NCBI GenBank assembly: GCA_903882805.1
Contig: CAIRYK010000006.1
Coordinates: 62,001-126,000, forward strand
Reading direction: 5' to 3'
Length of the DNA: 64,000 nucleotides
Source of the DNA: an uncultured Bacteroidota bacterium
Lineage (GTDB): Bacteria; Bacteroidota; Bacteroidia; Chitinophagales; Chitinophagaceae
The notes under the pieces were generated by a model. The model was given only the letters and a program-made list of their open reading frames with translations, ran no database searches and was not told the DNA's origin. A program made the translations under genes and the position numbers. Of this stretch, positions 1 through 64,000 are shown piece by piece (position 1 is the first letter of the stretch; every line of letters starts with the position of its first letter).

Positions 1-28
1 GATCGATTACTTTTTCTGAATATGCCAT
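1..28 (-). CDS. iscU: IscU/NifU-like Fe-S scaffold, N-terminal fragment (cut by window edge)
   Basis: Only the first nine codons are present, read leftward off the window: M-A-Y-S-E-K-V-I-D. This matches the usual start of bacteroidotal IscU scaffolds. IscU accepts sulfur from cysteine desulfurase and assembles 2Fe-2S/4Fe-4S clusters in the cytosol. The call rests on this short N-terminus and on the position directly downstream of a cysteine desulfurase on the same strand, 114 bases after its stop. No catalytic cysteine lies within the window. Confidence 0.75.
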
Positions 29-80
29 AATCTATTTGTTTTTTGTGTAGAGAATAAATGTATAGCCCCCTAAATACGCG

Positions 81-88
81 CAAAGTTA
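81..88 (-). promoter_or_regulatory. Candidate -7 promoter element for iscU
   Basis: On the minus strand this reads TAACTTTG, a match to the Bacteroidota -7 consensus TAnnTTTG, 52 bases upstream of the iscU ATG. It sits in the loop of an 8-bp inverted repeat (62-69 with 101-108, atagcccc/ggggctat). No convincing -33 TTG was found at the usual distance. iscU may therefore have its own promoter in addition to readthrough from iscS. Confidence 0.4.
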
Positions 89-142
89 CGCAGTAAACAA
101 GGGGCTATTTTATGATTGTAGTTGCTTTTTAGCTGCTAAACC

Positions 143-1363
143 TTAGTGATGCGCCCACTCAATAGCGTTGATATCTACTCCTTCCTTAAACATTTCCCAT
201 AGCGGGCTCATTTCGCGGAGTTTGATAACAGTGTTCTTGATAGCGTCTATGGTGAAATCAATTTGCTCATCGGTAGTAAAACGACCGAGGCCGAAACGCA
301 ACGAACTGTGCGCCAGATCGTCGCCAAGGCCGAGCGCCTTAAGTACATAAGATGGCTCGAGCGAAGCCGAAGTGCAAGCCGAACCGCTTGATAAGGCTAT
401 GTTTTTGTTAAAGCCCATCATGAGGCCTTCGCCCTCCACGTATTTAAACGATATGTTGGCGGTATGGGGCAGTCTATGTTCTCTATTGCCGTTTACATAG
501 GTTTCTTCCAGTTCCATTAGGCTGCTTTCCAGGCGATCGCGCATCACACTCAGTCTTGCCGCTTCTGCATCCATTTCGTGCATACACAGTTCGCATGCTT
601 TACCCAAACCTACTATACCGGGTACATTTAGGGTGCCGCTTCTCATGCCACGCTCGTGTCCGCCGCCGTCCATCTGGCTGGTTACCTTTACGCGTGGGTT
701 TTTTCTGCGCACATACAGCGCGCCAACGCCTTTAGGACCGTACATTTTGTGACCGCTAAACGCCATCAGGTCTATACCATCTGCATTTACGTCTACTGGT
801 ATTTTGCCTACAGCCTGTGTGCCATCAGTAAAGAACAGCACACCATGTTTGCGGGCAATTTTGCTTATTTCGCGCATTGGCTGAATAACGCCTATTTCGT
901 TATTGCCATACATAATAGCAATAAGAATAGTTTTATCCGTTATGGCAGCTTCCAGCTCGGCCAGATCTATAAGTCCATCTGCTTGCACATCCAGATAAGT
1001 AACCTGTCCGCCCGATTTTTCTATATGTTTGCAAGTGTCGAGTACGGCTTTGTGCTCGGTAGTGCAGGTAATGATATGATTGCCCTTAGAGGCATACATT
1101 TCGTAAACGCCTTTTATTGCAAGGTTGTCGGCTTCTGTAGCGCCCGATGTAAAGATGATTTCTTTAGGATCGGCGTTTATTAGCTTCGCCACTTGTTCGC
1201 GGGCATAGTCTACAGCTTCTTCTGCTACCCATCCGAAAGAGTGATTGCGGCTGGCTGCATTGCCAAATTTTTCTACAAAATAAGGCAGCATAGCTTCCAG
1301 TACGCGCGGATCCATGGGAGTGGTGGCGTTATTGTCCAGATATATTGGTAGTTTCAATTCCAT
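143..1363 (-). CDS. iscS: Cysteine desulfurase (IscS group)
   Basis: This PLP enzyme removes sulfur from L-cysteine and passes it to IscU and other acceptors. The chosen start ([14 protein letters not shown]) gives 406 residues, the usual IscS size. An upstream in-frame ATG at 1399 would add 12 residues that do not belong to the fold. Numbered from the chosen start, the PLP lysine lies in SGHK (Lys206) and the mobile catalytic cysteine in [14 protein letters not shown] (Cys330). The short loop around the cysteine and the length place it in group I (IscS/NifS) rather than SufS. It precedes iscU on the same strand, so the pair forms the core ISC sulfur-donor/scaffold unit. No IscR-type regulator is visible between them. 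Confidence 0.93.
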
Positions 1364-1396
1364 ATTTATTTTTGGCCTCTGAAAGGCAATTTGAAA

Positions 1397-1404
1397 CAAA
1401 GTTA
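1397..1404 (-). promoter_or_regulatory. Candidate -7 element for iscS
   Basis: The minus strand reads TAACTTTG (TAnnTTTG consensus), 33 bases upstream of the chosen iscS ATG. Transcription would start near 1390, inside the stretch that the longer 1399 start would need to translate. This favours the shorter start. It lies in the divergent spacer with the epimerase gene. Confidence 0.45.
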
Positions 1405-1478
1405 CTTCAAATGCGCTAACTTAGTCGAACATCACAATTATAGGTTTAAATACAACTATCGTTAAAAACTATTAAACA

Positions 1479-1880
1479 ATGCTGAAAATTGAACATCTCG
1501 GTATAGCAGTGAAGGACCTGAATGCATCTATAGACCTTTATACGCAGCTTCTTGGAACGCCCTGTTATAAGGTTGAAGAAGTGGCGAGCGAAGGTGTAAA
1601 TACAGCTTTTTTTATGACCGGCGAGTCGAAAGTAGAGCTACTGCAGGCTACAACCGAGACCAGCCCAATAGCTAAATTTATTGAAAAGAAAGGCCAGGGA
1701 ATACACCACATAGCTTTTGATGTAGAGGATATAAGTGCGGAAATGAAACGTTTGGAAGCGTTGGGATTTGAGTTGCTGAACGCTACGCCCAAGAACGGAG
1801 CCGATAACAAGCTAGTGTGTTTTCTGCATCCCAAAACTACCAACGGGGTGTTGATAGAGCTTTGTCAGAACAAAGGCTAG
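1479..1880 (+). CDS. mce: Methylmalonyl-CoA epimerase
   Basis: A VOC-superfamily (glyoxalase fold) protein of 133 residues. It interconverts (S)- and (R)-methylmalonyl-CoA, linking propionyl-CoA carboxylation with methylmalonyl-CoA mutase. Two beta-alpha-beta-beta-beta modules are visible: EHLGIAVKDL near residue 5 and GIHHIAFDVED near residue 75. Putative metal ligands are His6, Glu53, one of the His76/His77 pair and Glu127 (LIELC). The length is typical of the family. It is divergent from iscS, and no mutase or carboxylase gene lies nearby, so its pathway partners must be encoded elsewhere. Confidence 0.9.
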   Translation: MLKIEHLGIAVKDLNASIDLYTQLLGTPCYKVEEVASEGVNTAFFMTGESKVELLQATTETSPIAKFIEKKGQGIHHIAFDVEDISAEMKRLEALGFELLNATPKNGADNKLVCFLHPKTTNGVLIELCQNKG

Positions 1881-1924
1881 CCCTGGCGCCACTGGTTATT
1901 AGAAATGGTTTCAGCATTTTAGTG

Positions 1925-1957
1925 TACATAAATGGGGCCATGTGTCTCATTTATGTA
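1925..1957 (+). terminator. 10-bp inverted repeat downstream of mce, possible terminator
   Basis: tacataaatg (1925-1934) pairs perfectly with catttatgta (1948-1957) around a 13-base loop, 44 bases after the mce stop. The stem is AT-rich and the following tract (aaattctt) is only weakly T-rich, so termination is plausible but not strong. Confidence 0.4.
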
Positions 1958-2066
1958 AATTCTTGTTACATTTGAAGCGTCGGCATTTTGACAACTTAAA
2001 AGTTGATTAAAAATATCGGTTTGCTTCTGTTTTTGGCTGTAAACTTTTAACCTTTGAAATAGAATA

Positions 2067-2795
2067 ATGAACCTAAAAAGTATGAAAAAAGGACTACTTA
2101 CGTTACTTGCTTTACTAATTACTGTTGGTGTTTTTGCTCAAAAAACTAAGGTCAAAATTCAAACCGATTATGGGAATATTGTTGTAATGCTTTACGACAA
2201 TACCCCCAAGAATTCGGCAAATATGATAAAACTTGCAGGCGAGCATTTTTATGATAGCTCGTTGTTTCATAGATGCATACCGCAGTTTGTAATACAGGGC
2301 GGCGACCCCAACTCAAAACGGGCAAAAGCAGGCGAAATGCTGGGTAATGGCGAATTGGGTTATAAGGTGCCTGCTGAGTTTAACGATTCTAATATACACA
2401 AACGCGGCGCCCTTGGCGTAGCGCGAGATAACAATCCTGACAAATCGGGTTCTGCTTGCCAGTTTTATATAGTATCAGGTAAAAAATGTACCGATGCCGA
2501 ACTGGATAAGGTGGTGGAGCGCACTGGCCATATATACACGCCACAGCAAAGAGAGATATATAAAACGCAAGGCGGCATACCTCACCTCGACTGGAATTAT
2601 ACCGTTTTTGGCGAAGTGGTTGAGGGTATAGATATCGTGGATAAAATAGCCAACGAACCGCGAGATGCTCACGACAGACCAAACAAAGACATCCGTATGC
2701 TCAAGGTATCGATAGTTAAAACAAGTAAAGCATTGGAGCTTTGGAAGAAAGTTAATCCATGGCCTTGGTTTAAGAAAACTGTTTTGAAGAAATAG
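2067..2795 (+). CDS. Periplasmic cyclophilin-type peptidyl-prolyl cis-trans isomerase
   Basis: A 242-residue protein with a hydrophobic signal peptide (MKKGLLTLLALL..VFAQ) followed by a cyclophilin domain. It should accelerate prolyl isomerisation of exported proteins. Diagnostic cyclophilin stretches are FHRCIPQFVIQGGDP (active-site Arg and Phe, about residue 74), GALGVARD (about 115) and GSACQFYIV (about 128), then TVFGEVVEG near 180. An insertion of about 30 residues between the QFYIV strand and TVFGE is usual for the bacteroidotal branch. A second ATG five codons in (2082) gives a more typical signal peptide and may be the real start. It appears monocistronic. Confidence 0.9.
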   Translation: MNLKSMKKGLLTLLALLITVGVFAQKTKVKIQTDYGNIVVMLYDNTPKNSANMIKLAGEHFYDSSLFHRCIPQFVIQGGDPNSKRAKAGEMLGNGELGYKVPAEFNDSNIHKRGALGVARDNNPDKSGSACQFYIVSGKKCTDAELDKVVERTGHIYTPQQREIYKTQGGIPHLDWNYTVFGEVVEGIDIVDKIANEPRDAHDRPNKDIRMLKVSIVKTSKALELWKKVNPWPWFKKTVLKK

Positions 2796-2937
2796 CATTT
2801 ACTAAGTGACATCTCTTTTGTTTTAACTGACAACTAAAAAACGAGCGGCAAACCCTAAAAAAATGTTATAGCAGCGTACTTTTTTCAACAATGGCGCCAA
2901 GTTTGCAACAACCGAAGCAAACTAAAAATCCATTTTT

Positions 2938-3936
2938 ATGAAAAAAATCGTACTTGCATTCAGCCTTTCACTGGCATCATTTGCAACATTGCACGCTCAG
3001 CCCGTAATGACCTCGGCAGCTTTAAGTCCTAACCCCGGCGATGTGTTTTATGGTCGGCTTTGCGACACAACAGGCATAACACCCGGCGCTTCCGGTCCAT
3101 CGGCTGTTTGGAATTTTTCAGGACTCACTACTACAGGCGGCGACACGCTTGCATATGATTCCTGCGCTGCTACACCGTATTGCGATTCCTTTCCGGGCAG
3201 CAATATCGTATCTTACAACTCAGGCGACTTCATGTATGCTGTAAAAAGCACATCGGGTATTACCGCTATTGGCGTAGCCAATTCGTTATTCAACATGCAT
3301 ATTGCCGGAGGTAAAGATGTTGCTTACTTCCCGCTTACCTATATGAGCTATCACACCGATACCGCTTATCTAGTAATTGATGGTTTTTCTTATCAGCACC
3401 ACCAAGACAGCATGAGCTATGATGCTTATGGAGCCCTAACACTGCCAACAGGTACTTACACCAACGTAATTAGGGTACATCAGACTTCAATTGTTACCGA
3501 TAGCTCGTTTGGCTTCCCTACCTGGGACGTAACCACAACCCAAACAGAAACCTACAACTGGTTTGATTCGGGTTTCCACAATCCATTGCTTACCATAACC
3601 CTCGATTCTGCCAATGGCAACACAGTAGAGTACTTCGTACATGGCGGGCCATTGAACAAGAAGACGCCAATAGCTGCTGTAAATGAACTGAAAGTATATC
3701 CTAACCCAGCTACCAATGCGTTGAACCTTAGCTTTGACCTTCAGGATAATGCCGGAGCAAGCATAACGCTTACTGATATAACTGGCAGAATGGTAGCGAC
3801 AATACCAACCGAGCAAATCAAAGCCGGACAAAACAATATTGTTATTCCGGTAAGCGATCTGCCAGCCGGCATGTATATTGCTCGCCTCAATGCTGCAGGT
3901 GGAGCTATTACGCGCAAAGTAATGGTAACAAACTAG
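2938..3936 (+). CDS. T9SS type A sorting-domain secreted protein, function unknown
   Basis: 332 residues: a signal peptide (about 1-20, ending HAQ), a middle region with no recognised catalytic motif, and a C-terminal T9SS type A domain (about 250-332). The sorting domain carries KVYPNPATN, then DITGRMV, then a final LPAGMYIARL..KVMVTN stretch. The family is exported by the Sec system, then across the outer membrane by the type IX machine, with the C-terminal domain removed. The middle region is rich in Ser/Thr/Gly and looks all-beta. The substrate or ligand cannot be inferred. A strong terminator follows directly, so it is probably a single-gene transcript. Confidence 0.85.
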   Translation: MKKIVLAFSLSLASFATLHAQPVMTSAALSPNPGDVFYGRLCDTTGITPGASGPSAVWNFSGLTTTGGDTLAYDSCAATPYCDSFPGSNIVSYNSGDFMYAVKSTSGITAIGVANSLFNMHIAGGKDVAYFPLTYMSYHTDTAYLVIDGFSYQHHQDSMSYDAYGALTLPTGTYTNVIRVHQTSIVTDSSFGFPTWDVTTTQTETYNWFDSGFHNPLLTITLDSANGNTVEYFVHGGPLNKKTPIAAVNELKVYPNPATNALNLSFDLQDNAGASITLTDITGRMVATIPTEQIKAGQNNIVIPVSDLPAGMYIARLNAAGGAITRKVMVTN

Positions 3937-3960
3937 TAGATATCCATACCCTTTAAAACG

Positions 3961-4013
3961 CCCGCAAAACAGATGCAGAGCAATAACAAAATCTGTGTTT
4001 TGCGGGTGTTTTT
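3961..4013 (+). terminator. Rho-independent terminator after the T9SS protein gene
   Basis: cccgcaaaac (3961-3970) pairs with gttttgcggg (3997-4006), extended by agat/atct across a 2-base bulge, and is followed by tgtttttattt. It lies 24 bases after the stop codon. Confidence 0.85.
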
Positions 4014-4064
4014 ATTTAGGAAAATCTACAATCATCGTATATATATACTATCGGCTAACTGCCC

Positions 4065-4072
4065 TACCTTTG
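4065..4072 (+). promoter_or_regulatory. Candidate -7 element for the cystathionine gamma-synthase-type gene
   Basis: TACCTTTG matches TAnnTTTG and lies about 20 bases upstream of the start codons at 4086/4092. Transcription would start near 4079, leaving a leader of only 7-13 bases. Confidence 0.5.
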
Positions 4073-4091
4073 CGCGGTATAAAAAATGTTT

Positions 4092-5246
4092 ATGGCTAAC
4101 AAGAATTATAAATTAGATACCAAACTGATTCATGCAGGCGTATCGCCCGACCCAACCACGGGGGCAATCATGACGCCCATTTACCAAACATCTACCTATG
4201 TGCAGGCGGCTCCCGGCGACCACAAAGGTTATGAATATGCACGCACACAAAACCCAACGCGCGATGCGCTGCAGGCATCGCTGGCAGCCATAGAAAATGG
4301 TAAATATGGTCTGTGTTTCGGTAGCGGAATGGCAGCAACCGACGCGGTTGTGAAGCTACTTGCGCCCGGCGATGAAGTAATAGTATCTAACGACTTGTAT
4401 GGCGGCACCTACAGGCTGATGACGAAAATATTTGCCAATTATGGCATTAAGTTTCACTTCATAGCTATGGATAATGCCGACAATATAAAAGGCTATATCA
4501 ACGCTAATACTAAGATGATATGGATTGAAACGCCAACCAATCCGTTGCTGAATATTATTGATATTGAAGCGGCTGCAACCATTGCGCATCAGCATAATTT
4601 GCTCCTTGTATGCGACAATACGTTTGCGTCCCCCTACCTGCAAACTCCGCTCGACCTGGGCGCAGATATAGTATTGCACTCTGCTACCAAGTATCTGGGC
4701 GGCCACTCTGATGTGGTACATGGAGCGCTTGTAATGAACGATGCCGGCCTTGAAGAGCGTCTGCGGTTTATACAAAACAGTTGCGGCGCCGTGCCTGGTC
4801 CGCACGACTGCTGGCTGGTGTTGCGCGGTGTAAAAACGCTGCATGTGCGCATGCAACGCCACTGCGAAAACGGGAAAGCTATAGCGCATTATCTGCGTTC
4901 GCACCCAAAAGTGGGTAAGGTATTGTGGGTCGGTTTTGAAGATCATCCTAATCACCATATTGCTGTGAAGCAAATGCGCGGTTTTGGAGGTATGATTTCT
5001 TTTACACTCAAAAGCGATAGCCTTGATGAAGCAATGGAAGTACTAAAGAAAACAGAATTGTTTGCACTGGCTGAGTCATTGGGTGGAGTAGAATCATTGA
5101 TCGGGCATCCGGCAACGATGACTCATGCCTCGATACCAAGAGAGCAACGCATACAGAACGGCCTCGTGGATTCGCTGATAAGACTCAGCGTAGGCATAGA
5201 AGATGTGGATGACCTTATTGCCGATCTGGCGCAAGCCATAGGCTAA
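4092..5246 (+). CDS. Cystathionine gamma-synthase/lyase family PLP enzyme
   Basis: 384 residues of the Cys/Met-metabolism PLP family. These enzymes make or cleave cystathionine in transsulfuration, or condense activated homoserine with sulfur donors. Visible motifs include YARTQNPTRDALQ near the N-terminus, FGSGMAAT (PLP phosphate loop), ETPTNPLL, VCDNTFASPYLQTPL (Asp to the PLP ring) and HSATKYLGGHSDVV with the Schiff-base lysine (Lys200). SLGGVESLIGHPATMTHASIP is the C-terminal substrate loop. An ATG two codons upstream (4086) is also in frame. Synthase, lyase and O-succinylhomoserine sulfhydrylase cannot be separated by eye. The next gene is a MarR regulator, but no link is evident. Confidence 0.88.
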   Translation: MANKNYKLDTKLIHAGVSPDPTTGAIMTPIYQTSTYVQAAPGDHKGYEYARTQNPTRDALQASLAAIENGKYGLCFGSGMAATDAVVKLLAPGDEVIVSNDLYGGTYRLMTKIFANYGIKFHFIAMDNADNIKGYINANTKMIWIETPTNPLLNIIDIEAAATIAHQHNLLLVCDNTFASPYLQTPLDLGADIVLHSATKYLGGHSDVVHGALVMNDAGLEERLRFIQNSCGAVPGPHDCWLVLRGVKTLHVRMQRHCENGKAIAHYLRSHPKVGKVLWVGFEDHPNHHIAVKQMRGFGGMISFTLKSDSLDEAMEVLKKTELFALAESLGGVESLIGHPATMTHASIPREQRIQNGLVDSLIRLSVGIEDVDDLIADLAQAIG

Positions 5247-5414
5247 AACATTGACTACGTGCGCATAGCAGTATGGCGAAATTTGCTTATATTGCAGTGC
5301 GCTCGTAGTGAAATGGTGAAAAGGAGAGCAGTTTGTATAAATAAAATGCAGGAATAGCGCTGGCGGCACAATAGTAGGTGGATTTTTAGGTTATATAGAA
5401 TGTAGGTTTTTGGT

Positions 5415-5422
5415 TATTTTTG
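5415..5422 (+). promoter_or_regulatory. Candidate -7 element for the MarR gene
   Basis: TATTTTTG fits TAnnTTTG, 46 bases upstream of the MarR ATG. No clear -33 TTG lies at the standard spacing, so support is modest. Confidence 0.35.
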
Positions 5423-5468
5423 AATATATGTTTGTTTATGGTTAATCAGCCGTTTCCGGTCTTAGGCT

Positions 5469-5933
5469 ATGAAGTTAGAAGAAGCTATAAAATCCACTAA
5501 ATTTAAGGGTGAAAGGCATAAGGCTATTGTAAATATACTGTATACTGCTTACTGGCTGCGCAATCACTTCAGTATAGCGCTTAAAGAGTGCAACATAACG
5601 CTTGAGCAGTATAACGTTATGCGTATACTTAGAGGTAAGCATCCGGAGCAAATGTGTGTGAAGGATATAGGGAGCAGAATAGTGGAGAAAAGTTCGAATG
5701 TGCCGCGTATCATAGACCGCCTGGTGGCCAAGAACCTGGCGGTACGCATGCCTTCGAAAGAAGATAAGCGAGAGACGCTGGTGTCTATTACCGATCAGGG
5801 ATTGGAGCTGTTGCTACAGGCAACCTCTATAATGGATAATAAGCGCGATGAGATATTGGGTATAGACGATGAAGCAGCTCATGAAGTAAATGAATTGCTG
5901 GAGCGTATGCGTCTGCCCGACGAACTGGATTAG
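5469..5933 (+). CDS. MarR-family transcriptional regulator
   Basis: A 154-residue winged-helix DNA-binding protein. The MarR core is seen in AYWLRNHFSIALKECNITLEQYNVMRIL (helices 1-2). The recognition-helix segment is CVKDIGSRIVEKSSNVPRII, followed by DRLVAKNLAVRMPSKEDKRE (wing, with the DxR-type motif) and a C-terminal dimerisation helix. MarR proteins are usually dimeric repressors that release DNA on binding small phenolic ligands or on cysteine oxidation. There is no adjacent efflux pump or peroxidase, and the gene stands alone, so the target is unknown. Confidence 0.88.
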   Translation: MKLEEAIKSTKFKGERHKAIVNILYTAYWLRNHFSIALKECNITLEQYNVMRILRGKHPEQMCVKDIGSRIVEKSSNVPRIIDRLVAKNLAVRMPSKEDKRETLVSITDQGLELLLQATSIMDNKRDEILGIDDEAAHEVNELLERMRLPDELD

Positions 5934-6021
5934 ATAATAGGCTAGCGTTGCAACGTTAATTATAGTGAATAAATAATATTACCTGATAATGCTTTGCTAA
6001 ATTGCGTAGTAAATATAAGTT

Positions 6022-6150
6022 ATGCTTACTATTATATTAGGAGGGTGGGGCGGCACAAACTGGTTGCCGCTATTGTTGCCACTGGTTGTAGTGTTGTTGT
6101 TGGCCCGTAGCAGCCAATGGATAATTGGATATCTAAAGAGAAAAAGATAA
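6022..6150 (+). CDS. Small single-span membrane protein, 42 aa (predicted)
   Basis: An ATG-to-TAA frame of 42 codons lies in the 350-base spacer between the MarR and kdsD genes. It begins MLTIILGGWGGTNWLPLLLP. It has a Gly/Trp-rich start, one hydrophobic helix (about residues 14-28, WLPLLLPLVVVLLLA) and a strongly basic tail ending YLKRKR. This is the layout of a small inner-membrane peptide with a cytoplasmic C-terminus by the positive-inside rule. I recognise no family. The remaining spacer (6151-6283) shows no other coding or clear promoter signal. Confidence 0.45.
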   Translation: MLTIILGGWGGTNWLPLLLPLVVVLLLARSSQWIIGYLKRKR

Positions 6151-6283
6151 TCTTAGCAGGTTTACACATTTAGGTTCCCGGTGGCCGCGAAACCTATGTT
6201 AAAGTAATAGGGCAGCGGCGATGGTTTTGCAGTGGCCGAACTTGCGCGCTACCAGTAAGCCATTAAACTATTACCTTTACATT

Positions 6284-7252
6284 ATGTTTTCCAGAGATTC
6301 TGTAGTTACTTATGCGCTCGATACTATTCAGCTTGAAGCTGATTCTGTAATAGCCCTGAAAGAGTACATCAACGACGATTTTGTAAAAGCGGTACAGGTT
6401 ATCAGCGAGGCTAAAGGCCGTGTAATAGTGTCGGGAATAGGCAAGAGCGCAGTGATAGCGCAGAAAATAGTTGCAACATTCAATTCTACGGGTACGCCTG
6501 CCATATTTATGCACGCTGCCGATGCCATACACGGCGATTTGGGCATGATACAGCCCGATGATGTGGTTATTCTTATTTCTAAAAGCGGGTCAAGTCCGGA
6601 GATAAAAGTGTTGGTTCCGTTTATCAAAAATTTCGGGAATACGCTTATTGCTATAAGTGGTTCGGCCAGCTCTTATCTCGCAACCAATGCCGATATATTC
6701 ATCAACAGCACTGTAGAAAAGGAAGCGTGCCCCAACAATCTTGCGCCTACCAACAGCACTACTGCCCAGCTGGTAATGGGCGATGCGCTGGCTGTGTGCT
6801 TGTTGCGCCTGAAAGGCTTTACAGAGCGCGATTTTGCGCGCTACCATCCGGGCGGCGCGTTGGGTAAACGCCTGTACCTGCGCGTAGCCGAGATGAGCGA
6901 TCGCAATGAACGTCCCTGTGTATTGCCGGATAGCAGCCTCAGGGAGGTGATTTATGAAATATCGGGTAAAAGGCTTGGCGCTACGGCCGTTGCCAGCCCA
7001 GACGGCGCACTATTGGGCATAATAACAGATGGCGACCTGCGCCGTATGCTGGAAAAGCACGAAACGCCCGCAACGCTAAAAGCCAAGGACATAATGTCGC
7101 CCAATCCCAAATCGATAGACGCCAACGAACTGGCTACAGAAGCGCTTGCGCTGATGCGCAAATATGATATTACTCAACTTGTAGTCACTAAAAACGGCGC
7201 CTATGCAGGCATGCTGCATCTGCACGATTTGGTGCGAGAAGGTATAATATAA
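6284..7252 (+). CDS. kdsD: Arabinose-5-phosphate isomerase (KpsF/GutQ family)
   Basis: 322 residues from the chosen ATG (MFSRDSVVTYAL). An upstream in-frame ATG at 6221 would add 21 non-homologous residues. An N-terminal SIS sugar-isomerase domain (about 30-175) contains GRVIVSGIGKSAVIAQKI, the conserved HGDLGMI and ISKSGSSPEI. Two CBS domains follow (about 200-322; RPCVLPDSSLREVI and IMSPNPKSIDANELATEAL). The enzyme converts ribulose-5-phosphate to arabinose-5-phosphate, the first step to Kdo of lipopolysaccharide. Kdo synthase and phosphatase genes are not adjacent. It is convergent with the DUF349 gene, sharing a bidirectional terminator. Confidence 0.92.
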   Translation: MFSRDSVVTYALDTIQLEADSVIALKEYINDDFVKAVQVISEAKGRVIVSGIGKSAVIAQKIVATFNSTGTPAIFMHAADAIHGDLGMIQPDDVVILISKSGSSPEIKVLVPFIKNFGNTLIAISGSASSYLATNADIFINSTVEKEACPNNLAPTNSTTAQLVMGDALAVCLLRLKGFTERDFARYHPGGALGKRLYLRVAEMSDRNERPCVLPDSSLREVIYEISGKRLGATAVASPDGALLGIITDGDLRRMLEKHETPATLKAKDIMSPNPKSIDANELATEALALMRKYDITQLVVTKNGAYAGMLHLHDLVREGII

Positions 7253-7279
7253 CTCCGTTATTTTATAAGGGATTACTTA

Positions 7280-7319
7280 AAACGAACAACCCGGGCCATG
7301 CGGTCCGGGTTGTTCGTTT
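7280..7319. terminator. Bidirectional terminator between kdsD and the DUF349 gene
   Basis: A 15-bp perfect stem, aaacgaacaacccgg (7280-7294) with ccgggttgttcgttt (7305-7319), has A-rich and T-rich flanks on both sides. It lies between two convergent stop codons and can serve both. Confidence 0.85.
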
Positions 7320-7336
7320 ATGTACTTAAAATCTGT

Positions 7337-9001
7337 TTAGTTCATTTCATTGTTGCGCTCCATTGCTGGTTCGGCTTCTGTTTGCGCTTCTGTAGTTTCG
7401 GCTTCTGTTTCGTTTGCCGGTTCTTGTTCCGGTACTTTCAGGTCGTCTTTAGCCTGAGCAAATTTTTCAGTAAGCCTTTTCAGGTGGCGTTCGCCTTCTA
7501 TTATCAGTTGTTCTAGGTGCGATTTCAGTTGGGCTGCTTTTTTGCCTGGTTGAATGTTGTTGATAGCCACCTTGAAATCAGCAAGTTTTTCTTCTTCTTC
7601 CTTAATATCGTTGGCCAGTTGTATCACCATTTCCTTAGCCTGCAGTTTTCTCAGGGCTACCTGTGCTTCTACCTGCTGTTTGCGCGCCAATACCTGCTGT
7701 TCGGCCTGTATTTTGCGTAGCTCGCGGCTGGCGTCTTTACGGTTGAAGAAATACTTGCGCGCTGCGTTGAAATCTTCCCACATTTTATCGCCATAAGAGC
7801 GAGGGATAGGACCGATTTTTTTCCATTCGTCGAGCAACTCGTTCATAACTGCAGTAGTTTCGCTCCAGTAGTTCGAGTTTTTTAGATTTTCTGCTTGCTC
7901 GTATATGGCTTTTTTCAGGAGGTAGTTATTTTCCTGAACGCTCTTTATTTCATCAAAATGGCGGCGTTTAGCTTCAAAAAACTGCTCCTGAGCTTCTGTA
8001 AAGCGCTTCCAGAGTTCGTCGGCTTTTTCATGCGGCACGCGCCCGGTTTTTTTCCATTCTTCCATCAGTCCGGCATAGGCCAGCGATGTAGCGTTCCATT
8101 CTGTGCTTGCGCGCAGCGCTTCGGCTTTTTCTACTATGGTTAGTTTTACGGCATAGTTAGTTTCCTGTTCGGCCTGTACTTTGCCATAATGTTCTCTTTT
8201 GCGCTCAAAGAAAGTGCTTTTGGCAGCAAGAAAGCGTTGCCATAATTCTTCGTTCTTTTTATTGAGCGTATGACCTATTGTTTTCCATTCTTCCGTAAGG
8301 CGATGAAAAACTTCAGTAGTATTTTTCCAGTCTGTTGAGTTGGCTATTGATTCGGCCTGCTCTACCAGATCTATTTTCAGATCCAGATTTACCAGCAGGT
8401 CTTTTTCTTCTTCTTCGTGGTGCAGCCTTTTACGCTCATGAAACGTTTTGCGCGCCACTTCTATTCTATTCCACAGTTTGTCGTTTCTAAACTTATCTAC
8501 GTGCCCGGCCAGTTTCCATTTGTCGGCTACATCGCGTAGCGTTTGGTTGGCATCTTTCCAGTTTACACTATCAGCAACGCTTTCAGCCAGTTCAGCCAGT
8601 TTCAGCTTGGCTGCATGATTTACTTCCATCAGCTCGTTTACCACTTTTTCCCAAGTGGTTACAGCGGTAATTATTTTGCTGAAATCACCAACAGCATTTA
8701 CATGTTGCAGGTATTCTTTCTGATGGCCTACTTTGTCTGCCAGTTTCAGTTTATCATCAGTTGCAGCCCATTCAGCTTCAAGTTCTTTAAACTTCAACTC
8801 TGCAGCTGTAAATTTCTCCTGCAGGTTGCGTAATAGGAAATCAGCGTTTTCGGCCGATAAGTTGGCAACTACGCGTTCTTTCACGGTTCCTGTAGTGCGT
8901 AGCGACAACGCGCCGTTTTCATCCAGTATAAAAAGTTCCTTGCCGGCAAACGATTGCTCGTTCCACCAGTTGATAAGATCATTTTTTTGTTCGAGCGACA
9001 T
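7337..9001 (-). CDS. DUF349-repeat protein
   Basis: 554 residues from MSLEQKNDLINWW; an upstream in-frame ATG at 9031 is less likely. At least four helical DUF349 repeats are visible, each with a W-K-x-x-G motif and a following lysine/arginine-rich F-x-x-R/A-K-R helix: KWKLAGHVDKF, EWKTIGHTLNK, EWKKTGRVPHE and EWKKIGPIPRS. A long charged coiled-coil follows (about 430-520), and the tail is acidic and Glu/Thr/Ala-rich (about 525-554). The family is cytosolic with no established biochemical role in Bacteroidota. High helix content and regular spacing suggest a scaffold or nucleic-acid-associated protein, but this is inference. It is a single gene. Confidence 0.88.
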   Translation of the reverse strand: MSLEQKNDLINWWNEQSFAGKELFILDENGALSLRTTGTVKERVVANLSAENADFLLRNLQEKFTAAELKFKELEAEWAATDDKLKLADKVGHQKEYLQHVNAVGDFSKIITAVTTWEKVVNELMEVNHAAKLKLAELAESVADSVNWKDANQTLRDVADKWKLAGHVDKFRNDKLWNRIEVARKTFHERKRLHHEEEEKDLLVNLDLKIDLVEQAESIANSTDWKNTTEVFHRLTEEWKTIGHTLNKKNEELWQRFLAAKSTFFERKREHYGKVQAEQETNYAVKLTIVEKAEALRASTEWNATSLAYAGLMEEWKKTGRVPHEKADELWKRFTEAQEQFFEAKRRHFDEIKSVQENNYLLKKAIYEQAENLKNSNYWSETTAVMNELLDEWKKIGPIPRSYGDKMWEDFNAARKYFFNRKDASRELRKIQAEQQVLARKQQVEAQVALRKLQAKEMVIQLANDIKEEEEKLADFKVAINNIQPGKKAAQLKSHLEQLIIEGERHLKRLTEKFAQAKDDLKVPEQEPANETEAETTEAQTEAEPAMERNNEMN

Positions 9002-9153
9002 AATGCATTTCAGTTTTATTGAATCTAACAAACAGCCTTTAGCAACACCTCTGCAAGATAAAGCTATTTGTTTATAAACGCCAAACCCACAACGGGCTAA
9101 GCCAGATTATTTTTACAATTGTTTTATCAACAATTTATATTTCACCCTTCCGG

Positions 9154-9909
9154 TTATTTACTGCCAAACACTTTTTTCAGCAGGTCCGTTACGCGCGCAG
9201 CGGGGTTCAATCTTATTTTCGATTCTTCGTCGGCAATATACACAAACAAGCCATTGAGGGCCCGCTCCGTAACATATCCGGTAAGGTCTGGATTTACTTT
9301 CTTGAACGTTGTAGGCAGGTCGTTGTATATATTAAACACATCTGCCCAATACTTAGTCGCATTCACTTTATCGAGCGACTGCGCCACAACGGGTCTGAAA
9401 GCTGCTGTGAGCGATGCAGTAGTTTTTTGCTTCAGGTATTGTGTTGCCGCGTCGTTGCCGCCCTTCAGTATCGTCATGGCATCTTGTATAGACATGCTGG
9501 TTATGGCGTTTACAAATATAGGCACTGCCTTAGACGAAGCATCTTCTGCGGCGCGGTTCATGGTCAGTATCATTTTGTCTACCTGGCTGCCCATACCTAT
9601 CTGCCGGAGCGTGTTTTCTACTTTCTTTGCTTCCGGCGGCATCAGCACCTTTATCAGTGCATTGCCAAAGAAGCCATTGGCAACAGATACTTTGTTGGTA
9701 GCGTTTTGAGCGCCTACCTGCAACGCCTGTTTCAAGCCCGCAGAAATGTCGGCCTCGGTTAGCGCTCCGCTACCCTTGGTCTTTTTGGTAAAAGTACCGA
9801 CGGCATGTTGGGCATCATTTACATAATCTCTCAATATCTGGCCCTGGCTGGCGACAGATATTGCAGACAGTAGCGTTGCCGACAAGAATATTCTTTTTAA
9901 AATAATCAT
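9154..9909 (-). CDS. DUF4197-family exported protein
   Basis: 251 residues from MIILKRIFLSATLL; the longer start at 9948 would precede the signal peptide. The signal peptide ends near ASQGQ. Family hallmarks are LTEADISAGLKQALQVG (about 50), MNRAAEDASSKAVPIFVNAI (about 120), SIQDAMTILKGGNDAATQYL and TTASLTAAFRPVVAQSL. The C-terminus (ALNGLFVYIADEESKIRLNP) is also typical. Function is unknown; the protein is presumably periplasmic or lipid-associated. It lies 40 bases downstream of the large outer-membrane receptor gene on the same strand, so co-transcription is likely. Confidence 0.87.
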   Translation of the reverse strand: MIILKRIFLSATLLSAISVASQGQILRDYVNDAQHAVGTFTKKTKGSGALTEADISAGLKQALQVGAQNATNKVSVANGFFGNALIKVLMPPEAKKVENTLRQIGMGSQVDKMILTMNRAAEDASSKAVPIFVNAITSMSIQDAMTILKGGNDAATQYLKQKTTASLTAAFRPVVAQSLDKVNATKYWADVFNIYNDLPTTFKKVNPDLTGYVTERALNGLFVYIADEESKIRLNPAARVTDLLKKVFGSK

Positions 9910-9949
9910 AGAGCGCTTTTTTATTCGTTGTATCAAAGATAGTTCCAAA

Positions 9950-12559
9950 TTAATTACTTCCCTTATTGCCCTTATTATTTCCGCCGCCTTGTCCGCCGCC
10001 TTGATCGTTATCGTCGCCTTCTTTCAGGTTTTTATCACGGTCTTCGCTTTTTGGTTTCTCGGGTTTCAGCTTTTCGTCGGGCTTGTCTTTTTTAGCTTCT
10101 TTGGCTTTGCTCATATCGGTTTTGCCAAATTTGTAGGTAAATGTTATGTTGCCTATCCGGGTTTCTTTTACGCGGTTTATAGACTGGTTGTAGGCGTTTA
10201 TGTTGTAGTTGGTAATAAATCGGTGCGTTTTAAATACATCCGAGCAGTTGATAACCAACGTAGCCTTGCTTTTCCAGAAGGTTTTCTTCAACGCCAGATC
10301 CACCCAGTAGGTTTCGGCGAGATTGCCTTGCGCTATAACCTTGGCCGATTCGTAATTGGCATTTACCTGAAACGAGAAATTTTTAGGTAGTTTGAGGTTA
10401 GTATTTACTTTACCAAACCAAGTGAAACCGCTGTTGTTGCTGAAGTACTTGCTGTATGCGGTATCTATATTGCCAATGATCAGTTGGTTTTGAAAAAAGT
10501 TCAGGTTGACTGTTGCATCCCAAATAGGTATGATTTTTATGTTGCCCGTGCCTTCCAGTCCGTAGGTAGCTCCCGATGCGATATTGACAGGTTGTGTAAA
10601 CAAATTGCCTTGCGATACGCCATACAGCGCCGCTTCATCGGCTTTTATAGGCCGCGTCAGGCGCTCAATGAGGTTTTCAGTGTAGGCATAGTAGGCGCTG
10701 AGGATGAAATTGTCGCCGCGCTTATCCAGTTTGTTGTAGCTAAACTCTAAGTTATTGATGAATTCCGGTATCAGGTCGGGATTGCCCTTGTTAACTGTGC
10801 TTGGGTTAGAAACATCAACAAAAGGCAACAACTGCATAAAGCCTGGCCTGTTGGTGCGACGACTATAGTTTAGGAAAACGCTTTGCTGGTTGGGCAACTG
10901 ATAGGACACAAAGGCCGATGGAAACAGATTGAAGAAGCTGTTGTGAAACGTAGCCTTACGAGGCACATTGCCTGTACCATCATACACTGCATCTTCCGCC
11001 CTTAGCCCCAATTGATAACTGAATTTACCCATTTGGTCGCTCCAGTTTACATAGCCGGCATGCACCTGCTGTGTATAGTCGTAAGAGGAAAGCAGGCTGG
11101 AATCTACCTTTTCGCCTATGCCGGGACTGTCTATAATGGGATTATTCTTGCTGTTGAAGGTGTAAAACTGCGATTTAAAGCCAATGCCCAGTTTGCCGTT
11201 TTTAGTAAATAAAGGGTCGGTATAGTCGGCCCATACAGTAAGCGTGCTGTTAGATCCATCGCCTGGCGCTCGCTCTCTAATGGGGTTGGGTGTGATGCTT
11301 GGATAATTGTAGGTTGTGTATTCCTGATTGCGGTGCATTGCGGTGCTGGCGTAGGTGCCGTCAATGCTCAGCTCTTCGTCTTTTTTCTTGAATTTGTGTT
11401 TGTAGTCGATAGCTGATGACAGCGAGAAAGGGCCGCCATAGAAGCTACTATTCCTGTTTTGGTGAAAGAAGGCGGTTCCGCTTTCATCGGGATTACCGTA
11501 CACATAGTAGTCGGAATTGTCGCGGAAAGAAAACTCCATGAGGTTGATGTTCTGAGTAACGGTTATTGAGTTGTACTTGTTGGGGTCAAAAGTGGCGCCA
11601 ATAGTATTAAACGTTCCGTTAAAAGCACGCGGCACATGCTCGTAGGTATAGTACGATCGCTTATCTCCGCCTATAGAAGTGTCTTTGTCTTTACGGTGAG
11701 TGATAACGTTGTTGAATGTGTTGTTGATCCGGAAGCTGCTGTTTACAAATGCCGACCACTTACCCTTGCGCACATTGAGGCTAAGGTTACCGTTGTATTT
11801 GTCGCGGGTGCCGGCGCCGAGTGTTACAGAGCCGTTCATGCCAAACCGACCATCTTTTTTGGTGATGATGTTGATGATGCCTGTGGTGCCCTGCGCATCA
11901 TATTTGGCCGATGGGTTGGTGATAACTTCTACATTTTCTATGCTACCGGCGGGCAGGCTTTGTAAAGCCGAAGCAACGTCAGAGCCAAGCATGGTTGCAG
12001 GTTTACCGTCTATGAGTATTGTTACGCCGCTTTTGCCGCGCAGGCTCACATTACCATCGGCATCTACCGACACCGCGGGTACATTTTGCAACACATCGGT
12101 GGCGCTGCCGCCAGCTGTGGTGGTGTTTTTATCTACGTTGAACACTTTCTTGTCCACCTTGAGTTCCATTACGGGTTTTTCGCCCACTACGCTCACCTCG
12201 CCCAGTTTATTTTCTACTTCGGCTACTTTTATAACGCCCATTTTTTTATCGGGCGCATCGGCGGTTACGGTTACGTCTATGGTTTTGGTGGCTATGCCTA
12301 TCGACTCTATGCGCAGCTTAAATGAGCCTATGCCTGTAGGTTCTATTCTGAACGAGCCATCGTCTTTACTTAGGTCTCCGTTTACCACAGTCATATCGGT
12401 GCGTAGCAGCGTTACCGTGGCATAGGATACCGGATTATTTTTAGCGTCGGCAAGTTTGCCGGAAATACTGCCGATTGCAGGACCGCCGGTTTGACCGTAA
12501 GACGCAATATAGAACAGGGTAAGTAGGAAAAAAGAAAAGGAAAAACGAAATATGTGCAT
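9950..12559 (-). CDS. TonB-dependent-receptor-like outer-membrane beta-barrel protein
   Basis: 869 residues from MHIFRFSFSF; the ATG at 12580 would add seven residues. Order: signal peptide (about 1-23), carboxypeptidase-regulatory-like beta domain (about 27-110, ISGKLADAKNNPVSYATVTLL), a plug domain (about 130-215, with DVLQNVPAVSVDADGNVSLRG and VTILIDGKPA) and a barrel of the bacteroidotal OMP_b-brl_3 type (about 240-820). The C-terminal tail is highly charged and repetitive (about 825-869: Lys/Asp/Glu, then GGGQGGGNN). I saw no clear TonB box. It probably imports or senses a ligand at the outer membrane; the substrate is unknown. It is probably the first gene of a two-gene unit with the DUF4197 gene. 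Confidence 0.87.
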   Translation of the reverse strand: MHIFRFSFSFFLLTLFYIASYGQTGGPAIGSISGKLADAKNNPVSYATVTLLRTDMTVVNGDLSKDDGSFRIEPTGIGSFKLRIESIGIATKTIDVTVTADAPDKKMGVIKVAEVENKLGEVSVVGEKPVMELKVDKKVFNVDKNTTTAGGSATDVLQNVPAVSVDADGNVSLRGKSGVTILIDGKPATMLGSDVASALQSLPAGSIENVEVITNPSAKYDAQGTTGIINIITKKDGRFGMNGSVTLGAGTRDKYNGNLSLNVRKGKWSAFVNSSFRINNTFNNVITHRKDKDTSIGGDKRSYYTYEHVPRAFNGTFNTIGATFDPNKYNSITVTQNINLMEFSFRDNSDYYVYGNPDESGTAFFHQNRNSSFYGGPFSLSSAIDYKHKFKKKDEELSIDGTYASTAMHRNQEYTTYNYPSITPNPIRERAPGDGSNSTLTVWADYTDPLFTKNGKLGIGFKSQFYTFNSKNNPIIDSPGIGEKVDSSLLSSYDYTQQVHAGYVNWSDQMGKFSYQLGLRAEDAVYDGTGNVPRKATFHNSFFNLFPSAFVSYQLPNQQSVFLNYSRRTNRPGFMQLLPFVDVSNPSTVNKGNPDLIPEFINNLEFSYNKLDKRGDNFILSAYYAYTENLIERLTRPIKADEAALYGVSQGNLFTQPVNIASGATYGLEGTGNIKIIPIWDATVNLNFFQNQLIIGNIDTAYSKYFSNNSGFTWFGKVNTNLKLPKNFSFQVNANYESAKVIAQGNLAETYWVDLALKKTFWKSKATLVINCSDVFKTHRFITNYNINAYNQSINRVKETRIGNITFTYKFGKTDMSKAKEAKKDKPDEKLKPEKPKSEDRDKNLKEGDDNDQGGGQGGGNNKGNKGSN

Positions 12560-12692
12560 AGAAAAGTAATAACTGCACAAATTTGATAGAAATATACGAG
12601 AAAACAGGTATCAGGCAAATAAAAAAATGTTAATGCCTGATACCCAAAAATATGCCGCTGATTACTACAGGGCAATAAATAGAAATAAATTA

Positions 12693-13655
12693 TTAATTGG
12701 TTTGATCCCAGCCTATTTTTTCTTCGGTCAGGTACATATTACGGTCCGCTGCATTGCGTACTATCAGTTCGGCAATAAACCCAGTGAGGAAAAATAAGGT
12801 GCCCATAATCATTACCGGCGGCGCCAAGAAGAAACCCACCTTGTGCGTAAGCCCAAAACTGGCGCCCTCTGTAAGGCGCTGAATGATGAGCCAGAACACA
12901 ATAACAAAGCCTAACATAAAAGTAAAAGCGCCCAGCGCCCCGAAAAAGTGCATAGGTTTTTTACCAAACCGGCTTACAAACTGAATAGACAACAGATCGA
13001 GGAAGCCATTAATAAACCGCTCCCAACCAAATTTTGATACGCCGTACTTGCGCGGGCGGTGCACCACCACTTTCTCGCCTATTTTCTTGAAGCCGGCATG
13101 CTTGGCCAGCACTGGTATAAAACGGTGCATTTCGCCATATACCTCAATGCTCTTTATCACCTTACGTTTGTAGGCTTTCAGTCCGCAATTCATGTCGTGC
13201 AGTTTCAGTCCGCTGAAACGGCGGTTCACGGCATTGTATAGCTTCGACGGCAGATTTTTGGTGAGGGCATTATCGTACCGTACTTTTTTCCAGCCGCTCA
13301 CCAGGTCGTAGCCGTCTTCTACTATCATTTTGTACAGTCCGGGTATTTCATCAGGGCTGTCTTGCAGGTCGGCGTCCATGGTTATTACCACATTGCCTTC
13401 GGCTGCTTTAAAACCCATATACAACGCCGGGCTTTTGCCATAGTTGCGCTGAAACCTTATGCCTCTGATAGCGCTGTATTTTTTCGACAGTTCTTTTACT
13501 ACGTTCCAGCTGGTGTCTGTGCTACCATCATCTATCATGATCACCTCATGACTGTATTTGTTTTCCTTGCACACACGTTCTATCCATTCTACCAGTTCGG
13601 GCAGCGACTCTTCTTCGTTGAACAAGGGTATTACTATAGAAATGTCTGGTTGCAT
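12693..13655 (-). CDS. Family 2 glycosyltransferase, DPM1/ArnC-like, with two C-terminal membrane helices
   Basis: 320 residues. The GT-A fold starts at once with DISIVIPLFNEEESLPELVE. DDGSTD (residues 42-47) and MDADLQD (93-99) supply nucleotide and metal binding. Two membrane helices lie near 230-260 and 268-298. The family transfers a sugar from a nucleotide donor to a polyprenyl phosphate on the cytoplasmic face, giving a lipid-linked donor for surface glycans. No aminoarabinose (Arn) genes are adjacent, so the sugar cannot be named. It belongs to the surface-polysaccharide region and shares strand with the FkbM gene, 155 bases away. Confidence 0.9.
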   Translation of the reverse strand: MQPDISIVIPLFNEEESLPELVEWIERVCKENKYSHEVIMIDDGSTDTSWNVVKELSKKYSAIRGIRFQRNYGKSPALYMGFKAAEGNVVITMDADLQDSPDEIPGLYKMIVEDGYDLVSGWKKVRYDNALTKNLPSKLYNAVNRRFSGLKLHDMNCGLKAYKRKVIKSIEVYGEMHRFIPVLAKHAGFKKIGEKVVVHRPRKYGVSKFGWERFINGFLDLLSIQFVSRFGKKPMHFFGALGAFTFMLGFVIVFWLIIQRLTEGASFGLTHKVGFFLAPPVMIMGTLFFLTGFIAELIVRNAADRNMYLTEEKIGWDQTN

Positions 13656-13810
13656 CAGGGCTAAAAATAAGGGATTTTATCAAATGAGGCGAATTACTAT
13701 CAAAGTTAGCTGCTGCGGTGCAGTAACAAACCTGCAGATTCGTTTTTTAAGATTTGTTTTACAACGGTTTTCCCGTACCGTTTATTTTATCAAAAAGTTG
13801 TTTTGTTAAG

Positions 13811-14539
13811 TTATCTGTTTACCAGCTTGTTGTATTGCAGCTGGTGGCAGAAAATGGTATTGATGTGAGTATCGGCATAAACATAATAGCCCTTCGAAGC
13901 CATCAGTTTCAGCATACTGTCGCGTTTCACAAAATCGCCATTGGCTTTAAACACTACGCTCTCCAGGCAAATCAGCAGCGGCTGCCATTTACTGAAATCC
14001 CACTTATTCAATATCATTTCATCCAGCCCTTCCACATCCATAGACAGCACAGTAGGCGCTGTTTTGAAATGCTCGGCTAGTAATTCGTTTATATCTTTCA
14101 GGGGCATTTTTACTACCTGCTCTATTTTCATGCCGTCTTTCTCGTAGCTCAATGCCTCCTCTTTAGAGAAGGTATTCATTCCGCAGTTAGCCTCAGAAAA
14201 CATATAGTAGTCGGCTTCTGTTTGGTTGCCGTTGCTGATGCCCAGGTTCAGGCATTTATCTTCCGGTCTTACTTTTAGAATTTTATTGTAGAGCGCTTTG
14301 TTGGGTTCTACAAGCACGCCGCGATAGCCGCGGAGATAAAGGCCGTAGGTATTGCTGCCCATAATAGGGTCGTTGGCGCCAATATCCAGATAGGTGATAT
14401 TTTGAACGCCAAAACGCTCCAGCATTCTGATGATGATAATGTCTTCGCCAAACTGAGAAAAAGTAACATGTCCGATACCGGTCATTACCGACCCAAACGA
14501 TTTAAGCTTCCTTAAAATTCTCTTGATTTTTACGCTCAT
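13811..14539 (-). CDS. FkbM-family SAM-dependent methyltransferase
   Basis: 242 residues. The SAM-binding loop is YLDIGANDPIMGSNTYGLYL (about residue 49), followed by RGVLVEPNKALYNKI (acidic residue binding the ribose) and later TVLSMDVEGLDEMIL, as in the FkbM family. Members methylate hydroxyls of sugars or polyketides, and in polysaccharide loci they usually cap glycan chains. There is no signal peptide, so it is cytosolic. It is divergent from the first flippase gene and co-directional with the GT2 gene. Confidence 0.88.
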   Translation of the reverse strand: MSVKIKRILRKLKSFGSVMTGIGHVTFSQFGEDIIIIRMLERFGVQNITYLDIGANDPIMGSNTYGLYLRGYRGVLVEPNKALYNKILKVRPEDKCLNLGISNGNQTEADYYMFSEANCGMNTFSKEEALSYEKDGMKIEQVVKMPLKDINELLAEHFKTAPTVLSMDVEGLDEMILNKWDFSKWQPLLICLESVVFKANGDFVKRDSMLKLMASKGYYVYADTHINTIFCHQLQYNKLVNR

Positions 14540-14574
14540 ATTACTTTTAACCTTATTTTTCGGGTATTATATTT

Positions 14575-14582
14575 CAAAAGTA
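14575..14582 (-). promoter_or_regulatory. Candidate -7 element for the FkbM gene
   Basis: The minus strand reads TACTTTTG (TAnnTTTG), 35 bases upstream of the FkbM start codon, in the divergent spacer with the flippase gene. Confidence 0.4.
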
Positions 14583-14605
14583 TAAAATTCCGGCTATTAA
14601 TTGAC

Positions 14606-14613
14606 TAATTTTG
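14606..14613 (+). promoter_or_regulatory. Candidate -7 element for the flippase operon
   Basis: TAATTTTG (TAnnTTTG) lies 31 bases upstream of the flippase ATG at 14645. Together with the opposite-strand element at 14575-14582 it makes a compact back-to-back promoter pair about 24 bases apart. Confidence 0.45.
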
Positions 14614-14644
14614 GCCTTCCTCATCAAAAGTTGCCTTTGTCTTT

Positions 14645-16159
14645 ATGGGTATTGTCTTCCGGCAATCTGCAAAAAATCTGATTATTGTTTCTTTCGGGGC
14701 AGCTTTGGGTATTCTTATATCCTGGTTATCTATTCGGTACATTCCCCGTCAGCCGCTGGGTTTCAGCAATACCCTTACCACTCAGGCCGTTACGCTGTCG
14801 CACCTTATTTTTTTGGGGTTCAGTAGTACGCTTATTGTGTATGTACACAGACTGGCCAACGATGAGGCCAAGCGCAAGTTGCTGCTCACGCTTTGTCTGG
14901 GTATACCGGCTATACTTGCGGTGTTGGTAGCTATTGCCTATTATTTCCTCAAAGATTATGTGCTGCGGCACTTTCAGGCAATAGATATACCGCTCATGGC
15001 GCGCTATTATATGTGGCTGCCTGTGTATGCTTTTTTGTTTATTTATCAGGTAATGCTGGAGCAGTATCTGGGGTCGCAGATGAAGGTAGCTATAGCGGCG
15101 TTTATACGCGAAATAGGGCTACGGGCGCTAAACGTTCTAATAATTATGCTTTTTGCCTTCAACTATATCAATTTCACAGCATTTCTGGCCAGCTCTATCC
15201 TCATCTATGTAATTCCGGTAGTTATTTATTTTTTCTTGGCGCTCAAAACGCCTTCGTTTGGTTTTTCGCTCCGTTTCTCCGACTTTTCGCATGCAGAGTA
15301 CAAAGATCTTGTACTGTTTTTTTGGTATCATTTGTTGTTGGGCGTGTCTATAATGCTCATTACTACTATGGATATTTTGCTGCTTCCGCTTTACGACCAC
15401 TCAGGCTTTGCTTCGGTCGCGGTTTATAGGGTAGCGGTAATTCTTATATCTTTTTTGCAATTGCCGCTTAAGGCGCTTATGCCTGCTAGTTTTACAGTTT
15501 TGGCTAAGGCATTTACCGAAAATGATATACCTAAAGCCAAGGACATATTTGTGCGGGCATCTATAAACATGCTAATACCTACCTTGTGTATAGCAGCCCT
15601 GCTGTGCTGCAATCTGCACAATGCACTGGTAGTGATAGACAAGCCCGGATATGAAGACATAGTACCGGTGTTTTTGATATTATTTATAGGCAGCATAGTG
15701 AACATTGCCACCGGTATGAACGACCAAGTGCTGACGATTACCAACTACTACAAGTTTAATGTGTACTTGTCTACAGCGCTCATTGCGGTCTTGTACGGTC
15801 TTATCAGGTTTTTGGTGCCGCACTATGGCATGGCAGGAGCAGCATGGAGTACTACTATAACTGTAGTGGTGTTTAACGCCATAAAGTGTGTGTTTGTATG
15901 GAAAAAGCTGAACATGTTGCCATTTACCCACAAAACGTTGCTGGCCTTGCTGGCATCGCTGCCTGCATTTGCGGCAGGGTATTTTTTGCCCCGTTTTTTT
16001 GAGGACGGTCACCATATTTTTAAACATGCCACTTACGATGCAGCGCTGCGTAGCGCGCTGATAGTGGCTGTATATGCCGCAATGCTGCTATGGCTGAAGC
16101 CAAGCCCCGATCTACAGGAGTACATGGCAACTATACGCAAAAACAAGCGGTTGTTTTAA
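14645..16159 (+). CDS. Polysaccharide flippase, MOP/Wzx-type (copy 1)
   Basis: 504 residues with 12-14 hydrophobic helices and almost no soluble domain, the layout of the MATE/Wzx exporter superfamily. The N-terminus RQSAKNLIIVSFGAALGILI and a C-terminal half with VPHYGMAGAAWSTTITVVVF are typical. The protein should flip lipid-linked oligosaccharide across the inner membrane. The YkgJ gene starts 24 bases downstream and BrkB follows, all on the plus strand. It is only distantly similar to the other flippase at 17758-19218, so the region has two non-identical exporters. Confidence 0.88.
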   Translation: MGIVFRQSAKNLIIVSFGAALGILISWLSIRYIPRQPLGFSNTLTTQAVTLSHLIFLGFSSTLIVYVHRLANDEAKRKLLLTLCLGIPAILAVLVAIAYYFLKDYVLRHFQAIDIPLMARYYMWLPVYAFLFIYQVMLEQYLGSQMKVAIAAFIREIGLRALNVLIIMLFAFNYINFTAFLASSILIYVIPVVIYFFLALKTPSFGFSLRFSDFSHAEYKDLVLFFWYHLLLGVSIMLITTMDILLLPLYDHSGFASVAVYRVAVILISFLQLPLKALMPASFTVLAKAFTENDIPKAKDIFVRASINMLIPTLCIAALLCCNLHNALVVIDKPGYEDIVPVFLILFIGSIVNIATGMNDQVLTITNYYKFNVYLSTALIAVLYGLIRFLVPHYGMAGAAWSTTITVVVFNAIKCVFVWKKLNMLPFTHKTLLALLASLPAFAAGYFLPRFFEDGHHIFKHATYDAALRSALIVAVYAAMLLWLKPSPDLQEYMATIRKNKRLF

Positions 16160-16183
16160 GCCGTTGTTTTATCTTTACATAAC

Positions 16184-16687
16184 ATGAACCTTAAAAAATT
16201 CAGGATAACAGCTGCCGCCGGGAAAAAATCGTTAGGGGTTTTTCTCGACAGGCTGGACATGCTGGTGCCTGAAGACCTACCGGTAGTAGTAGCCAAAATA
16301 GATGCTGCCGTATGGCAAAAGGTAGACTGCACCACCTGCGCCAACTGCTGCAAGACGATGACTCCCACGTATAAAAAATCGGATGTGCTGCGTATTTCGG
16401 CATTTTTGGCAATAACGCCACAGGAGTTTGTGAGCCGGTGGCTGCATAAGGAAGAAGAAACAGGCGACTGGGTAAACAATACGCAGCCCTGTCAGTTTTT
16501 GGTAGATAATAAATGTTCGGTTTATGATGTGCGGCCCAAAGACTGCGCACAGTTTCCGCACCACAACAGCGTGCCGTTTGATGACTATAACGAAACCTTT
16601 AAAAACAATCTGGCATTGTGTCCGGCAACCTATTTGCTTGTGAACAAGCTGAAAAAAATAGTGGAACGCGATTACGAATGGGATTAG
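16184..16687 (+). CDS. YkgJ-family cysteine-cluster protein
   Basis: 167 residues. The family signature is the cysteine set CTTCANCCKTM (about residue 47) and later CQFLVDNKCSVYDVRPKDC (about 103), plausibly ligands for an Fe-S cluster or zinc. A YWRxFP-like stretch appears as CAQFPHH. No signal peptide is present. The biochemical role is unknown. It lies 24 bases after the flippase stop, so it is probably co-transcribed, and 110 bases before the BrkB gene. Confidence 0.86.
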   Translation: MNLKKFRITAAAGKKSLGVFLDRLDMLVPEDLPVVVAKIDAAVWQKVDCTTCANCCKTMTPTYKKSDVLRISAFLAITPQEFVSRWLHKEEETGDWVNNTQPCQFLVDNKCSVYDVRPKDCAQFPHHNSVPFDDYNETFKNNLALCPATYLLVNKLKKIVERDYEWD

Positions 16688-16797
16688 GCGGGCGGTGTTT
16701 TTTAAAATGTTTTCATTCATCGCCAATCGCTGTTATCTTCGCTTTGTAGGGCAGGCTACTTTGGGGTCTTCACATACAGGTTTAATTTTTTAGGGTT

Positions 16798-17751
16798 ATG
16801 GCGTCTAAGTTTCGCAGTTTCATAGATATTCTTGTAGAAGCCGGCAACGATTTTGCCGACGATCATGCCACCAAGCTGGCAGCTTCGCTGGCCTATTATA
16901 CCTTATTTTCTATTGGTCCGTTGCTGCTGGTAATCATTACAATACTGGGTATGTTTTATAGGCAAGCAGATGTTACGAGTCAGGTTTTTGACCAATTGAG
17001 CGAGGTTACGGGGCCAACAGTGGCGGCCCAGGCCAAAAGTATATTGTCGAACATAAGTTTGCAGAGCAATAATACGCTGTTTGGCGTGATAGGGGTGGTA
17101 GTGTTTATTTTTGGCGCCACGGGTATATTTACGGAGATACAAAGCTCTATAAATTATGTATGGTCTATACGGGCAAAGCCCAAGCGTAGCTGGCTGAAAT
17201 ACCTTGCCGACAGGTTGCTTTCGTTTGTGCTGATACTGGGGCTGGGCGTGGTAATGATGGCATCGCTGGTAATGAACCTGGTCATGGATATGATAGCTGG
17301 CCGCCTTGCAGCGCTAAAACACCTGCCAAAGTTTATGGGCGATGTGGATCTGGTGCTGGTAAACGGATTTAATATTGGTATCCTCTTTGTTATCGTTACA
17401 GTATTATTTGCTATTGTGTTTAAGGTGCTTCCAGATGCAAAAATATACTGGCGCGATGCGGTGGTGGGGGCAGCATTTACCGGGGTCCTGTTTCTGATAG
17501 GTAAATTTCTGATTACCTATTATTTCAGTGTATCAAAGAGTTTTAGCGTATATGGCGCTGCTACGTCTATAATATTACTCCTGTCCTGGATATACTATTC
17601 GGCGCTTATTTTATACTTCGGCGCTGAGTTTACAAAGGTGTATGCTATGAAGTGGGGTAAGGGTATTACGGTGAGTCCGCGGGCGGTGTACATTATAAAG
17701 CGCGAGGCGCGCGAGCTGCCGGGCCTTGTGCATCCTGTGCAAGAAAATTAG
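16798..17751 (+). CDS. YihY/BrkB-family inner-membrane protein
   Basis: 317 residues with about six membrane helices. The family motif is ASLAYYTLFSIGPLLLVI near residue 28, followed by the FGATGIFTEIQSSINYVW segment and a C-terminal LLSWIYYSALILYFGAEFTK. Despite the old ribonuclease BN name, the family is integral-membrane, and transport or envelope roles have been suggested. It ends six bases before the stop codon of the convergent second flippase, with no terminator hairpin between them. Confidence 0.9.
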   Translation: MASKFRSFIDILVEAGNDFADDHATKLAASLAYYTLFSIGPLLLVIITILGMFYRQADVTSQVFDQLSEVTGPTVAAQAKSILSNISLQSNNTLFGVIGVVVFIFGATGIFTEIQSSINYVWSIRAKPKRSWLKYLADRLLSFVLILGLGVVMMASLVMNLVMDMIAGRLAALKHLPKFMGDVDLVLVNGFNIGILFVIVTVLFAIVFKVLPDAKIYWRDAVVGAAFTGVLFLIGKFLITYYFSVSKSFSVYGAATSIILLLSWIYYSALILYFGAEFTKVYAMKWGKGITVSPRAVYIIKREARELPGLVHPVQEN

Positions 17752-17757
17752 GCTGGG

Positions 17758-19218
17758 TTAATTACCCCCTCTGTTCATTAGTTGCTTTATAGCGCCTACC
17801 GATACAAAACGGAACACAAACATGAGCGCCATACAGATGGCTCCAAAAGTGAATAGTTGCGTAACCCAAAAAGTTCCTTTCATAATAGTGGTGAGCCCCT
17901 GTGCAAGGCCGGCTACCAGCGCCAGATAACCGAGTTGGGCGGCAATCCACTTCAGGTTGAAGGGGAGTTTTATAATACGCGCGGCAAAAACGATAAAAGC
18001 CAAGGCCAGCAAGCTCTGCGTGGCCAGCGATGTGATAGCTCCACCAATAGCCTTATGCTGCGGTATGAGCAAGAGATTTAGCGAAATATTGAACACCACG
18101 CCTGCAAAGGCGATAATATTGAGCGTTTTAAGGCTGCCCTTTGCAGTGAGCAGGGTAGAATAGACATACATAAGGCACCAGGCCGGAAACGAGGCTATGA
18201 GTATGGCAAACACAATGCTGTATTCGGGGTTGGTATGGCTTTTGTCGTAGAGCAGGCCCATTATGTCTGAGCTGAAATAGATGCCTGCCACGGCTACCAT
18301 AAACGATAGCGGCAGTAGCATATTGACGCATAGTTTTACGATAGGTTGCACATCTTGTTTTTCGGCCAGCATGCGGCCAAACATGGGCAGCAAAATGGTG
18401 GCAAACATCAACCCGAACATATTGGCCTGATCCATGAGGCGGAACGCAGCCGACCATACATCGGCCTGCTCTTTACCGTCGGGGCAAATGCGCTCCATGA
18501 GGGTTACATCGGCGCGGTTGTAGATAGACATCTGGAAGATAAGCGCAGCATACGGCAGGCTTTCTTTGATAATCTTGAGCAGGGTAGGACCGTGAAAAGT
18601 GAAACTGAGCTTTACCCCGGCCAGCCGCCGGAGTATGAGGTAGCCGGCTGTTGCGGCTACGGTATAGCAGAATATCTGGGCGCCTACAAACCACTCGATG
18701 CGAAAGTTATGGGCTGTGGGCGGGTAAAGGAGTAGAAAGCCGCATATCAGTATCATCAGCAGTCTGTCGGATACGGAGAGGAGGCCTTCTATTTTAAATT
18801 TTTGCAGGGCAGCTATGTTGCTGCGTATGAATGCCGCCAGCGAATTGAGCGACTGTATAAGCAATACGCCCACCAGCAACGATAGCTCCCAGCCGCGGTA
18901 GCCCGCCGCCCAGCCGGCGCCGAAAGCCAGCGCCATATAGGCCAGCATCAGCGCGAGGCGAGCGGATAGCATGCTGGGAAACAAATCGGGCAGTCGGTCG
19001 GGATTTTGGGCAACGGTACGGGTATTGTAGCTGGTAATACCAAAATCGAGAATTATCTGAAATATGATGCTGACGCTAAGCAAGGCCTGATAGGTGCCGT
19101 ATGTGCCGGGTAGCGCCCTGTTTTGCACGGTGCGGTCTATGAATAATGCCCATATCGGCTTTACCAATACATTGACTGCAATAACAAAAAGGATATTTTT
19201 TACAAAAAAGCGGCGCAT
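17758..19218 (-). CDS. Polysaccharide flippase, MOP/Wzx-type (copy 2)
   Basis: 486 residues from MRRFFVKNILFVIAVNVLVK; an upstream ATG at 19296 would add 26 residues and overlap the divergent GT4 gene. There are about 12-14 membrane helices. Typical positions are NRALPGTYGTYQALLSVSII near the N-terminus (the loop after helix 1 and the second helix) and FNISLNLLLIPQHKAIGGAI in the C-terminal third. The proposed role is lipid-linked glycan export. It is transcribed divergently from the GT4 glycosyltransferase with a 56-base spacer. Confidence 0.88.
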   Translation of the reverse strand: MRRFFVKNILFVIAVNVLVKPIWALFIDRTVQNRALPGTYGTYQALLSVSIIFQIILDFGITSYNTRTVAQNPDRLPDLFPSMLSARLALMLAYMALAFGAGWAAGYRGWELSLLVGVLLIQSLNSLAAFIRSNIAALQKFKIEGLLSVSDRLLMILICGFLLLYPPTAHNFRIEWFVGAQIFCYTVAATAGYLILRRLAGVKLSFTFHGPTLLKIIKESLPYAALIFQMSIYNRADVTLMERICPDGKEQADVWSAAFRLMDQANMFGLMFATILLPMFGRMLAEKQDVQPIVKLCVNMLLPLSFMVAVAGIYFSSDIMGLLYDKSHTNPEYSIVFAILIASFPAWCLMYVYSTLLTAKGSLKTLNIIAFAGVVFNISLNLLLIPQHKAIGGAITSLATQSLLALAFIVFAARIIKLPFNLKWIAAQLGYLALVAGLAQGLTTIMKGTFWVTQLFTFGAICMALMFVFRFVSVGAIKQLMNRGGN

Positions 19219-19254
19219 CTGTATATTTAACGGGCGTATAAAGCAGTAAAAGTA

Positions 19255-19262
19255 TATTTTTG
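19255..19262 (+). promoter_or_regulatory. Candidate -7 element for the GT4 gene
   Basis: TATTTTTG fits TAnnTTTG and lies only 12 bases before the ATG at 19275. If used, the mRNA would start about 6 bases before the start codon, making it almost leaderless. It also excludes the alternative TTG start at 19260. Confidence 0.4.
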
Positions 19263-19274
19263 TTGCCAGAAGGT

Positions 19275-20402
19275 ATGCGAATTGCTGTAAATACACGGTT
19301 ACTGTTAAAAGGAAAGCTCGAAGGTATAGGTTGGTTTACTTATCAAACGCTCGAAAGAATTGTCAGGAATCATCCTGAGCAGGATTTTGTTTTCTTTTTC
19401 GACAGGGCCTACGACCCATCATTTGTTTTTGCGCCAAATGTTACGCCGGTGGTGGTTCATCCACAGGCGCGGCACCCCATATTGTTCTATATATGGTTTG
19501 AGTGGAGCATTCCCGCCATGCTGCGCAAGTATAAGATAGATCTATTCCTCTCGCCCGACAGCTTTATGTCGTTGAGTACTAAGGTGCCAACTTGTCTGGT
19601 AATTCACGATCTGGCATTTGAGCATTATCCCGATCATTTTGTATTGAGCCATCGCTTGTATTGGCGGCACTATTCGCCGTTGTTTGCCCGTAAGGCTAAG
19701 CGAATTGCCACCGTATCTACCTACTCTAAAAACGACATCAATAAGCGATATGGTATAGACCTCAAGAATATTGATGTGATATACAATGGCGCCCACGACG
19801 AATACAAACCGCTGACGCACGAGCAACGCGAAGAAGTGAAGCTAAAGTATGCCGATGGCTGCGAGTATTTTGTATTTGCCGGCGCGCTGCACCCCCGTAA
19901 GAATATTGTGAACCTGCTGAAAGCTTTTGTGTTGTTTAAAAAACGGCAACGCACCAACATGAAGCTGGTGATAGCCGGCCGCATGGCATGGAAGTATGAA
20001 GAGGTGGAACAAATGAAGGAGGAGATGCCCTTTAAGGAAGAAGTGAAGTGGGTAGGGTATATGAATGTAGACGAACTGTCGCAGGTAATAGGCGCGTCTT
20101 ATGCTTTGGTGTATGCCTCATTGTTCGAAGGGTTTGGCATACCTATACTCGAGGCTTTTCAATGCAATGTACCTGCTATAGTAAGCAATACATCATCTAT
20201 GCCGGAAGTAGCTGGCGATGCTGCGCTACTAATAGATCCATCGAGCCCGGAGGATATAGCCAATAATATGCACTTGCTCTACAAAGATGAAGCGCTGCGC
20301 AACCGCCTTATAGCCAAAGCCCCCGAACAGGTGCGTAAATTTGACTGGGATGGAGCGGCTGTGCGCCTATGGGAGAGTATGATGAAGTGTGTGGAGAAGT
20401 AA
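19275..20402 (+). CDS. Glycosyltransferase family 4 (GT-B fold)
   Basis: 375 residues from MRIAVNTRLLL. The N-terminal Rossmann-like half (about 1-175) binds the acceptor, and the C-terminal half binds the nucleotide-sugar. The latter shows FVFAGALHPRKNIVNLLKAF (about 195) and the E-x7-E type motif within YASLFEGFGIPILEAFQCNV (about 280). It transfers a sugar (often mannose or rhamnose) with retention of configuration. It is the last intact gene of the polysaccharide region. Confidence 0.9.
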   Translation: MRIAVNTRLLLKGKLEGIGWFTYQTLERIVRNHPEQDFVFFFDRAYDPSFVFAPNVTPVVVHPQARHPILFYIWFEWSIPAMLRKYKIDLFLSPDSFMSLSTKVPTCLVIHDLAFEHYPDHFVLSHRLYWRHYSPLFARKAKRIATVSTYSKNDINKRYGIDLKNIDVIYNGAHDEYKPLTHEQREEVKLKYADGCEYFVFAGALHPRKNIVNLLKAFVLFKKRQRTNMKLVIAGRMAWKYEEVEQMKEEMPFKEEVKWVGYMNVDELSQVIGASYALVYASLFEGFGIPILEAFQCNVPAIVSNTSSMPEVAGDAALLIDPSSPEDIANNMHLLYKDEALRNRLIAKAPEQVRKFDWDGAAVRLWESMMKCVEK

Positions 20403-20443
20403 GGGGTTTGCCATGCCTTTAAAAATTATCGTATTTTAGTAAT

Positions 20444-20824
20444 ATGGTATTGATATGTACCGAAATTCAACTTACTAATTTGTTGTTGCCAGAACTCCAG
20501 CCAATTAATGTAAAAGCATTTCCTGATACTGATGCTTTGCATTTGTGTATACCTCAGCACATTGCTATCTAGCTCAACGTAAAACAACTGGAAAAAAGAG
20601 AGGTAACGATTGCCGATGGTAGCCGCCGTATAGCGCCCTATGTAGGCGCTGTAAAGGTTACATTCCAAAACAGAAGTTGTTTTACCGGCGCTATGGTTTT
20701 GGGCGATGTGGTGTCACTCGTCGCTATCCCCATGTAGGATATGGATCTGGTTATTCAGCCTGCGCTATTAAAAATTACCGCCAATCCTGCAAGTCCCAAT
20801 ATACCGATGAGCGTAGCCAAATAG
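20444..20824 (+). pseudogene. Clan AA (retropepsin-like) aspartic protease, inactivated
   Basis: A continuous 126-codon frame aligns in register with small bacterial retropepsin-like aspartic proteases, but it is broken by two TAG codons at 20570-20572 and 20735-20737. Recognisable pieces are VKAFPDTDALHLCIPQHIAI, then KREVTIADGSRRIAPYVGAV, then FTGAMVLGD and DMDLVI..NPASPNIP. Family members carry D-T-G-A at the catalytic site; here it is D-T-D-A. The first TAG replaces an expected Gln and the second an expected Glu (IPM-x-DMDLV), each one base change from CAG or GAG. No frameshift is seen. All three lesions point to loss of function. Confidence 0.75.
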
Positions 20825-20913
20825 ATAAATGGCTAACTTGGTTTGATACGCACAATTGCTTTACCCTAATTTTGATGTTTGTACCCTTTGGATTAGCTAT
20901 TGTTGCATTCTAA

Positions 20914-21020
20914 TCCCGACGGGACATTAAAAATTGCCATGCGGGCATTGTTGCGACCCTACGGGGCGCAGCCATAAACAATACATAACTCAACTACAAA
21001 CCTGTAGCGCCTAACGGCGC
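20914..21020. repeat. Intergenic palindrome-rich repeat (three short hyphenated palindromes)
   Basis: Three small GC-rich palindromes are spaced about 43-50 bases apart in otherwise AT-rich spacer: tcccgacggga (20914-20924), ccctacggg (20957-20965) and gcgcctaacggcgc (21007-21020). This resembles dispersed intergenic repeats seen in related Bacteroidota genomes. No protein frame crosses it. Copy number cannot be judged from one window. Confidence 0.45.
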
Positions 21021-21109
21021 AATGACATGCGTTGGCGCCAAATTTTATCCGATTTGGTATAAATTCTCCCCATTCCGGTTTTATAGTTGCTTTTTTTCTT
21101 AAAATAAAT

Positions 21110-21136
21110 GCGCCCCTTGAGTTGTTCAAGGGGCGC
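21110..21136 (-). terminator. Terminator for the SGNH hydrolase/FadL unit
   Basis: gcgccccttga (21110-21120) pairs with tcaaggggcgc (21126-21136) over a 5-base loop, 23 bases beyond the minus-strand stop. On the minus strand it is followed by atttatttta. Confidence 0.75.
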
Positions 21137-21159
21137 AGTAGTATAAGAGTTATTCGTTA

Positions 21160-22530
21160 TTAAAACTTGATACCGGGATATTTGTTTACATCGGTATACG
21201 GAATAGTAGCATGATAAAACTCATTGATAGTTCTGAGAATTTCGTTGGCCACCAGCGCATAACCGCGTGGAGTAAGGTGAACGCCGTCGAGTGAGAAAGC
21301 GCCGCCTGTTACATACTCTGCAGTGTATTTGATACCGTTGTAAGTGATGCCTTTAGATATTGTACCCAAGTAAGTGTTCATATCTACATAAGCAAGGTGC
21401 TCGCGTACTGATCTTGCCTTGATAATTTCGTTCATCAGCTTGGTATTGTTGCGGATGTTCTGCAACTCGTCGGTAGTCAGTACATACTGTGCAGGTATTG
21501 GTTTGATGCTTCCCCATCCTTTGCACTTAATAGAATCCTGTGGAACAGTGAGCAATATCAATTCGCCCGGTACTGCCTGACGTGTGTTGCCGTTGTGGTC
21601 CTGAACTATGAAGTAGTTAGCGCCCAACTGGAACACCTTGTCGAAGCCAGCTCTTGCATACAACGCCTGCAGACTGTCTACCTGACCCTGACGGGTGAGT
21701 GTAAGGCCATTGGCAGGAACGGTAGTGAAGAATGGTATTGAAGTAACATCGGGTATGTTGATCAACGCGCCATCGGCTCCTGAGCTACGCGCTACACGAA
21801 GGATAGAGTCGTAGTTGTCTGTAAATGCTTTGATGGGGCTGATGTCGTTGTTGTTGTACAAGTTGAAGCCTGGAATGCTTGGCGATGCATTGCCTGTGCC
21901 GTCGCCCTGGCCGCCTGCGGTAGCATAGCCCAACACATCGTTTGCGCCCATCCACATGGTGAAAAAGGTTGGGCTGAGGTTGCTCACACGGTACTGGAGT
22001 TCATCGAGCGGACGCTTAGACGGATCTTTATAGAAGCGTTTTGCGTAGGGGTTGAATGCGCTTGCATAGCCAGCCACTGGATAGTCTACTACTCTTATGC
22101 CGGGAACGGCAACGTTGTTGATCTGGTTGTTGTTTACACCGCTCAGGTAGGTTTCTGCATCACGGGGCTCGCTTACCCAGGTTGGGTAGTCAACAGGGCC
22201 CATAGATGTGTCGTGCGTGCAATAGCCGTAGGTATAGCCCATAACCTTTTTAGGTCCGGGATAGCCTATGTCGCTTACCAGCAGGGGCTGAATGAATGGT
22301 CCTTTTGCGCCTACGAGACTAAATTGTTCGAACAAGCGTTGTGGGTATGAATTCAACTGACCCGATACCGTAAGGCTGTTATCGGCATAGCCGGCAGTAA
22401 GCGAGTTGCCTATTGCCATATAATTGGTAAAATCTACATCTCCTGCACTTGGCGGTGTGGTAATGTTCACACTGGGTTTGCATGCCGACAATAAGCACGC
22501 CATAGCGCCAATGATATATATATTCTTCAT
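21160..22530 (-). CDS. SGNH/GDSL-family hydrolase lipoprotein
   Basis: 456 residues from MKNIYIIGAMACLLSAC; the ATG at 22548 is six codons upstream. A lipobox LLSAC-K near residue 17 predicts lipid anchoring. SGNH blocks are MAIGNSLTAGYADN (block I, nucleophile Ser, with GNS instead of GDS), MWMGANDVLG (block III Asn) and DGVHLTPRGYALVANEI (block V Asp and His). The enzyme is likely an esterase, lipase or deacetylase at the outer membrane or periplasm. It starts 21 bases downstream of the FadL-type gene on the same strand, so the two are almost certainly one operon. Confidence 0.9.
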   Translation of the reverse strand: MKNIYIIGAMACLLSACKPSVNITTPPSAGDVDFTNYMAIGNSLTAGYADNSLTVSGQLNSYPQRLFEQFSLVGAKGPFIQPLLVSDIGYPGPKKVMGYTYGYCTHDTSMGPVDYPTWVSEPRDAETYLSGVNNNQINNVAVPGIRVVDYPVAGYASAFNPYAKRFYKDPSKRPLDELQYRVSNLSPTFFTMWMGANDVLGYATAGGQGDGTGNASPSIPGFNLYNNNDISPIKAFTDNYDSILRVARSSGADGALINIPDVTSIPFFTTVPANGLTLTRQGQVDSLQALYARAGFDKVFQLGANYFIVQDHNGNTRQAVPGELILLTVPQDSIKCKGWGSIKPIPAQYVLTTDELQNIRNNTKLMNEIIKARSVREHLAYVDMNTYLGTISKGITYNGIKYTAEYVTGGAFSLDGVHLTPRGYALVANEILRTINEFYHATIPYTDVNKYPGIKF

Positions 22531-22550
22531 CGTGGTATTTTTATGCAATT

Positions 22551-23798
22551 TTAGAAATTATAATAGATGCCTAAGCCAGTAGTGAAAGCCTGAGTTTTGT
22601 AAGCTCCGCTGAAACCGCCATAATCGTACGATTCGTCGTGTACGGAAGTGCTTGTGCTTTCAAATGAAGCCAGTATAGTAAAACCTCTGAGCGGCTTGAT
22701 AGCAGCGCCCCAAGTAATAACTGCACGGTTGCCATCCGGAAGATCAGGAGACACAAATCCGCTCTTTACAGGAGTTGGGTCGAACGCGCCGCCCAGCATC
22801 ACAGATACTATTTTGCTTATTTTGTAGTTAGCGCCTATACGTGGAGTAAGTGTATTTTTGTATTGTCTTGGCGCGTGCATGTCTTTAAGCCCAGATGTGT
22901 GGTCTTTAAAGTTGATGCGCAAAGAATCGTAAGAGTTCCAGCCGGTATAGTTAAGGTCGAACTGGATAGTAAGCGCCTCAACTGGTCTAACGCCTATACC
23001 TATTGTAGCCACCTGTGGCAGCGGCAGTTGTGAGTCGAAGTTGGTGTTGGGGAACGTAGAGCGAAGCGATGCTGGTACAGTAAATTCTGCAGTGCCGCTA
23101 CCTATGCTCATGTTGATTTGTGAGCGGTAAGTGAAGCCGAGTTGCAGATACTCGCGAACGCGCATCTGTACGCCAAGGTTAAAGCCTACGCCGCTGGCGG
23201 TACCATGCAGTTTTGCCTGACCGTCATCGTAGTTTGGTCCTGCCTGACCGTGAACGGCCATAGCTTGCTTCAAATCGAGCGTACCGGTGGTGTAAACAAA
23301 TCCGCCGCCTACAGAAAGCAGGTCGCTGATGCGATAGCTGATAGTAGGCTGAAAGCACACAGCTTTTAGCTGAATGTCTTGCACTATATACTTACCCAGC
23401 CAGTTATCGTCCCATTTCAGACCCATGCCGGCAGGTGTATAAATACCCATGCCCACAGCAAATTTGCTGTCTTGCTGAATAGGACCGCCAACATAAACGC
23501 TGAAGGGTACAAAAGTCTGATCTATTGACCTTGTAGCAGTAGATTGATTGCCTGATGTAGACTGATTAGCAAAGCCGGTAGATGGCATAATAGCGAGTGC
23601 GCTGGCATAAACCTGAATACCATGCAACCGGGCCAAACCGCCTGGATTATAATATATAGTCGAGGCATCCCAAGGCCATGCAGCGCCTGTGCCGCCCATT
23701 GCCAGTTGCCTCAGCCCCTGCAGGTTGAGCTGGTAAGCCGCGCCAAACGAACTGAATGCCGACAATACTAATGATGCTGCTAAAAAGTGTTTCTTCAT
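22551..23798 (-). CDS. OmpP1/FadL/TodX-family outer-membrane transport protein
   Basis: 415 residues from MKKHFLAASLVL; the ATG at 23822 is eight codons upstream. A signal peptide (about 1-20) is followed by the FadL-type plug N-terminus GLRQLAMGGTGAAW..STIYYNPGGLARL. A barrel ending in TTGLGIYYNF follows, with a terminal aromatic as expected for BAM recognition. FadL-family proteins pass long-chain fatty acids or other hydrophobic compounds by lateral diffusion. Together with the downstream SGNH lipoprotein this suggests hydrolysis plus uptake of a lipid-like substrate (inference). Confidence 0.9.
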   Translation of the reverse strand: MKKHFLAASLVLSAFSSFGAAYQLNLQGLRQLAMGGTGAAWPWDASTIYYNPGGLARLHGIQVYASALAIMPSTGFANQSTSGNQSTATRSIDQTFVPFSVYVGGPIQQDSKFAVGMGIYTPAGMGLKWDDNWLGKYIVQDIQLKAVCFQPTISYRISDLLSVGGGFVYTTGTLDLKQAMAVHGQAGPNYDDGQAKLHGTASGVGFNLGVQMRVREYLQLGFTYRSQINMSIGSGTAEFTVPASLRSTFPNTNFDSQLPLPQVATIGIGVRPVEALTIQFDLNYTGWNSYDSLRINFKDHTSGLKDMHAPRQYKNTLTPRIGANYKISKIVSVMLGGAFDPTPVKSGFVSPDLPDGNRAVITWGAAIKPLRGFTILASFESTSTSVHDESYDYGGFSGAYKTQAFTTGLGIYYNF

Positions 23799-23917
23799 AT
23801 ACTGCGTTGTTAAAAAAGTCAATTAATTAAAGTCTCATGCCAATAATCGGGCATTAAGGTATGGCGAAATAAAATCACAACCAATACCTTCTATAAAAAA
23901 CAGTGCAAATATAAGTG

Positions 23918-24646
23918 TTAAGACACGGCAATACCAATCGTTGTGATGCTTATTTTTATAGTTTCTTCCTTTAATAGGGCTAATGCGCACGCTTCGAGGG
24001 TGGCTCCGGTGGTCAGTACGTCGTCGCAAAGCAACACATGTTTGCCATGCAAGTCTGTCCCGGGTTTTATTCGGAAAGCCTCCTCCATATTGGCCAGTCG
24101 TTCAGTGCGCGTCTTTTTTGTTTGGCTTTCGGTTTGCCTCACCCGCTCCAGCGCATGGGCGTCTACTGGTATGCCGGTGGTTTTGCTTATTCCTTCAGCT
24201 ATCAGCATGCTTTGGTTGTAGCCGCGCTTGTATTGTTTTTTTGGGTGTAGCGGCACAGGTACAATCAGGTCTATATCCGCCAGCCATTCGGTTCCGCCGG
24301 GCATTGGCTGCGCCTGCGCTATCGCCGATCCCAGTCGCTTGCCTAAATAAATGCCAATATCTTTTTTACCGGCATATTTTAGTCCGTGCATCAGGTGTTG
24401 TAGTAGGCCATCGGCAGTAAAGTAGGCCAGCGAAGTGGCGTGGACGAATGGTAGTCGACCGGCAAAGCGTAAAACGCTTTCATTTTCTGGCTCGGCATGG
24501 TATCTTGTTTCGGGCAGTATAGATGCGCAGGCTATGCACAATACCTGCTCTCCGCCTACCAGCGGCTTGTTGCAGCCTTCGCACACCACGGGGTAAAACA
24601 TATGTTTGGCGCCCGCCCACAGCTCGCCGATAACCGGAAACTTCAT
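23918..24646 (-). CDS. comF: ComF-family phosphoribosyltransferase-like protein
   Basis: 242 residues from MKFPVIGELWAG; the ATG at 24697 is 17 codons upstream and less likely. An N-terminal zinc-binding cysteine pair set CEGCNKPLVGGEQVLCIAC (about 22-40) precedes a type I PRTase-like domain. That domain has VPVPLHPKKQYKRGYNQSML and the PRPP loop VLLCDDVLTTGATLEACA near 205. ComF is linked to DNA uptake in competent bacteria, though orthologs are widespread. It lies 62 bases downstream of the LolD-type ATPase gene on the same strand. Confidence 0.88.
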   Translation of the reverse strand: MKFPVIGELWAGAKHMFYPVVCEGCNKPLVGGEQVLCIACASILPETRYHAEPENESVLRFAGRLPFVHATSLAYFTADGLLQHLMHGLKYAGKKDIGIYLGKRLGSAIAQAQPMPGGTEWLADIDLIVPVPLHPKKQYKRGYNQSMLIAEGISKTTGIPVDAHALERVRQTESQTKKTRTERLANMEEAFRIKPGTDLHGKHVLLCDDVLTTGATLEACALALLKEETIKISITTIGIAVS

Positions 24647-24708
24647 GTAGTAAAAATAGGGAAAAGTAGCAAGTTGTGAGAAGAACATAGCACACACCTA
24701 CCATCCCA

Positions 24709-25377
24709 TCATTTCTGCCGTTCCTCGCTTACTATGCGGCCATCTTGCATGGTAAGTATCCGGTCGGTCATACGGGCGAGGGCGTCGTTGTGGGTTATCA
24801 TCAGAAAAGTTTGTCCCATAGTGTCGCGCAGTTCCAGAAACAGTTGGTGTATTGCGTGTGCATTAGCGCTGTCGAGGTTGCCGGTGGGTTCGTCGGCCAT
24901 TATTACCGATGGGCGCGGCGCCAGTGCGCGAGCAATGGCCACCCGCTGCTGCTCACCACCCGACAGTTCGGACGGTTTGTTTTCCAGCCGGCTGCCCAGC
25001 CCCACAACTTTCAGCATTTCGGCGGCTTGCGCCAGCGCTTCCTGTTTGCCCAGTCCTTTTATCCAGAGCGGCACAGCCACATTTTCTATGGCGCTAAATT
25101 CGGGCAGCAAGTGGTGAAACTGAAACACAAAGCCTATATGGCTGTTGCGGAATTTTGCCTGTTTTTTTGCAGGTAGCAGCAGAAGGTCGGTATTATCTAT
25201 GAGCACACTACCGCTGTCGGGCTTGTCAAGGCCGCCTATCAGGTGCAGCAAGGTGCTCTTGCCGGCGCCCGAGGGGCCAACAATAGACACAATCTCGCCC
25301 TTGGATACTGTAATAGACACATTGTCTACTACACTAAATGCGGCATACTTTTTTGACAGATTTTTGGCCGATAGCAT
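24709..25377 (-). CDS. ABC transporter ATP-binding protein, LolD/MacB type
   Basis: 222 residues. Walker A is GPSGAGKS (34-41), followed by the Q-loop VFQFHHLLPEFSAIENV, the signature LSGGEQQRVAIARAL, Walker B VIMADEPTGNLD and the H-loop THND. The sequence matches the LolD/MacB/FtsE group, which powers lipoprotein release or mechanotransmission rather than classical import. No permease gene is adjacent, so its membrane partner is encoded elsewhere, as is common for lolD in Bacteroidota. It is probably co-transcribed with comF. Confidence 0.9.
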   Translation of the reverse strand: MLSAKNLSKKYAAFSVVDNVSITVSKGEIVSIVGPSGAGKSTLLHLIGGLDKPDSGSVLIDNTDLLLLPAKKQAKFRNSHIGFVFQFHHLLPEFSAIENVAVPLWIKGLGKQEALAQAAEMLKVVGLGSRLENKPSELSGGEQQRVAIARALAPRPSVIMADEPTGNLDSANAHAIHQLFLELRDTMGQTFLMITHNDALARMTDRILTMQDGRIVSEERQK

Positions 25378-25548
25378 AATAATGCGCCTTTGTGGTAATT
25401 AAATGAACTGTAAATGTCTGTAATAATTTGTTAAACACAAGGGAATGTATAGTTCAGGCTCGTTTTTTGCGGCAGATTCTAAAAAACGCAAGTAACTGTA
25501 GCTATAAATATCTTCGAAAAATTGGGTATAAAGTTTTGAAATTTACCT

Positions 25549-25556
25549 TACATTTG
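25549..25556 (+). promoter_or_regulatory. Candidate promoter (-7) for the DUF2795 gene
   Basis: TACATTTG fits TAnnTTTG, 31 bases upstream of the ATG. A TTG at 25522-25524 lies 24 bases upstream, slightly longer than the usual -33 spacing. Confidence 0.45.
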
Positions 25557-25587
25557 CGAAAACAGTGAAAAATAAACTTATTATAAT

Positions 25588-25809
25588 ATGTTCTGGACAC
25601 TCGAATTAGCTTCCCATCTGGAAGACGCCCCATGGCCTGCCACCAAAGACGAGCTTATAGATTACGCCATCCGTTCGGGCGCGCCGCTCGAAGTGGTAGA
25701 AAATCTGCAAGAGCTGGACGATGAAGGAGAAATATATGAAGGCATTGAAGATATATGGCCAGACTATCCAACGCAAGAGGACTTTTTCTTTAACGAGGAC
25801 GAGTATTAA
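25588..25809 (+). CDS. DUF2795 small acidic protein
   Basis: 73 residues, very acidic (many Asp/Glu, ending EDFFFNEDEY). The core HLEDAPWPATKDELIDYAIRSG is followed by PLEVVENLQELDD, as in DUF2795 proteins widespread in Bacteroidota. There is no signal peptide or membrane segment, and no known function. It has its own promoter-like element and a terminator hairpin downstream, so it is a single-gene unit of a size often expressed highly. Confidence 0.85.
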   Translation: MFWTLELASHLEDAPWPATKDELIDYAIRSGAPLEVVENLQELDDEGEIYEGIEDIWPDYPTQEDFFFNEDEY

Positions 25810-25896
25810 TTAGCGGTCATTGCTTACAATGCACAGAATGGTTCTCTGGCAATCAGAGAAAAGTATAGCATTATATTTCGATTAAAAAAATTATTC

Positions 25897-25925
25897 AAGC
25901 CCTGCCTTTTAGGCGGGGCTTATTG
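25897..25925 (+). terminator. Terminator after the DUF2795 gene
   Basis: aagccctgcc (25897-25906) pairs with ggcggggctt (25912-25921), allowing one G-T pair, over a 5-base loop. The following T-run is short (tattgct). It lies 87 bases after the stop. Confidence 0.65.
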
Positions 25926-26016
25926 CTGTATGTGTACCCGTTTACTATTATTTAACTTTCTTAGTGCATACGCTATGTCTTATGTTTTTATATATTCGGG
26001 AAATAATTGAATAACC

Positions 26017-26598
26017 ATGAAAAGTATTGTTGTTTTTTGCGGATCGGGCGATGGCTATAACGAGGTATACCGAGAAACCGCCTACCAGGTAGGCGAGTAT
26101 TTGGCCGCTCATAAAATTCGCATCATATATGGTGGAGCCAAGATCGGGCTTATGGGCGCTGTAGCCGATGGCGCGCTGACCGCCGGCGGCGAGGTGATAG
26201 GCGTAATACCCGATTTTCTGAAAGTAAAGGAGGTGGCCCACGAAGGTCTCACCCAAATGATAACTGTGGCTACCATGCACGAGCGCAAGCTGAGGATGCA
26301 CGAGCTGAGCAACGGCATTATAGCCCTACCGGGCGGCTGGGGCACTATGGAGGAACTTTTTGAAATGCTTACCTGGCGACAACTGGGGCTGCATAGCAAG
26401 CCTGTAGGATTGCTTAACATAAACGGCTACTACGACCCGTTGAATGCACTAACAGGCATGATGGTGCAGGAGGGTTTTTTGCATGAAGAGGTGAGTGCGT
26501 CGTTGCTGGTGAGCGAGTCGATTGAAGATTTGTTGCAAATGATGCGAAATGCGCCGGTATTTACACAGCCTAAATGGCTTACGCCCAAAACTTCATAG
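26017..26598 (+). CDS. LOG-family nucleoside monophosphate phosphoribohydrolase (TIGR00730)
   Basis: 193 residues with a Rossmann-like fold: IVVFCGSGDG at the start, RIIYGGAKIGLMGAVADGAL (about 37), then the signature ALPGGWGTMEELFEMLTWRQ (about 108). Family enzymes release the base from nucleoside 5-prime-monophosphates, including cytokinin ribotides; in bacteria many act as AMP or pyrimidine/purine nucleosidases. It is cytosolic. The gene is convergent with the T9SS gene at 26846 and followed by a strong terminator. Confidence 0.9.
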   Translation: MKSIVVFCGSGDGYNEVYRETAYQVGEYLAAHKIRIIYGGAKIGLMGAVADGALTAGGEVIGVIPDFLKVKEVAHEGLTQMITVATMHERKLRMHELSNGIIALPGGWGTMEELFEMLTWRQLGLHSKPVGLLNINGYYDPLNALTGMMVQEGFLHEEVSASLLVSESIEDLLQMMRNAPVFTQPKWLTPKTS

Positions 26599-26662
26599 CG
26601 CGAATATAGGATGTGATTTTGCGAACACGTTAATTGCAGAGCAGGTACATACCTAATACAAT

Positions 26663-26702
26663 AAAATCGTAAGGCATCTCATTCCGGATGCCTTACGATT
26701 TT
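26663..26702. terminator. Strong bidirectional terminator between convergent genes
   Basis: A perfect 16-bp stem, aaaatcgtaaggcatc (26663-26678) with gatgccttacgatttt (26687-26702), and an 8-base loop. The AT-rich arms supply T-tracts on both strands. Confidence 0.85.
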
Positions 26703-26845
26703 ATAATAATAATTATAGTTACTTGGAGTAGCAAATAGTTACTTAACGTTCCTTATAGGTATTGTTGTTACTCAACCTAATCCTTAGCAAATACAAACAA
26801 CCACTCGCGACTTTCAAATTAGTACAAAATACTATCTGCAAAATA

Positions 26846-27868
26846 CTACTTACTAACTTCCACCTTACCGCGTTGAATGATAATGCCATTTTCGTCAGCA
26901 ATTGCGTACAGGTACGTACCAGCAGCCAGGTCGCCTATTGCAAGGCTTGTAGCTCCATTTACAGATTGATGCGCTACCTGACGGCCATCTACGGCATACA
27001 ACGTATATTCCAGTTTGTTGTTTGCAGGTCCATTAAGGTATAATATGCCCTTTGCCGGGTTTGGATAAACTTTTACCACCTCGGCGCCCTCTGTTACAGC
27101 AGGTACAGCATTGATGATAGTTTGGGTTACACCGGTCATAGTTACATCGTCTACATAAAGAATGCTGCTATCCAAAGCTGATGTAGCGCCTGCTCCGCCG
27201 CTTGCAAACACTATGCGCACTGTGTCGATTGCATATCTGTTGGAGTCGAAATCGGAACGGTACACCATATTGGCAGTTACCTGAGTAAACGCAGTATTGG
27301 GCGCTATACGCACAAATCCGCTACCTACTACAGAGTCTTTTGTGCCAATAAAAGCTAACGCCTGAATGCTCATGCTGGCAGTGTCGGCGCCGCCAAACAT
27401 ACCTGTGATGCTGTCTTTTCCGGGCAAGTATTTTACCCAGGCGCTCACTGTGCGCGTGCGCAGGTTGGTGGGGGTACCACCGCTGTATTTAATATTGTCG
27501 AGGCCAGCAAGGCTTATGGTAACGCTGGCTTTTGCATTGGTCATAATACCCGGAAACATGCCCAGCGTGTCCTGATCCACGGTAATCAGCTTTGCCGATC
27601 TTGTACCGCCATGGATAACTGTCGATTCTTCAAACAGTTGGCTTTTCCATACGCTTGGCGAAATGCCCAGAATTGTTCCAAGCGTTTGCCCGATACCAAT
27701 AACCAGCGAGTCGGCTCCATACCAGTTAGTAGGCGCATGAATTGGTTTTGCGCTTACCGGACCCGCAGTGTTGTTGCGCCAGGTTTCCATTCCGCCATTT
27801 GGGATGGTTTGACCGTACGACATTGTTCCTGCCAGCAATGCGCAGGACAAAATGTAGATTTTCTTCAT
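26846..27868 (-). CDS. T9SS type A sorting-domain secreted protein
   Basis: 340 residues. The signal peptide ends near MSYGQ (about 20). An N-terminal NGGMETWRNN..P..W motif is typical of a bacteroidotal carbohydrate-binding-like jelly-roll domain (about 23-250; a PCMD/CBM-like fold is possible). The T9SS tail (about 268-340) shows KVYPNPAKGIL, then DGRQVAHQSV and LAAGTYLYAI. It is predicted to be secreted across the outer membrane. The gene starts 24 bases downstream of the peroxiredoxin gene on the same strand, so the two may be co-transcribed, but no functional link is known. Confidence 0.85.
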   Translation of the reverse strand: MKKIYILSCALLAGTMSYGQTIPNGGMETWRNNTAGPVSAKPIHAPTNWYGADSLVIGIGQTLGTILGISPSVWKSQLFEESTVIHGGTRSAKLITVDQDTLGMFPGIMTNAKASVTISLAGLDNIKYSGGTPTNLRTRTVSAWVKYLPGKDSITGMFGGADTASMSIQALAFIGTKDSVVGSGFVRIAPNTAFTQVTANMVYRSDFDSNRYAIDTVRIVFASGGAGATSALDSSILYVDDVTMTGVTQTIINAVPAVTEGAEVVKVYPNPAKGILYLNGPANNKLEYTLYAVDGRQVAHQSVNGATSLAIGDLAAGTYLYAIADENGIIIQRGKVEVSK

Positions 27869-27892
27869 GATGTTTAATTATTTGCCTGCAAA

Positions 27893-28366
27893 TTAATGAT
27901 TTAACTCTTGCAAACAATTTTGTATTGCTTCAAAATTTGGCAATTCCAGCGCATTTTCCAGTACTTCGGCATAGCGCACAACACCTTCTTTGTCAATTAC
28001 AAATGCAGAGCGTTTAGATACTCCATCCATGTCATTGAAGAAATGGGCATAAATGCTGTCGTAGGCAGTAGAGGCTACCTTGTTGAAGTCGGACAGCAGT
28101 GGGAAATTGAGGTTTTGTTCTTCCTTGAATTTGTTGAGTGCAAACAGCGAATCGACAGATATACCATATACCTGTGCATTTAGGCTGCCATATACGCCAA
28201 TGCTGTCGCGAATAGAGCATAGCTCTTTTGTGCATGTGCCGGTAAATGCCAACGGGAAAAATACCAGCACTACATTCTTACCCTTTTGTTCGCTTAGGGT
28301 TACTACATTTCTTTCGTTGTCTCTCAGTGTAAAATCCGGAGCTGCTTGTCCTACCTGTATGGCCAT
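27893..28366 (-). CDS. Peroxiredoxin (AhpC/TSA; AhpE/Bcp-like)
   Basis: 157 residues. The thioredoxin-fold start GQAAPDFTLRD is followed by the P-x3-T-x2-C motif FPLAFTGTCTKELC, with peroxidatic Cys45 and a possible resolving Cys50. Later SAFVIDKEGVVRYAEV is typical. It reduces hydrogen or organic peroxides in the cytosol; two close cysteines are compatible with atypical two-cysteine (Bcp-like) chemistry. It is upstream of the T9SS gene by 24 bases. Confidence 0.9.
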   Translation of the reverse strand: MAIQVGQAAPDFTLRDNERNVVTLSEQKGKNVVLVFFPLAFTGTCTKELCSIRDSIGVYGSLNAQVYGISVDSLFALNKFKEEQNLNFPLLSDFNKVASTAYDSIYAHFFNDMDGVSKRSAFVIDKEGVVRYAEVLENALELPNFEAIQNCLQELNH

Positions 28367-28665
28367 GTGTTTTGTTTTTTGGTAAAATTAAAAATTTGGT
28401 CTAAGTTATAGCCCAACACGGGCAATAGTCGATAATGGTTATTTATAGCCGTATTTGGTTTTTGTAGCGCTGGTGCGCGGCAGCATTAGGTATGCGATGC
28501 CAACCAAAACCCATGCTTTTCCGAATGAGATTGAGCGCAGTGGGACATCGTCATGTATGACACGATGAGCGCTGCCCCACCGAAAATTGATAAGCAAAAA
28601 TGGTATAGTAGTGAAATTTTGACCGTTTAGCACGGGTTTTGTCAGCTATAGTTGTCGCAAACTGC
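28367..28665. other. Non-coding spacer between the peroxiredoxin gene and the groESL control region
   Basis: No gene was found. A 64-codon minus-strand frame (28439-28633) has no recognisable homology or start context. A partial hairpin (catcgt..acgatg) occurs near 28545-28566. Confidence 0.5.
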
Positions 28666-28712
28666 AAAAATGTCCGACATTTTTACCGTTTTCTACAGTG
28701 GCACAAAATGTG
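28666..28712 (+). promoter_or_regulatory. Candidate regulatory palindromes upstream of groES
   Basis: AAAAATGTCCGACATTTTT (28666-28684) is a perfect 9-bp inverted repeat around one base. CACAAAATGTG (28702-28712) is a second, smaller one, and the stretch ends about 40 bases before the groES ATG. No CIRCE element (TTAGCACTC-N9-GAGTGCTAA) is present, so HrcA control by the usual operator is not supported. A different heat-shock operator is an inference only. Confidence 0.4.
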
Positions 28713-28751
28713 ACAGAATGGTTGTACAGTTAAAACTAAAAACTAAACAAT

Positions 28752-29033
28752 ATGGCTACAAACGTGAACATTACCCCATTGCACGACAGGGTAATTGTGA
28801 AACCCGCCGCTGCTGAAGAAAGAACTGCCGGTGGCATAATCATCCCCGACACTGCAAAAGAAAAACCGCAACGTGGTACCGTAGTGGCTGCTGGCCCCGG
28901 TAAGAAAGACGAACCAATGACCGTAAAAACAGGCGACACCATTTTGTATGGTAAATATGCCGGCACCGAAATCGCTTTCGAAGGCGTTGACTACTTGATT
29001 ATGCGCGAAAGCGACATATTGGCTATCATTTAA
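28752..29033 (+). CDS. groES: Co-chaperonin GroES
   Basis: 93 residues, the full length of the family. The N-terminal [20 protein letters not shown] leads into the mobile loop [16 protein letters not shown] that contacts GroEL, then VVAAGPGK and a C-terminal [14 protein letters not shown]. It forms the heptameric lid of the chaperonin. The gene lies 117 bases upstream of groEL in the same direction, the classic operon. The spacer holds no terminator. Confidence 0.97.
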
Positions 29034-29138
29034 GAAATGCAGGAGATGCATCTCTTTGTGGGATGTGCAGGTTTATTAAAAAAACAGAAAACAATTAATT
29101 CAAATTACTTCCGATTAATCAACCATTCAGAGGTATAA

Positions 29139-30791
<1,653 letters not shown>

Positions 30792-30817
30792 TATTGATTG
30801 GGTTTTTGATAAACGAG

Positions 30818-30851
30818 AGTCCCCGGCAGTTTTGTCGGGGACTTTTTTTAT
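30818..30851 (+). terminator. groESL operon terminator
   Basis: agtccccg (30818-30825) pairs with cggggact (30836-30843), and the stem can extend inward with gca/tgt pairing. A long T-run (ttttttta) follows. Confidence 0.9.
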
Positions 30852-30962
30852 TAGGATGCGCCATTTGTTAAATTGTGCTAGCTGTTATCAAAAATGGGTG
30901 CGGCTAAGTATTTTGCGCTCCTACCTCTAATTGTGGCGTCTATCTTTTTAAATAATTATATT

Positions 30963-31748
30963 ATGATGAAAAAACTTTGCTTGTTCCTGGCTGGTTTGTT
31001 TGTACTGTTTGCTGCGCTAAACAAAGTGCGGGCTCAACGCCTTACCGACTACAACAATATTTGCTGGACCAGTAGTTTCAATACTATTTACCTATCTCAA
31101 CACACCTCCTTACACTTAGAATATCAATGGCGGCGCGAAAACTATTTCACCAACTGGCAGCAGTCGCTGAGCAGGGTGGGGGTACAGTATCACTTCAAAA
31201 ACGGGGTGAGCGCATTGCTGGGCTATGGATATATTATTACCTACCCTTATGGCGAGTACCCTGCCGGACCCTACACAATACCCGAACACCGCATTTTTCA
31301 GCAGTTGGTGTGGAACGAATCTTTTGGCAGGCTTACGCTAAATCATCGTATGCGGCTGGAGCAGCGACTACTGGGAAAGATAGACCAGAAAGCGCCCGAA
31401 TATGAAGTGAAAGATTGGAACTATGTAAATAGAGTGCGTTATCAGTTACGCCTCGGCTTGCCCCTCAACCATGCTAAAATGCAGGATAAAACCTGGTATC
31501 TGGCAGCGTTCGATGAGTTGTTTATAGGCTTTGGCAGCAATGTAAACCAAAACATTTTTGACCAGAATCGCATAGGGATACTGTGTGGCTACCAGTTCAA
31601 TAAACTATTCAGAGCCGAAGCCGGCTTTTTTAATCAAACGGTTCAACAAGGCGGTTTAGTTGGCGGCAAGCAAGTTTATCAGTACAACAATGGCTTGATG
31701 GTGAATGTGTACTTTACAAAGCCTGCGCGGGTGAAGGAGGTGAAGTAA
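30963..31748 (+). CDS. DUF2490 outer-membrane-type protein
   Basis: 261 residues from MMKKLCLFLAGLF (the second Met is equally possible; an upstream ATG at 30894 precedes the signal peptide). The signal peptide ends near KVRAQ. The body alternates aromatic and polar residues, with RLTDYNNICWTS..NTIYLSQHTSLHLEYQWRREN, HRMRLEQRLLG and NRVRYQLRLGLPL, as in the DUF2490 family. These are predicted beta-barrels or outer-membrane-associated proteins of unknown function. It stands alone after groEL. Confidence 0.82.
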   Translation: MMKKLCLFLAGLFVLFAALNKVRAQRLTDYNNICWTSSFNTIYLSQHTSLHLEYQWRRENYFTNWQQSLSRVGVQYHFKNGVSALLGYGYIITYPYGEYPAGPYTIPEHRIFQQLVWNESFGRLTLNHRMRLEQRLLGKIDQKAPEYEVKDWNYVNRVRYQLRLGLPLNHAKMQDKTWYLAAFDELFIGFGSNVNQNIFDQNRIGILCGYQFNKLFRAEAGFFNQTVQQGGLVGGKQVYQYNNGLMVNVYFTKPARVKEVK

Positions 31749-31932
31749 TTAAATGTTGTTCACGTTTAATGGATTTTATACGATACCAAGCATATTGTTT
31801 GGCGGAACTGGCTATTGCCCATTTTGTGTAGCATTGTGCAGGAAACGAGGTCAATAGTATAGATTTTACCACCACTCCTCATACCCTTAATCCTATGTCG
31901 GTTTTTCTCTTCCTTCCGTCTCATTTATACAT

Positions 31933-31940
31933 TACCTTTG
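31933..31940 (+). promoter_or_regulatory. Candidate -7 element for serS
   Basis: TACCTTTG fits TAnnTTTG and lies 19 bases upstream of the serS ATG. The predicted start of transcription near 31947 leaves a leader of about 13 bases. Confidence 0.5.
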
Positions 31941-31959
31941 TACCCAATTGATATAAATT

Positions 31960-33231
31960 ATGTTACCCATACAACTATTCAGGCAGAACAAAGAACTGGT
32001 ACTGGAAGGACTGAAGAAGAAGCATTTCAAGGATTTGAGCCTTGTTGATAAGATAATTGAAACCGACGAACTCCGCCGCAGCATTCAGGTAGAGAACGAC
32101 GATCTGGCTGCGTCGCAAAACAGCGCGGCAAAAAGTATAGGACAGCTAATGGCAAAGGGCGACAAGGCTGGAGCCGAACTCCTGAAAGAGCGTGTGGGCC
32201 TGCACAAAGAGCGCGCTAAAGAACTGGTGCAGAAGCTGAGCGATATAGAAACTGAGCTGCAGGATATGATGGTGCGCCTGCCCAACCTACCGCACAGCAG
32301 TGTGCCGGAAGGTCGCTCGCCAGAAGAGAATGTGATTGTACGCGAGGCGGGCATTATACCATCGCTGGAGGCGCAAAAAATGCCGCATTGGGAGCTTACA
32401 GCCAAATACAAACTAATAGATTTTGAACTGGGCAACAAGATTACCGGTAGCGGTTTTCCTGTGTTTACAGGGCAGGGGGCAAAGCTGCAGCGCGCGCTAA
32501 TTCAGTATTTCCTCAATTTCAATATAGAAGCAGGCTATACGGAGTTTTCTCCGCCATTTATGGTCAATGCAGCTTCGGCATATGGTACCGGTCAGTTGCC
32601 CGATAAGGATGGGCAGATGTATCATGTTACTGAAGACGAGCTTTACCTGATACCAACTGCCGAAGTGCCGGTAACCAATCTGTATAGAGATACAATTATT
32701 CAGGAGGCCGAGTTGCCTGTAAGAATGACAGCCTATACGCCATGCTTCCGCAGGGAGGCAGGCTCGTACGGTAAGGATGTGCGCGGACTAAATCGTGTAC
32801 ACCAGTTCGATAAAGTGGAACTGGTGCAATTGGTGCACCCAAGCGTAAGTTACGATGCGCTGGATGGCATGGTAGCCCATGTAGAAAGCCTGATACAATC
32901 GCTTGGTTTGCCTTATCGCATACTACGTTTGTGCGGCGGCGACATGAGCTTCACTTCTGCGCTCACCTACGATTTTGAGGTGTACAGCGCTGCTCAGGAG
33001 CGTTGGCTGGAGGTAAGTTCGGTTTCGAATTTCGAGACCTTCCAGTCCAACAGAATGAAAATACGGTTTAAAGATGGATCTGGCAAAACCCAATTGGTGC
33101 ATTCGCTCAACGGCAGCTCGCTGGCGTTGCCGCGCATCATGGCCTGCCTGCTCGAAAACAACCAAACCCCCGAAGGCATAAATATACCAGAGGCTTTACA
33201 GCCTTATTTTGGTAAATCAGTAATCAACTAA
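31960..33231 (+). CDS. serS: Seryl-tRNA synthetase
   Basis: 423 residues, normal length. The N-terminal half (about 1-110) is the long antiparallel coiled coil that grips the tRNA variable arm. The class II catalytic core shows the motif 2 region CFRREAGSYGKDVRGLNRVH (about 260-280), TAEVPVTNLYRDTII upstream, and motif 3 NGSSLALPRIMACLLENNQ (about 386-404). It charges tRNA-Ser and also tRNA-Sec where present. It is a single gene with its own promoter-like element and a strong terminator. Confidence 0.97.
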   Translation: MLPIQLFRQNKELVLEGLKKKHFKDLSLVDKIIETDELRRSIQVENDDLAASQNSAAKSIGQLMAKGDKAGAELLKERVGLHKERAKELVQKLSDIETELQDMMVRLPNLPHSSVPEGRSPEENVIVREAGIIPSLEAQKMPHWELTAKYKLIDFELGNKITGSGFPVFTGQGAKLQRALIQYFLNFNIEAGYTEFSPPFMVNAASAYGTGQLPDKDGQMYHVTEDELYLIPTAEVPVTNLYRDTIIQEAELPVRMTAYTPCFRREAGSYGKDVRGLNRVHQFDKVELVQLVHPSVSYDALDGMVAHVESLIQSLGLPYRILRLCGGDMSFTSALTYDFEVYSAAQERWLEVSSVSNFETFQSNRMKIRFKDGSGKTQLVHSLNGSSLALPRIMACLLENNQTPEGINIPEALQPYFGKSVIN

Positions 33232-33238
33232 TTTTGTG

Positions 33239-33275
33239 GCTGCCGGTAGTGAAAATACTACCGGCAGCTATTTTT
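33239..33275 (+). terminator. serS terminator
   Basis: gctgccggtagt (33239-33250) pairs with actaccggcagc (33257-33268) over a 6-base loop, followed by tattttta. It begins eight bases after the stop codon. Confidence 0.9.
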
Positions 33276-33433
33276 ACCTGTAGCTACCTTTAGGTAAGGT
33301 ATTTTACATGGGGCATAAATAGTCTATTGCAGATACCAATTGTTAGAGTATTTTTACTGTGTAAATTAGTTGCAAATTAGAAACCTGCCCTTACAGGTTC
33401 CTATAGTTAAAATACAGAATTAAAAATCCAGTT

Positions 33434-33865
33434 ATGCTTCAACGAAAACAATCCTTTTGGTTACTCCTTGCCGCGCTATTCAACGCAGGCGTGCTATACT
33501 TCGATCTTTACAGGGTTACCTCCAATGGCAACCACGAGGTTATATATAGGCTCCGGGTGCCAAACGACGCATTTTCTATGTTGCTTATGCTGTTTATAGT
33601 GGTGTTGCCGTTCATAACCATATTTATGTTCAAAGATCGGAAGCGGCAGTCGCTTTTGGCCTATGCAAGCATTGGCGCAGTAACGGCTTTTGTGGCTAAT
33701 ATGCTCAGAAACGTATCGAATCTCACGGGTTTTCCTGCAATGTCGGAGGGCAACTACTGGATAGGATCGGTATTGCCGGTTTTTGCATTGGTATTTATTA
33801 TTCTCGCCATATTAGGTATTCGCCACGACGATAGATTGGTAAAATCGATGGATAGATTACGATAG
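33434..33865 (+). CDS. DUF4293 integral membrane protein
   Basis: 143 residues with four predicted membrane helices (about 8-25, 48-67, 75-92, 108-128) and a cytoplasmic basic end (DRLVKSMDRLR). The family start MLQRKQSFWLLLAALFNAGV matches DUF4293 proteins of Bacteroidota, which begin with M-x-Q-R-x-Q-S. No enzymatic motif is visible, and the function is unknown. The gene has a strong downstream bidirectional terminator. Confidence 0.86.
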   Translation: MLQRKQSFWLLLAALFNAGVLYFDLYRVTSNGNHEVIYRLRVPNDAFSMLLMLFIVVLPFITIFMFKDRKRQSLLAYASIGAVTAFVANMLRNVSNLTGFPAMSEGNYWIGSVLPVFALVFIILAILGIRHDDRLVKSMDRLR

Positions 33866-33896
33866 CATTTACTCAGCGCTCTGTTTTAAAAATATA

Positions 33897-33932
33897 AAGA
33901 GCGATAACGATCATTAGGTCGTTATCGCTCTT
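33897..33932. terminator. Bidirectional terminator between the DUF4293 and barrel-protein genes
   Basis: A 14-bp perfect stem, aagagcgataacga (33897-33910) with tcgttatcgctctt (33919-33932), lies between convergent genes. Confidence 0.85.
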
Positions 33933-33992
33933 CCGTTTTATGTAATCATTAAACAACGGCACAAGCAGTACCACATTGCATTCGGTTTGCGC

Positions 33993-34895
33993 TTATTTGA
34001 AGCTTCCCGATTTTGGCCTGCTGCCAGGTTTATTTTGTCGGTTATCGGCATAATCTCTTTTAGAAGGGAACTGAAATGCGAAGCCAACATTGAATGAAAA
34101 ATTGCTGAATGGCTGCGCATATGCGGGTTGCACTACGCCTGTGCTGTCGGTTGTGCCGCTTTTTGTGTAGGTTATGTGCGTCTGTCCGCTTACCATGCTG
34201 GGGTTGTAGCTTACGCCATTGCTAGTTACGGCAGTTAGGTCGGCCTTTTTTATATATGGCGACAAAGACAACATACTTACCTCGCCCCATATGCTCATAT
34301 ACTTGTTCATACGGTATTGCACGCCGGCAGCGCCGGTAAAGCCCACCGAGAAATTATTTTTGAGCGTAAATGTGAAATCATTGACAGTAGTGGCGCCGGT
34401 GCCCGGATCGTTGCGCTGAATCACATGTTGTTCTACGTTGGTTTTCAGAGGCAACGCTAATCCGAAACGGGTATAGATATTGTACTTACTACCATCGGTC
34501 TGCAGTACCAGACTTGGCGAAATAATGACTGGCAGGCGGGCTTGCTGAGTGATGGTAGCGCTACTTGGTACACCGTTTATTTCTATATTGCTTATGGTAT
34601 AGCTATATTTCTGTTGCAGCAGTCCCAGGTTTGCATCTATTTCTACGCCTATGTGGCGGGTGTGCATATAGCCAATGCCAAAGAAGCCGGACAAGCCCGA
34701 GGTTAACGAAGCGCTTTTAATATCGAAATTGCCTGTGGTATTGTTGCTTGTGCCACTAAAGGGCGTTCCGCTACCATCAAGTGTTTGCCCGGCCTGAGGT
34801 ATTGCATATCCTAACCCGGCTTTACCATACCAGCCCTGTCCGCGGCTGGCAATGGCTGTCAGTATCAATGCCGCAGCAATTGCGCTTCTTTTCAT
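33993..34895 (-). CDS. Outer-membrane beta-barrel (porin-like) protein
   Basis: 300 residues. The signal peptide ends near IASRGQ (about 20), followed by GWYGKAGLGYAIPQAGQTLD, typical of eight-stranded OmpA/OmpX-like or PorT-like barrels in Bacteroidota. Repeated glycine/aromatic strands include GFFGIGYMHTRHIGVEIDAN, NFSVGFTGAAGVQYRMNKYM and FSNFSFNVGFAFQFPSKRDY. An unusual basic Lys/Arg/Ser-rich tail of about 18 residues follows the presumed last strand (ending PKSGSFK). The ligand is unknown. It is transcribed toward the DUF4293 gene. Confidence 0.82.
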   Translation of the reverse strand: MKRSAIAAALILTAIASRGQGWYGKAGLGYAIPQAGQTLDGSGTPFSGTSNNTTGNFDIKSASLTSGLSGFFGIGYMHTRHIGVEIDANLGLLQQKYSYTISNIEINGVPSSATITQQARLPVIISPSLVLQTDGSKYNIYTRFGLALPLKTNVEQHVIQRNDPGTGATTVNDFTFTLKNNFSVGFTGAAGVQYRMNKYMSIWGEVSMLSLSPYIKKADLTAVTSNGVSYNPSMVSGQTHITYTKSGTTDSTGVVQPAYAQPFSNFSFNVGFAFQFPSKRDYADNRQNKPGSRPKSGSFK

Positions 34896-34986
34896 AATCT
34901 ATGGTTGTGCACACAAAGTTATGGGTAATAGCTACGCGCAATTCAGGCAGCGCAGTATAAATTATTGCCCAATTAACTCTTCAAAG

Positions 34987-35024
34987 CAAAAGCCCCGAAA
35001 GCGATTGTTTCGGCGTTCGGGGCT
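34987..35024 (-). terminator. Terminator after the aminopeptidase P gene
   Basis: On the minus strand agccccgaa and ttcggggct (arms 34991-34999 and 35016-35024) form a 9-bp stem followed by ttttgctttg. It lies 25 bases past the stop codon. Confidence 0.8.
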
Positions 35025-35049
35025 AGTTATGTTTGCTGTTGCGGACTTT

Positions 35050-36339
35050 TTATCTGGCCATGTGCGCCTCTATGTCCTCGACAGTGATAGGTATGTTTTT
35101 AAACAGATCCTCGTTACCGTCCTTGGTAATCCATATATTATTTTCTATGCGAATGCCCATTTGCTCTTCCTCTATGTAAATTCCGGGCTCTATGGTGAAT
35201 AGCATGCCTTCTTTTACTACATCGGTATAAGAGCCAACATCGTGCACCACAAGGCCCAGATGGTGCGACACGCCATGATAAAAATAGCGTTTGAACGCAG
35301 GGTTATCGGGGTCCTGATTTTTTACATCTTCTTCTGTTATCAGTCCAATTTTCAACAATTGGCGTTCCATTTCGGCATTTATACTTTTTACATAGTCTTG
35401 AAATGCAATGCCGGGTTTAAGAATACTCTTGCCATGGTTGTGCACTGCGAGGCAAGCATTATATACTTCCTTCTGACGCTCCGTGAATTTGCCATTTACA
35501 GGTATGGTCCTCGTCAGGTCGGCATTATAATGGCCATACTCTGCGCCAAAGTCCATAAGTATCAGTTCTCCGTCTTTGCATACTTCGTTATTGTCTTCGT
35601 AATGCAGCGTACGCGCTCTGTCGCCCGAAGCTATGATACAGCCGTATGCGTGCCCGGTAGCTCTGTTGCGCAAAAACTCGTGTGTTATTTCGGCTTCTAT
35701 TTCAAACTCCATAACTCCAGGCTTGATAAACTTCATTACACGATCAAAAGCCTTTGCTGTTATGTCTATTGCCGTTTGGGTTACCGCTACTTCCTCAGCA
35801 GTTTTTATGCAGCGCAGTTCTTTCATTATACGGGCCGCCCTGTCGTAATTGTGCAGCGGGTATTTCTTCATTATTTCCTGCACAAAAAACAGGTCTGTAC
35901 GGTATAGTTCGGTATCAAGGCGGTTGTGCTCGTTGCTGTTCAGGTATACTGTGTCGGCGCTGTTCATCATTACCTGAATCATAGCGTCGAACCCATCGAG
36001 CCATTGAATCTGCTTAATGCCCGATAATCGCGTAGCCTCGTCTTTGCGTAGCTTATGTCCTACCCATTTTTCCAGCAGTTCGTTGGGGCGCAATAGCACA
36101 AGTACCTCGCGCATTGTCTTATCCGGATTATCGGGGTAGAGTACCACTATAGTTTTTTCCTGCGCCACGCCTGTCAGCCACAGCACGTCGGCATCGGGCT
36201 TGTAGCCATAAAAGCCATCGCCGCTTTTGGGGAATGTGGGACTTGCCGGGAATATGGCCAATGAGTTAGGCTTCATTTTTTCGATAAAACGCTGCCTGTT
36301 TTGCTCATACAATTTCGATGGAATTGGTAGATTTTTCAT
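35050..36339 (-). CDS. pepP: Xaa-Pro aminopeptidase (aminopeptidase P family, M24B)
   Basis: 429 residues. The N-terminal creatinase-like domain is at about 1-165 and the pita-bread catalytic domain at about 175-425. Dinuclear metal ligands are in LILMDFGAEYGHYNADLTRT (two Asp), GVSHHLGLVVHDVG (His), TIEPGIYIEEEQ (Glu) and GIRIENNI (Glu). It removes an N-terminal residue preceding proline. There is no signal peptide, so it is cytosolic. It is monocistronic with a downstream terminator. Confidence 0.93.
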   Translation of the reverse strand: MKNLPIPSKLYEQNRQRFIEKMKPNSLAIFPASPTFPKSGDGFYGYKPDADVLWLTGVAQEKTIVVLYPDNPDKTMREVLVLLRPNELLEKWVGHKLRKDEATRLSGIKQIQWLDGFDAMIQVMMNSADTVYLNSNEHNRLDTELYRTDLFFVQEIMKKYPLHNYDRAARIMKELRCIKTAEEVAVTQTAIDITAKAFDRVMKFIKPGVMEFEIEAEITHEFLRNRATGHAYGCIIASGDRARTLHYEDNNEVCKDGELILMDFGAEYGHYNADLTRTIPVNGKFTERQKEVYNACLAVHNHGKSILKPGIAFQDYVKSINAEMERQLLKIGLITEEDVKNQDPDNPAFKRYFYHGVSHHLGLVVHDVGSYTDVVKEGMLFTIEPGIYIEEEQMGIRIENNIWITKDGNEDLFKNIPITVEDIEAHMAR

Positions 36340-36425
36340 ACAACTAAGTTAGATTAAAACATAAAATAAAAGTTGAGAAAGCTGATAATAAGGAGCTCAA
36401 ATTTTATGTTGTTGCAAAGCTATAG

Positions 36426-36719
36426 CGCCACAGTCATAAATTACCGGAGGGAAGCAACCTTACCCCTAAAAATCACCTGATAGATGGTAATGGAGGACCT
36501 GTGTTTGCTATTGCGGTTGCCGGCCAATAGATAAAAAAGAACCAGCGCTAAACAGGATAAAACCAAATTGGTGGATATATGGTATATCGCAAATATATTT
36601 TTTCGGATACTAACAATAATGGCGATATGTACGCCTTAATTAAATGAAAGGTCCAGCGGGAGCATTTATACGCTTTTGGGGTTAGCGATAACGCGATATT
36701 TTTTAGCGGCAACCGTTAA
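36426..36719 (+). pseudogene. Possible heavily decayed reading frame of unknown family
   Basis: In one constant frame the translation has protein-like segments separated by stops at 36528, 36549, 36558 and 36645 and a final stop at 36717: HKLPEGSNLTPKNHLIDGNG, then PVFAIAVAGQ, then YRKYIFSDTNNNGDMYALIK, then EHLYAFGVSDNAIFFSGNR. No start codon is evident and I recognise no family. It lies in the 570-base spacer before the first giant gene. The rest of the spacer (36720-36909) is AT-rich and shows no gene. Confidence 0.25.
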
Positions 36720-36909
36720 GTTTATGAAAATAATTTCTAACTTAGGGCTTTGTTTTTAATTGTAGCCTTTGGGATTGCATCCCGAGGGTGGATATGTATC
36801 TGTATATAGTTACTAAATAATGGCTACAACCATTGATAGTGGCTGTTTTCAGCGTACTGAGATTAAAAATGGCAACACCTTTACCTAATAATTGTTTAAA
36901 TTTTAGAGA

Positions 36910-39900
36910 ATGAGAAAATTGTACAACAGCCTTAGATTACTACTCGTTATTTTATTAGGCGCTATCGGCAATGCATCTGCTCAGAGTACCATTTCTTATG
37001 GTTATACAGGCGGACTGCAAACCTATGTGGTGCCGGTAGGTATAGAGCATGTTATTGTTAATGCCAAGGGGGCGTCTGGCGGTTACAATTCTCGGCCTAC
37101 AGTATTGCTCGATAGTCCTGGTCACGGGGCTTGCGTAGTATGTACGCTTACCGTTTCTGTAGGTCAGGTGCTTAATATATATGTAGGTCAGAAAGGCGGC
37201 GACGGCACAACTGCAGTCGGCGGCGCGGGCGGTTACAACGGCGGCGCTGCAGGTGGACACGGTGTGTCATCTATCAACTCAGGCGGCGGCGGCGGCGGCG
37301 CGAGCGATATTCGCGTAGGCGGCGTTGCTTTGGGCAATCGTGTTATTGTTGCCGGCGGCGGCGGCGGCGCAGGTCTTAACTGCGGATTGAACAACGATAA
37401 GGGCGGCGACGGCGGCGGCACTACTGGTCAGAACGGTAACTTCTGTATTCCGGGTTCAGGTACCAGCAGCGCAGGCGGCGGCGGTACGCCATCGGCAGGC
37501 GGCGCAGGCGGTACTTGTACCAGCTGTACACCATCTACTCCGTCATCAGCTGGTACTTTGGGCACAGGCGGTTCAGTTGTATCTGGCGCTGCCGGCGGCG
37601 GCGGCGGCGCAGGTTATTATGGCGGCGGCGGCGGCCAGTGGAATGGCGGCGGCGGCGGTTCATCTTATACTGATGCCACATTGGTTTCTGGCGTTACTCA
37701 TACACGCGGTTGCCAAACCAACAGCGATGGCTTAGTTACAATTACTCCAATATGCACGGTGCCTGCTATAACAGGTACTATGAACGTTTGTATGGGGCTT
37801 ACTCAAACACTTGCAAATGGCTATACCGGCGGTACATGGACAAGTAGCAATACTGGTCTTGCAACAGTTGGTTCGCTCGACGGCGTTGTTACCGGCGTAT
37901 CAGCAGGTTCGGTTTTCATTACGTATACTTATGGTCCTTGTCAGGTTACAACACCTTTTGTTGTTAATCGCCTGCCATTGCCTATTACAGGGTCAGACAG
38001 CGTTTGCGTAGGTCTGACAACCGATCTGAACGATGTGGACGGCACAAGTACATGGACCAGCAGCAACACTGCTGTTGCAACAATAGGTTCTTCTACAGGC
38101 ACTGTAACCGGCGTTACAGCAGGTACTTCACTTATTACGTTTACCGCGCCTATTACAGGTTGTATCATCACGCGTACCATGCGCGTAGATCCGTTACCCG
38201 GACCAATAACCGGTATGGATAGTATATGCGAAGGCTCAACCACAATATTAGGCAACTCAGCTGCCGGCGGAACGTGGGCTACAAGCAATATAGGTATTGC
38301 AACTATTGGCACTACGACCGGAGATATTACCGGCGTATTCCGAGGCACAGTTACAGTAACTTACACATTACCTACAGGTTGTATAATGACGCGCACCGAA
38401 CGCGTAGATCCGTTGCCATTGCCGATAGCCGGCGTGCCGATTGTTTGCGTTGGCCTGACTACTACGCTAACCGATGCCGGCGGCGGAAGCTGGACAAGTT
38501 CAGACCTGACGGTGGCTACAGTAGGCAGTTCTACTGGTATCGTTACCGGCGTTCATGCAGGTACTGCCGTTGTTACCTATACTTTACCAACTACCTGCTA
38601 TATAACTACTACAGTATTGGTAAACCCATTGCCAGGACCAATACGCGGCGGCGATAGCTTGTGTGAAGGATTGACATTTACTCTTACTAACGATTCTTTA
38701 TTCGGTACATGGACCAGCAGTAATACTGCCATTGCAACCATAGACATTACAACCGGCGTAGTAACCGGCGTTATGGGCGGTACAGTAACTATTACCTATA
38801 CTTTGCCAACAGGTTGTATATCTACATTGCCATTGCGTATTAACCCTCTGCCGGCAACTATTACCGGCCCGCCAACAGTTTGTCGCTACAGCTCTATTAC
38901 GTGGACTAGCGCTACTCCGGGCGGCATATGGACAAGTAACGATATTTCCATTGCCACAGTAGGTACGTCGACAGGGGTTATCACCGGGGTAACTGCAGGC
39001 ACGGCAATTATTACCTATACATTGGCCACGGGTTGTAAATTAGTTGCAGCCTTACTTATTCATCCATTGGCGGTAATAGTAGGACCTTCTGCAGTATGCG
39101 CAACAGATTCTATTTTGCTTACTGACTCTGTGAGCGGCGGAATATGGACAAGCAGCAATTTGTTAAGAGCGCTGGTTGATCCTGTAACAGGTAGGGTTTA
39201 TGGCATATCAGCAGGCCTTGTTCATATTACTTACACATTGCCTACCGGATGTTTCTCAACACATTCAGTAACAGTTAATCCACTTGATCCGATCACTGGT
39301 ACAAGCCGCGTGTGCGTTGGCCTTACAACAACGCTTGGTAACGTGAATCCAGGCGGGTTCTGGACAAGTAGCGATCTATCGATCTGTACCATTGGCTCAT
39401 CAACGGGTATAGTAACTGGGGTTGCCGAGGGTACCGCTACAATAACTTATACATTACCTACAGGTTGTACCTCTTACCTTACTTTTAGCGTAGACCCATT
39501 GTCGCCTATTACTGGTACAACATCTGTATGTGTGGCATTAACGACAACACTTGCAGACGCTACTCCGGGCGGACTATGGACCAGCGGTTCGACGGCGGTA
39601 GCTACAGTTGATGCTTTCGGCGTTGTTACCGGGGTTAGCTTCGGTACTGCAGTTATTACTTATCACCTACCAACGGGTTGCGAAGCCTATACTACTGTAT
39701 TTGTTAGCCCTCTTGCTGCAATTGGCGGCACACCTCATGTATGCGAAGGACTTACTACAACCCTTACCGATGCAGTAACTGGCGGATTATGGAGCAGTAG
39801 CGATGATTTGATAGCTACAATAGGATCTACAACCGGTATTGCAACAGGCGTAGTGGCAGGTACGGCAATTATCACTTATTCATTGGGTACTGGCTGCGCA

Positions 39901-42900
39901 GCATATCTAACATTAACTGTAGATATCTCTCCACTTCCAGTTACAGGTACAGACAGCCTTTGCGTTGGGTTAACTACATTATTCTCAGACGCTACATTTG
40001 GTGGCACATGGAGCAGCAGCGACGTAGGAGTTGCCTTTGTAAATCCTCTTTCTGGAGTTATTACAGGTACAGGAGCCGGCACCGCAATAATTACTTACAA
40101 TATGCCGGGAGCTTGTATCTCTACAAGGTCGGTAACGGTAAATCCTTTGCCTGCTGCAATAACCGGAACAACGTCAGTTTGTCTTGGATATACAACAACG
40201 CTTAGCGATGCTACTACAGGCGGCGCTTGGACCAGTAGCAACTATGGCACTGGCGACATTGATGTGGCTACTGGCGTAGTTACCGGCGTGGGCGTAGGTA
40301 CCGCAATAATTACTTATACATTACCCACCGGATGTATAGCAACAACAATTGTAACCATACAACCGGTGCCGGCAGCAATAACCGGAACATTTGCAGTATG
40401 CGTTGGGCAAACAACTACGCTTAGCGATGCAACCCCGCTTGGTACATGGACCAGCAGCGACATAGCAGTAGCTACAGTAGGATTGGGCACTGGCGTAGTT
40501 ACCGGCGTAGCATCAGGAACTGCGACCATTACATATACGGTAACATCTACCGGTTGTTTCGCTTTGTCTACCGTAACGGTGAACCCGCTTACCCCAATCA
40601 CAGGCACATTGCGTGTTTGCGTTGGCGATGCTTCTACGCTGTCTAACGTAACTGGCGGCGGCGAATGGAGCAGCAGCAACACATTTGTTGCAACTGTAGG
40701 CAGTACTTCAGGCGTATTTACCGGCGTGAATGCTGGCACAGCTACCATATCTTATATATTACCAACTGGCTGTATGGCTACAATTACTGTCTCTGTTAGT
40801 CCGTTACCAGCGGCCATAGCTGGCGTAACAACTATATGCGTAGGACTTACATCTACACTTACAGACGCTACGGGCGGCGGTACCTGGAGCAGCAGCGATA
40901 TTGCAGTAGCTACAATAGGCAGCCTTACTGGCACCGTTACCGGATTGTTTGCAGGTACTGCAATAATAACCTATCGCGTAACTACAACAGGCTGTTATGT
41001 AACTACAATAGCTACTATCTACGACCTTGCTCCAATAGTAGGCGTACGCAGATTGTGCCTTGGTGAAACAACAACGCTAACGGATCCTGCTCCCGGCGGT
41101 ACTTGGTCGAGCGGCAACATAGGCGTAGCAACCATAGGATCTGCTACCGGTGATGTAGTTGCAGTAGGCGTAGGTACGTCTATAATATCGTATACGCTGC
41201 CAACTGGTTGTCGTTCAGTGATGACGCTTACCGTTAATCCACTACCATTCTTCATAGCAGGACCAACGAGCGTGTGTGAAAATGCCACAATTACCCTAAC
41301 CGATGTAACCGGTAGCGGACCAGGCTTCTTGTGGAGCAGTAGCGATATTGCTGTTGCAACTATCGGTTCAATTTCCGGCGTTGTCAACGGTGTTGCGGCA
41401 GGCACAAGCACAATAACTTTTACCGTAGCGTCGACAGGTTGCTACCGTACAACAACGCTTACCGTTAATCCTATACCTGCCGCGATAGGCGGACCGTCAA
41501 CGGTCTGTCAGTTCTCGACGGTTACCCTCACAGACGCGTCGGCGGGTGGAACCTGGACAAGTAGTAATACTGCGGTTGGAACGATAGATAATACGACCGG
41601 CGACCTTTATGGGGTAACCGCAGGCACTACAACTATTACCTATGCATTTACAGCTACAGGTTGTTATATCACCACAAGTGTAACCGTATACCCTGTACCG
41701 GCTATTACCGGTCCCACTGCAGTCTGCGAAGGGTCGACAATAACTGCGACAGAAAGTATAGGCGGCGGCACTTGGAGCAGTAGCGATGATCTTACTGCAA
41801 CAATAGGCTCTACTACTGGCGTTATCACCGGAGTAGTGGCTGGCACAGTTACCATTACCTATACATTTACAACAGGCTGTATAGCGCTCGAAACAGTTAC
41901 GGTACATCCGTTACCGTCTGCAATTTCTGCGCCCATTGCAACCACTTGTCAGGGTTCGTCTATAACATTTACAGATCCGACACCGGGCGGTACATGGAGT
42001 AGCAGCGACATACTTGTGGCTACTGTAGGTTCGCTTTCGGGCGTGGTTACAGGCACCGGCGGCGGTACTGCAACTATTACCTATCGTTTGGCGACCGGCT
42101 GTTATACAACTACTATAGTTAATATTAATCCGGTTACGCCAATTACCGGCATTTTCCGTGTGTGTATTGGACTGACTACAGATTTGAACGACGCTACACC
42201 GGGCGGTACATGGAGCAGCAGCAATACAGCTGTGGGAACCATAGATGCAGCAGGTATAGTGACCGGCATTTCGGTAGGAACAACTGTTATCACTTATATG
42301 CTGCCAACAGGTTGCTCAGCACAACGTACTGTAACAGTTAATCCGTTGCCGCTTGCAATAACAGGCCCAACGGTAGTATGTACAGGCTCAACAATTACCC
42401 TATCTGATCCGTCGGGTGCAGGAACTTGGACGAGCAGCAATATAGGCGTTGCCACGGTAGGATCGCTCACTGGTGTTGTTACCGGAGTTGGCGCAGGCAC
42501 TGCCATAATTACATTTACTTTACCAACCACCTGTATAGCTGTGGTTACGGTAACCGTAAATGCTTCGCCTGCCGCAATAGCTGGTTCATCGAGCGTTTGT
42601 TACAACCTTTCTACCACGCTTACCGATGCAACACCGGGCGGTGTATGGTCGAGCAGTAATACTGGCGTGGCAACAATTGGCAGTTTATCTGGCGTTGTGT
42701 TTGGCGTATCTGTGGGTACTACGGTTATAACTTATGCAATGCCTAACGGCTGTTATCGCACACTCAACTTTACGGTTAACTCACTGCCTTCGGCTATTAC
42801 CGGAGCAACATTTATCGTCTGTGCGGCTTCCACCATCCGACTATCCGACGCCACAACTGGCGGCGTATGGACAAGTAGTAATATTGGTGTGGCTACGGTA

Positions 42901-44703
42901 GTAGGCGCTGGTCCGGGGCTGGGCGACGTAACAGGCGTATCTGCCGGTACAGCCATCATAACTTACTCATTAGGTACAGGTTGTACGGCGGTGACTACTG
43001 TAACCGTACTACCGCAACCGATTGCGTTAATAACTCCGCTGAGCGACACATTTGTATGTCCGGGCGACTTCGTAGAACTTACGGCATCAACCGATCCTGT
43101 TTATACCTACCAGTGGTACAATGGCGCATTGCCAATAGCAGGCGCTACCAATGCTACTTACACAGCTCCTGACGTAACCACAAATTATAGAGTAGTCGTA
43201 ACATCGGGCTCCACAGGTTGTAGCAGAACGTCTACGCCAATGAATGTAATAGTAAGTCCGGTTACAGCAACAATTACTACACCGGGCGGCACAATAGGTT
43301 GTGCCCGCACAGGCATCGTATTGAACGCTAATATAGGTGCAGGTCTTACTTATCAGTGGGAAGAAAGCGGTATCCCAATATCTGGCGCTACCGGAGCTAC
43401 CTACACAACAACTGTTACCGGTACATTTGATGTGCGCGTAACAAATGCTACAGGTTGCTCTGCAACTTCTTTGCCGCAACCTATTACAATTAATCCTTCG
43501 CCAACTGGTTTGGTAACGCTTTCAGGACCTTTAACCTTCTGCGCTAATGATACACTGAAACTTACTGCAGAGTCGGGCGCTGGCCTAACTTACCAATGGA
43601 GCAACTTGGGTGGTCCGATACCCGGTGCAATCGATAGCGTACTGTATGTAACCACAGGTAATACCTATAGAGTGACAGTTACTAATTCGTTTGGTTGCAC
43701 AACTACGTCTGCAAACATAGTAGCGGTTACGAGAGGTATTCCTTCGGCCACCATTACTGCTGTAGGTTCGCTTGCATTCTGTACAGGCGGCAGCGTAACG
43801 TTAAGCGCACCAGGCGGTCCAGGTTTGTCTTATCAGTGGTATAAGAACGGAACTATAATTGCTGGCGCAGTAGGTGCTGTATATGTAGCTACTACCACGG
43901 GCGATTATACAGTACGTGTAACTAATGGTTTTGGTTGTGTAGTAACTACACTTACGCCAACATCTGTAACAGTATTGTCTGTACCGACTGTTGTACCAAT
44001 TACTCCTAAGTCGTTCTGCTGGGGCGGTAGCTCACGTCTTTCAGCTGTGGTTGTCGGTTCAACATCATTGATAACTTACCAATGGTACTTTAATGGTTCA
44101 GCAATACCCGGCGCTACAAGCAGCACCTATAATGCAAATGTACCCGGCGACTATAGCTGCGACGTTTATGCGCCAACTGGTTGCTTCCTGTCGAGCTTAC
44201 CTGTATCAGTTACAGAGAATCCGCTGCCAAACCCAAGAATTACTTTCGACGGCATGGTGTTCCATACGGGTACTTTCTACAGAACCTATCAGTGGTATAA
44301 GAATGGCATTGCTGTTGTAGGCGGTACTACATCTGCTACACCTGCTACTGGCGATGGTAGCTACAAAGTAGGCGTAACCGACTCAAACGGTTGTCAGTCG
44401 ATATCTGATATTTACGTACTTACCGGCTGGAGCGCACTGCACAATGTAGGCGTAGGTACAGTAGCGAATAATCTGGGTGTGATAACAATATTCCCTAACC
44501 CTGCACAGGATGTGGTTAATATTGAATCGCCTGAAGAAGTTCGCGCAGTAATAACATCTATAGACGGAAAAGAGGTAATGAGAAAAGACAATGCCAAACA
44601 ACTCGATATCTCAACTTTTGCGAATGGTATATACATCATCAAGTTATACGATGCAAATGGCCAAATGGTGAAAACCGACAAGCTGCTGAAAACATCGAAA
44701 TAG
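36910..44703 (+). CDS. Giant T9SS-secreted BIg2-like repeat protein with glycine-rich head
   Basis: 2597 residues. Order: signal peptide (about 1-25, ending SAQS). A glycine-rich domain (about 28-275) opens with a beta segment (TYVVPVGIEHVIVNAKGASG) and contains GGGGGGASDIRVGG and RVIVAGGGGGAG, resembling the ALK/LTK-type glycine-rich family. Twenty-four BIg2-like repeats averaging 73 residues follow (285-2036), each with a V-C and a T-G-C cysteine and W-(T/S)-S plus V-A-T-(I/V)-G. Six Ig/PKD-like repeats with YQWYKNG come next (2037-2507), then a T9SS tail with TIFPNPAQD (about 2522-2597). It is expected to be a very long surface or released adhesin/matrix protein. It ends at a strong terminator. 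No catalytic domain was recognised. Confidence 0.88.
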   Translation: MRKLYNSLRLLLVILLGAIGNASAQSTISYGYTGGLQTYVVPVGIEHVIVNAKGASGGYNSRPTVLLDSPGHGACVVCTLTVSVGQVLNIYVGQKGGDGTTAVGGAGGYNGGAAGGHGVSSINSGGGGGGASDIRVGGVALGNRVIVAGGGGGAGLNCGLNNDKGGDGGGTTGQNGNFCIPGSGTSSAGGGGTPSAGGAGGTCTSCTPSTPSSAGTLGTGGSVVSGAAGGGGGAGYYGGGGGQWNGGGGGSSYTDATLVSGVTHTRGCQTNSDGLVTITPICTVPAITGTMNVCMGLTQTLANGYTGGTWTSSNTGLATVGSLDGVVTGVSAGSVFITYTYGPCQVTTPFVVNRLPLPITGSDSVCVGLTTDLNDVDGTSTWTSSNTAVATIGSSTGTVTGVTAGTSLITFTAPITGCIITRTMRVDPLPGPITGMDSICEGSTTILGNSAAGGTWATSNIGIATIGTTTGDITGVFRGTVTVTYTLPTGCIMTRTERVDPLPLPIAGVPIVCVGLTTTLTDAGGGSWTSSDLTVATVGSSTGIVTGVHAGTAVVTYTLPTTCYITTTVLVNPLPGPIRGGDSLCEGLTFTLTNDSLFGTWTSSNTAIATIDITTGVVTGVMGGTVTITYTLPTGCISTLPLRINPLPATITGPPTVCRYSSITWTSATPGGIWTSNDISIATVGTSTGVITGVTAGTAIITYTLATGCKLVAALLIHPLAVIVGPSAVCATDSILLTDSVSGGIWTSSNLLRALVDPVTGRVYGISAGLVHITYTLPTGCFSTHSVTVNPLDPITGTSRVCVGLTTTLGNVNPGGFWTSSDLSICTIGSSTGIVTGVAEGTATITYTLPTGCTSYLTFSVDPLSPITGTTSVCVALTTTLADATPGGLWTSGSTAVATVDAFGVVTGVSFGTAVITYHLPTGCEAYTTVFVSPLAAIGGTPHVCEGLTTTLTDAVTGGLWSSSDDLIATIGSTTGIATGVVAGTAIITYSLGTGCAAYLTLTVDISPLPVTGTDSLCVGLTTLFSDATFGGTWSSSDVGVAFVNPLSGVITGTGAGTAIITYNMPGACISTRSVTVNPLPAAITGTTSVCLGYTTTLSDATTGGAWTSSNYGTGDIDVATGVVTGVGVGTAIITYTLPTGCIATTIVTIQPVPAAITGTFAVCVGQTTTLSDATPLGTWTSSDIAVATVGLGTGVVTGVASGTATITYTVTSTGCFALSTVTVNPLTPITGTLRVCVGDASTLSNVTGGGEWSSSNTFVATVGSTSGVFTGVNAGTATISYILPTGCMATITVSVSPLPAAIAGVTTICVGLTSTLTDATGGGTWSSSDIAVATIGSLTGTVTGLFAGTAIITYRVTTTGCYVTTIATIYDLAPIVGVRRLCLGETTTLTDPAPGGTWSSGNIGVATIGSATGDVVAVGVGTSIISYTLPTGCRSVMTLTVNPLPFFIAGPTSVCENATITLTDVTGSGPGFLWSSSDIAVATIGSISGVVNGVAAGTSTITFTVASTGCYRTTTLTVNPIPAAIGGPSTVCQFSTVTLTDASAGGTWTSSNTAVGTIDNTTGDLYGVTAGTTTITYAFTATGCYITTSVTVYPVPAITGPTAVCEGSTITATESIGGGTWSSSDDLTATIGSTTGVITGVVAGTVTITYTFTTGCIALETVTVHPLPSAISAPIATTCQGSSITFTDPTPGGTWSSSDILVATVGSLSGVVTGTGGGTATITYRLATGCYTTTIVNINPVTPITGIFRVCIGLTTDLNDATPGGTWSSSNTAVGTIDAAGIVTGISVGTTVITYMLPTGCSAQRTVTVNPLPLAITGPTVVCTGSTITLSDPSGAGTWTSSNIGVATVGSLTGVVTGVGAGTAIITFTLPTTCIAVVTVTVNASPAAIAGSSSVCYNLSTTLTDATPGGVWSSSNTGVATIGSLSGVVFGVSVGTTVITYAMPNGCYRTLNFTVNSLPSAITGATFIVCAASTIRLSDATTGGVWTSSNIGVATVVGAGPGLGDVTGVSAGTAIITYSLGTGCTAVTTVTVLPQPIALITPLSDTFVCPGDFVELTASTDPVYTYQWYNGALPIAGATNATYTAPDVTTNYRVVVTSGSTGCSRTSTPMNVIVSPVTATITTPGGTIGCARTGIVLNANIGAGLTYQWEESGIPISGATGATYTTTVTGTFDVRVTNATGCSATSLPQPITINPSPTGLVTLSGPLTFCANDTLKLTAESGAGLTYQWSNLGGPIPGAIDSVLYVTTGNTYRVTVTNSFGCTTTSANIVAVTRGIPSATITAVGSLAFCTGGSVTLSAPGGPGLSYQWYKNGTIIAGAVGAVYVATTTGDYTVRVTNGFGCVVTTLTPTSVTVLSVPTVVPITPKSFCWGGSSRLSAVVVGSTSLITYQWYFNGSAIPGATSSTYNANVPGDYSCDVYAPTGCFLSSLPVSVTENPLPNPRITFDGMVFHTGTFYRTYQWYKNGIAVVGGTTSATPATGDGSYKVGVTDSNGCQSISDIYVLTGWSALHNVGVGTVANNLGVITIFPNPAQDVVNIESPEEVRAVITSIDGKEVMRKDNAKQLDISTFANGIYIIKLYDANGQMVKTDKLLKTSK
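37201..37680 (+). repeat. GGC-codon tracts encoding the polyglycine segments
   Basis: Several pure (GGC) runs occur, for example six copies at 37282-37299 and five at 37354-37368, with more to about 37660. Glycine here is encoded mostly by GGC rather than mixed codons. Slippage would change length in steps of one glycine without breaking the frame. Confidence 0.7.
37762..43017 (+). repeat. Array of 24 BIg2-like repeats (about 219 bp each)
   Basis: Residues 285-2036 divide into 24 units; the whole 1752-residue span equals 24 x 73. Units start with P-x-x-I-x-G, have the first cysteine at about position 11 and the second at about 62 (within L-P-T-G-C), and end in V-N-P-L or close variants. Individual units vary by one to four residues. 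Sequence between units is diverged, so the array is old and under selection rather than freshly amplified. Confidence 0.85.
43018..44430 (+). repeat. Six tandem Ig/PKD-like repeats of about 80 residues
   Basis: Each unit has a first cysteine (F-V-C, I-G-C, T-F-C, A-F-C or S-F-C; the last unit lacks it), a central Y-Q-W stretch, then G-A-x-x-x-x-Y and a closing cysteine (TGC or FGC). This type is common before T9SS tails. It differs from the BIg2-like units in having Tyr-Gln-Trp rather than Trp-Ser-Ser. Confidence 0.75.
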
Positions 44704-44725
44704 TGTTGTTGAATATTTAATATTG

Positions 44726-44758
44726 AAAACGGCTGCCAGAATGAGGCAGCCGTTTTTA
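44726..44758 (+). terminator. Terminator of the first giant gene
   Basis: aaaacggctgcc (44726-44737) pairs with ggcagccgtttt (44745-44756) over 7 bases, with a T-run continuing. It begins 23 bases after the stop. Confidence 0.88.
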
Positions 44759-44919
44759 TATGGGGTGGTGGAAAATTATTTGATTGCTGATAGGATACTA
44801 CTTCAAGTGTTCTTTTGGTTTATCGTCCATTTTCACTGATTCGTCGCCTTTTTTGCCCTGTTTACCGACAAGGCTCCGTATTTTGCCGAAATAAATTTTA
44901 CAATCTGTTTACACAAAAA

Positions 44920-44927
44920 TAGATTTG
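44920..44927 (+). promoter_or_regulatory. Candidate -7 element for the TonB-receptor gene
   Basis: TAGATTTG fits TAnnTTTG, 21 bases before the ATG, giving a predicted leader of about 15 bases. Confidence 0.5.
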
Positions 44928-44948
44928 CACTCAAATTAGCTTCTACCC

Positions 44949-47195
44949 ATGAGGGATAAAATATACCTGACATTAATAAAAAGCGCAGCATTTACAGCAT
45001 TGATGTTGTTTACAGCGGCGGCAAATGCACAATTTAAGATCAGTGGAACTGTAGTGAATGAAAAGGATAGACCAATAAAAGGTGTAAGCGTATACCTGGA
45101 TAACACAATTGACGGCGCAACTACCGACAGCTCTGGCATTTTTGTATTCACTACTACAGAGACAGGTAACCAAACACTGATGGCAACAGAAATAAGCCAT
45201 GAAACAACTGGCATGCCTATTGCTATTACAGGTAATATGAGCGGTATTGTACTGCGTATGAAATCGAATGCATCGCACAATCTGGATGAAGTGGTGATAA
45301 CAGCGGGATCGTTTGATGCATCGAACGATAAGACTAAGACCGTATTGCGCCCACTGGATATTGTAACAACCGCCGGCGCCGGCGCTGACGTTGTAAAAGC
45401 TATGCAGACACTGCCGGGTACGCAGCAGACAGGTCCGGATAACGGGTTGTTTGTGCGCGGCGGAGATGCCAGCGAGGCTGCGATAGTAGTAGATGAAATG
45501 ATTGTTCAAAACGCGTTTTTTACAGGAGCTCCGGGCGTTGCTACACGTAGCAGGTTTGGCGCATTTCAATATCAAGGGGTATCATTCAGTAGCGGAGGCT
45601 ATAGCGCCCGCTACGGTCAGGCTTTATCGAGCGTGCTGGAGTTGAATAGTACAGACCTTGCAGACAAAAGCACTATTAATCTGGGTATAAACATGGCGAG
45701 CTTGTATGTATCAGGCGTTAAGAAATGGAAGAACGCGAGCCTCGATGTAGGTGTGAACTACACCAATTTATCGCCATTTTATGGAGTTGTGAAGAGCAAC
45801 TTTAAGTTTTATCAGGTTCCGGAAGGCGGAGGCGCCAACCTGCGGTATGCCTGGAAACCTAACAAAGACGGTATTTTGAAATTCAATTTCAATACTACCT
45901 ACAACGCAACGGGCGTAACCATACCTAATCCCGGAGCAGCAAATAGAAACCCAACTAATAATCCGTTTGCTAATGCGCCCGATACCATCAACTTTGTAAC
46001 CAAGGATATGTACTACTACAGCAACATATCGTACAAGCAGATGTTTAAGAACAAATATAGCCTGTATACGGCGGCATCTTTTAGCCAGGACGTAGCTAAC
46101 AACAAATTTTACACCTTCCCCATAGATCAAACTGACCATCGCGGCCAATTCAGGATAGAGGGTAAAGACTTTTTCACCAGCAGGCTCAATTTGCTGGTAG
46201 GAACCGATGTGCAGAGCTTTGGCATCGATAAAGACTTTGGCGGCTACTTCAAACAGAATTTTACTGAAACGCAGGTTGGCGCCTACACCGAACTGGAATG
46301 GACGCCCTATTACAGAATAGCAGTGAAACCGGGAGTACGCTACGAACACAGCGTATTGCTGAATAAGGATGCGGTAGCGCCGCGCCTGTCTATGGCTATT
46401 AAAACGAGTTCAAACAGTCAGGTTTCGCTGGCTGGGGGGATATTTTACCAGAATGCAGATAACAGCTACTTACTGGCTGGCCTAAAGCCAAGTATGCAGC
46501 AGGCAATACACTACATAGCCAACTGGCAGTATAACAAAGATAGCCGCACGCTAAGAATAGAGGGCTATTATAAAAACTATGTAGACCTTGTACGCACGCC
46601 AAATCTGACTTACGATCCCACAGGATACCGCAATATGGATAATACAATATTGGTGGATAATAGCGGTTATGGGTATGCCCAGGGTCTGGAACTATTTTAT
46701 CGCGACAAAAAAACGGTGAAGAATCTGGACTATTGGGTGTCGTATAGTTTCATTGATACTAAGCGCAAGTATGGTAGCTTCACCAGCCTTGCCACACCAA
46801 CATTTATAGCAGATCATAATCTAAATCTGGTAACCAAGTACTTTGTAGATAAATGGCAAACAAACTTTAGCGCTACCTACAGCTATGCCACCGGCCGCCC
46901 TTACTACGACCCAACGCTGGATCAAAGCAATGCAGCCAATTTTTTAAGCGGCAGGACCCCGGATTATCACAATCTGGCTATTTCTATCGCTTATCTGCAT
47001 AGTTTTGGCAAGTTGTTTACGGTATTTTACCTGAGCTTGGATAATGTTACTAATCAGCACAATGTATTTGGCTATCGCTACGCTAGCGACGCTAACGGCA
47101 ATCTTGCAAAGAACCCAATAGTGCCTGCGCTGTATAGGTCGCTATTTTTCGGGGTAAATATGTCGTTGACACAGTTTAAAAAAGACGAGTTATAA
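44949..47195 (+). CDS. TonB-dependent receptor with carboxypeptidase-like N-terminal domain
   Basis: 748 residues. Signal peptide about 1-27 (ending ANAQ), carboxypeptidase-regulatory-like domain about 28-105 (ISGTVVNEKDRPIKGVSVYL), plug about 115-230 (TAGAGADVVKAMQTLPGTQQ, then NGLFVRGGDASEAAIVVDEM) and barrel to the end. It imports or senses a ligand using TonB energy. No SusD-like partner is present, so it is not a typical polysaccharide-utilisation pair. A TPR-like exported protein gene starts 27 bases downstream in the same direction, suggesting a two-gene operon. Confidence 0.92.
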   Translation: MRDKIYLTLIKSAAFTALMLFTAAANAQFKISGTVVNEKDRPIKGVSVYLDNTIDGATTDSSGIFVFTTTETGNQTLMATEISHETTGMPIAITGNMSGIVLRMKSNASHNLDEVVITAGSFDASNDKTKTVLRPLDIVTTAGAGADVVKAMQTLPGTQQTGPDNGLFVRGGDASEAAIVVDEMIVQNAFFTGAPGVATRSRFGAFQYQGVSFSSGGYSARYGQALSSVLELNSTDLADKSTINLGINMASLYVSGVKKWKNASLDVGVNYTNLSPFYGVVKSNFKFYQVPEGGGANLRYAWKPNKDGILKFNFNTTYNATGVTIPNPGAANRNPTNNPFANAPDTINFVTKDMYYYSNISYKQMFKNKYSLYTAASFSQDVANNKFYTFPIDQTDHRGQFRIEGKDFFTSRLNLLVGTDVQSFGIDKDFGGYFKQNFTETQVGAYTELEWTPYYRIAVKPGVRYEHSVLLNKDAVAPRLSMAIKTSSNSQVSLAGGIFYQNADNSYLLAGLKPSMQQAIHYIANWQYNKDSRTLRIEGYYKNYVDLVRTPNLTYDPTGYRNMDNTILVDNSGYGYAQGLELFYRDKKTVKNLDYWVSYSFIDTKRKYGSFTSLATPTFIADHNLNLVTKYFVDKWQTNFSATYSYATGRPYYDPTLDQSNAANFLSGRTPDYHNLAISIAYLHSFGKLFTVFYLSLDNVTNQHNVFGYRYASDANGNLAKNPIVPALYRSLFFGVNMSLTQFKKDEL

Positions 47196-47222
47196 GCAAC
47201 AACCAACATAAACATAAAAGCA

Positions 47223-47873
47223 ATGAAAAAACTGATATTAATGAGCGCCCTGGCCTGCTCATTTATGAGCGCACAGGCGCAAGACTACAAAGCATCTCTG
47301 GAGAAAGTATTTTCGGTATTTGACACCACACACTCACAGGATCAGCGGATAGAGCTGAGCAATAAGCTGAGCCTTATAGCCAAGAAATGGGGCGATGAGT
47401 GGGTAACACACTATTATGCTGCATTTAGCAAAGCTATTCTGTCGTACAACGAAAAGGACAATGCCAAAAAAGATGCCTTCCTCGATGATGCCGACAAAGA
47501 GTTGCAGGAGTCTGTGACGCTACTGAAGAAAAACAATGACGAGACTCATGTATTGACCGCCATGATTGCCAATGCACGTATGTCTGTAGACCCTATGAAC
47601 CGCTGGCAGAAATATGGCAAATTGTTTAGCGAGAACCTGGAAAGCGCAAAAGAGTTGAATCCCGATAATCCGCGTATGTACTACCTGCAGGGAACCAGCA
47701 AGTTTTTTACGCCAAAGGCTTATGGCGGCGGCAAGAAAGCGGCTATGCCATACTTTGAGAAAGCTGAAAACCTGTTTGCAAAAGAAAAAGGCGGAGATAT
47801 TGCCAAGCCTTACTGGGGTAAGGGCATGAATGCCTACTTCCTAGCACAGTGCAAAACAGAAGATAAGGAGTAA
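47223..47873 (+). CDS. Exported TPR-like helical protein, partner of the TonB receptor
   Basis: 216 residues: signal peptide (about 1-19, ending AQAQ), then helical segments with TPR-like spacing (YAAFSKAILSYNEKDNAKKD, about 73; NPDNPRMYYLQGTSKFFTP, about 144; KKAAMPYFEKAENLFAKEKG, about 170). I recognise it only as a conserved bacteroidotal type often found next to TonB receptors. It is probably periplasmic. A role as a receptor accessory is inferred from the 27-base gap and shared direction. Confidence 0.75.
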   Translation: MKKLILMSALACSFMSAQAQDYKASLEKVFSVFDTTHSQDQRIELSNKLSLIAKKWGDEWVTHYYAAFSKAILSYNEKDNAKKDAFLDDADKELQESVTLLKKNNDETHVLTAMIANARMSVDPMNRWQKYGKLFSENLESAKELNPDNPRMYYLQGTSKFFTPKAYGGGKKAAMPYFEKAENLFAKEKGGDIAKPYWGKGMNAYFLAQCKTEDKE

Positions 47874-47905
47874 GCGCGCTGTATATTATAGACAAATAAG
47901 ACTAA

Positions 47906-47953
47906 CGTGATGGGCTGCTGGCTTACTTATAGGCCAGGCGGCCCATCGTTTTT
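47906..47953 (+). terminator. Terminator after the TonB-receptor operon
   Basis: gatgggc (47909-47915) pairs with gcccatc (47941-47947). An inner ctggc/gccag pairing lengthens the stem, and gttttt follows. Confidence 0.75.
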
Positions 47954-48009
47954 GGAGGGCAGTCGTTGCAGCTTAATAATTTATTATTACTTGCTCAAAA
48001 CATATTCCC

Positions 48010-48017
48010 TAATTTCG
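48010..48017 (+). promoter_or_regulatory. Candidate promoter for nadC, deciding its start
   Basis: TAATTTCG is one mismatch from TAnnTTTG, with a TTG 16 bases upstream. Transcription would start near 48024, which is downstream of the TTG start at 47966 but upstream of the GTG at 48038. AAGGA just before that GTG is Shine-Dalgarno-like. Confidence 0.45.
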
Positions 48018-48037
48018 CAGACCAAACTAAGGACAAG

Positions 48038-48877
48038 GTGACTACACGGGAATTTATAGCGGCAGCGCTGAAAGAAGATATTGGTAATGGCGATTTTTCG
48101 ACGCTATCTTGTATAGCCGCGCATACCAAGGGTAAGGCAGTACTGAAGATTAAGGAGGATGGTATACTGGCAGGTGTGGATCTTGCCCGCGAGATTTTTC
48201 ATTATCTGCAGCCGGATGCTGTGTTTACCGCATATAAAAAAGACGGCGACAAAGTAACCAATGGCGAAATAGCCTTTGATATAGTTGCCGATGTGCACAT
48301 CATATTGCAGGCTGAAAGACTGACACTGAACTGTATGCAACGCATGAGCGGCATAGCTACGCTTACCAATGTATATGTTGCTGCTATAAAAGATTACAAG
48401 GCGCAAATACTGGATACGCGTAAGACAACGCCGCTATTCCGTATGCAGGAGAAAGAGGCGGTACGTATAGGCGGCGGGGTAAACCACCGCATGGGGCTAT
48501 ATGATATGGTAATGCTGAAGGATAACCATATAGATTTTTGCGGAGGCATAGAAAAGGCCATTCTGCAAACGAATGCATACCTGAAAGCAAATAATCTGGA
48601 CCTCAGGATAGAAGTAGAAACGCGCACGATAGACGATGTGAAACGAGTCTTGGCGGTGGGTAATGTGGCTCGTATAATGCTGGACAACTACACTCCGGCA
48701 CAACTGGCTGAAGCTGTAGAACTAATAGATAGCCGCTACGAAACCGAAGCGTCGGGGGGCATAAATCTGAGCAACATAGTAGATTATGCCCGCACCGGTG
48801 TGGATTATATATCGGTAGGGGCAATAATTCACCATGCAGTAAGTATGGATCTGAGCCTTAAAGCAGAGATTTTATGA
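48038..48877 (+). CDS. nadC: Nicotinate-nucleotide pyrophosphorylase (quinolinate phosphoribosyltransferase)
   Basis: 279 residues from the GTG, which matches the usual family N-terminus (TTREFIAAALKEDIGNGDFS). A longer TTG start at 47966 would add 24 residues. The enzyme converts quinolinate and PRPP to nicotinate mononucleotide in de novo NAD synthesis. Family motifs are ERLTLNCMQRMSGIATLTN, DTRKTTPLFRMQEKEAVRIG, HRMGLYDMVMLKDNHID and RIMLDNYTP, with substrate-binding Arg and Lys residues in place. Its TGA overlaps the next start codon by four bases (ATGA), so translation is probably coupled. nadA and nadB are not in the window. Confidence 0.94.
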   Translation: MTTREFIAAALKEDIGNGDFSTLSCIAAHTKGKAVLKIKEDGILAGVDLAREIFHYLQPDAVFTAYKKDGDKVTNGEIAFDIVADVHIILQAERLTLNCMQRMSGIATLTNVYVAAIKDYKAQILDTRKTTPLFRMQEKEAVRIGGGVNHRMGLYDMVMLKDNHIDFCGGIEKAILQTNAYLKANNLDLRIEVETRTIDDVKRVLAVGNVARIMLDNYTPAQLAEAVELIDSRYETEASGGINLSNIVDYARTGVDYISVGAIIHHAVSMDLSLKAEIL

Positions 48878-49752
48878 TGCAGAAACACCTTGTATTTATC
48901 ATCAATCCTAAGTCGGGGGTAGAGCGGCAGAAAGAGATAAAGCAGGGTATAGATGCACATCTCGATAAGCAACGTTTTTCGTATGAGATAGTGCATACCG
49001 AATTTGCTAAACATGGTACGAAACTGGCGCGCGAAGCAGCCAGGAATGGGGCTTATGCTGTGGTGGCAGTGGGCGGCGATGGATCGGTAAATGATATTGC
49101 GCAGGGCCTCACAGGTACCGATACCATATTGGCCATTATTCCCAAAGGGTCGGGCAATGGTATGGCGCGCACTATAGGTATACCGCTTCAGGTAGCCGAT
49201 GCAATACGTACAATAAACAACGACAAAATAGTAAATGTAGACTTGGGTTACGCCAACGACCGGCTGTTTATAAGCAATGCCGGAGTAGCGTTTGACGCGC
49301 TGATATCAAAAAAATTTGCCAAAAGCGAACGCCGCGGCCTTATGGTATATAGCTGGCTGGTAACCAAGCATATGTGGTTGTATAAGTCGTGGGATTGGGA
49401 AATAACTATAGATGGTAAACCTATACGAGAAAAAGCATTTATGATCAACGTGGCCAACGGACAGCAGTTTGGCTACAACTTCAAGATAGCGCCTATGGCC
49501 AGCTATACCGACGGGCTGCTGGACCTGATCATTGTTCGACGCTTCCCGAAGATACTGGGAGGGGTGATAGCCTTGCGCGCCATGAATGGTAGCATAGCGG
49601 CCAGCCCTTATGTGCAGCATTTCAGAGGTAAAGAAATTACCATCAGCCATCCATCGCTGCGATTGATGCAGACCGACGGCGATGCGCATGCCTGCGAGAG
49701 CAGCATAAAGTTTACTGTGCAACCCGGGGCTTTAAGGGTTATTGTGCCTTAG
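48874..49752 (+). CDS. Diacylglycerol kinase-like lipid kinase (DagK/YegS family)
   Basis: 292 residues. The catalytic domain begins HLVFIINPKSGVERQKE. The nucleotide loop is VAVGGDGSVNDIAQGL (about 65-80), followed by AIIPKGSGNGMARTIGIPLQ. A C-terminal beta domain carries DGLLDLIIVRRF and QTDGDAHACESSIKF. It phosphorylates diacylglycerol or a related lipid at the inner face of the membrane. The start codon overlaps the nadC stop, an unusual pairing of NAD synthesis with lipid phosphorylation that is probably only an operon arrangement. Confidence 0.9.
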   Translation: MMQKHLVFIINPKSGVERQKEIKQGIDAHLDKQRFSYEIVHTEFAKHGTKLAREAARNGAYAVVAVGGDGSVNDIAQGLTGTDTILAIIPKGSGNGMARTIGIPLQVADAIRTINNDKIVNVDLGYANDRLFISNAGVAFDALISKKFAKSERRGLMVYSWLVTKHMWLYKSWDWEITIDGKPIREKAFMINVANGQQFGYNFKIAPMASYTDGLLDLIIVRRFPKILGGVIALRAMNGSIAASPYVQHFRGKEITISHPSLRLMQTDGDAHACESSIKFTVQPGALRVIVP

Positions 49753-49884
49753 CATATCCCAGTATTGGTTTTTATGTAGCAATGTGGGCACTTTCTGTAG
49801 CACGCTTTTGTATCTGTGTGACTTAAATTATGCAAGTCTTGAAATTTATGGACTATTTTTACCGCTGCATAAAAACAGAATACA

Positions 49885-50892
49885 ATGATATTAGTAACTT
49901 ATAACAAAGATGGCAGAGAACAACTTTCTATTTGCGTTCAGTCTGCGCTTTATGATACCAACTCCATAAACACAGCAGCGCCTGCAACCATGGCTCAACT
50001 GCTGCAAGACTGGGATGCGGGTATGACTATACTGAAGCAAGAAGAGGCAAAAATACTATCGGGAGAAAGAGATGAAGCTGACTGTATAGCTTACGATGAT
50101 GCACAACTAATGGCCGCCGTACCTAAGCCAACATCGTGCCGCGATGGTTATGCTTTTCGCCAGCATGTTGCGGCAGCGCGCCGCAACCGTAAGGTAGATA
50201 TGATACCTGAGTTTGATCAATATCCTATTTTTTACTTTACCAATCATAATTCGGTTCAAGGACCCGGCGCAATAAGTGTGATGCCCGACCACCTGAAAAA
50301 ACTGGATTTTGAGCTGGAAGCAGCAATAGTAATCTGCAAGAAAGGCCGCAATATACCGGCATCTGAGGCCGACAACTACATAGGCGGCTACATGGTAATG
50401 AATGACATGAGCGCGCGCACACTGCAAATGGAAGAAATGCTGCTGAATCTGGGCCCGGCAAAGGGTAAGGATTTTTGTACTGTATTGGGCGCCATGCTGG
50501 TAACGCCCGACGAACTGGAGCAACAAAAAATACCCGCAAAGCCCGGCCATACCGGTAATAACTACAACCTGAAAATGCAGTGCCTTGTAAACAACAAACT
50601 GGTGAGCGAGGGTAACATGGGCGATATGGACTGGACATTTGCCGAAATCATAGAGCGCTGCTCGTATGGCGTAGACATTTATCCTGGCGATGTGATAGGA
50701 AGCGGCACAGTAGGTACCGGCTGTTTTCTGGAGCTAAACGGCACAGGTAAACTGAACGACCCCAACTATCAGGAGCAATGGCTGCAGGATGGCGATGTGG
50801 TAGTGTGCAAAGTACAGGATCTGGGTACATTGACCAACAATATAGTGGCAGAAAATACCGACTGGAGCATACTGAACCTGAAGAAGAAATAG
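49885..50892 (+). CDS. Fumarylacetoacetate hydrolase (FAH) family protein
   Basis: 335 residues. The FAH fold is seen in YFTNHNSVQGPGAI (about 113), FELEAAIVICKKGRNI (Glu metal ligand) and YIGGYMVMNDMSARTLQMEE (Asp ligand), then KGKDFCTVLGAMLVTPDELE. The C-terminus holds the IYPGDVIGSGTVGTGCFLEL stretch. Family members hydrolyse C-C bonds of beta-diketone acids such as fumarylacetoacetate or acylpyruvates in aromatic catabolism. Lack of maleylacetoacetate isomerase or homogentisate dioxygenase nearby leaves the substrate open. A 3-hydroxyacyl-CoA dehydrogenase follows, compatible with a catabolic theme. Confidence 0.85.
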   Translation: MILVTYNKDGREQLSICVQSALYDTNSINTAAPATMAQLLQDWDAGMTILKQEEAKILSGERDEADCIAYDDAQLMAAVPKPTSCRDGYAFRQHVAAARRNRKVDMIPEFDQYPIFYFTNHNSVQGPGAISVMPDHLKKLDFELEAAIVICKKGRNIPASEADNYIGGYMVMNDMSARTLQMEEMLLNLGPAKGKDFCTVLGAMLVTPDELEQQKIPAKPGHTGNNYNLKMQCLVNNKLVSEGNMGDMDWTFAEIIERCSYGVDIYPGDVIGSGTVGTGCFLELNGTGKLNDPNYQEQWLQDGDVVVCKVQDLGTLTNNIVAENTDWSILNLKKK

Positions 50893-50911
50893 CCAACAAT
50901 CAACATGTTGT

Positions 50912-51073
50912 ATGAGAGCAATAGTTAGCCTAATTCGCTCATTGTCTTTTATTGCTCTGCTTATAGGGTTAGCGTTCAAAATACTGCATTGGCCGGGAGC
51001 TGAAATAATGATAGCTTCCGCCTTGGTGGTTTTTGTTGGGGCTACGGTGATGCGGTTTTTATTGAGGCGATGA
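50912..51073 (+). CDS. 53-aa membrane protein with GldL-like KILHWPGA motif
   Basis: An ATG-to-TGA frame of 53 codons in the spacer after the FAH gene (19-base gap). Two hydrophobic helices (about 9-25 and 31-47) flank F-K-I-L-H-W-P-G-A, close to the K-x-x-H-W-P-G-A motif at the N-terminus of GldL, the gliding/T9SS motor protein. It ends in basic residues (RFLLRR). Full GldL is over 200 residues, so this is not the motor protein. Homologous mini-proteins of unknown function are plausible. Confidence 0.6.
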   Translation: MRAIVSLIRSLSFIALLIGLAFKILHWPGAEIMIASALVVFVGATVMRFLLRR

Positions 51074-51084
51074 TAATGTTTGTT

Positions 51085-51129
51085 TTCAAGTTTGATAGAG
51101 TGTATATCACTTACTCTATCAAACTTGAA
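51085..51129. terminator. 17-bp perfect inverted repeat before the hydroxyacyl-CoA dehydrogenase gene
   Basis: ttcaagtttgatagagt (51085-51101) pairs perfectly with actctatcaaacttgaa (51113-51129) over an 11-base loop. It starts 12 bases after the small-protein stop. No strong T-run follows on either strand, so a weak terminator or a regulatory hairpin in the dehydrogenase leader are both possible. Confidence 0.55.
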
Positions 51130-51181
51130 TTGTATAGCACGTAACGAATAATATTGTTAGGAAACAGAATAGAAAGTAACA

Positions 51182-52342
51182 ATGACCCCAAACACAATAG
51201 TAGGAATTATAGGCTCCGGAGCCATGGGAGCCGGTATAGCGCAGGTGGCAGCAGTAGCCGGTCATAGTGTGGTAGTGTACGACAATAATGCTGCAGCGCT
51301 TGATAAGGCGGCAGCTAACCTGAAGGCTACCCTGATGAAGCTACAGGAAAAAGGTAAGCTAACCGATGCAGAAGCAATAATAAAAAGAATGTCGTTTACT
51401 GCCGACTTGCAGGGCCTTGCTGCCTGCGGGCTGATTATAGAGGCTATTGTGGAACGGCTGGATGTGAAGAAGTCGGTGTTTGCTCAGGTAGAGCAGGTAG
51501 TGGCAAACGATTGTGTGCTGGCTACCAATACTTCTTCGCTCTCGGTTACGTCTATAGCGGCTGCTTGTACCGACCCGTCGCGGGTGATGGGGTTACACTT
51601 TTTCAATCCGGCTCCGCTCATGGCTCTGGTGGAGGTAATACCTGCTATACAAACCAATGCCGACCTGATACCGCAGGCAAAGGATCTGATGCAGCAATGG
51701 GGCAAGCTGCCGGTAATAGCCAAGGACACACCCGGCTTTATAGTAAACAGAGTGGCCCGTCCGTTTTATGGCGAGGCGCTGCGCATACTCGACGAAGGTA
51801 TAGCCGATATGGCTACTATAGACTGGGCTATGACCGAGTTGGGCGGTTTCAGGATGGGGCCGTTTACACTTATGGACTATATAGGCCACGACGTAAACTA
51901 TGTGGTTACCGAAACTGTGTTTCAGTCGTTTTTTTACGACCCGCGCTACAAGCCGTCATTTGCGCAGAAAAGACTGCTCGAAGCCGGCTGGCTGGGACGT
52001 AAATCGGGTCGCGGATTTTACAATTATGCGCAGGGCGCCGAAATATTAGCGCCTACGAAGGATGAAGTGTTGGGAAAGCAGATTTTTGAGCGTATTCTTG
52101 CAATGCTGATCAATGAAGCTGTTGATGCGCTGCACCTGAATGTAGCCACTGCCGCCGATCTGGACACTGCAATGACCCGCGGCGTAAACTACCCAAAAGG
52201 ACTACTGCAGTGGTGTAATGAGTGGGGAACAGCCCAATGCCTTGAGAAATTGGATGAACTTTATCATCTTTACCACGAAGATAGGTACAGAGCAAGCCCA
52301 TTATTAAGAAAACAGGCTATTGGAAATAAAAAAATTGTTTAA
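51182..52342 (+). CDS. 3-hydroxyacyl-CoA dehydrogenase (HBD/PaaH type)
   Basis: 386 residues. An NAD-binding Rossmann domain starts GIIGSGAMGAGIAQVAAVAG with an acidic residue after (VYDNN). It contains NTSSLSVTSIA and GLHFFNPAPLMALVEVI with the catalytic His. A first C-terminal domain (TPGFIVNRVARPFYGEALRI) and a second partial one (AMLINEAVDALHLNVATAAD) follow, as in PaaH-type enzymes. It oxidises 3-hydroxyacyl-CoA to 3-ketoacyl-CoA in fatty-acid or aromatic degradation. The next gene starts nine bases downstream, so co-transcription with the first barrel gene is likely. Confidence 0.92.
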   Translation: MTPNTIVGIIGSGAMGAGIAQVAAVAGHSVVVYDNNAAALDKAAANLKATLMKLQEKGKLTDAEAIIKRMSFTADLQGLAACGLIIEAIVERLDVKKSVFAQVEQVVANDCVLATNTSSLSVTSIAAACTDPSRVMGLHFFNPAPLMALVEVIPAIQTNADLIPQAKDLMQQWGKLPVIAKDTPGFIVNRVARPFYGEALRILDEGIADMATIDWAMTELGGFRMGPFTLMDYIGHDVNYVVTETVFQSFFYDPRYKPSFAQKRLLEAGWLGRKSGRGFYNYAQGAEILAPTKDEVLGKQIFERILAMLINEAVDALHLNVATAADLDTAMTRGVNYPKGLLQWCNEWGTAQCLEKLDELYHLYHEDRYRASPLLRKQAIGNKKIV

Positions 52343-52351
52343 TTTTCGCAA

Positions 52352-53038
52352 ATGAAAAGTATAGCGCTACTATTTTTTTTAACAGTTTGCTCTTTTCTGG
52401 GTTTTGCTCAGGATGGTAGCAATACCATTATTACCCTTTATGGCGGGGGCGGACTGGCTACCAGCAACAACTACGATGTGGCCATTTCGGGCGGAATAGC
52501 TTTTCATAAGGGTCTCGTTTACCGTACGGGCATTGGCGTAGCATTGTTTTATCAGGGTTACAGTATACTTTCAGACAAAGAAGCCTATGGCGTAACCGGC
52601 GGTACCGGCAATGCGGGAATGGTTGTGTATAATAAGAGTAGTTATGTATTTGTTTGCCCACGTTTTTACCATGGTATAGGCAAGGGTGAAACATTCAAGT
52701 TTTTTCTGGGCGGCGGCGTTGGTTTCAACATGGGCGGCACAGAAACCATGCGTAAGTGGGATAAAAGCCACGGCGCCAGTGTGGGCAACTATGATAGTAC
52801 CATTACTACCACAGCCAACATCAATAAAATGGTGTTTCGCGTAGGCTTTGGTTTTGAAGAGCACATACATCTGGGCGGTAAATGGTGGATGACCGTAATA
52901 GAAGATTTTGGCTTTTTAGGCAACCCAATAAGCAAAACCGGCGATGTAGACTATGCAAGCCGCACTTTTTATAGCCCTGCACCTATGAAGCCGGGCTACA
53001 TATCGCTGCAACTGGGCATCACCCATTCTAAATTTTAG
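52352..53038 (+). CDS. Outer-membrane barrel protein, tandem paralog 1 of 3
   Basis: 228 residues: signal peptide (about 1-20, ending GFAQ), then beta-strand alternation with conserved points shared with the next two genes. These are a GGG-x-x-T near the N-terminus (here GGGGLATSNN), a central SYVFVCPRFYHGIG.GETFKFFLGGG and a C-terminal GYISLQLGITHSKF ending in Phe. The terminal aromatic and strand pattern indicate an outer-membrane barrel of about eight strands. Ligand unknown. Confidence 0.78.
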   Translation: MKSIALLFFLTVCSFLGFAQDGSNTIITLYGGGGLATSNNYDVAISGGIAFHKGLVYRTGIGVALFYQGYSILSDKEAYGVTGGTGNAGMVVYNKSSYVFVCPRFYHGIGKGETFKFFLGGGVGFNMGGTETMRKWDKSHGASVGNYDSTITTTANINKMVFRVGFGFEEHIHLGGKWWMTVIEDFGFLGNPISKTGDVDYASRTFYSPAPMKPGYISLQLGITHSKF

Positions 53039-53059
53039 TGTCTCAAAAGAAAGTAGCGT

Positions 53060-53716
53060 ATGAAACGATTGTGTGTCTTGGGGCTACTTTCACTGTTTCC
53101 TTTTTTGGGCATGGCGCAAGGCGCTTATGGCGTACAATTGGGGATTGGGCGCACCACGGCTTACAATTCGCGATTTACAACCACGGTCAGCGGTTTTTAT
53201 ATGGCGCGGCTTAGTCCGCGTATATACCTGGGCGGAGAATTAGCTATACAAAAATACTCATTTACCTACGAGGCGGGTCTTTCTGCGCCTGCCTATTCCG
53301 ATATTATCAGCGTTTCGCAGAAGAGCTACTATATGTTTGTGTCGCCCAAATTCGATTTAGGCATAGGCTATCACAAGCACGTTCATTTTACTTTTTCGGC
53401 AGGCGCCGGCCTGCTTATGGGCGGCTACCAAAACACCGACCAGCACACCCCGCTGTGGGTAACCAATGGGGTAGGAGTGGGCGCCGACACTATGACCACA
53501 GAAACCACGCGCTACATGCGCAACTTTCTGTACCGCATAGGCGGCGGCATTACAGAGCGTATACCTACCCACGGCTACTGGAGTATAACGCTGAGTCAGG
53601 ATTTTAGTTTCTTGCCTACACGCCTCAACAACGGCGGCGCCAACCTCAATACAAGCTACTTCTGTTTTACGGTAGGCATAATGCATAAGTATCCGCAAAC
53701 GCTGGTAGAGTATTAA
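53060..53716 (+). CDS. Outer-membrane barrel protein, tandem paralog 2 of 3
   Basis: 218 residues. The signal peptide ends near GMAQ. Shared pattern with its neighbours: GAYGVQLGIGRTTAYNSRFT, then RIYLGGELAIQKYSFTYEAG, SYYMFVSPKFDLGIGYHKHV and FCFTVGIMHKYPQ. The gap to paralog 1 is 21 bases, so the two are probably in one transcript. Confidence 0.78.
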   Translation: MKRLCVLGLLSLFPFLGMAQGAYGVQLGIGRTTAYNSRFTTTVSGFYMARLSPRIYLGGELAIQKYSFTYEAGLSAPAYSDIISVSQKSYYMFVSPKFDLGIGYHKHVHFTFSAGAGLLMGGYQNTDQHTPLWVTNGVGVGADTMTTETTRYMRNFLYRIGGGITERIPTHGYWSITLSQDFSFLPTRLNNGGANLNTSYFCFTVGIMHKYPQTLVEY

Positions 53717-53841
53717 TAGCAGCGGTTCATTTACTTTACAATTTAGCTATTATCATGCGGCATCATCAGGCGGTTATATCAGTAGTAAGTTAGCCGCCAA
53801 AATAATTAGCGCTATTTTCGACCATAATAATATCTTTAGGT

Positions 53842-54543
53842 ATGAAAAGTACCCTACTCTCTATAATTGCCGCAGTACTGGCTATAGGCGCAAAGGCGCA
53901 GGGCATATATGGCTTTTACGGCGGCGTTAGCGCCACTACTACCTATACCTCAAAAGCCTCGCCCAAGGTAGGTACTACCTATGTGGTGGGCGTAGCTACC
54001 CATGTGTATCTGGGTGGTACCATGTTTACAGAAAACTACGACCTTACTAATTACGACAACCATTTTGCGCAGTTTGGCGGGCCGGCTTATACCATCACCC
54101 ACAATACTACCTACCTCTATGCAGCGCCCAAGATAGAGGTTGCGATTGGGCATCAAGAGTATTTTCGTTTTTTCCTGAATGGCGGCCCCGGATTTTTGCT
54201 GAGCGGCTCGCAACTTATTACCGCCGACAGACCCTATAACCCTTACGCAGGCGCTCATTCCGGACTTGGCTACGACACTGCCTACACCAACGGCAACATT
54301 ACCACAAAACTATTTCGCATAGGGCTGGGCGCAACCCAGCATGTACCCATTTTCCGCAACTGGGATGTAACCTTTACCGAAGAGCTGGGCCTGCTGCCGG
54401 GCTGGCTGTCTAAAAACACCCAAGGCTACAATGGCGATGCCGCCATGAACATGCGCAGCAACTCTATATCGGTAATGGTAGGCATATCGCACCGATACAG
54501 GTGGGAGCCCATAAAGCCGCGCCGCACCTGGGGCGGGTATTGA
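53842..54543 (+). CDS. Outer-membrane barrel protein, tandem paralog 3 of 3
   Basis: 233 residues. The signal peptide ends near AKAQ. It starts GIYGFYGGVSATTTYTSKAS, then HVYLGGTMFTENYDLTNYDN, then TTYLYAAPKIEVAIGHQEYF and SISVMVGISHRYRWEPIKPR. It is clearly related to paralog 2 (VYLGG/IYLGG, PKxxxxIG) and more weakly to paralog 1. The 125-base gap before it, with TATTTTCG near 53812, may contain its own promoter. An extra basic tail follows the last strand. Confidence 0.78.
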   Translation: MKSTLLSIIAAVLAIGAKAQGIYGFYGGVSATTTYTSKASPKVGTTYVVGVATHVYLGGTMFTENYDLTNYDNHFAQFGGPAYTITHNTTYLYAAPKIEVAIGHQEYFRFFLNGGPGFLLSGSQLITADRPYNPYAGAHSGLGYDTAYTNGNITTKLFRIGLGATQHVPIFRNWDVTFTEELGLLPGWLSKNTQGYNGDAAMNMRSNSISVMVGISHRYRWEPIKPRRTWGGY

Positions 54544-55064
54544 TAAGGGTGAGTCTGAACCGTTGATTTAGCTGGTTGGAATGATTGGTTAAAATAAATG
54601 ATCGACAAATTTGTAAGTACATCCCTGCGGCTTAGCGCTACAATGCATATTTTACAATAAAAACCTAGATGTGATTTTTTGTAGCATATCTATATCTATT
54701 CTACAGCTTTTTTCCCGGGTACTGATCTGCATTAGGGTTTCCTTTCTTTTGTGATGGCTATCTTTATTTTTGAGCTTGTCTGAATTTTCTTTCGAAAAAT
54801 GGCTTACAAATTGCCCCGTAACGCAACTTTCATTAACAAGTGAATAACGAATGTTTTTTGGTAAAGTTGAAGTTGCCATAATTGATGTAGCAATAAATAC
54901 GGGGCTGTTTTGTGTGGGGCGGGGTCTCATAAAAATAATAGGAATAATAATTCCCAATTACATTTATTTCATTAAATTTAAATCCTTTTTTCCCTCTGGG
55001 AAAGAGCGTTAGTAATTGATTATCAATAGTTTAGCTAAAAAGTACAGCCAAAAGTTGTTGGGTG
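54544..55064. other. Gene-poor spacer before the second giant gene
   Basis: About 520 bases of AT-rich sequence. One 101-codon minus-strand frame (54652-54957) has unusual, charge-rich composition and no recognised homology or start context, so it is not called. No terminator, tRNA or repeat was seen. Confidence 0.5.
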
Positions 55065-55072
55065 TACGTTTG
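55065..55072 (+). promoter_or_regulatory. Candidate -7 element for the second giant gene
   Basis: TACGTTTG fits TAnnTTTG, 71 bases before the ATG. This would give a leader of about 65 bases, long for this window. No -33 TTG at standard spacing was found. Confidence 0.35.
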
Positions 55073-55143
55073 GCTATGCTATGCAGGTAGCCATTATTGA
55101 CCGAAATAAAACTTACGTATAAAGTTTAATTAAATAAATAGGC

Positions 55144-58100
55144 ATGAAACAATTCAACTTATTAAGCCAAATCTTTAAAGCGGGTTTGCTGTGCGGTATC
55201 TTACTGGTGTCGGGCATTGCCATAAGCTGGGCGCAGACTGCGCCTACTTACAATGGCGGTCGAAACCAGACATTGTCCGTGTGCCAAAACTCGAGCGGTA
55301 ACAGCATAAACTCGCTGCTGGCAGTAACCGACATAGACCTCGGCAACACGCTTACCTGGACGGCAACACTGGCTCCATCGCATGGATCGCTCAATATTTT
55401 AGGTAGTTCTATATCTACCGGCGGTTCTGTTACGCCTACCGGCAAATCTTATACGCCTGCGCCCGGATATTCCGGCACAGATGTGTTTACCATACAAGTG
55501 TCTGATGGTACCGGCGGCACCGCCCTTACCACGGTTAGCGTTACAGTCAATCCGCTACCGGCGGCAATAGGCGGTTCGCATTCGGTGTGCCATACGGGTA
55601 CAACAACGCTTACCAACGCTATATCCGGCGGCGTATGGAGCAGCAGCCGTACGGCGGTGGCTACCGTAGGTTCGGCTACAGGCCTTGTGAGCGGCGTTGG
55701 CGCAGGCACATCGGTTATCAGCTATTCGCTGGGTTGCGGCACGCCATCATTGTTTACTGTTACGGTTAATGCTTCACCGGGAGCTATTTCGGGCGCAACA
55801 ACGGTTTGTCAGAGCGGTACAACAACCCTTGGCAATGCAGCCCTCAACGGTACCTGGACGAGCGGCGCCACAGGCGTAGCTACGGTAGGCGCCACCAGCG
55901 GCGTTGTTACGGGCGTAAGCGCAGGCACAACTATTATCACTTACAGCAATGGCTGCGGTTTTCCGGCTACGCTTACTATAAATACCATTCCATTGCCCGG
56001 CACAACATCGGGTTCTACGCCTACCTGCGAGGGTAATACTATGACGCTTACCAATACCATTTCGGGCGGCACATGGAGCAGCAGCGATGCGGGTATTGCT
56101 ACCGTAGGTTTGTTTACCGGCGTTGTAGGCGGACTCAGCGGCGGCAATGCTACTATTACCTACAGCACAGGATGCGGCACACCAGCATTGCAAACGGTTA
56201 CTATCGTAGCGACGCCGCGTTCTATCACCGGCCCCATTATAATTTGTCAGGGCGTAAGCACGCTGATGGGCAACAGCGCAGCTGGTGGCACATGGAGCAG
56301 CAGCGCCCCGGGCGTAGCAACAATCAATACTACCAGTGGTTTGCTGACCAGCGTAGCGGGCGGCACTACTACCATCACCTATACAACAGGTTGCGGTACG
56401 CCTGCAACACAGGTGGTAACAGTTACTTCGTTTACGGGTACTATTTCAGGGCCAACATCTGTTTGTCAGACATCAACCATTACGCTTACCAATTCAACTC
56501 CCGGCGGTTCCTGGTCCAGTTCAGATGAATCAATTGGTACTGTAGGTTCTACTTCTGGTATTGTTACGGGTATTGCCGGCGGCACAGTAATCATTAGCTA
56601 TACCAACGGCTGCGGCGCCGTAGCTACACGCACGATATCTGTTATATCATCGCCCGGCGTATTGTCGGGTCCTGCTACAGTTTGTCAGGGCGCTACCGGG
56701 TTGATGACCAGTACAGCGCCTGGCGGCGTATGGCTGAGTAGCGCATCAACCATTGCAACAGTAGGTTCGATATCAGGTATTGTTACCGGCGTTACCGGCG
56801 GCACGGCTACCATAAGTTATGCTACTGGTTGCTTCACAGCGGCTACGCGCACAATATCTGTTATGCCTACTCCAGCTGCCATTGGCGGTGCATCTGTAGT
56901 TTGTCAGAGCGCAACCATAACACTCACCAATACAGTGCCCGGCGGTGTATGGAGCAGCGGCTCTACCGGCATAGCTACTGTAGGTTCTACCGGCATTGTT
57001 ACCGGCGTTAGCGGTGGCGTTGCCAATATTACTTACAGCAATGGCTGTAGCCCCGATGCTGTTAAGAGCGTGTCGGTTACGCCTACTCCGGCGGCAATAA
57101 CCGGCGTTACAACCGTTTGTCAGGGAGCTACAACAACCTTGGCTAACACATCGGGCGGCGGCATCTGGACCAGCGGCGCAACAGGCATTGCTACGGTAGG
57201 CTCGCTTACCGGCGTGGTTACGGGCGTGGCCGGCGGAGTAGCCAATATTACTTACAACAATGGTTGCGGCAGCGCAGCTTCAATAGCTATAACCGTTACA
57301 CCGTTGCCCGCTGCTATAGGCGGCGCATCTGTGCTTTGCCAAAGCGCATCAACTACGCTTACTAATACAGTGCCCGGCGGCATCTGGACCAGCGGCAACA
57401 CAGCAATAGCTACAGTGGGTAGCAGCTCAGGCACAGTAACCGGCATTAGTGGCGGCATAGTAACAATTACTTACAGCAATGGTTGCGGCGCGGGCGTTAC
57501 GCGCACTATGACCATTACTCCCATACCCGCAGCCATAACAGGCAGCGCTACAGTATGTCAGAGCGGCACAACAACGCTGGCCAACACATCGGCCGGCGGC
57601 GTATGGACCAGCGCGGCAACAGGCATTGCAACTATAGGCTCGGCATCGGGCGTTGTGAGCGGCGTAGCAGCGGGTACAGCAACTATAACTTACAGTACAG
57701 GTTGTGGCGCCGCTGCTACTACCGTTATTACAGTAATACCGCTGCCCGGTATAATAATAGGTAACACATCGCTTTGCCAGGGTACTACCACGGCTTTATT
57801 CAATACCGTAAATGGCGGCACGTGGAGCAGCAGTAATACGGCTATTGCCACCATAGGTAGCGTTAGCGGTGTAGTAACCGGTATAGCCGGCGGTCTTGTA
57901 TCGCTTACCTATAGCACGGGTTGCGGAGCGCCGGTAACGCGTCTGGAAACAGTAACCGCAATACCAGATACTATACGTGGAACCTTCGGCGTATGTCAGG
58001 GGTCAACAACAACATTAACTAACATAGTAGGCGGCGGCATCTGGACCAGCGGCGCTACAGGCGTAGCTACAGTAGGCTCGCTTACAGGTGTAGTAACCGG

Positions 58101-61100
58101 AATAACCGGCGGCACGGCAGTTATCACTTATAACAACGGTTGCTTACCTGCAGCTACGCAGGCAGTAACAGTTACGCCGCTCACCGGCGTAATATCTGGC
58201 GCAACTACAGTTTGCCAGTCGGCTACAGTAACGCTTACCAATACAGGCGCCGGCGGTACATGGACCAGCAGCGCAACAGGCGTTGCAACTATAGATGCAG
58301 TAACCGGCGTGGTAACCGGCGTAGGCGCAGGAACAACAACCATAACTTATACCACAGGTTGCGGCGCTCCTGCAACCCGTATCCAGTCAGTTACTCCAAC
58401 ACCGGGTACTATTTCAGGGTCATCGGCATTGTGTCAGGGCGCTACAACTACCTTTACCAACAGCGCAAGCGGCGGTATCTGGACCAGCAGCAACAGCGTA
58501 GTGGCGACAGTTGGTTCAACTACCGGACTGGTTACCGGTGTGAACGGCGTCACAGCTACCATTACCTACAACACAGGTTGCGGCACAGCGGCTACGCTTA
58601 CCCTTACCGTAACACCTGTTCCCGGCGTTATAGTTGGGGCGTTCTCGCTTTGTCAGGGCGGCACAACAACGCTTACTAACTCCGTAATAGGAGGCGTATG
58701 GAGCAGCAGCGTACCTGGTACAGCATCAATCGATTTGAATACAGGCGTAGTCAATGGTATTTCAGGCGGTACAGTAACCATCACTTACAGCACAGGTTGC
58801 GGCACAGACGCCACCCGTATTGAGACGGTGCTTGTAGCGCCATCTGCCATCAGTGGTGCATCTGTAATATGTCAGGGCAGTACAACAACGTTTACCAATA
58901 CTTCGGTTGGCGGTATATGGCTTAGCGCCAATACAGGTATTGCTACAGTTGGTTCGCTTAGCGGCGTGGTAACAGCAGTAGCTGCCGGCGCAACAACCAT
59001 AACCTACACCAATGGTTGCGGCACAGCGGCAACACAGTCTATCTCTGTTACTCCGGTGCCTGCGGCTATTACGGGCGCTACATCTATTTGTTTGAGCTCA
59101 TCATCTACCCTTAGCAACAGCGTACCCGGCGGCACATGGAGCAGCAGCGCTGTTGGCGTTGCCCCTGTAGATCCTACAGGTTTGGTGCGCGCTATAGCCA
59201 TGGGTACAGCAACTATCACTTATTCTACCGGTTGCGGCACACCAGCTACGGCCAACGTAACCGTTGTTAACACCCCCGGCATTATCAACGGCGTTAGCTC
59301 GCTTTGTCAGGGCGCTACCTACACATTCACTAACCCTATCTCGGGCGGTGTGTGGAGCAGCAGCAACACAGGCGTTGCAACTATCGGCTCGGCTTCCGGA
59401 CTTGTTACCGGCGTAACTGCAGGTACGGCATACATTACTTATACAACATCTTGCGGATATACGGTTTCTTCAATAGTACTCACAATTGTTCCCAACGTAG
59501 CCGCTATTACCGGCGCTACAATTGTTTGTCAGGGATCTACAACAACATTGGCCAATACTGCACTTGGCGGTAGCTGGAGCAGTGGTAACACATTTGTTGC
59601 TACAGTAGACAACAGTACGGGCGTTGTAACCGGCGTAAGCGCAGGCACTACAATTATAACGTACAGCACCGGCTGCGGAACACCCGCAACACGTGCAATG
59701 TCTGTTACGCCCATACCCGGATCAATTTCGGGCGGCAGCGTGGTTTGTCAGGCAAGCAGCTTTACCCTTACCAATACAGCTTCGGGCGGTACATGGAGCA
59801 GTAGCAATACTGCAGTGGCCACAGTGGGTTCGCTTACTGGTATTGTAAACGGCATCATTGGCGGTACTACAACCATCACTTACAGTACAGGCTGTGGCAC
59901 AGCGCCAATACAAACAGTATCTGTGACGCCATTCCCGGGTATAATCTCCGGTTCGGCAGTAATTTGCGAAGCATCTACCACTACATATTTCAATACAGTT
60001 GCCGGAGGCACATGGAGCAGCAGCAGTCCCGCAGTAGCTACCATTGGCTCGTTGAACGGTCTTATTACAGGCGTTAGCGGCGGATTGACCAACATCACCT
60101 ACAGCACTGGTTGTGGCACAGCAGCGGTTCGCTCATTGTCGGTAACCCCTGCTACAGGTTCTACATCCGGCGCTTCAGTGGTATGTCAGGGTGCAACAAC
60201 TACACTTACCAATACTGCAACTGGCGGATTGTGGAGCAGCAGCAATACTGGCGTCGCTACTATCGGTTCACTTACCGGTGTTGTTACTGGCGTTTCTGCT
60301 GGAATTACAAGTATTACTTATGGCACAGGTTGCGGCGCAGGTTCTGTAGTTACCATCTCTGTAACAGCAACGCCAGCAGCAATCACCGGCGCATCTTCTT
60401 TCTGTATCAGTTCTACAACATTGCTTGCCGACGCAACGCCTAACGGTACATGGAGCAGCAGTAATACAGCTATTGCTACAGTAGGCACCACTGGTCTGGT
60501 AAGCGGCATGGGCAGCGGCACGGCTGTAATTACCTACAGCACAGGTTGCGGCGTACCGGCTACCCGCACAATGACCGTGTTGCCCGCGCCCGGCATCATC
60601 AGCGGCGTTACTACCCTTTGTCAGGGTAACACAGCAACATTTACCAACCCCATAGCGGGCGGTACCTGGAGCAGCAGCAATACAGGCGTAGCAACCATCG
60701 GTTCAGCTTCCGGCTTGGTAACAGGCGTATCTGCGGGCACTGCAGCAATCACTTATACTACTGTCTGCGGTTATACCGTTTACTCAGTACTACTTACTAT
60801 AATACCAAATCCGGCAGCAATAACCGGAGCATCAACTATATGTCAGGGTTCTACGGTTACGTTGGGTAATACAGCCGTTGGCGGCTCGTGGATCAGCAGC
60901 AATACTGCTGTAGCGACAATAGATAATGCTACAGGCTTACTTACCGGCGTTTCGGCGGGTATTACAAATATTACTTACAGCACAGGTTGCGGCGCGGCAG
61001 CTACACGCACAGAGTCTGTAACGCCTATACCCGGCGCTATATCCGGCGGCAACGTAGTATGTCAGAGTTCAACCTTTACACTTACTAATACAGCCTCTGG

Positions 61101-64000
61101 CGGCACATGGAGCAGCAGCAATATAGGCGTTGCTACCATTGGTTCGCTCACCGGCGTTGTTACCGGCGTGGCAGGCGGCACTACCACTATGACCTACAGC
61201 ACAGGTTGCGGTACCGCACCAATACAAACTGTGTCGGTTACGCCAATCCCTGCCGCAATTGTGGGCACAGCCACAATATGTCAGGGCGCAACAACAACGC
61301 TTACCAATACAGCAGCAGGCGGCACATGGAGCAGCAGCAACACGGCAGTTGCTACTATTGGCGCGCTCAACGGCTTTATGACAGGTATAGCAGGCGGCAC
61401 AGCGATTATTACTTATAGCACCGGTTGTGGCACAGCAGCTACGCGCACAGTATCTGTAACTCCGTTTGCTGGTACAATATCTGGTTCAACGCTTGTTTGC
61501 CAGACAGGTACATCTACGCTCAGCAATACAGCAGCAGGCGGTACCTGGAGTAGCAGCGCATCGACCATAGCCAGCGTAGGATCGCTTACCGGCGTAGTGT
61601 CGGGCTTGGCGTTTGGTACAGCTACTATTACTTACAGCACAGGTTGCGGCACAGCAGCTACAATAGCCGTAACTGTAACTACTACGCCTGGAGGCATAAC
61701 AGGAGCTAATTCAGTTTGCCAAAGCAATATCACAACGCTTACTAACACTATCATTGGCGGCTTGTGGACCAGCGCTAACACAGGCGTTGCAACAATAGGT
61801 TCATCTACAGGCGTTGTCGCCGGTGTAGTTGCAGGCACAACAACTATTACTTACAATACAGGCTGCGGCGCAGCTGCGACACGCACTATGAGCGTAGTAG
61901 CGGCTCCTTCTGCAATTTCGGGCGCATCATTGGTATGTCAGAGCGGTACAATTACGCTTACCAATACATCTGTAAGCGGACTGTGGAGCAGTAGCAACAC
62001 TGCAGCTGCAACTGTTGGTTCTACAACCGGCATAGTGACAGGCGTAGCAGCAGGCATTACCACTATTACTTACAGCACAGGTTGCGGCACAGCGGCTACC
62101 TTCGATGTATCTGTAACGCCAATACCTGCAGCGATAACCGGCGCATCAGCCGTTTGCCAAAGCGCAACAACTACATTTACCAATACCAGCCTTGGCGGCA
62201 TATGGAGCAGCAGCAACTCAGGCGTAGCTTCAGTTGGTTCGTTGAGCGGCGTAGTGTCTGGCGTTTCGGGCGGCAGCGCAACAATTACTTACAGCACAGG
62301 CTGCGGTGTAAATGCTACAAAGGCAATTACCGTAACGCCAACTCCGGCTACGATAAGCGGAGCATCGCCTATTTGTCAGGCAGCAACAGCAACCTTTACC
62401 AATGCTGCGGCAGGCGGTATATGGACAAGTAGTAATACTGCCGTAGCGACTGTTGGATCTACAACAGGCATTGTTACCGGCGTTGCGGCAGGCAATACCG
62501 TTATATCTTACGCAACCGGTTGCGGCACGCCAGCTACTATGACCGTTTCTGTTACTCCACTTGCGGCAGCAATAACCGGAGCGGCAACAATTTGTCAAAC
62601 ATCTACTGCGACATTGAGTAATGCTGCGCTTGGCGGCACATGGAGCAGCAGCAATTCGGCAGTAGCGGCAATAGATTTGAATACAGGCGTGGTAATGGGT
62701 ATAGCAGGCGGTACCGCCACTATTACCTATAACACAGGCTGCGGTACTGCTGCAACGCGCACAGAATCAGTAACTCCACTTGCGGGTACTACTTCTGGCG
62801 CAACTGTGATTTGCCAGGCAACAAGCACAACTTACACCAATACTGCAGCAGGCGGCACATGGAGCAGCAGCAATATTGCTGTAGCAACGGTAGGTTCGCT
62901 TACAGGTATTGTAAATGGTGTGGCGGCAGGAATTGCCACCATTACCTACAGCACGGGCTGCGGCACTGCGGCAACGCAAGACGTATCGGTAACGCCAACA
63001 CCGGCGGCTATTACCGGAACGGCAACAATTTGCCAAGGCGCTACTACAACGTTATCTAACACCGCGCTTGGCGGCATCTGGACCAGCAGCAATACAGGCG
63101 TGGCCACTATCGGTTCGCTGGATGGCGTGGTTACGGGCGTTGCAGGCGGCGCAGTAACAATAACCTACAACACAGGATGCGGAACTGCAGCTACACGCAC
63201 ACAGTCTATTACTCCGCTGGCTGGCGCTATCACTGGTTCGGCAATCATTTGCCAGGGCGCTACAACTACATTTACTAATACGGCGCCGGGCGGCACATGG
63301 AGCAGCAGCACGACAGGCGTAGCTACTGTTGGTTTGCTTACAGGCGTTGTAACTGGCGTTGCCGGCGGCAATACCACTATTACTTACAGCACAGGTTGCG
63401 GAACAGCGGCTACACAGGCGCTTTCTGTAACGCCTATACCTGCTGCTATAACAGGCGGCTCTGCAGTATGTCAGGCAGCTATCCTGAATCTTGGCAACAC
63501 TGCCCTCGGCGGTATCTGGTCTTCATCTAATACCGGCGTAGCTACTGTTGGTTCGCTCACCGGCGTTGTCAGCGGTATCGTTGGCGGTTCAGCTACTATT
63601 ACCTATAGCACTGGCTGCGGCACAGCAGCTACCCAAAACGTAACCGTTACGGCGTTGCCTGGCACAATCACTGGCGCTACCTCTGTTTGTAATCTGGCAA
63701 CAACAACTTATACAAACTCGATTGCAGGCGGTCGCTGGTCAAGTAGCAACATTACTTTTGCCACTGTTGGCTCTGTATCGGGCGTTGTTACCGGAGTATC
63801 TGCCGGCACAGCAATTATCAGTTACAGCACAGGTTGCGGCACGCCGTCAAGTCAAACAATCACCATTATTCCCATACCATCGCCAATAATTACCGGCATT
63901 ACAACCATTTGTCAGGGGTCTACATCTACGCTGGCAAATTCAGCTCCGGGCGGAGTATGGAGTAGCAGCGCTACCGGCGTGGCGACAGTTGGTTCAAACA
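55144..64000 (+). CDS. Second giant BIg2-like repeat protein (partial, 3-prime end outside window)
   Basis: At least 2952 codons with no stop; the frame at the start codon is the frame at base 63999. Order: signal peptide (about 1-31, ending SWAQ), a cadherin-like/BIg9-type domain (about 32-137, with GYSGTDVFTIQVSDGTGG), then 38 complete BIg2-like repeats and part of a 39th. Repeats start P-x-x-I-x-G-x-x-x-x-C-Q, contain GG-x-W-S-S-S-N and V-A-T-(V/I)-G-S, and have T-G-C-G near position 60. A T9SS tail is expected beyond the window by analogy with the first giant protein. The likely role is a very long secreted or cell-surface adhesin (inference). Confidence 0.88.
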   Translation, partial: MKQFNLLSQIFKAGLLCGILLVSGIAISWAQTAPTYNGGRNQTLSVCQNSSGNSINSLLAVTDIDLGNTLTWTATLAPSHGSLNILGSSISTGGSVTPTGKSYTPAPGYSGTDVFTIQVSDGTGGTALTTVSVTVNPLPAAIGGSHSVCHTGTTTLTNAISGGVWSSSRTAVATVGSATGLVSGVGAGTSVISYSLGCGTPSLFTVTVNASPGAISGATTVCQSGTTTLGNAALNGTWTSGATGVATVGATSGVVTGVSAGTTIITYSNGCGFPATLTINTIPLPGTTSGSTPTCEGNTMTLTNTISGGTWSSSDAGIATVGLFTGVVGGLSGGNATITYSTGCGTPALQTVTIVATPRSITGPIIICQGVSTLMGNSAAGGTWSSSAPGVATINTTSGLLTSVAGGTTTITYTTGCGTPATQVVTVTSFTGTISGPTSVCQTSTITLTNSTPGGSWSSSDESIGTVGSTSGIVTGIAGGTVIISYTNGCGAVATRTISVISSPGVLSGPATVCQGATGLMTSTAPGGVWLSSASTIATVGSISGIVTGVTGGTATISYATGCFTAATRTISVMPTPAAIGGASVVCQSATITLTNTVPGGVWSSGSTGIATVGSTGIVTGVSGGVANITYSNGCSPDAVKSVSVTPTPAAITGVTTVCQGATTTLANTSGGGIWTSGATGIATVGSLTGVVTGVAGGVANITYNNGCGSAASIAITVTPLPAAIGGASVLCQSASTTLTNTVPGGIWTSGNTAIATVGSSSGTVTGISGGIVTITYSNGCGAGVTRTMTITPIPAAITGSATVCQSGTTTLANTSAGGVWTSAATGIATIGSASGVVSGVAAGTATITYSTGCGAAATTVITVIPLPGIIIGNTSLCQGTTTALFNTVNGGTWSSSNTAIATIGSVSGVVTGIAGGLVSLTYSTGCGAPVTRLETVTAIPDTIRGTFGVCQGSTTTLTNIVGGGIWTSGATGVATVGSLTGVVTGITGGTAVITYNNGCLPAATQAVTVTPLTGVISGATTVCQSATVTLTNTGAGGTWTSSATGVATIDAVTGVVTGVGAGTTTITYTTGCGAPATRIQSVTPTPGTISGSSALCQGATTTFTNSASGGIWTSSNSVVATVGSTTGLVTGVNGVTATITYNTGCGTAATLTLTVTPVPGVIVGAFSLCQGGTTTLTNSVIGGVWSSSVPGTASIDLNTGVVNGISGGTVTITYSTGCGTDATRIETVLVAPSAISGASVICQGSTTTFTNTSVGGIWLSANTGIATVGSLSGVVTAVAAGATTITYTNGCGTAATQSISVTPVPAAITGATSICLSSSSTLSNSVPGGTWSSSAVGVAPVDPTGLVRAIAMGTATITYSTGCGTPATANVTVVNTPGIINGVSSLCQGATYTFTNPISGGVWSSSNTGVATIGSASGLVTGVTAGTAYITYTTSCGYTVSSIVLTIVPNVAAITGATIVCQGSTTTLANTALGGSWSSGNTFVATVDNSTGVVTGVSAGTTIITYSTGCGTPATRAMSVTPIPGSISGGSVVCQASSFTLTNTASGGTWSSSNTAVATVGSLTGIVNGIIGGTTTITYSTGCGTAPIQTVSVTPFPGIISGSAVICEASTTTYFNTVAGGTWSSSSPAVATIGSLNGLITGVSGGLTNITYSTGCGTAAVRSLSVTPATGSTSGASVVCQGATTTLTNTATGGLWSSSNTGVATIGSLTGVVTGVSAGITSITYGTGCGAGSVVTISVTATPAAITGASSFCISSTTLLADATPNGTWSSSNTAIATVGTTGLVSGMGSGTAVITYSTGCGVPATRTMTVLPAPGIISGVTTLCQGNTATFTNPIAGGTWSSSNTGVATIGSASGLVTGVSAGTAAITYTTVCGYTVYSVLLTIIPNPAAITGASTICQGSTVTLGNTAVGGSWISSNTAVATIDNATGLLTGVSAGITNITYSTGCGAAATRTESVTPIPGAISGGNVVCQSSTFTLTNTASGGTWSSSNIGVATIGSLTGVVTGVAGGTTTMTYSTGCGTAPIQTVSVTPIPAAIVGTATICQGATTTLTNTAAGGTWSSSNTAVATIGALNGFMTGIAGGTAIITYSTGCGTAATRTVSVTPFAGTISGSTLVCQTGTSTLSNTAAGGTWSSSASTIASVGSLTGVVSGLAFGTATITYSTGCGTAATIAVTVTTTPGGITGANSVCQSNITTLTNTIIGGLWTSANTGVATIGSSTGVVAGVVAGTTTITYNTGCGAAATRTMSVVAAPSAISGASLVCQSGTITLTNTSVSGLWSSSNTAAATVGSTTGIVTGVAAGITTITYSTGCGTAATFDVSVTPIPAAITGASAVCQSATTTFTNTSLGGIWSSSNSGVASVGSLSGVVSGVSGGSATITYSTGCGVNATKAITVTPTPATISGASPICQAATATFTNAAAGGIWTSSNTAVATVGSTTGIVTGVAAGNTVISYATGCGTPATMTVSVTPLAAAITGAATICQTSTATLSNAALGGTWSSSNSAVAAIDLNTGVVMGIAGGTATITYNTGCGTAATRTESVTPLAGTTSGATVICQATSTTYTNTAAGGTWSSSNIAVATVGSLTGIVNGVAAGIATITYSTGCGTAATQDVSVTPTPAAITGTATICQGATTTLSNTALGGIWTSSNTGVATIGSLDGVVTGVAGGAVTITYNTGCGTAATRTQSITPLAGAITGSAIICQGATTTFTNTAPGGTWSSSTTGVATVGLLTGVVTGVAGGNTTITYSTGCGTAATQALSVTPIPAAITGGSAVCQAAILNLGNTALGGIWSSSNTGVATVGSLTGVVSGIVGGSATITYSTGCGTAATQNVTVTALPGTITGATSVCNLATTTYTNSIAGGRWSSSNITFATVGSVSGVVTGVSAGTAIISYSTGCGTPSSQTITIIPIPSPIITGITTICQGSTSTLANSAPGGVWSSSATGVATVGSN
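59059..60153 (+). repeat. Higher-order block A (repeats 17-21 of the second giant gene)
   Basis: Five consecutive units, exactly 1095 bases, share unit-specific deviations with block B at 60373-61467. Unit 1 has C-x-S-S instead of C-Q-G and one residue less (P-T-G-L-V). Unit 2 ends S-C-G-Y-T-V with T-F-T-N-P-I. Unit 3 contains D-N-S-T-G. Unit 4 ends G-T-A-P-I-Q-T-V. Unit 5 has G-S-L-N-G. Confidence 0.8.
60373..61467 (+). repeat. Higher-order block B (repeats 23-27 of the second giant gene)
   Basis: Five units in the same order as block A, offset by exactly 1314 bases (6 x 219). Matching features are C-I-S-S, T-T-G-L-V, V-C-G-Y-T-V with T-F-T-N-P-I, D-N-A-T-G, G-T-A-P-I-Q-T-V and G-A-L-N-G. 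Synonymous differences are frequent, so the duplication is not recent. Confidence 0.8.

What the first reader, a model, noticed from the sequence alone, without database searches (positions are those of the whole stretch)
36910..64000. Two giant BIg2-like repeat proteins on the same strand, with different repeat subfamilies
Within 27 kb there are 24 repeats in one gene and at least 38 in the other, adding to over 5500 codons of repeat-rich secreted protein. The units of each gene resemble each other more than units of the other gene (first gene: V-G-L-T-T-T-L and L-P-T-G-C; second: C-Q-G-A-T-T-T-L-T-N and T-G-C-G). This is the pattern of array-internal homogenisation after an ancient split. 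Giant secreted arrays in Bacteroidota are usually adhesin or matrix candidates, but this paired arrangement with distinct heads (glycine-rich versus cadherin-like) is unusual.
Basis: partly seen in the sequence, partly recalled or inferred. Interest (0 to 1): 0.7.

Follow-up and report, generated by a model that had tools for sequence, protein, structure and literature searches.

The report
Disulfide-stapled giant Ig-domain stalk proteins
Two giant secreted bacterial proteins built from long rows of similar beads turn out to belong to a family of dozens in one genome, and the pattern of paired cysteine losses suggests that each bead is chemically stapled to the next, which would make a stalk that is hard to stretch.

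Summary
Observation confirmed. Gene 1 (36910-44703, 2597 aa) has 24 BIg2-type units. Gene 2 (from 55144) is complete on its contig: 3886 aa, 50 units, of which 38 and most of a 39th lie in the window. Both end in a T9SS sorting domain; the heads differ as described. The pair is not special: 59 unit-bearing ORFs were found in this genome (366 kb, 7.4%; 15 cut by contig ends), and all 35 held genomes of the genus show a like expansion. Compared with each other alone, units cluster by gene; genome-wide, gene 1's units are nearly scattered, while 36 of gene 2's first 39 stay together and none of its last 11. Synonymous sites are close to saturation: no sign of recent homogenisation. The main new point: nearly every unit has two cysteines, and they are kept or lost together not within a unit but between unit i (strand A') and unit i+1 (F-G loop): 987 both, 28 neither, 3 discordant of 1018 junctions; the same in 144 proteins not closely similar to this genome's. 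I infer an inter-domain disulfide daisy chain that takes the domain cores out of the load path: a covalently stapled adhesin stalk. The bond and its mechanics are untested by experiment.

The parts
36910..44703 (+). Gene 1: 2597-aa T9SS-secreted BIg2 array protein
36910..36984 (+). Signal peptide of gene 1, judged by eye, no predictor run
37060..37737 (+). Glycine-rich head of gene 1 (PF12810 ALK_LTK_GRD, residues 51-276)
37759..43008 (+). 24 BIg2 units of gene 1, all with both Cys (column 11 and column 62)
43009..44400 (+). Second, different Ig-like array of gene 1 (about six modules, counted by eye), sequence relative of modules of GhpA (E 2e-24)
44488..44673 (+). T9SS type A sorting domain of gene 1 (residues 2527-2588)
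55144..64000 (+). Gene 2, part inside the window; continues to window coordinate 66804 (contig C6:128804), 3886 aa in all
55267..55545 (+). Big_9 / cadherin-like head of gene 2 (residues 42-134); holds the single head Cys47
55558..64000 (+). Units 1-38 and most of unit 39 of gene 2, second Cys at column 60; units 40-50, cap Cys3784 and T9SS tail lie beyond the window

Best explanation
The two genes encode fibrillar adhesin-like stalks: a signal peptide, an exchangeable head, a long row of 73-residue BIg2 domains, and a C-terminal T9SS sorting domain for export and anchoring. Shown here: domains, tails, genome-wide family, cysteine covariation. Inferred: the Cys in strand A' of domain i (C11) forms a disulfide with the Cys in the F-G loop of domain i+1 (C60/C62), so that consecutive domains are stapled in a daisy chain, closed at the N-end by dropping the unused F-G Cys or using a head Cys, and at the C-end by a lone cap Cys (often 'CR') after the last domain. 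Two interleaved covalent paths (strand G - linker - strand A - disulfide - strand G of the next-but-one domain, about 23 residues per two domains) would then run the length of the stalk; the roughly 50-residue core of each domain is outside the load path and would not be unravelled by pulling. Heads are swapped on this common stalk, and the genes sit at places where relatives have none. Oxidation is expected in the periplasm (a DsbA homologue is present) before export through SprA.
Against: Loss events are partly inherited together: 28 losses in 18 genes form 14 groups at 60% identity, 6 at 55%, 2 at 50%, so p values overstate independence. Same-domain association is also raised in other proteins (OR 56 without P0013; OR 11.7, p 6e-4, after leaving out three Cys-poor proteins), though far less than across the junction. 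Other-genome stretches (470 units) had no paired internal loss and 2 discordant junctions, so they cannot test it. The Cys-Cys pair is only ninth of 5041 inter-unit pairs by mutual information; several above it join equal columns or 57-59 both ways. Tail caps are untidy elsewhere: of 9 arrays whose last unit lacks C11, 4 have no tail Cys, 4 one, 1 two (some counted Cys may be the unit's own). Gene 1 has an odd Cys count (69). VKOR was not found; DsbB was not sought. Adhesion, anchoring and mechanics are inferred.
Confidence: 0.75

Rival explanations
1. Conventional intradomain disulfide: C11 and C62 of the same domain pair and stabilise each bead on its own; the array is an ordinary beads-on-a-string adhesin.
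For: Both Cys are in most units (1017 of 1102), and outside this genome same-domain absence is also enriched.
Against: In this genome losses are independent within a domain (41 and 41 singles, 3 doubles) but paired across the junction (28 pairs, 3 singles); mutual information within the domain is -0.2. Standard Ig topology places the two sites at opposite poles (established knowledge, not measured).
Confidence: 0.08
2. Array-internal homogenisation after an ancient split: each gene's units are kept alike by ongoing conversion or unequal crossing-over.
For: In a two-gene comparison units cluster by gene; gene 2 units 17-22 and 23-28 look like a six-unit block duplication (18/24 81%, 20/26 82% identical); units two apart are more alike than neighbours; gene 2's synonymous differences are slightly under the random expectation.
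Against: No pair with pS below 0.4; gene 1 units scatter in the genome-wide tree; positional orthology is kept in a 94% identical copy and between five paralogous giants (order rho 0.66 to 1.00 in 10 of 10 pairs; a sixth gene tried, C47_6, is not co-linear with them).
Confidence: 0.15
3. The proteins are subunits of a multimeric appendage like the GhpA grappling hook of Aureispira (heptameric, used to seize prey), not single-chain adhesins.
For: Gene 1's second Ig array matches GhpA by sequence (E 2e-24), with Cys at the same two places in the part of the alignment shown; GhpA fragments are among the best Foldseek matches of the BIg2 model.
Against: The profile of the BIg2 array finds no GhpA sequence at E up to 1; nothing here tests assembly or predation.
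Confidence: 0.15

Closest known systems
Fibrillar adhesins with Big-type stalk domains (survey PMC8286594; LigA, intimin as solved relatives)
   Same: Tandem Ig-like stalk plus head domains; Big_2 is named there as a stalk domain (passages read).
   Different: T9SS tail; two Cys per unit that covary between neighbouring units; 59 unit-bearing ORFs in one genome.
GhpA, grappling hook protein of Aureispira sp. CCB-QB1 (PDB 9flp, 9fls, 9flu-9fly, 9g8b)
   Same: Giant protein of many Ig-like modules; its modules are related to gene 1 residues 2034-2497, Cys at the same two places in the aligned part seen. That the hooks are heptamers of a T9SS-secreted protein is from PMC11205867 (passages).
   Different: BIg2 array not matched by sequence; heptameric hook and prey capture are not shown here; the original paper is not held.
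Isopeptide- and disulfide-stabilised Gram-positive pilins (Spy0128, SpaA; recalled, plus titles in the reference list of PMC4458895)
   Same: Covalent cross-links thought to make an Ig-like shaft hard to stretch (recalled).
   Different: Those cross-links are within a domain (recalled); here the inferred bond joins neighbouring domains.
NUP210/GP210 Ig-like arrays
   Same: Pfam Ig_NUP210_16th scores about as well as Big_2; fold match.
   Different: Eukaryotic pore membrane protein; no paired Cys scheme known to me (recalled, not searched).

Membership tests
Pfam Big_2 (PF02368) | Match above the curated cut-off | tested here: met
T9SS type A cargo | C-terminal Por_Secre_tail | tested here: met
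   Gene 1 PF18962 42 bits and TIGR04183 37.3 bits; gene 2 PF18962 44.1 bits
T9SS type A cargo | Signal peptide | tested here: inconclusive
   Typical N-termini by eye; no predictor run
T9SS type A cargo | Genome encodes the T9SS translocon | tested here: met
   SprA, 2444.9 bits; other components not sought
Fibrillar adhesin | Stalk of tandem domains plus a known adhesive domain | tested here: inconclusive
   Stalk met; heads of the two genes are GRD and Big_9, not proven adhesive; a paralogue has a legume-lectin-like head
Fibrillar adhesin | Binds a surface or ligand | not testable with these tools
   needs a binding assay
GhpA-type grappling hook | Sequence relation to GhpA | tested here: inconclusive
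   Second Ig array of gene 1 E 2e-24; BIg2 array not matched at E up to 1
GhpA-type grappling hook | Heptamer with hooked tips, prey capture | not testable with these tools
   needs electron microscopy
Inter-domain disulfide chain | Cys of unit i covaries with Cys of unit i+1 far more than within the unit | tested here: met
Inter-domain disulfide chain | Observed S-S bonds | not testable with these tools
   no coordinates, no protein chemistry
Recently homogenised tandem array | Low synonymous divergence between units of one gene | tested here: not met
   no pair with pS below 0.4 in gene 1 (276 pairs) or gene 2 units 1-39 (741 pairs)

The most novel reading that the evidence does not exclude
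Consecutive Ig-like domains of giant Bacteroidota stalks are covalently stapled by a continuous inter-domain disulfide ladder with start and end caps, giving two interleaved covalent load paths that bypass every domain core: an inextensible single-chain fibre of up to about 65 domains, on which one genus hangs many different heads. The same cysteine places in GhpA modules would make it a general design of T9SS surface fibres.
Probability: 0.5. Interest if true: 0.82.

Novelty: new variant of a known kind. Interest (0 to 1): 0.64.

Why it matters
How single-chain bacterial adhesins bear load without unfolding is a live mechanical question; answers known so far include covalent cross-links within domains (recalled), calcium held in the linkers of RTX adhesins (abstract of PMC7493085 in the listing) and cooperative interfaces with mechanical clamps in SasG (PMC4458895, passages). 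A disulfide that joins each domain to the next would be a further solution, testable with one short recombinant fragment, and readable from sequence alone. It also shows a genome with about 7% of its length in such genes.

Tried and rejected
Rejected: that the pair is a special local arrangement (59 unit-bearing ORFs); that the second gene lacks a tail; recent homogenisation; intradomain disulfides.

Led nowhere or weak: unit trees are poorly resolved (50 of 71 inner branches open; 625 of 1094), so I lean on label counts, not on branches. Stretches from other genera had no paired internal Cys loss. The within-domain couplings 7-65 (z 20), 6-67, 6-65 and 8-70 (z 3-4, columns one lower than) tie strand A' to strand G but do not by themselves fix whether the strands are parallel; that they are is recalled Ig topology. 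VIA-align 2 does not list GhpA among its best 50 entries, which is no evidence either way. Literature: searches gave listings (0, 20 of 87, 0, 4, 2, 20 of 41 papers) in which I saw no inter-domain disulfide described for tandem Ig-like adhesins or T9SS proteins; the library is open-access only, most listed papers were not opened, and the ixotrophy paper is not held under the DOI I recalled. The tree missed reverse-strand loci (14 of 29 rows) and is replaced. One search scored at most 76 matches per genome and at most 150, so I quote first-look candidates for size. One more unit-bearing ORF (C23:994, 976 aa) was seen but not fetched; 15 of the 59 ORFs are cut by contig ends and may be halves of fewer genes. 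Four of the 148 other proteins turned out to be 90-92% similar over long stretches to giants of this genome, so I recounted without them. Gene names of neighbours (SerRS, aminopeptidase, TonB-dependent receptor, 3-hydroxyacyl-CoA dehydrogenase) are by eye, from no family search.

Full report
What is there. The window is C6:62001-126000 of a 4.94 Mb draft genome of 95 contigs. Gene 1 is one open frame of 2597 codons at 36910-44703. Gene 2 starts at 55144, leaves the window open and ends at contig position 128804, 3886 codons in all. Counting one tryptophan per unit gives 24 units in gene 1 and 50 in gene 2; 38 complete units and most of a 39th of gene 2 are in the window. Pfam gives Big_2 and the related Ig_NUP210_16th for both, an ALK/LTK glycine-rich head for gene 1, a Big_9 head for gene 2, and the T9SS sorting domain at the end of both. 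Gene 1 also has a second, different Ig-like array (residues 2034 to about 2497) before its tail.

The pair is two of many. In the stretches fetched around unit matches, 59 ORFs carry units, summing to 366 kb (7.4% of the genome) and 1110 units; 40 have ten or more units, 29 are 2000 codons or longer, the longest 6379 from stop to stop. Fifteen are cut by contig ends, and four more by the ends of my stretches. In a Big_2 search of 60 genomes, all 35 genus members had 61-76 scored matches (76 is the limit) and 150-943 first-look candidates; the 25 others had 0-4 matches and 2-66 candidates. In 195 genomes of the family searched with the sister model, of which 76 rows are printed, more than 100 candidates were seen in 8 genomes of three genera (g1, g28, g112), 49-85 in seven genomes of g38, g67, g69, g70 and g101. 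A SerRS tree puts g1, g28, g112 and the unit-poor g49 in one clade (97/96), its inner order largely unresolved. The neighbours of both genes are conserved in relatives, but the giants are not there: in G004 the two genes that flank gene 1 are adjacent, and in the stretches of 12 relatives around the gene upstream of gene 2 (each reaching more than 3 kb past it) no unit-bearing ORF was found; the only unit-bearing ORF lies near SerRS in G027.

Do units cluster by gene? Among the 74 units alone, yes: 21 of 24 and 46 of 50 have their nearest neighbour in their own gene, and a tree needs 4 changes for gene 1 against a shuffled mean of 20.4. Against 1097 well-covered units of the genome (of 1110), gene 2 stays clustered (36 of 50 nearest neighbours inside, all 36 among its first 39 units; 16 changes against 49.2), but gene 1 does not (5 of 24; 22 changes against 23.8, 15 of 500 shuffles as low). 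The two motif types are two positions of the second Cys; 178 of 1097 units, in many genes, have the gene 2 type, and gene 2 itself switches to the gene 1 type from unit 41 on, unit 44 excepted. Synonymous differences are near saturation: medians 0.73 (gene 1) and 0.68 (gene 2 units 1-39) against 0.75 for random codons, no pair under 0.4, though the lowest of gene 2 (0.43) is under the random 1st percentile (0.57); the block-like units 17-22 and 23-28 differ by 0.61-0.68. A 94.0% identical copy of gene 1 matches unit for unit (0.67 to 1.00), and C41_60, C66_34, C42_199, C8_23 and C19_0 are co-linear with each other (order rho 0.66-1.00 in 10 of 10 pairs; a sixth gene, C47_6, is not; gene 1 against gene 2 rho -0.10). 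So there was an old expansion of one subfamily inside gene 2, and whole-gene duplication elsewhere, not recent homogenisation. Units two apart are a little more alike than neighbours (even minus odd lags 0.0146; 300 shuffles mean 0.0003, largest 0.0043), as if pairs of units were duplicated.

The cysteines. Column 11 is Cys in 96% of 1097 units, columns 60 and 62 together in 95%. Units that lack one come in pairs: unit i lacks C11 and unit i+1 lacks the second Cys. Over 1018 junctions: 987 both, 2 first only, 1 second only, 28 neither (OR 13818, p 3e-51). Within a unit (1102 scored of 1110): 1017, 41, 41, 3 (OR 1.8, p 0.42). The third option, second Cys of i with C11 of i+1: 952, 28, 31, 7 (OR 7.7, p 2e-4). 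Two of the three exceptions are array ends with a 'CR' cap. The 28 losses are in 18 genes, 14 groups at 60% identity, 6 at 55%, 2 at 50%, so they are not 28 independent events. In 115 database proteins (119 fetched, minus two of this genome, one near-identical to gene 1, and P0013 with its Cys-free run): 4354/1/6/11 across the junction, 4495/23/35/0 within. In 148 proteins of two searches: 5601/2/5/85 against 5785/39/64/63; without P0013 5587/2/5/46 against 5770/39/63/24 (OR 25700 against 56). Without four proteins close to this genome's giants: 5465/2/5/83 against 5645/37/61/63; without three proteins with many lost junctions as well (141 left): 5393/2/5/22 in 15 proteins (OR 11865, p 2e-54) against 5572/34/56/4 (OR 11.7, p 6e-4). 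So same-domain association is not nil outside this genome, but discordant cases are 7 across the junction and 90 within. Mutual information over 5856 adjacent pairs shows the same direction: Cys-Cys z 3.6 (reverse 0.07, within -0.2) and the residues beside them z 6.4 (reverse 0.1); the largest directional excesses are 13 to 62, 70 to 59 and 10 to 61 (columns, where the Cys are 10 and 61). Cys-Cys is ninth of 5041 inter-unit pairs; most above it join equal columns or 57-59 in both directions.

Ends of the chain. First units that start at residue 16-60 lack the second Cys in 6 of 6 (own genome) and 8 of 11 (others); after a head in 4 of 48 and 1 of 99. Arrays that end 60-130 residues before the C-terminus: of 18 whose last unit keeps C11, 15 have exactly one Cys in the tail, 2 two, 1 three; of 2 that lack it, none has one. 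Others: of 5 that keep C11, 4 have one and 1 two; of 9 that lack it, 4 none, 4 one, 1 two. Gene 2 has 102 Cys after the signal peptide: one in the head, 100 in the units, one in the cap, which is 51 pairs. Gene 1 has 69, so at least one is left over.

How it most likely works. Shown: T9SS sorting domains; SprA in the genome; a DsbA homologue (VKOR not found). Heads vary on a common stalk: of 20 paralogue heads scanned, 14 have a Pfam match at E up to 0.001 (10 of them above a cut-off), among them glycine-rich, Big_9, NHL, legume-lectin-like, M4 and S8 peptidase, GEVED and Ig_7 domains, and 6 have none. Inferred: the daisy chain of disulfides and its mechanics. Chain tracing gives about 12 residues from the second Cys to the end of a unit plus 11 to the next C11, 23 residues per two domains, a contour near the folded length of two domains; pulling then loads strands G and A and the disulfides, not the core. 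The role as an adhesive or matrix stalk is the usual reading of such architectures (PMC8286594, passages).

Relation to known systems. By what it works like, the nearest are stalks of fibrillar adhesins and covalently cross-linked pilins. By sequence, gene 1's second array is related to GhpA modules of the Aureispira grappling hook (E 2e-24), whose aligned part shows Cys at the corresponding places; PMC13319060 describes GhpA as a 5898-residue monomer forming a heptamer (passages) and PMC11205867 the T9SS secretion of the hook protein and ixotrophy (passages). I do not file the window's proteins as grappling hooks. I found no description of an inter-domain disulfide chain in such arrays in the listings, from an open-access library only.

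Noticed in passing
P0013 (3985 aa): About 40 junctions without Cys (39 counted), in very similar alternating units ('SVMIG'/'SVLIG'): a natural staple-free array for comparison, perhaps recently duplicated.
   Followed up: partly
C66:48039-51914 (L045): 1292-codon giant whose first 11 units alternate between missing one and the other Cys, so that only every second junction there could be stapled.
   Followed up: partly
C38:2-3862 (L029): Ten units with mean identity 0.70, two-apart 0.80, the highest of the arrays of five or more units: perhaps a recent expansion.
   Followed up: no
window 52352-54543: Three tandem outer-membrane-protein-like genes (named by eye) just upstream of gene 2; relatives of the first are beside the same neighbour gene in 12 of 12 relatives that lack gene 2 there.
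   Followed up: partly
15 ORFs at contig ends of the genome: Contigs often break inside these repeat genes, so short-read assemblies will miscount and split them.
   Followed up: yes
P0004 against gene 1, unit 6 (residues 648-719): Unit 6 is only 67% identical while the other units are 84-100%; its best match in the genome is still gene 1 unit 6.
   Followed up: partly
C42:143644-145212 (L035): A 523-codon Big_2 protein with a lipoprotein-like N-terminus (by eye) and no Cys in its units, the best-scoring Big_2 match listed for the genome.
   Followed up: no
L009:13932-15659: Multicopper-oxidase-like protein with a T9SS-like tail a little downstream of gene 2; named by eye, not searched.
   Followed up: no
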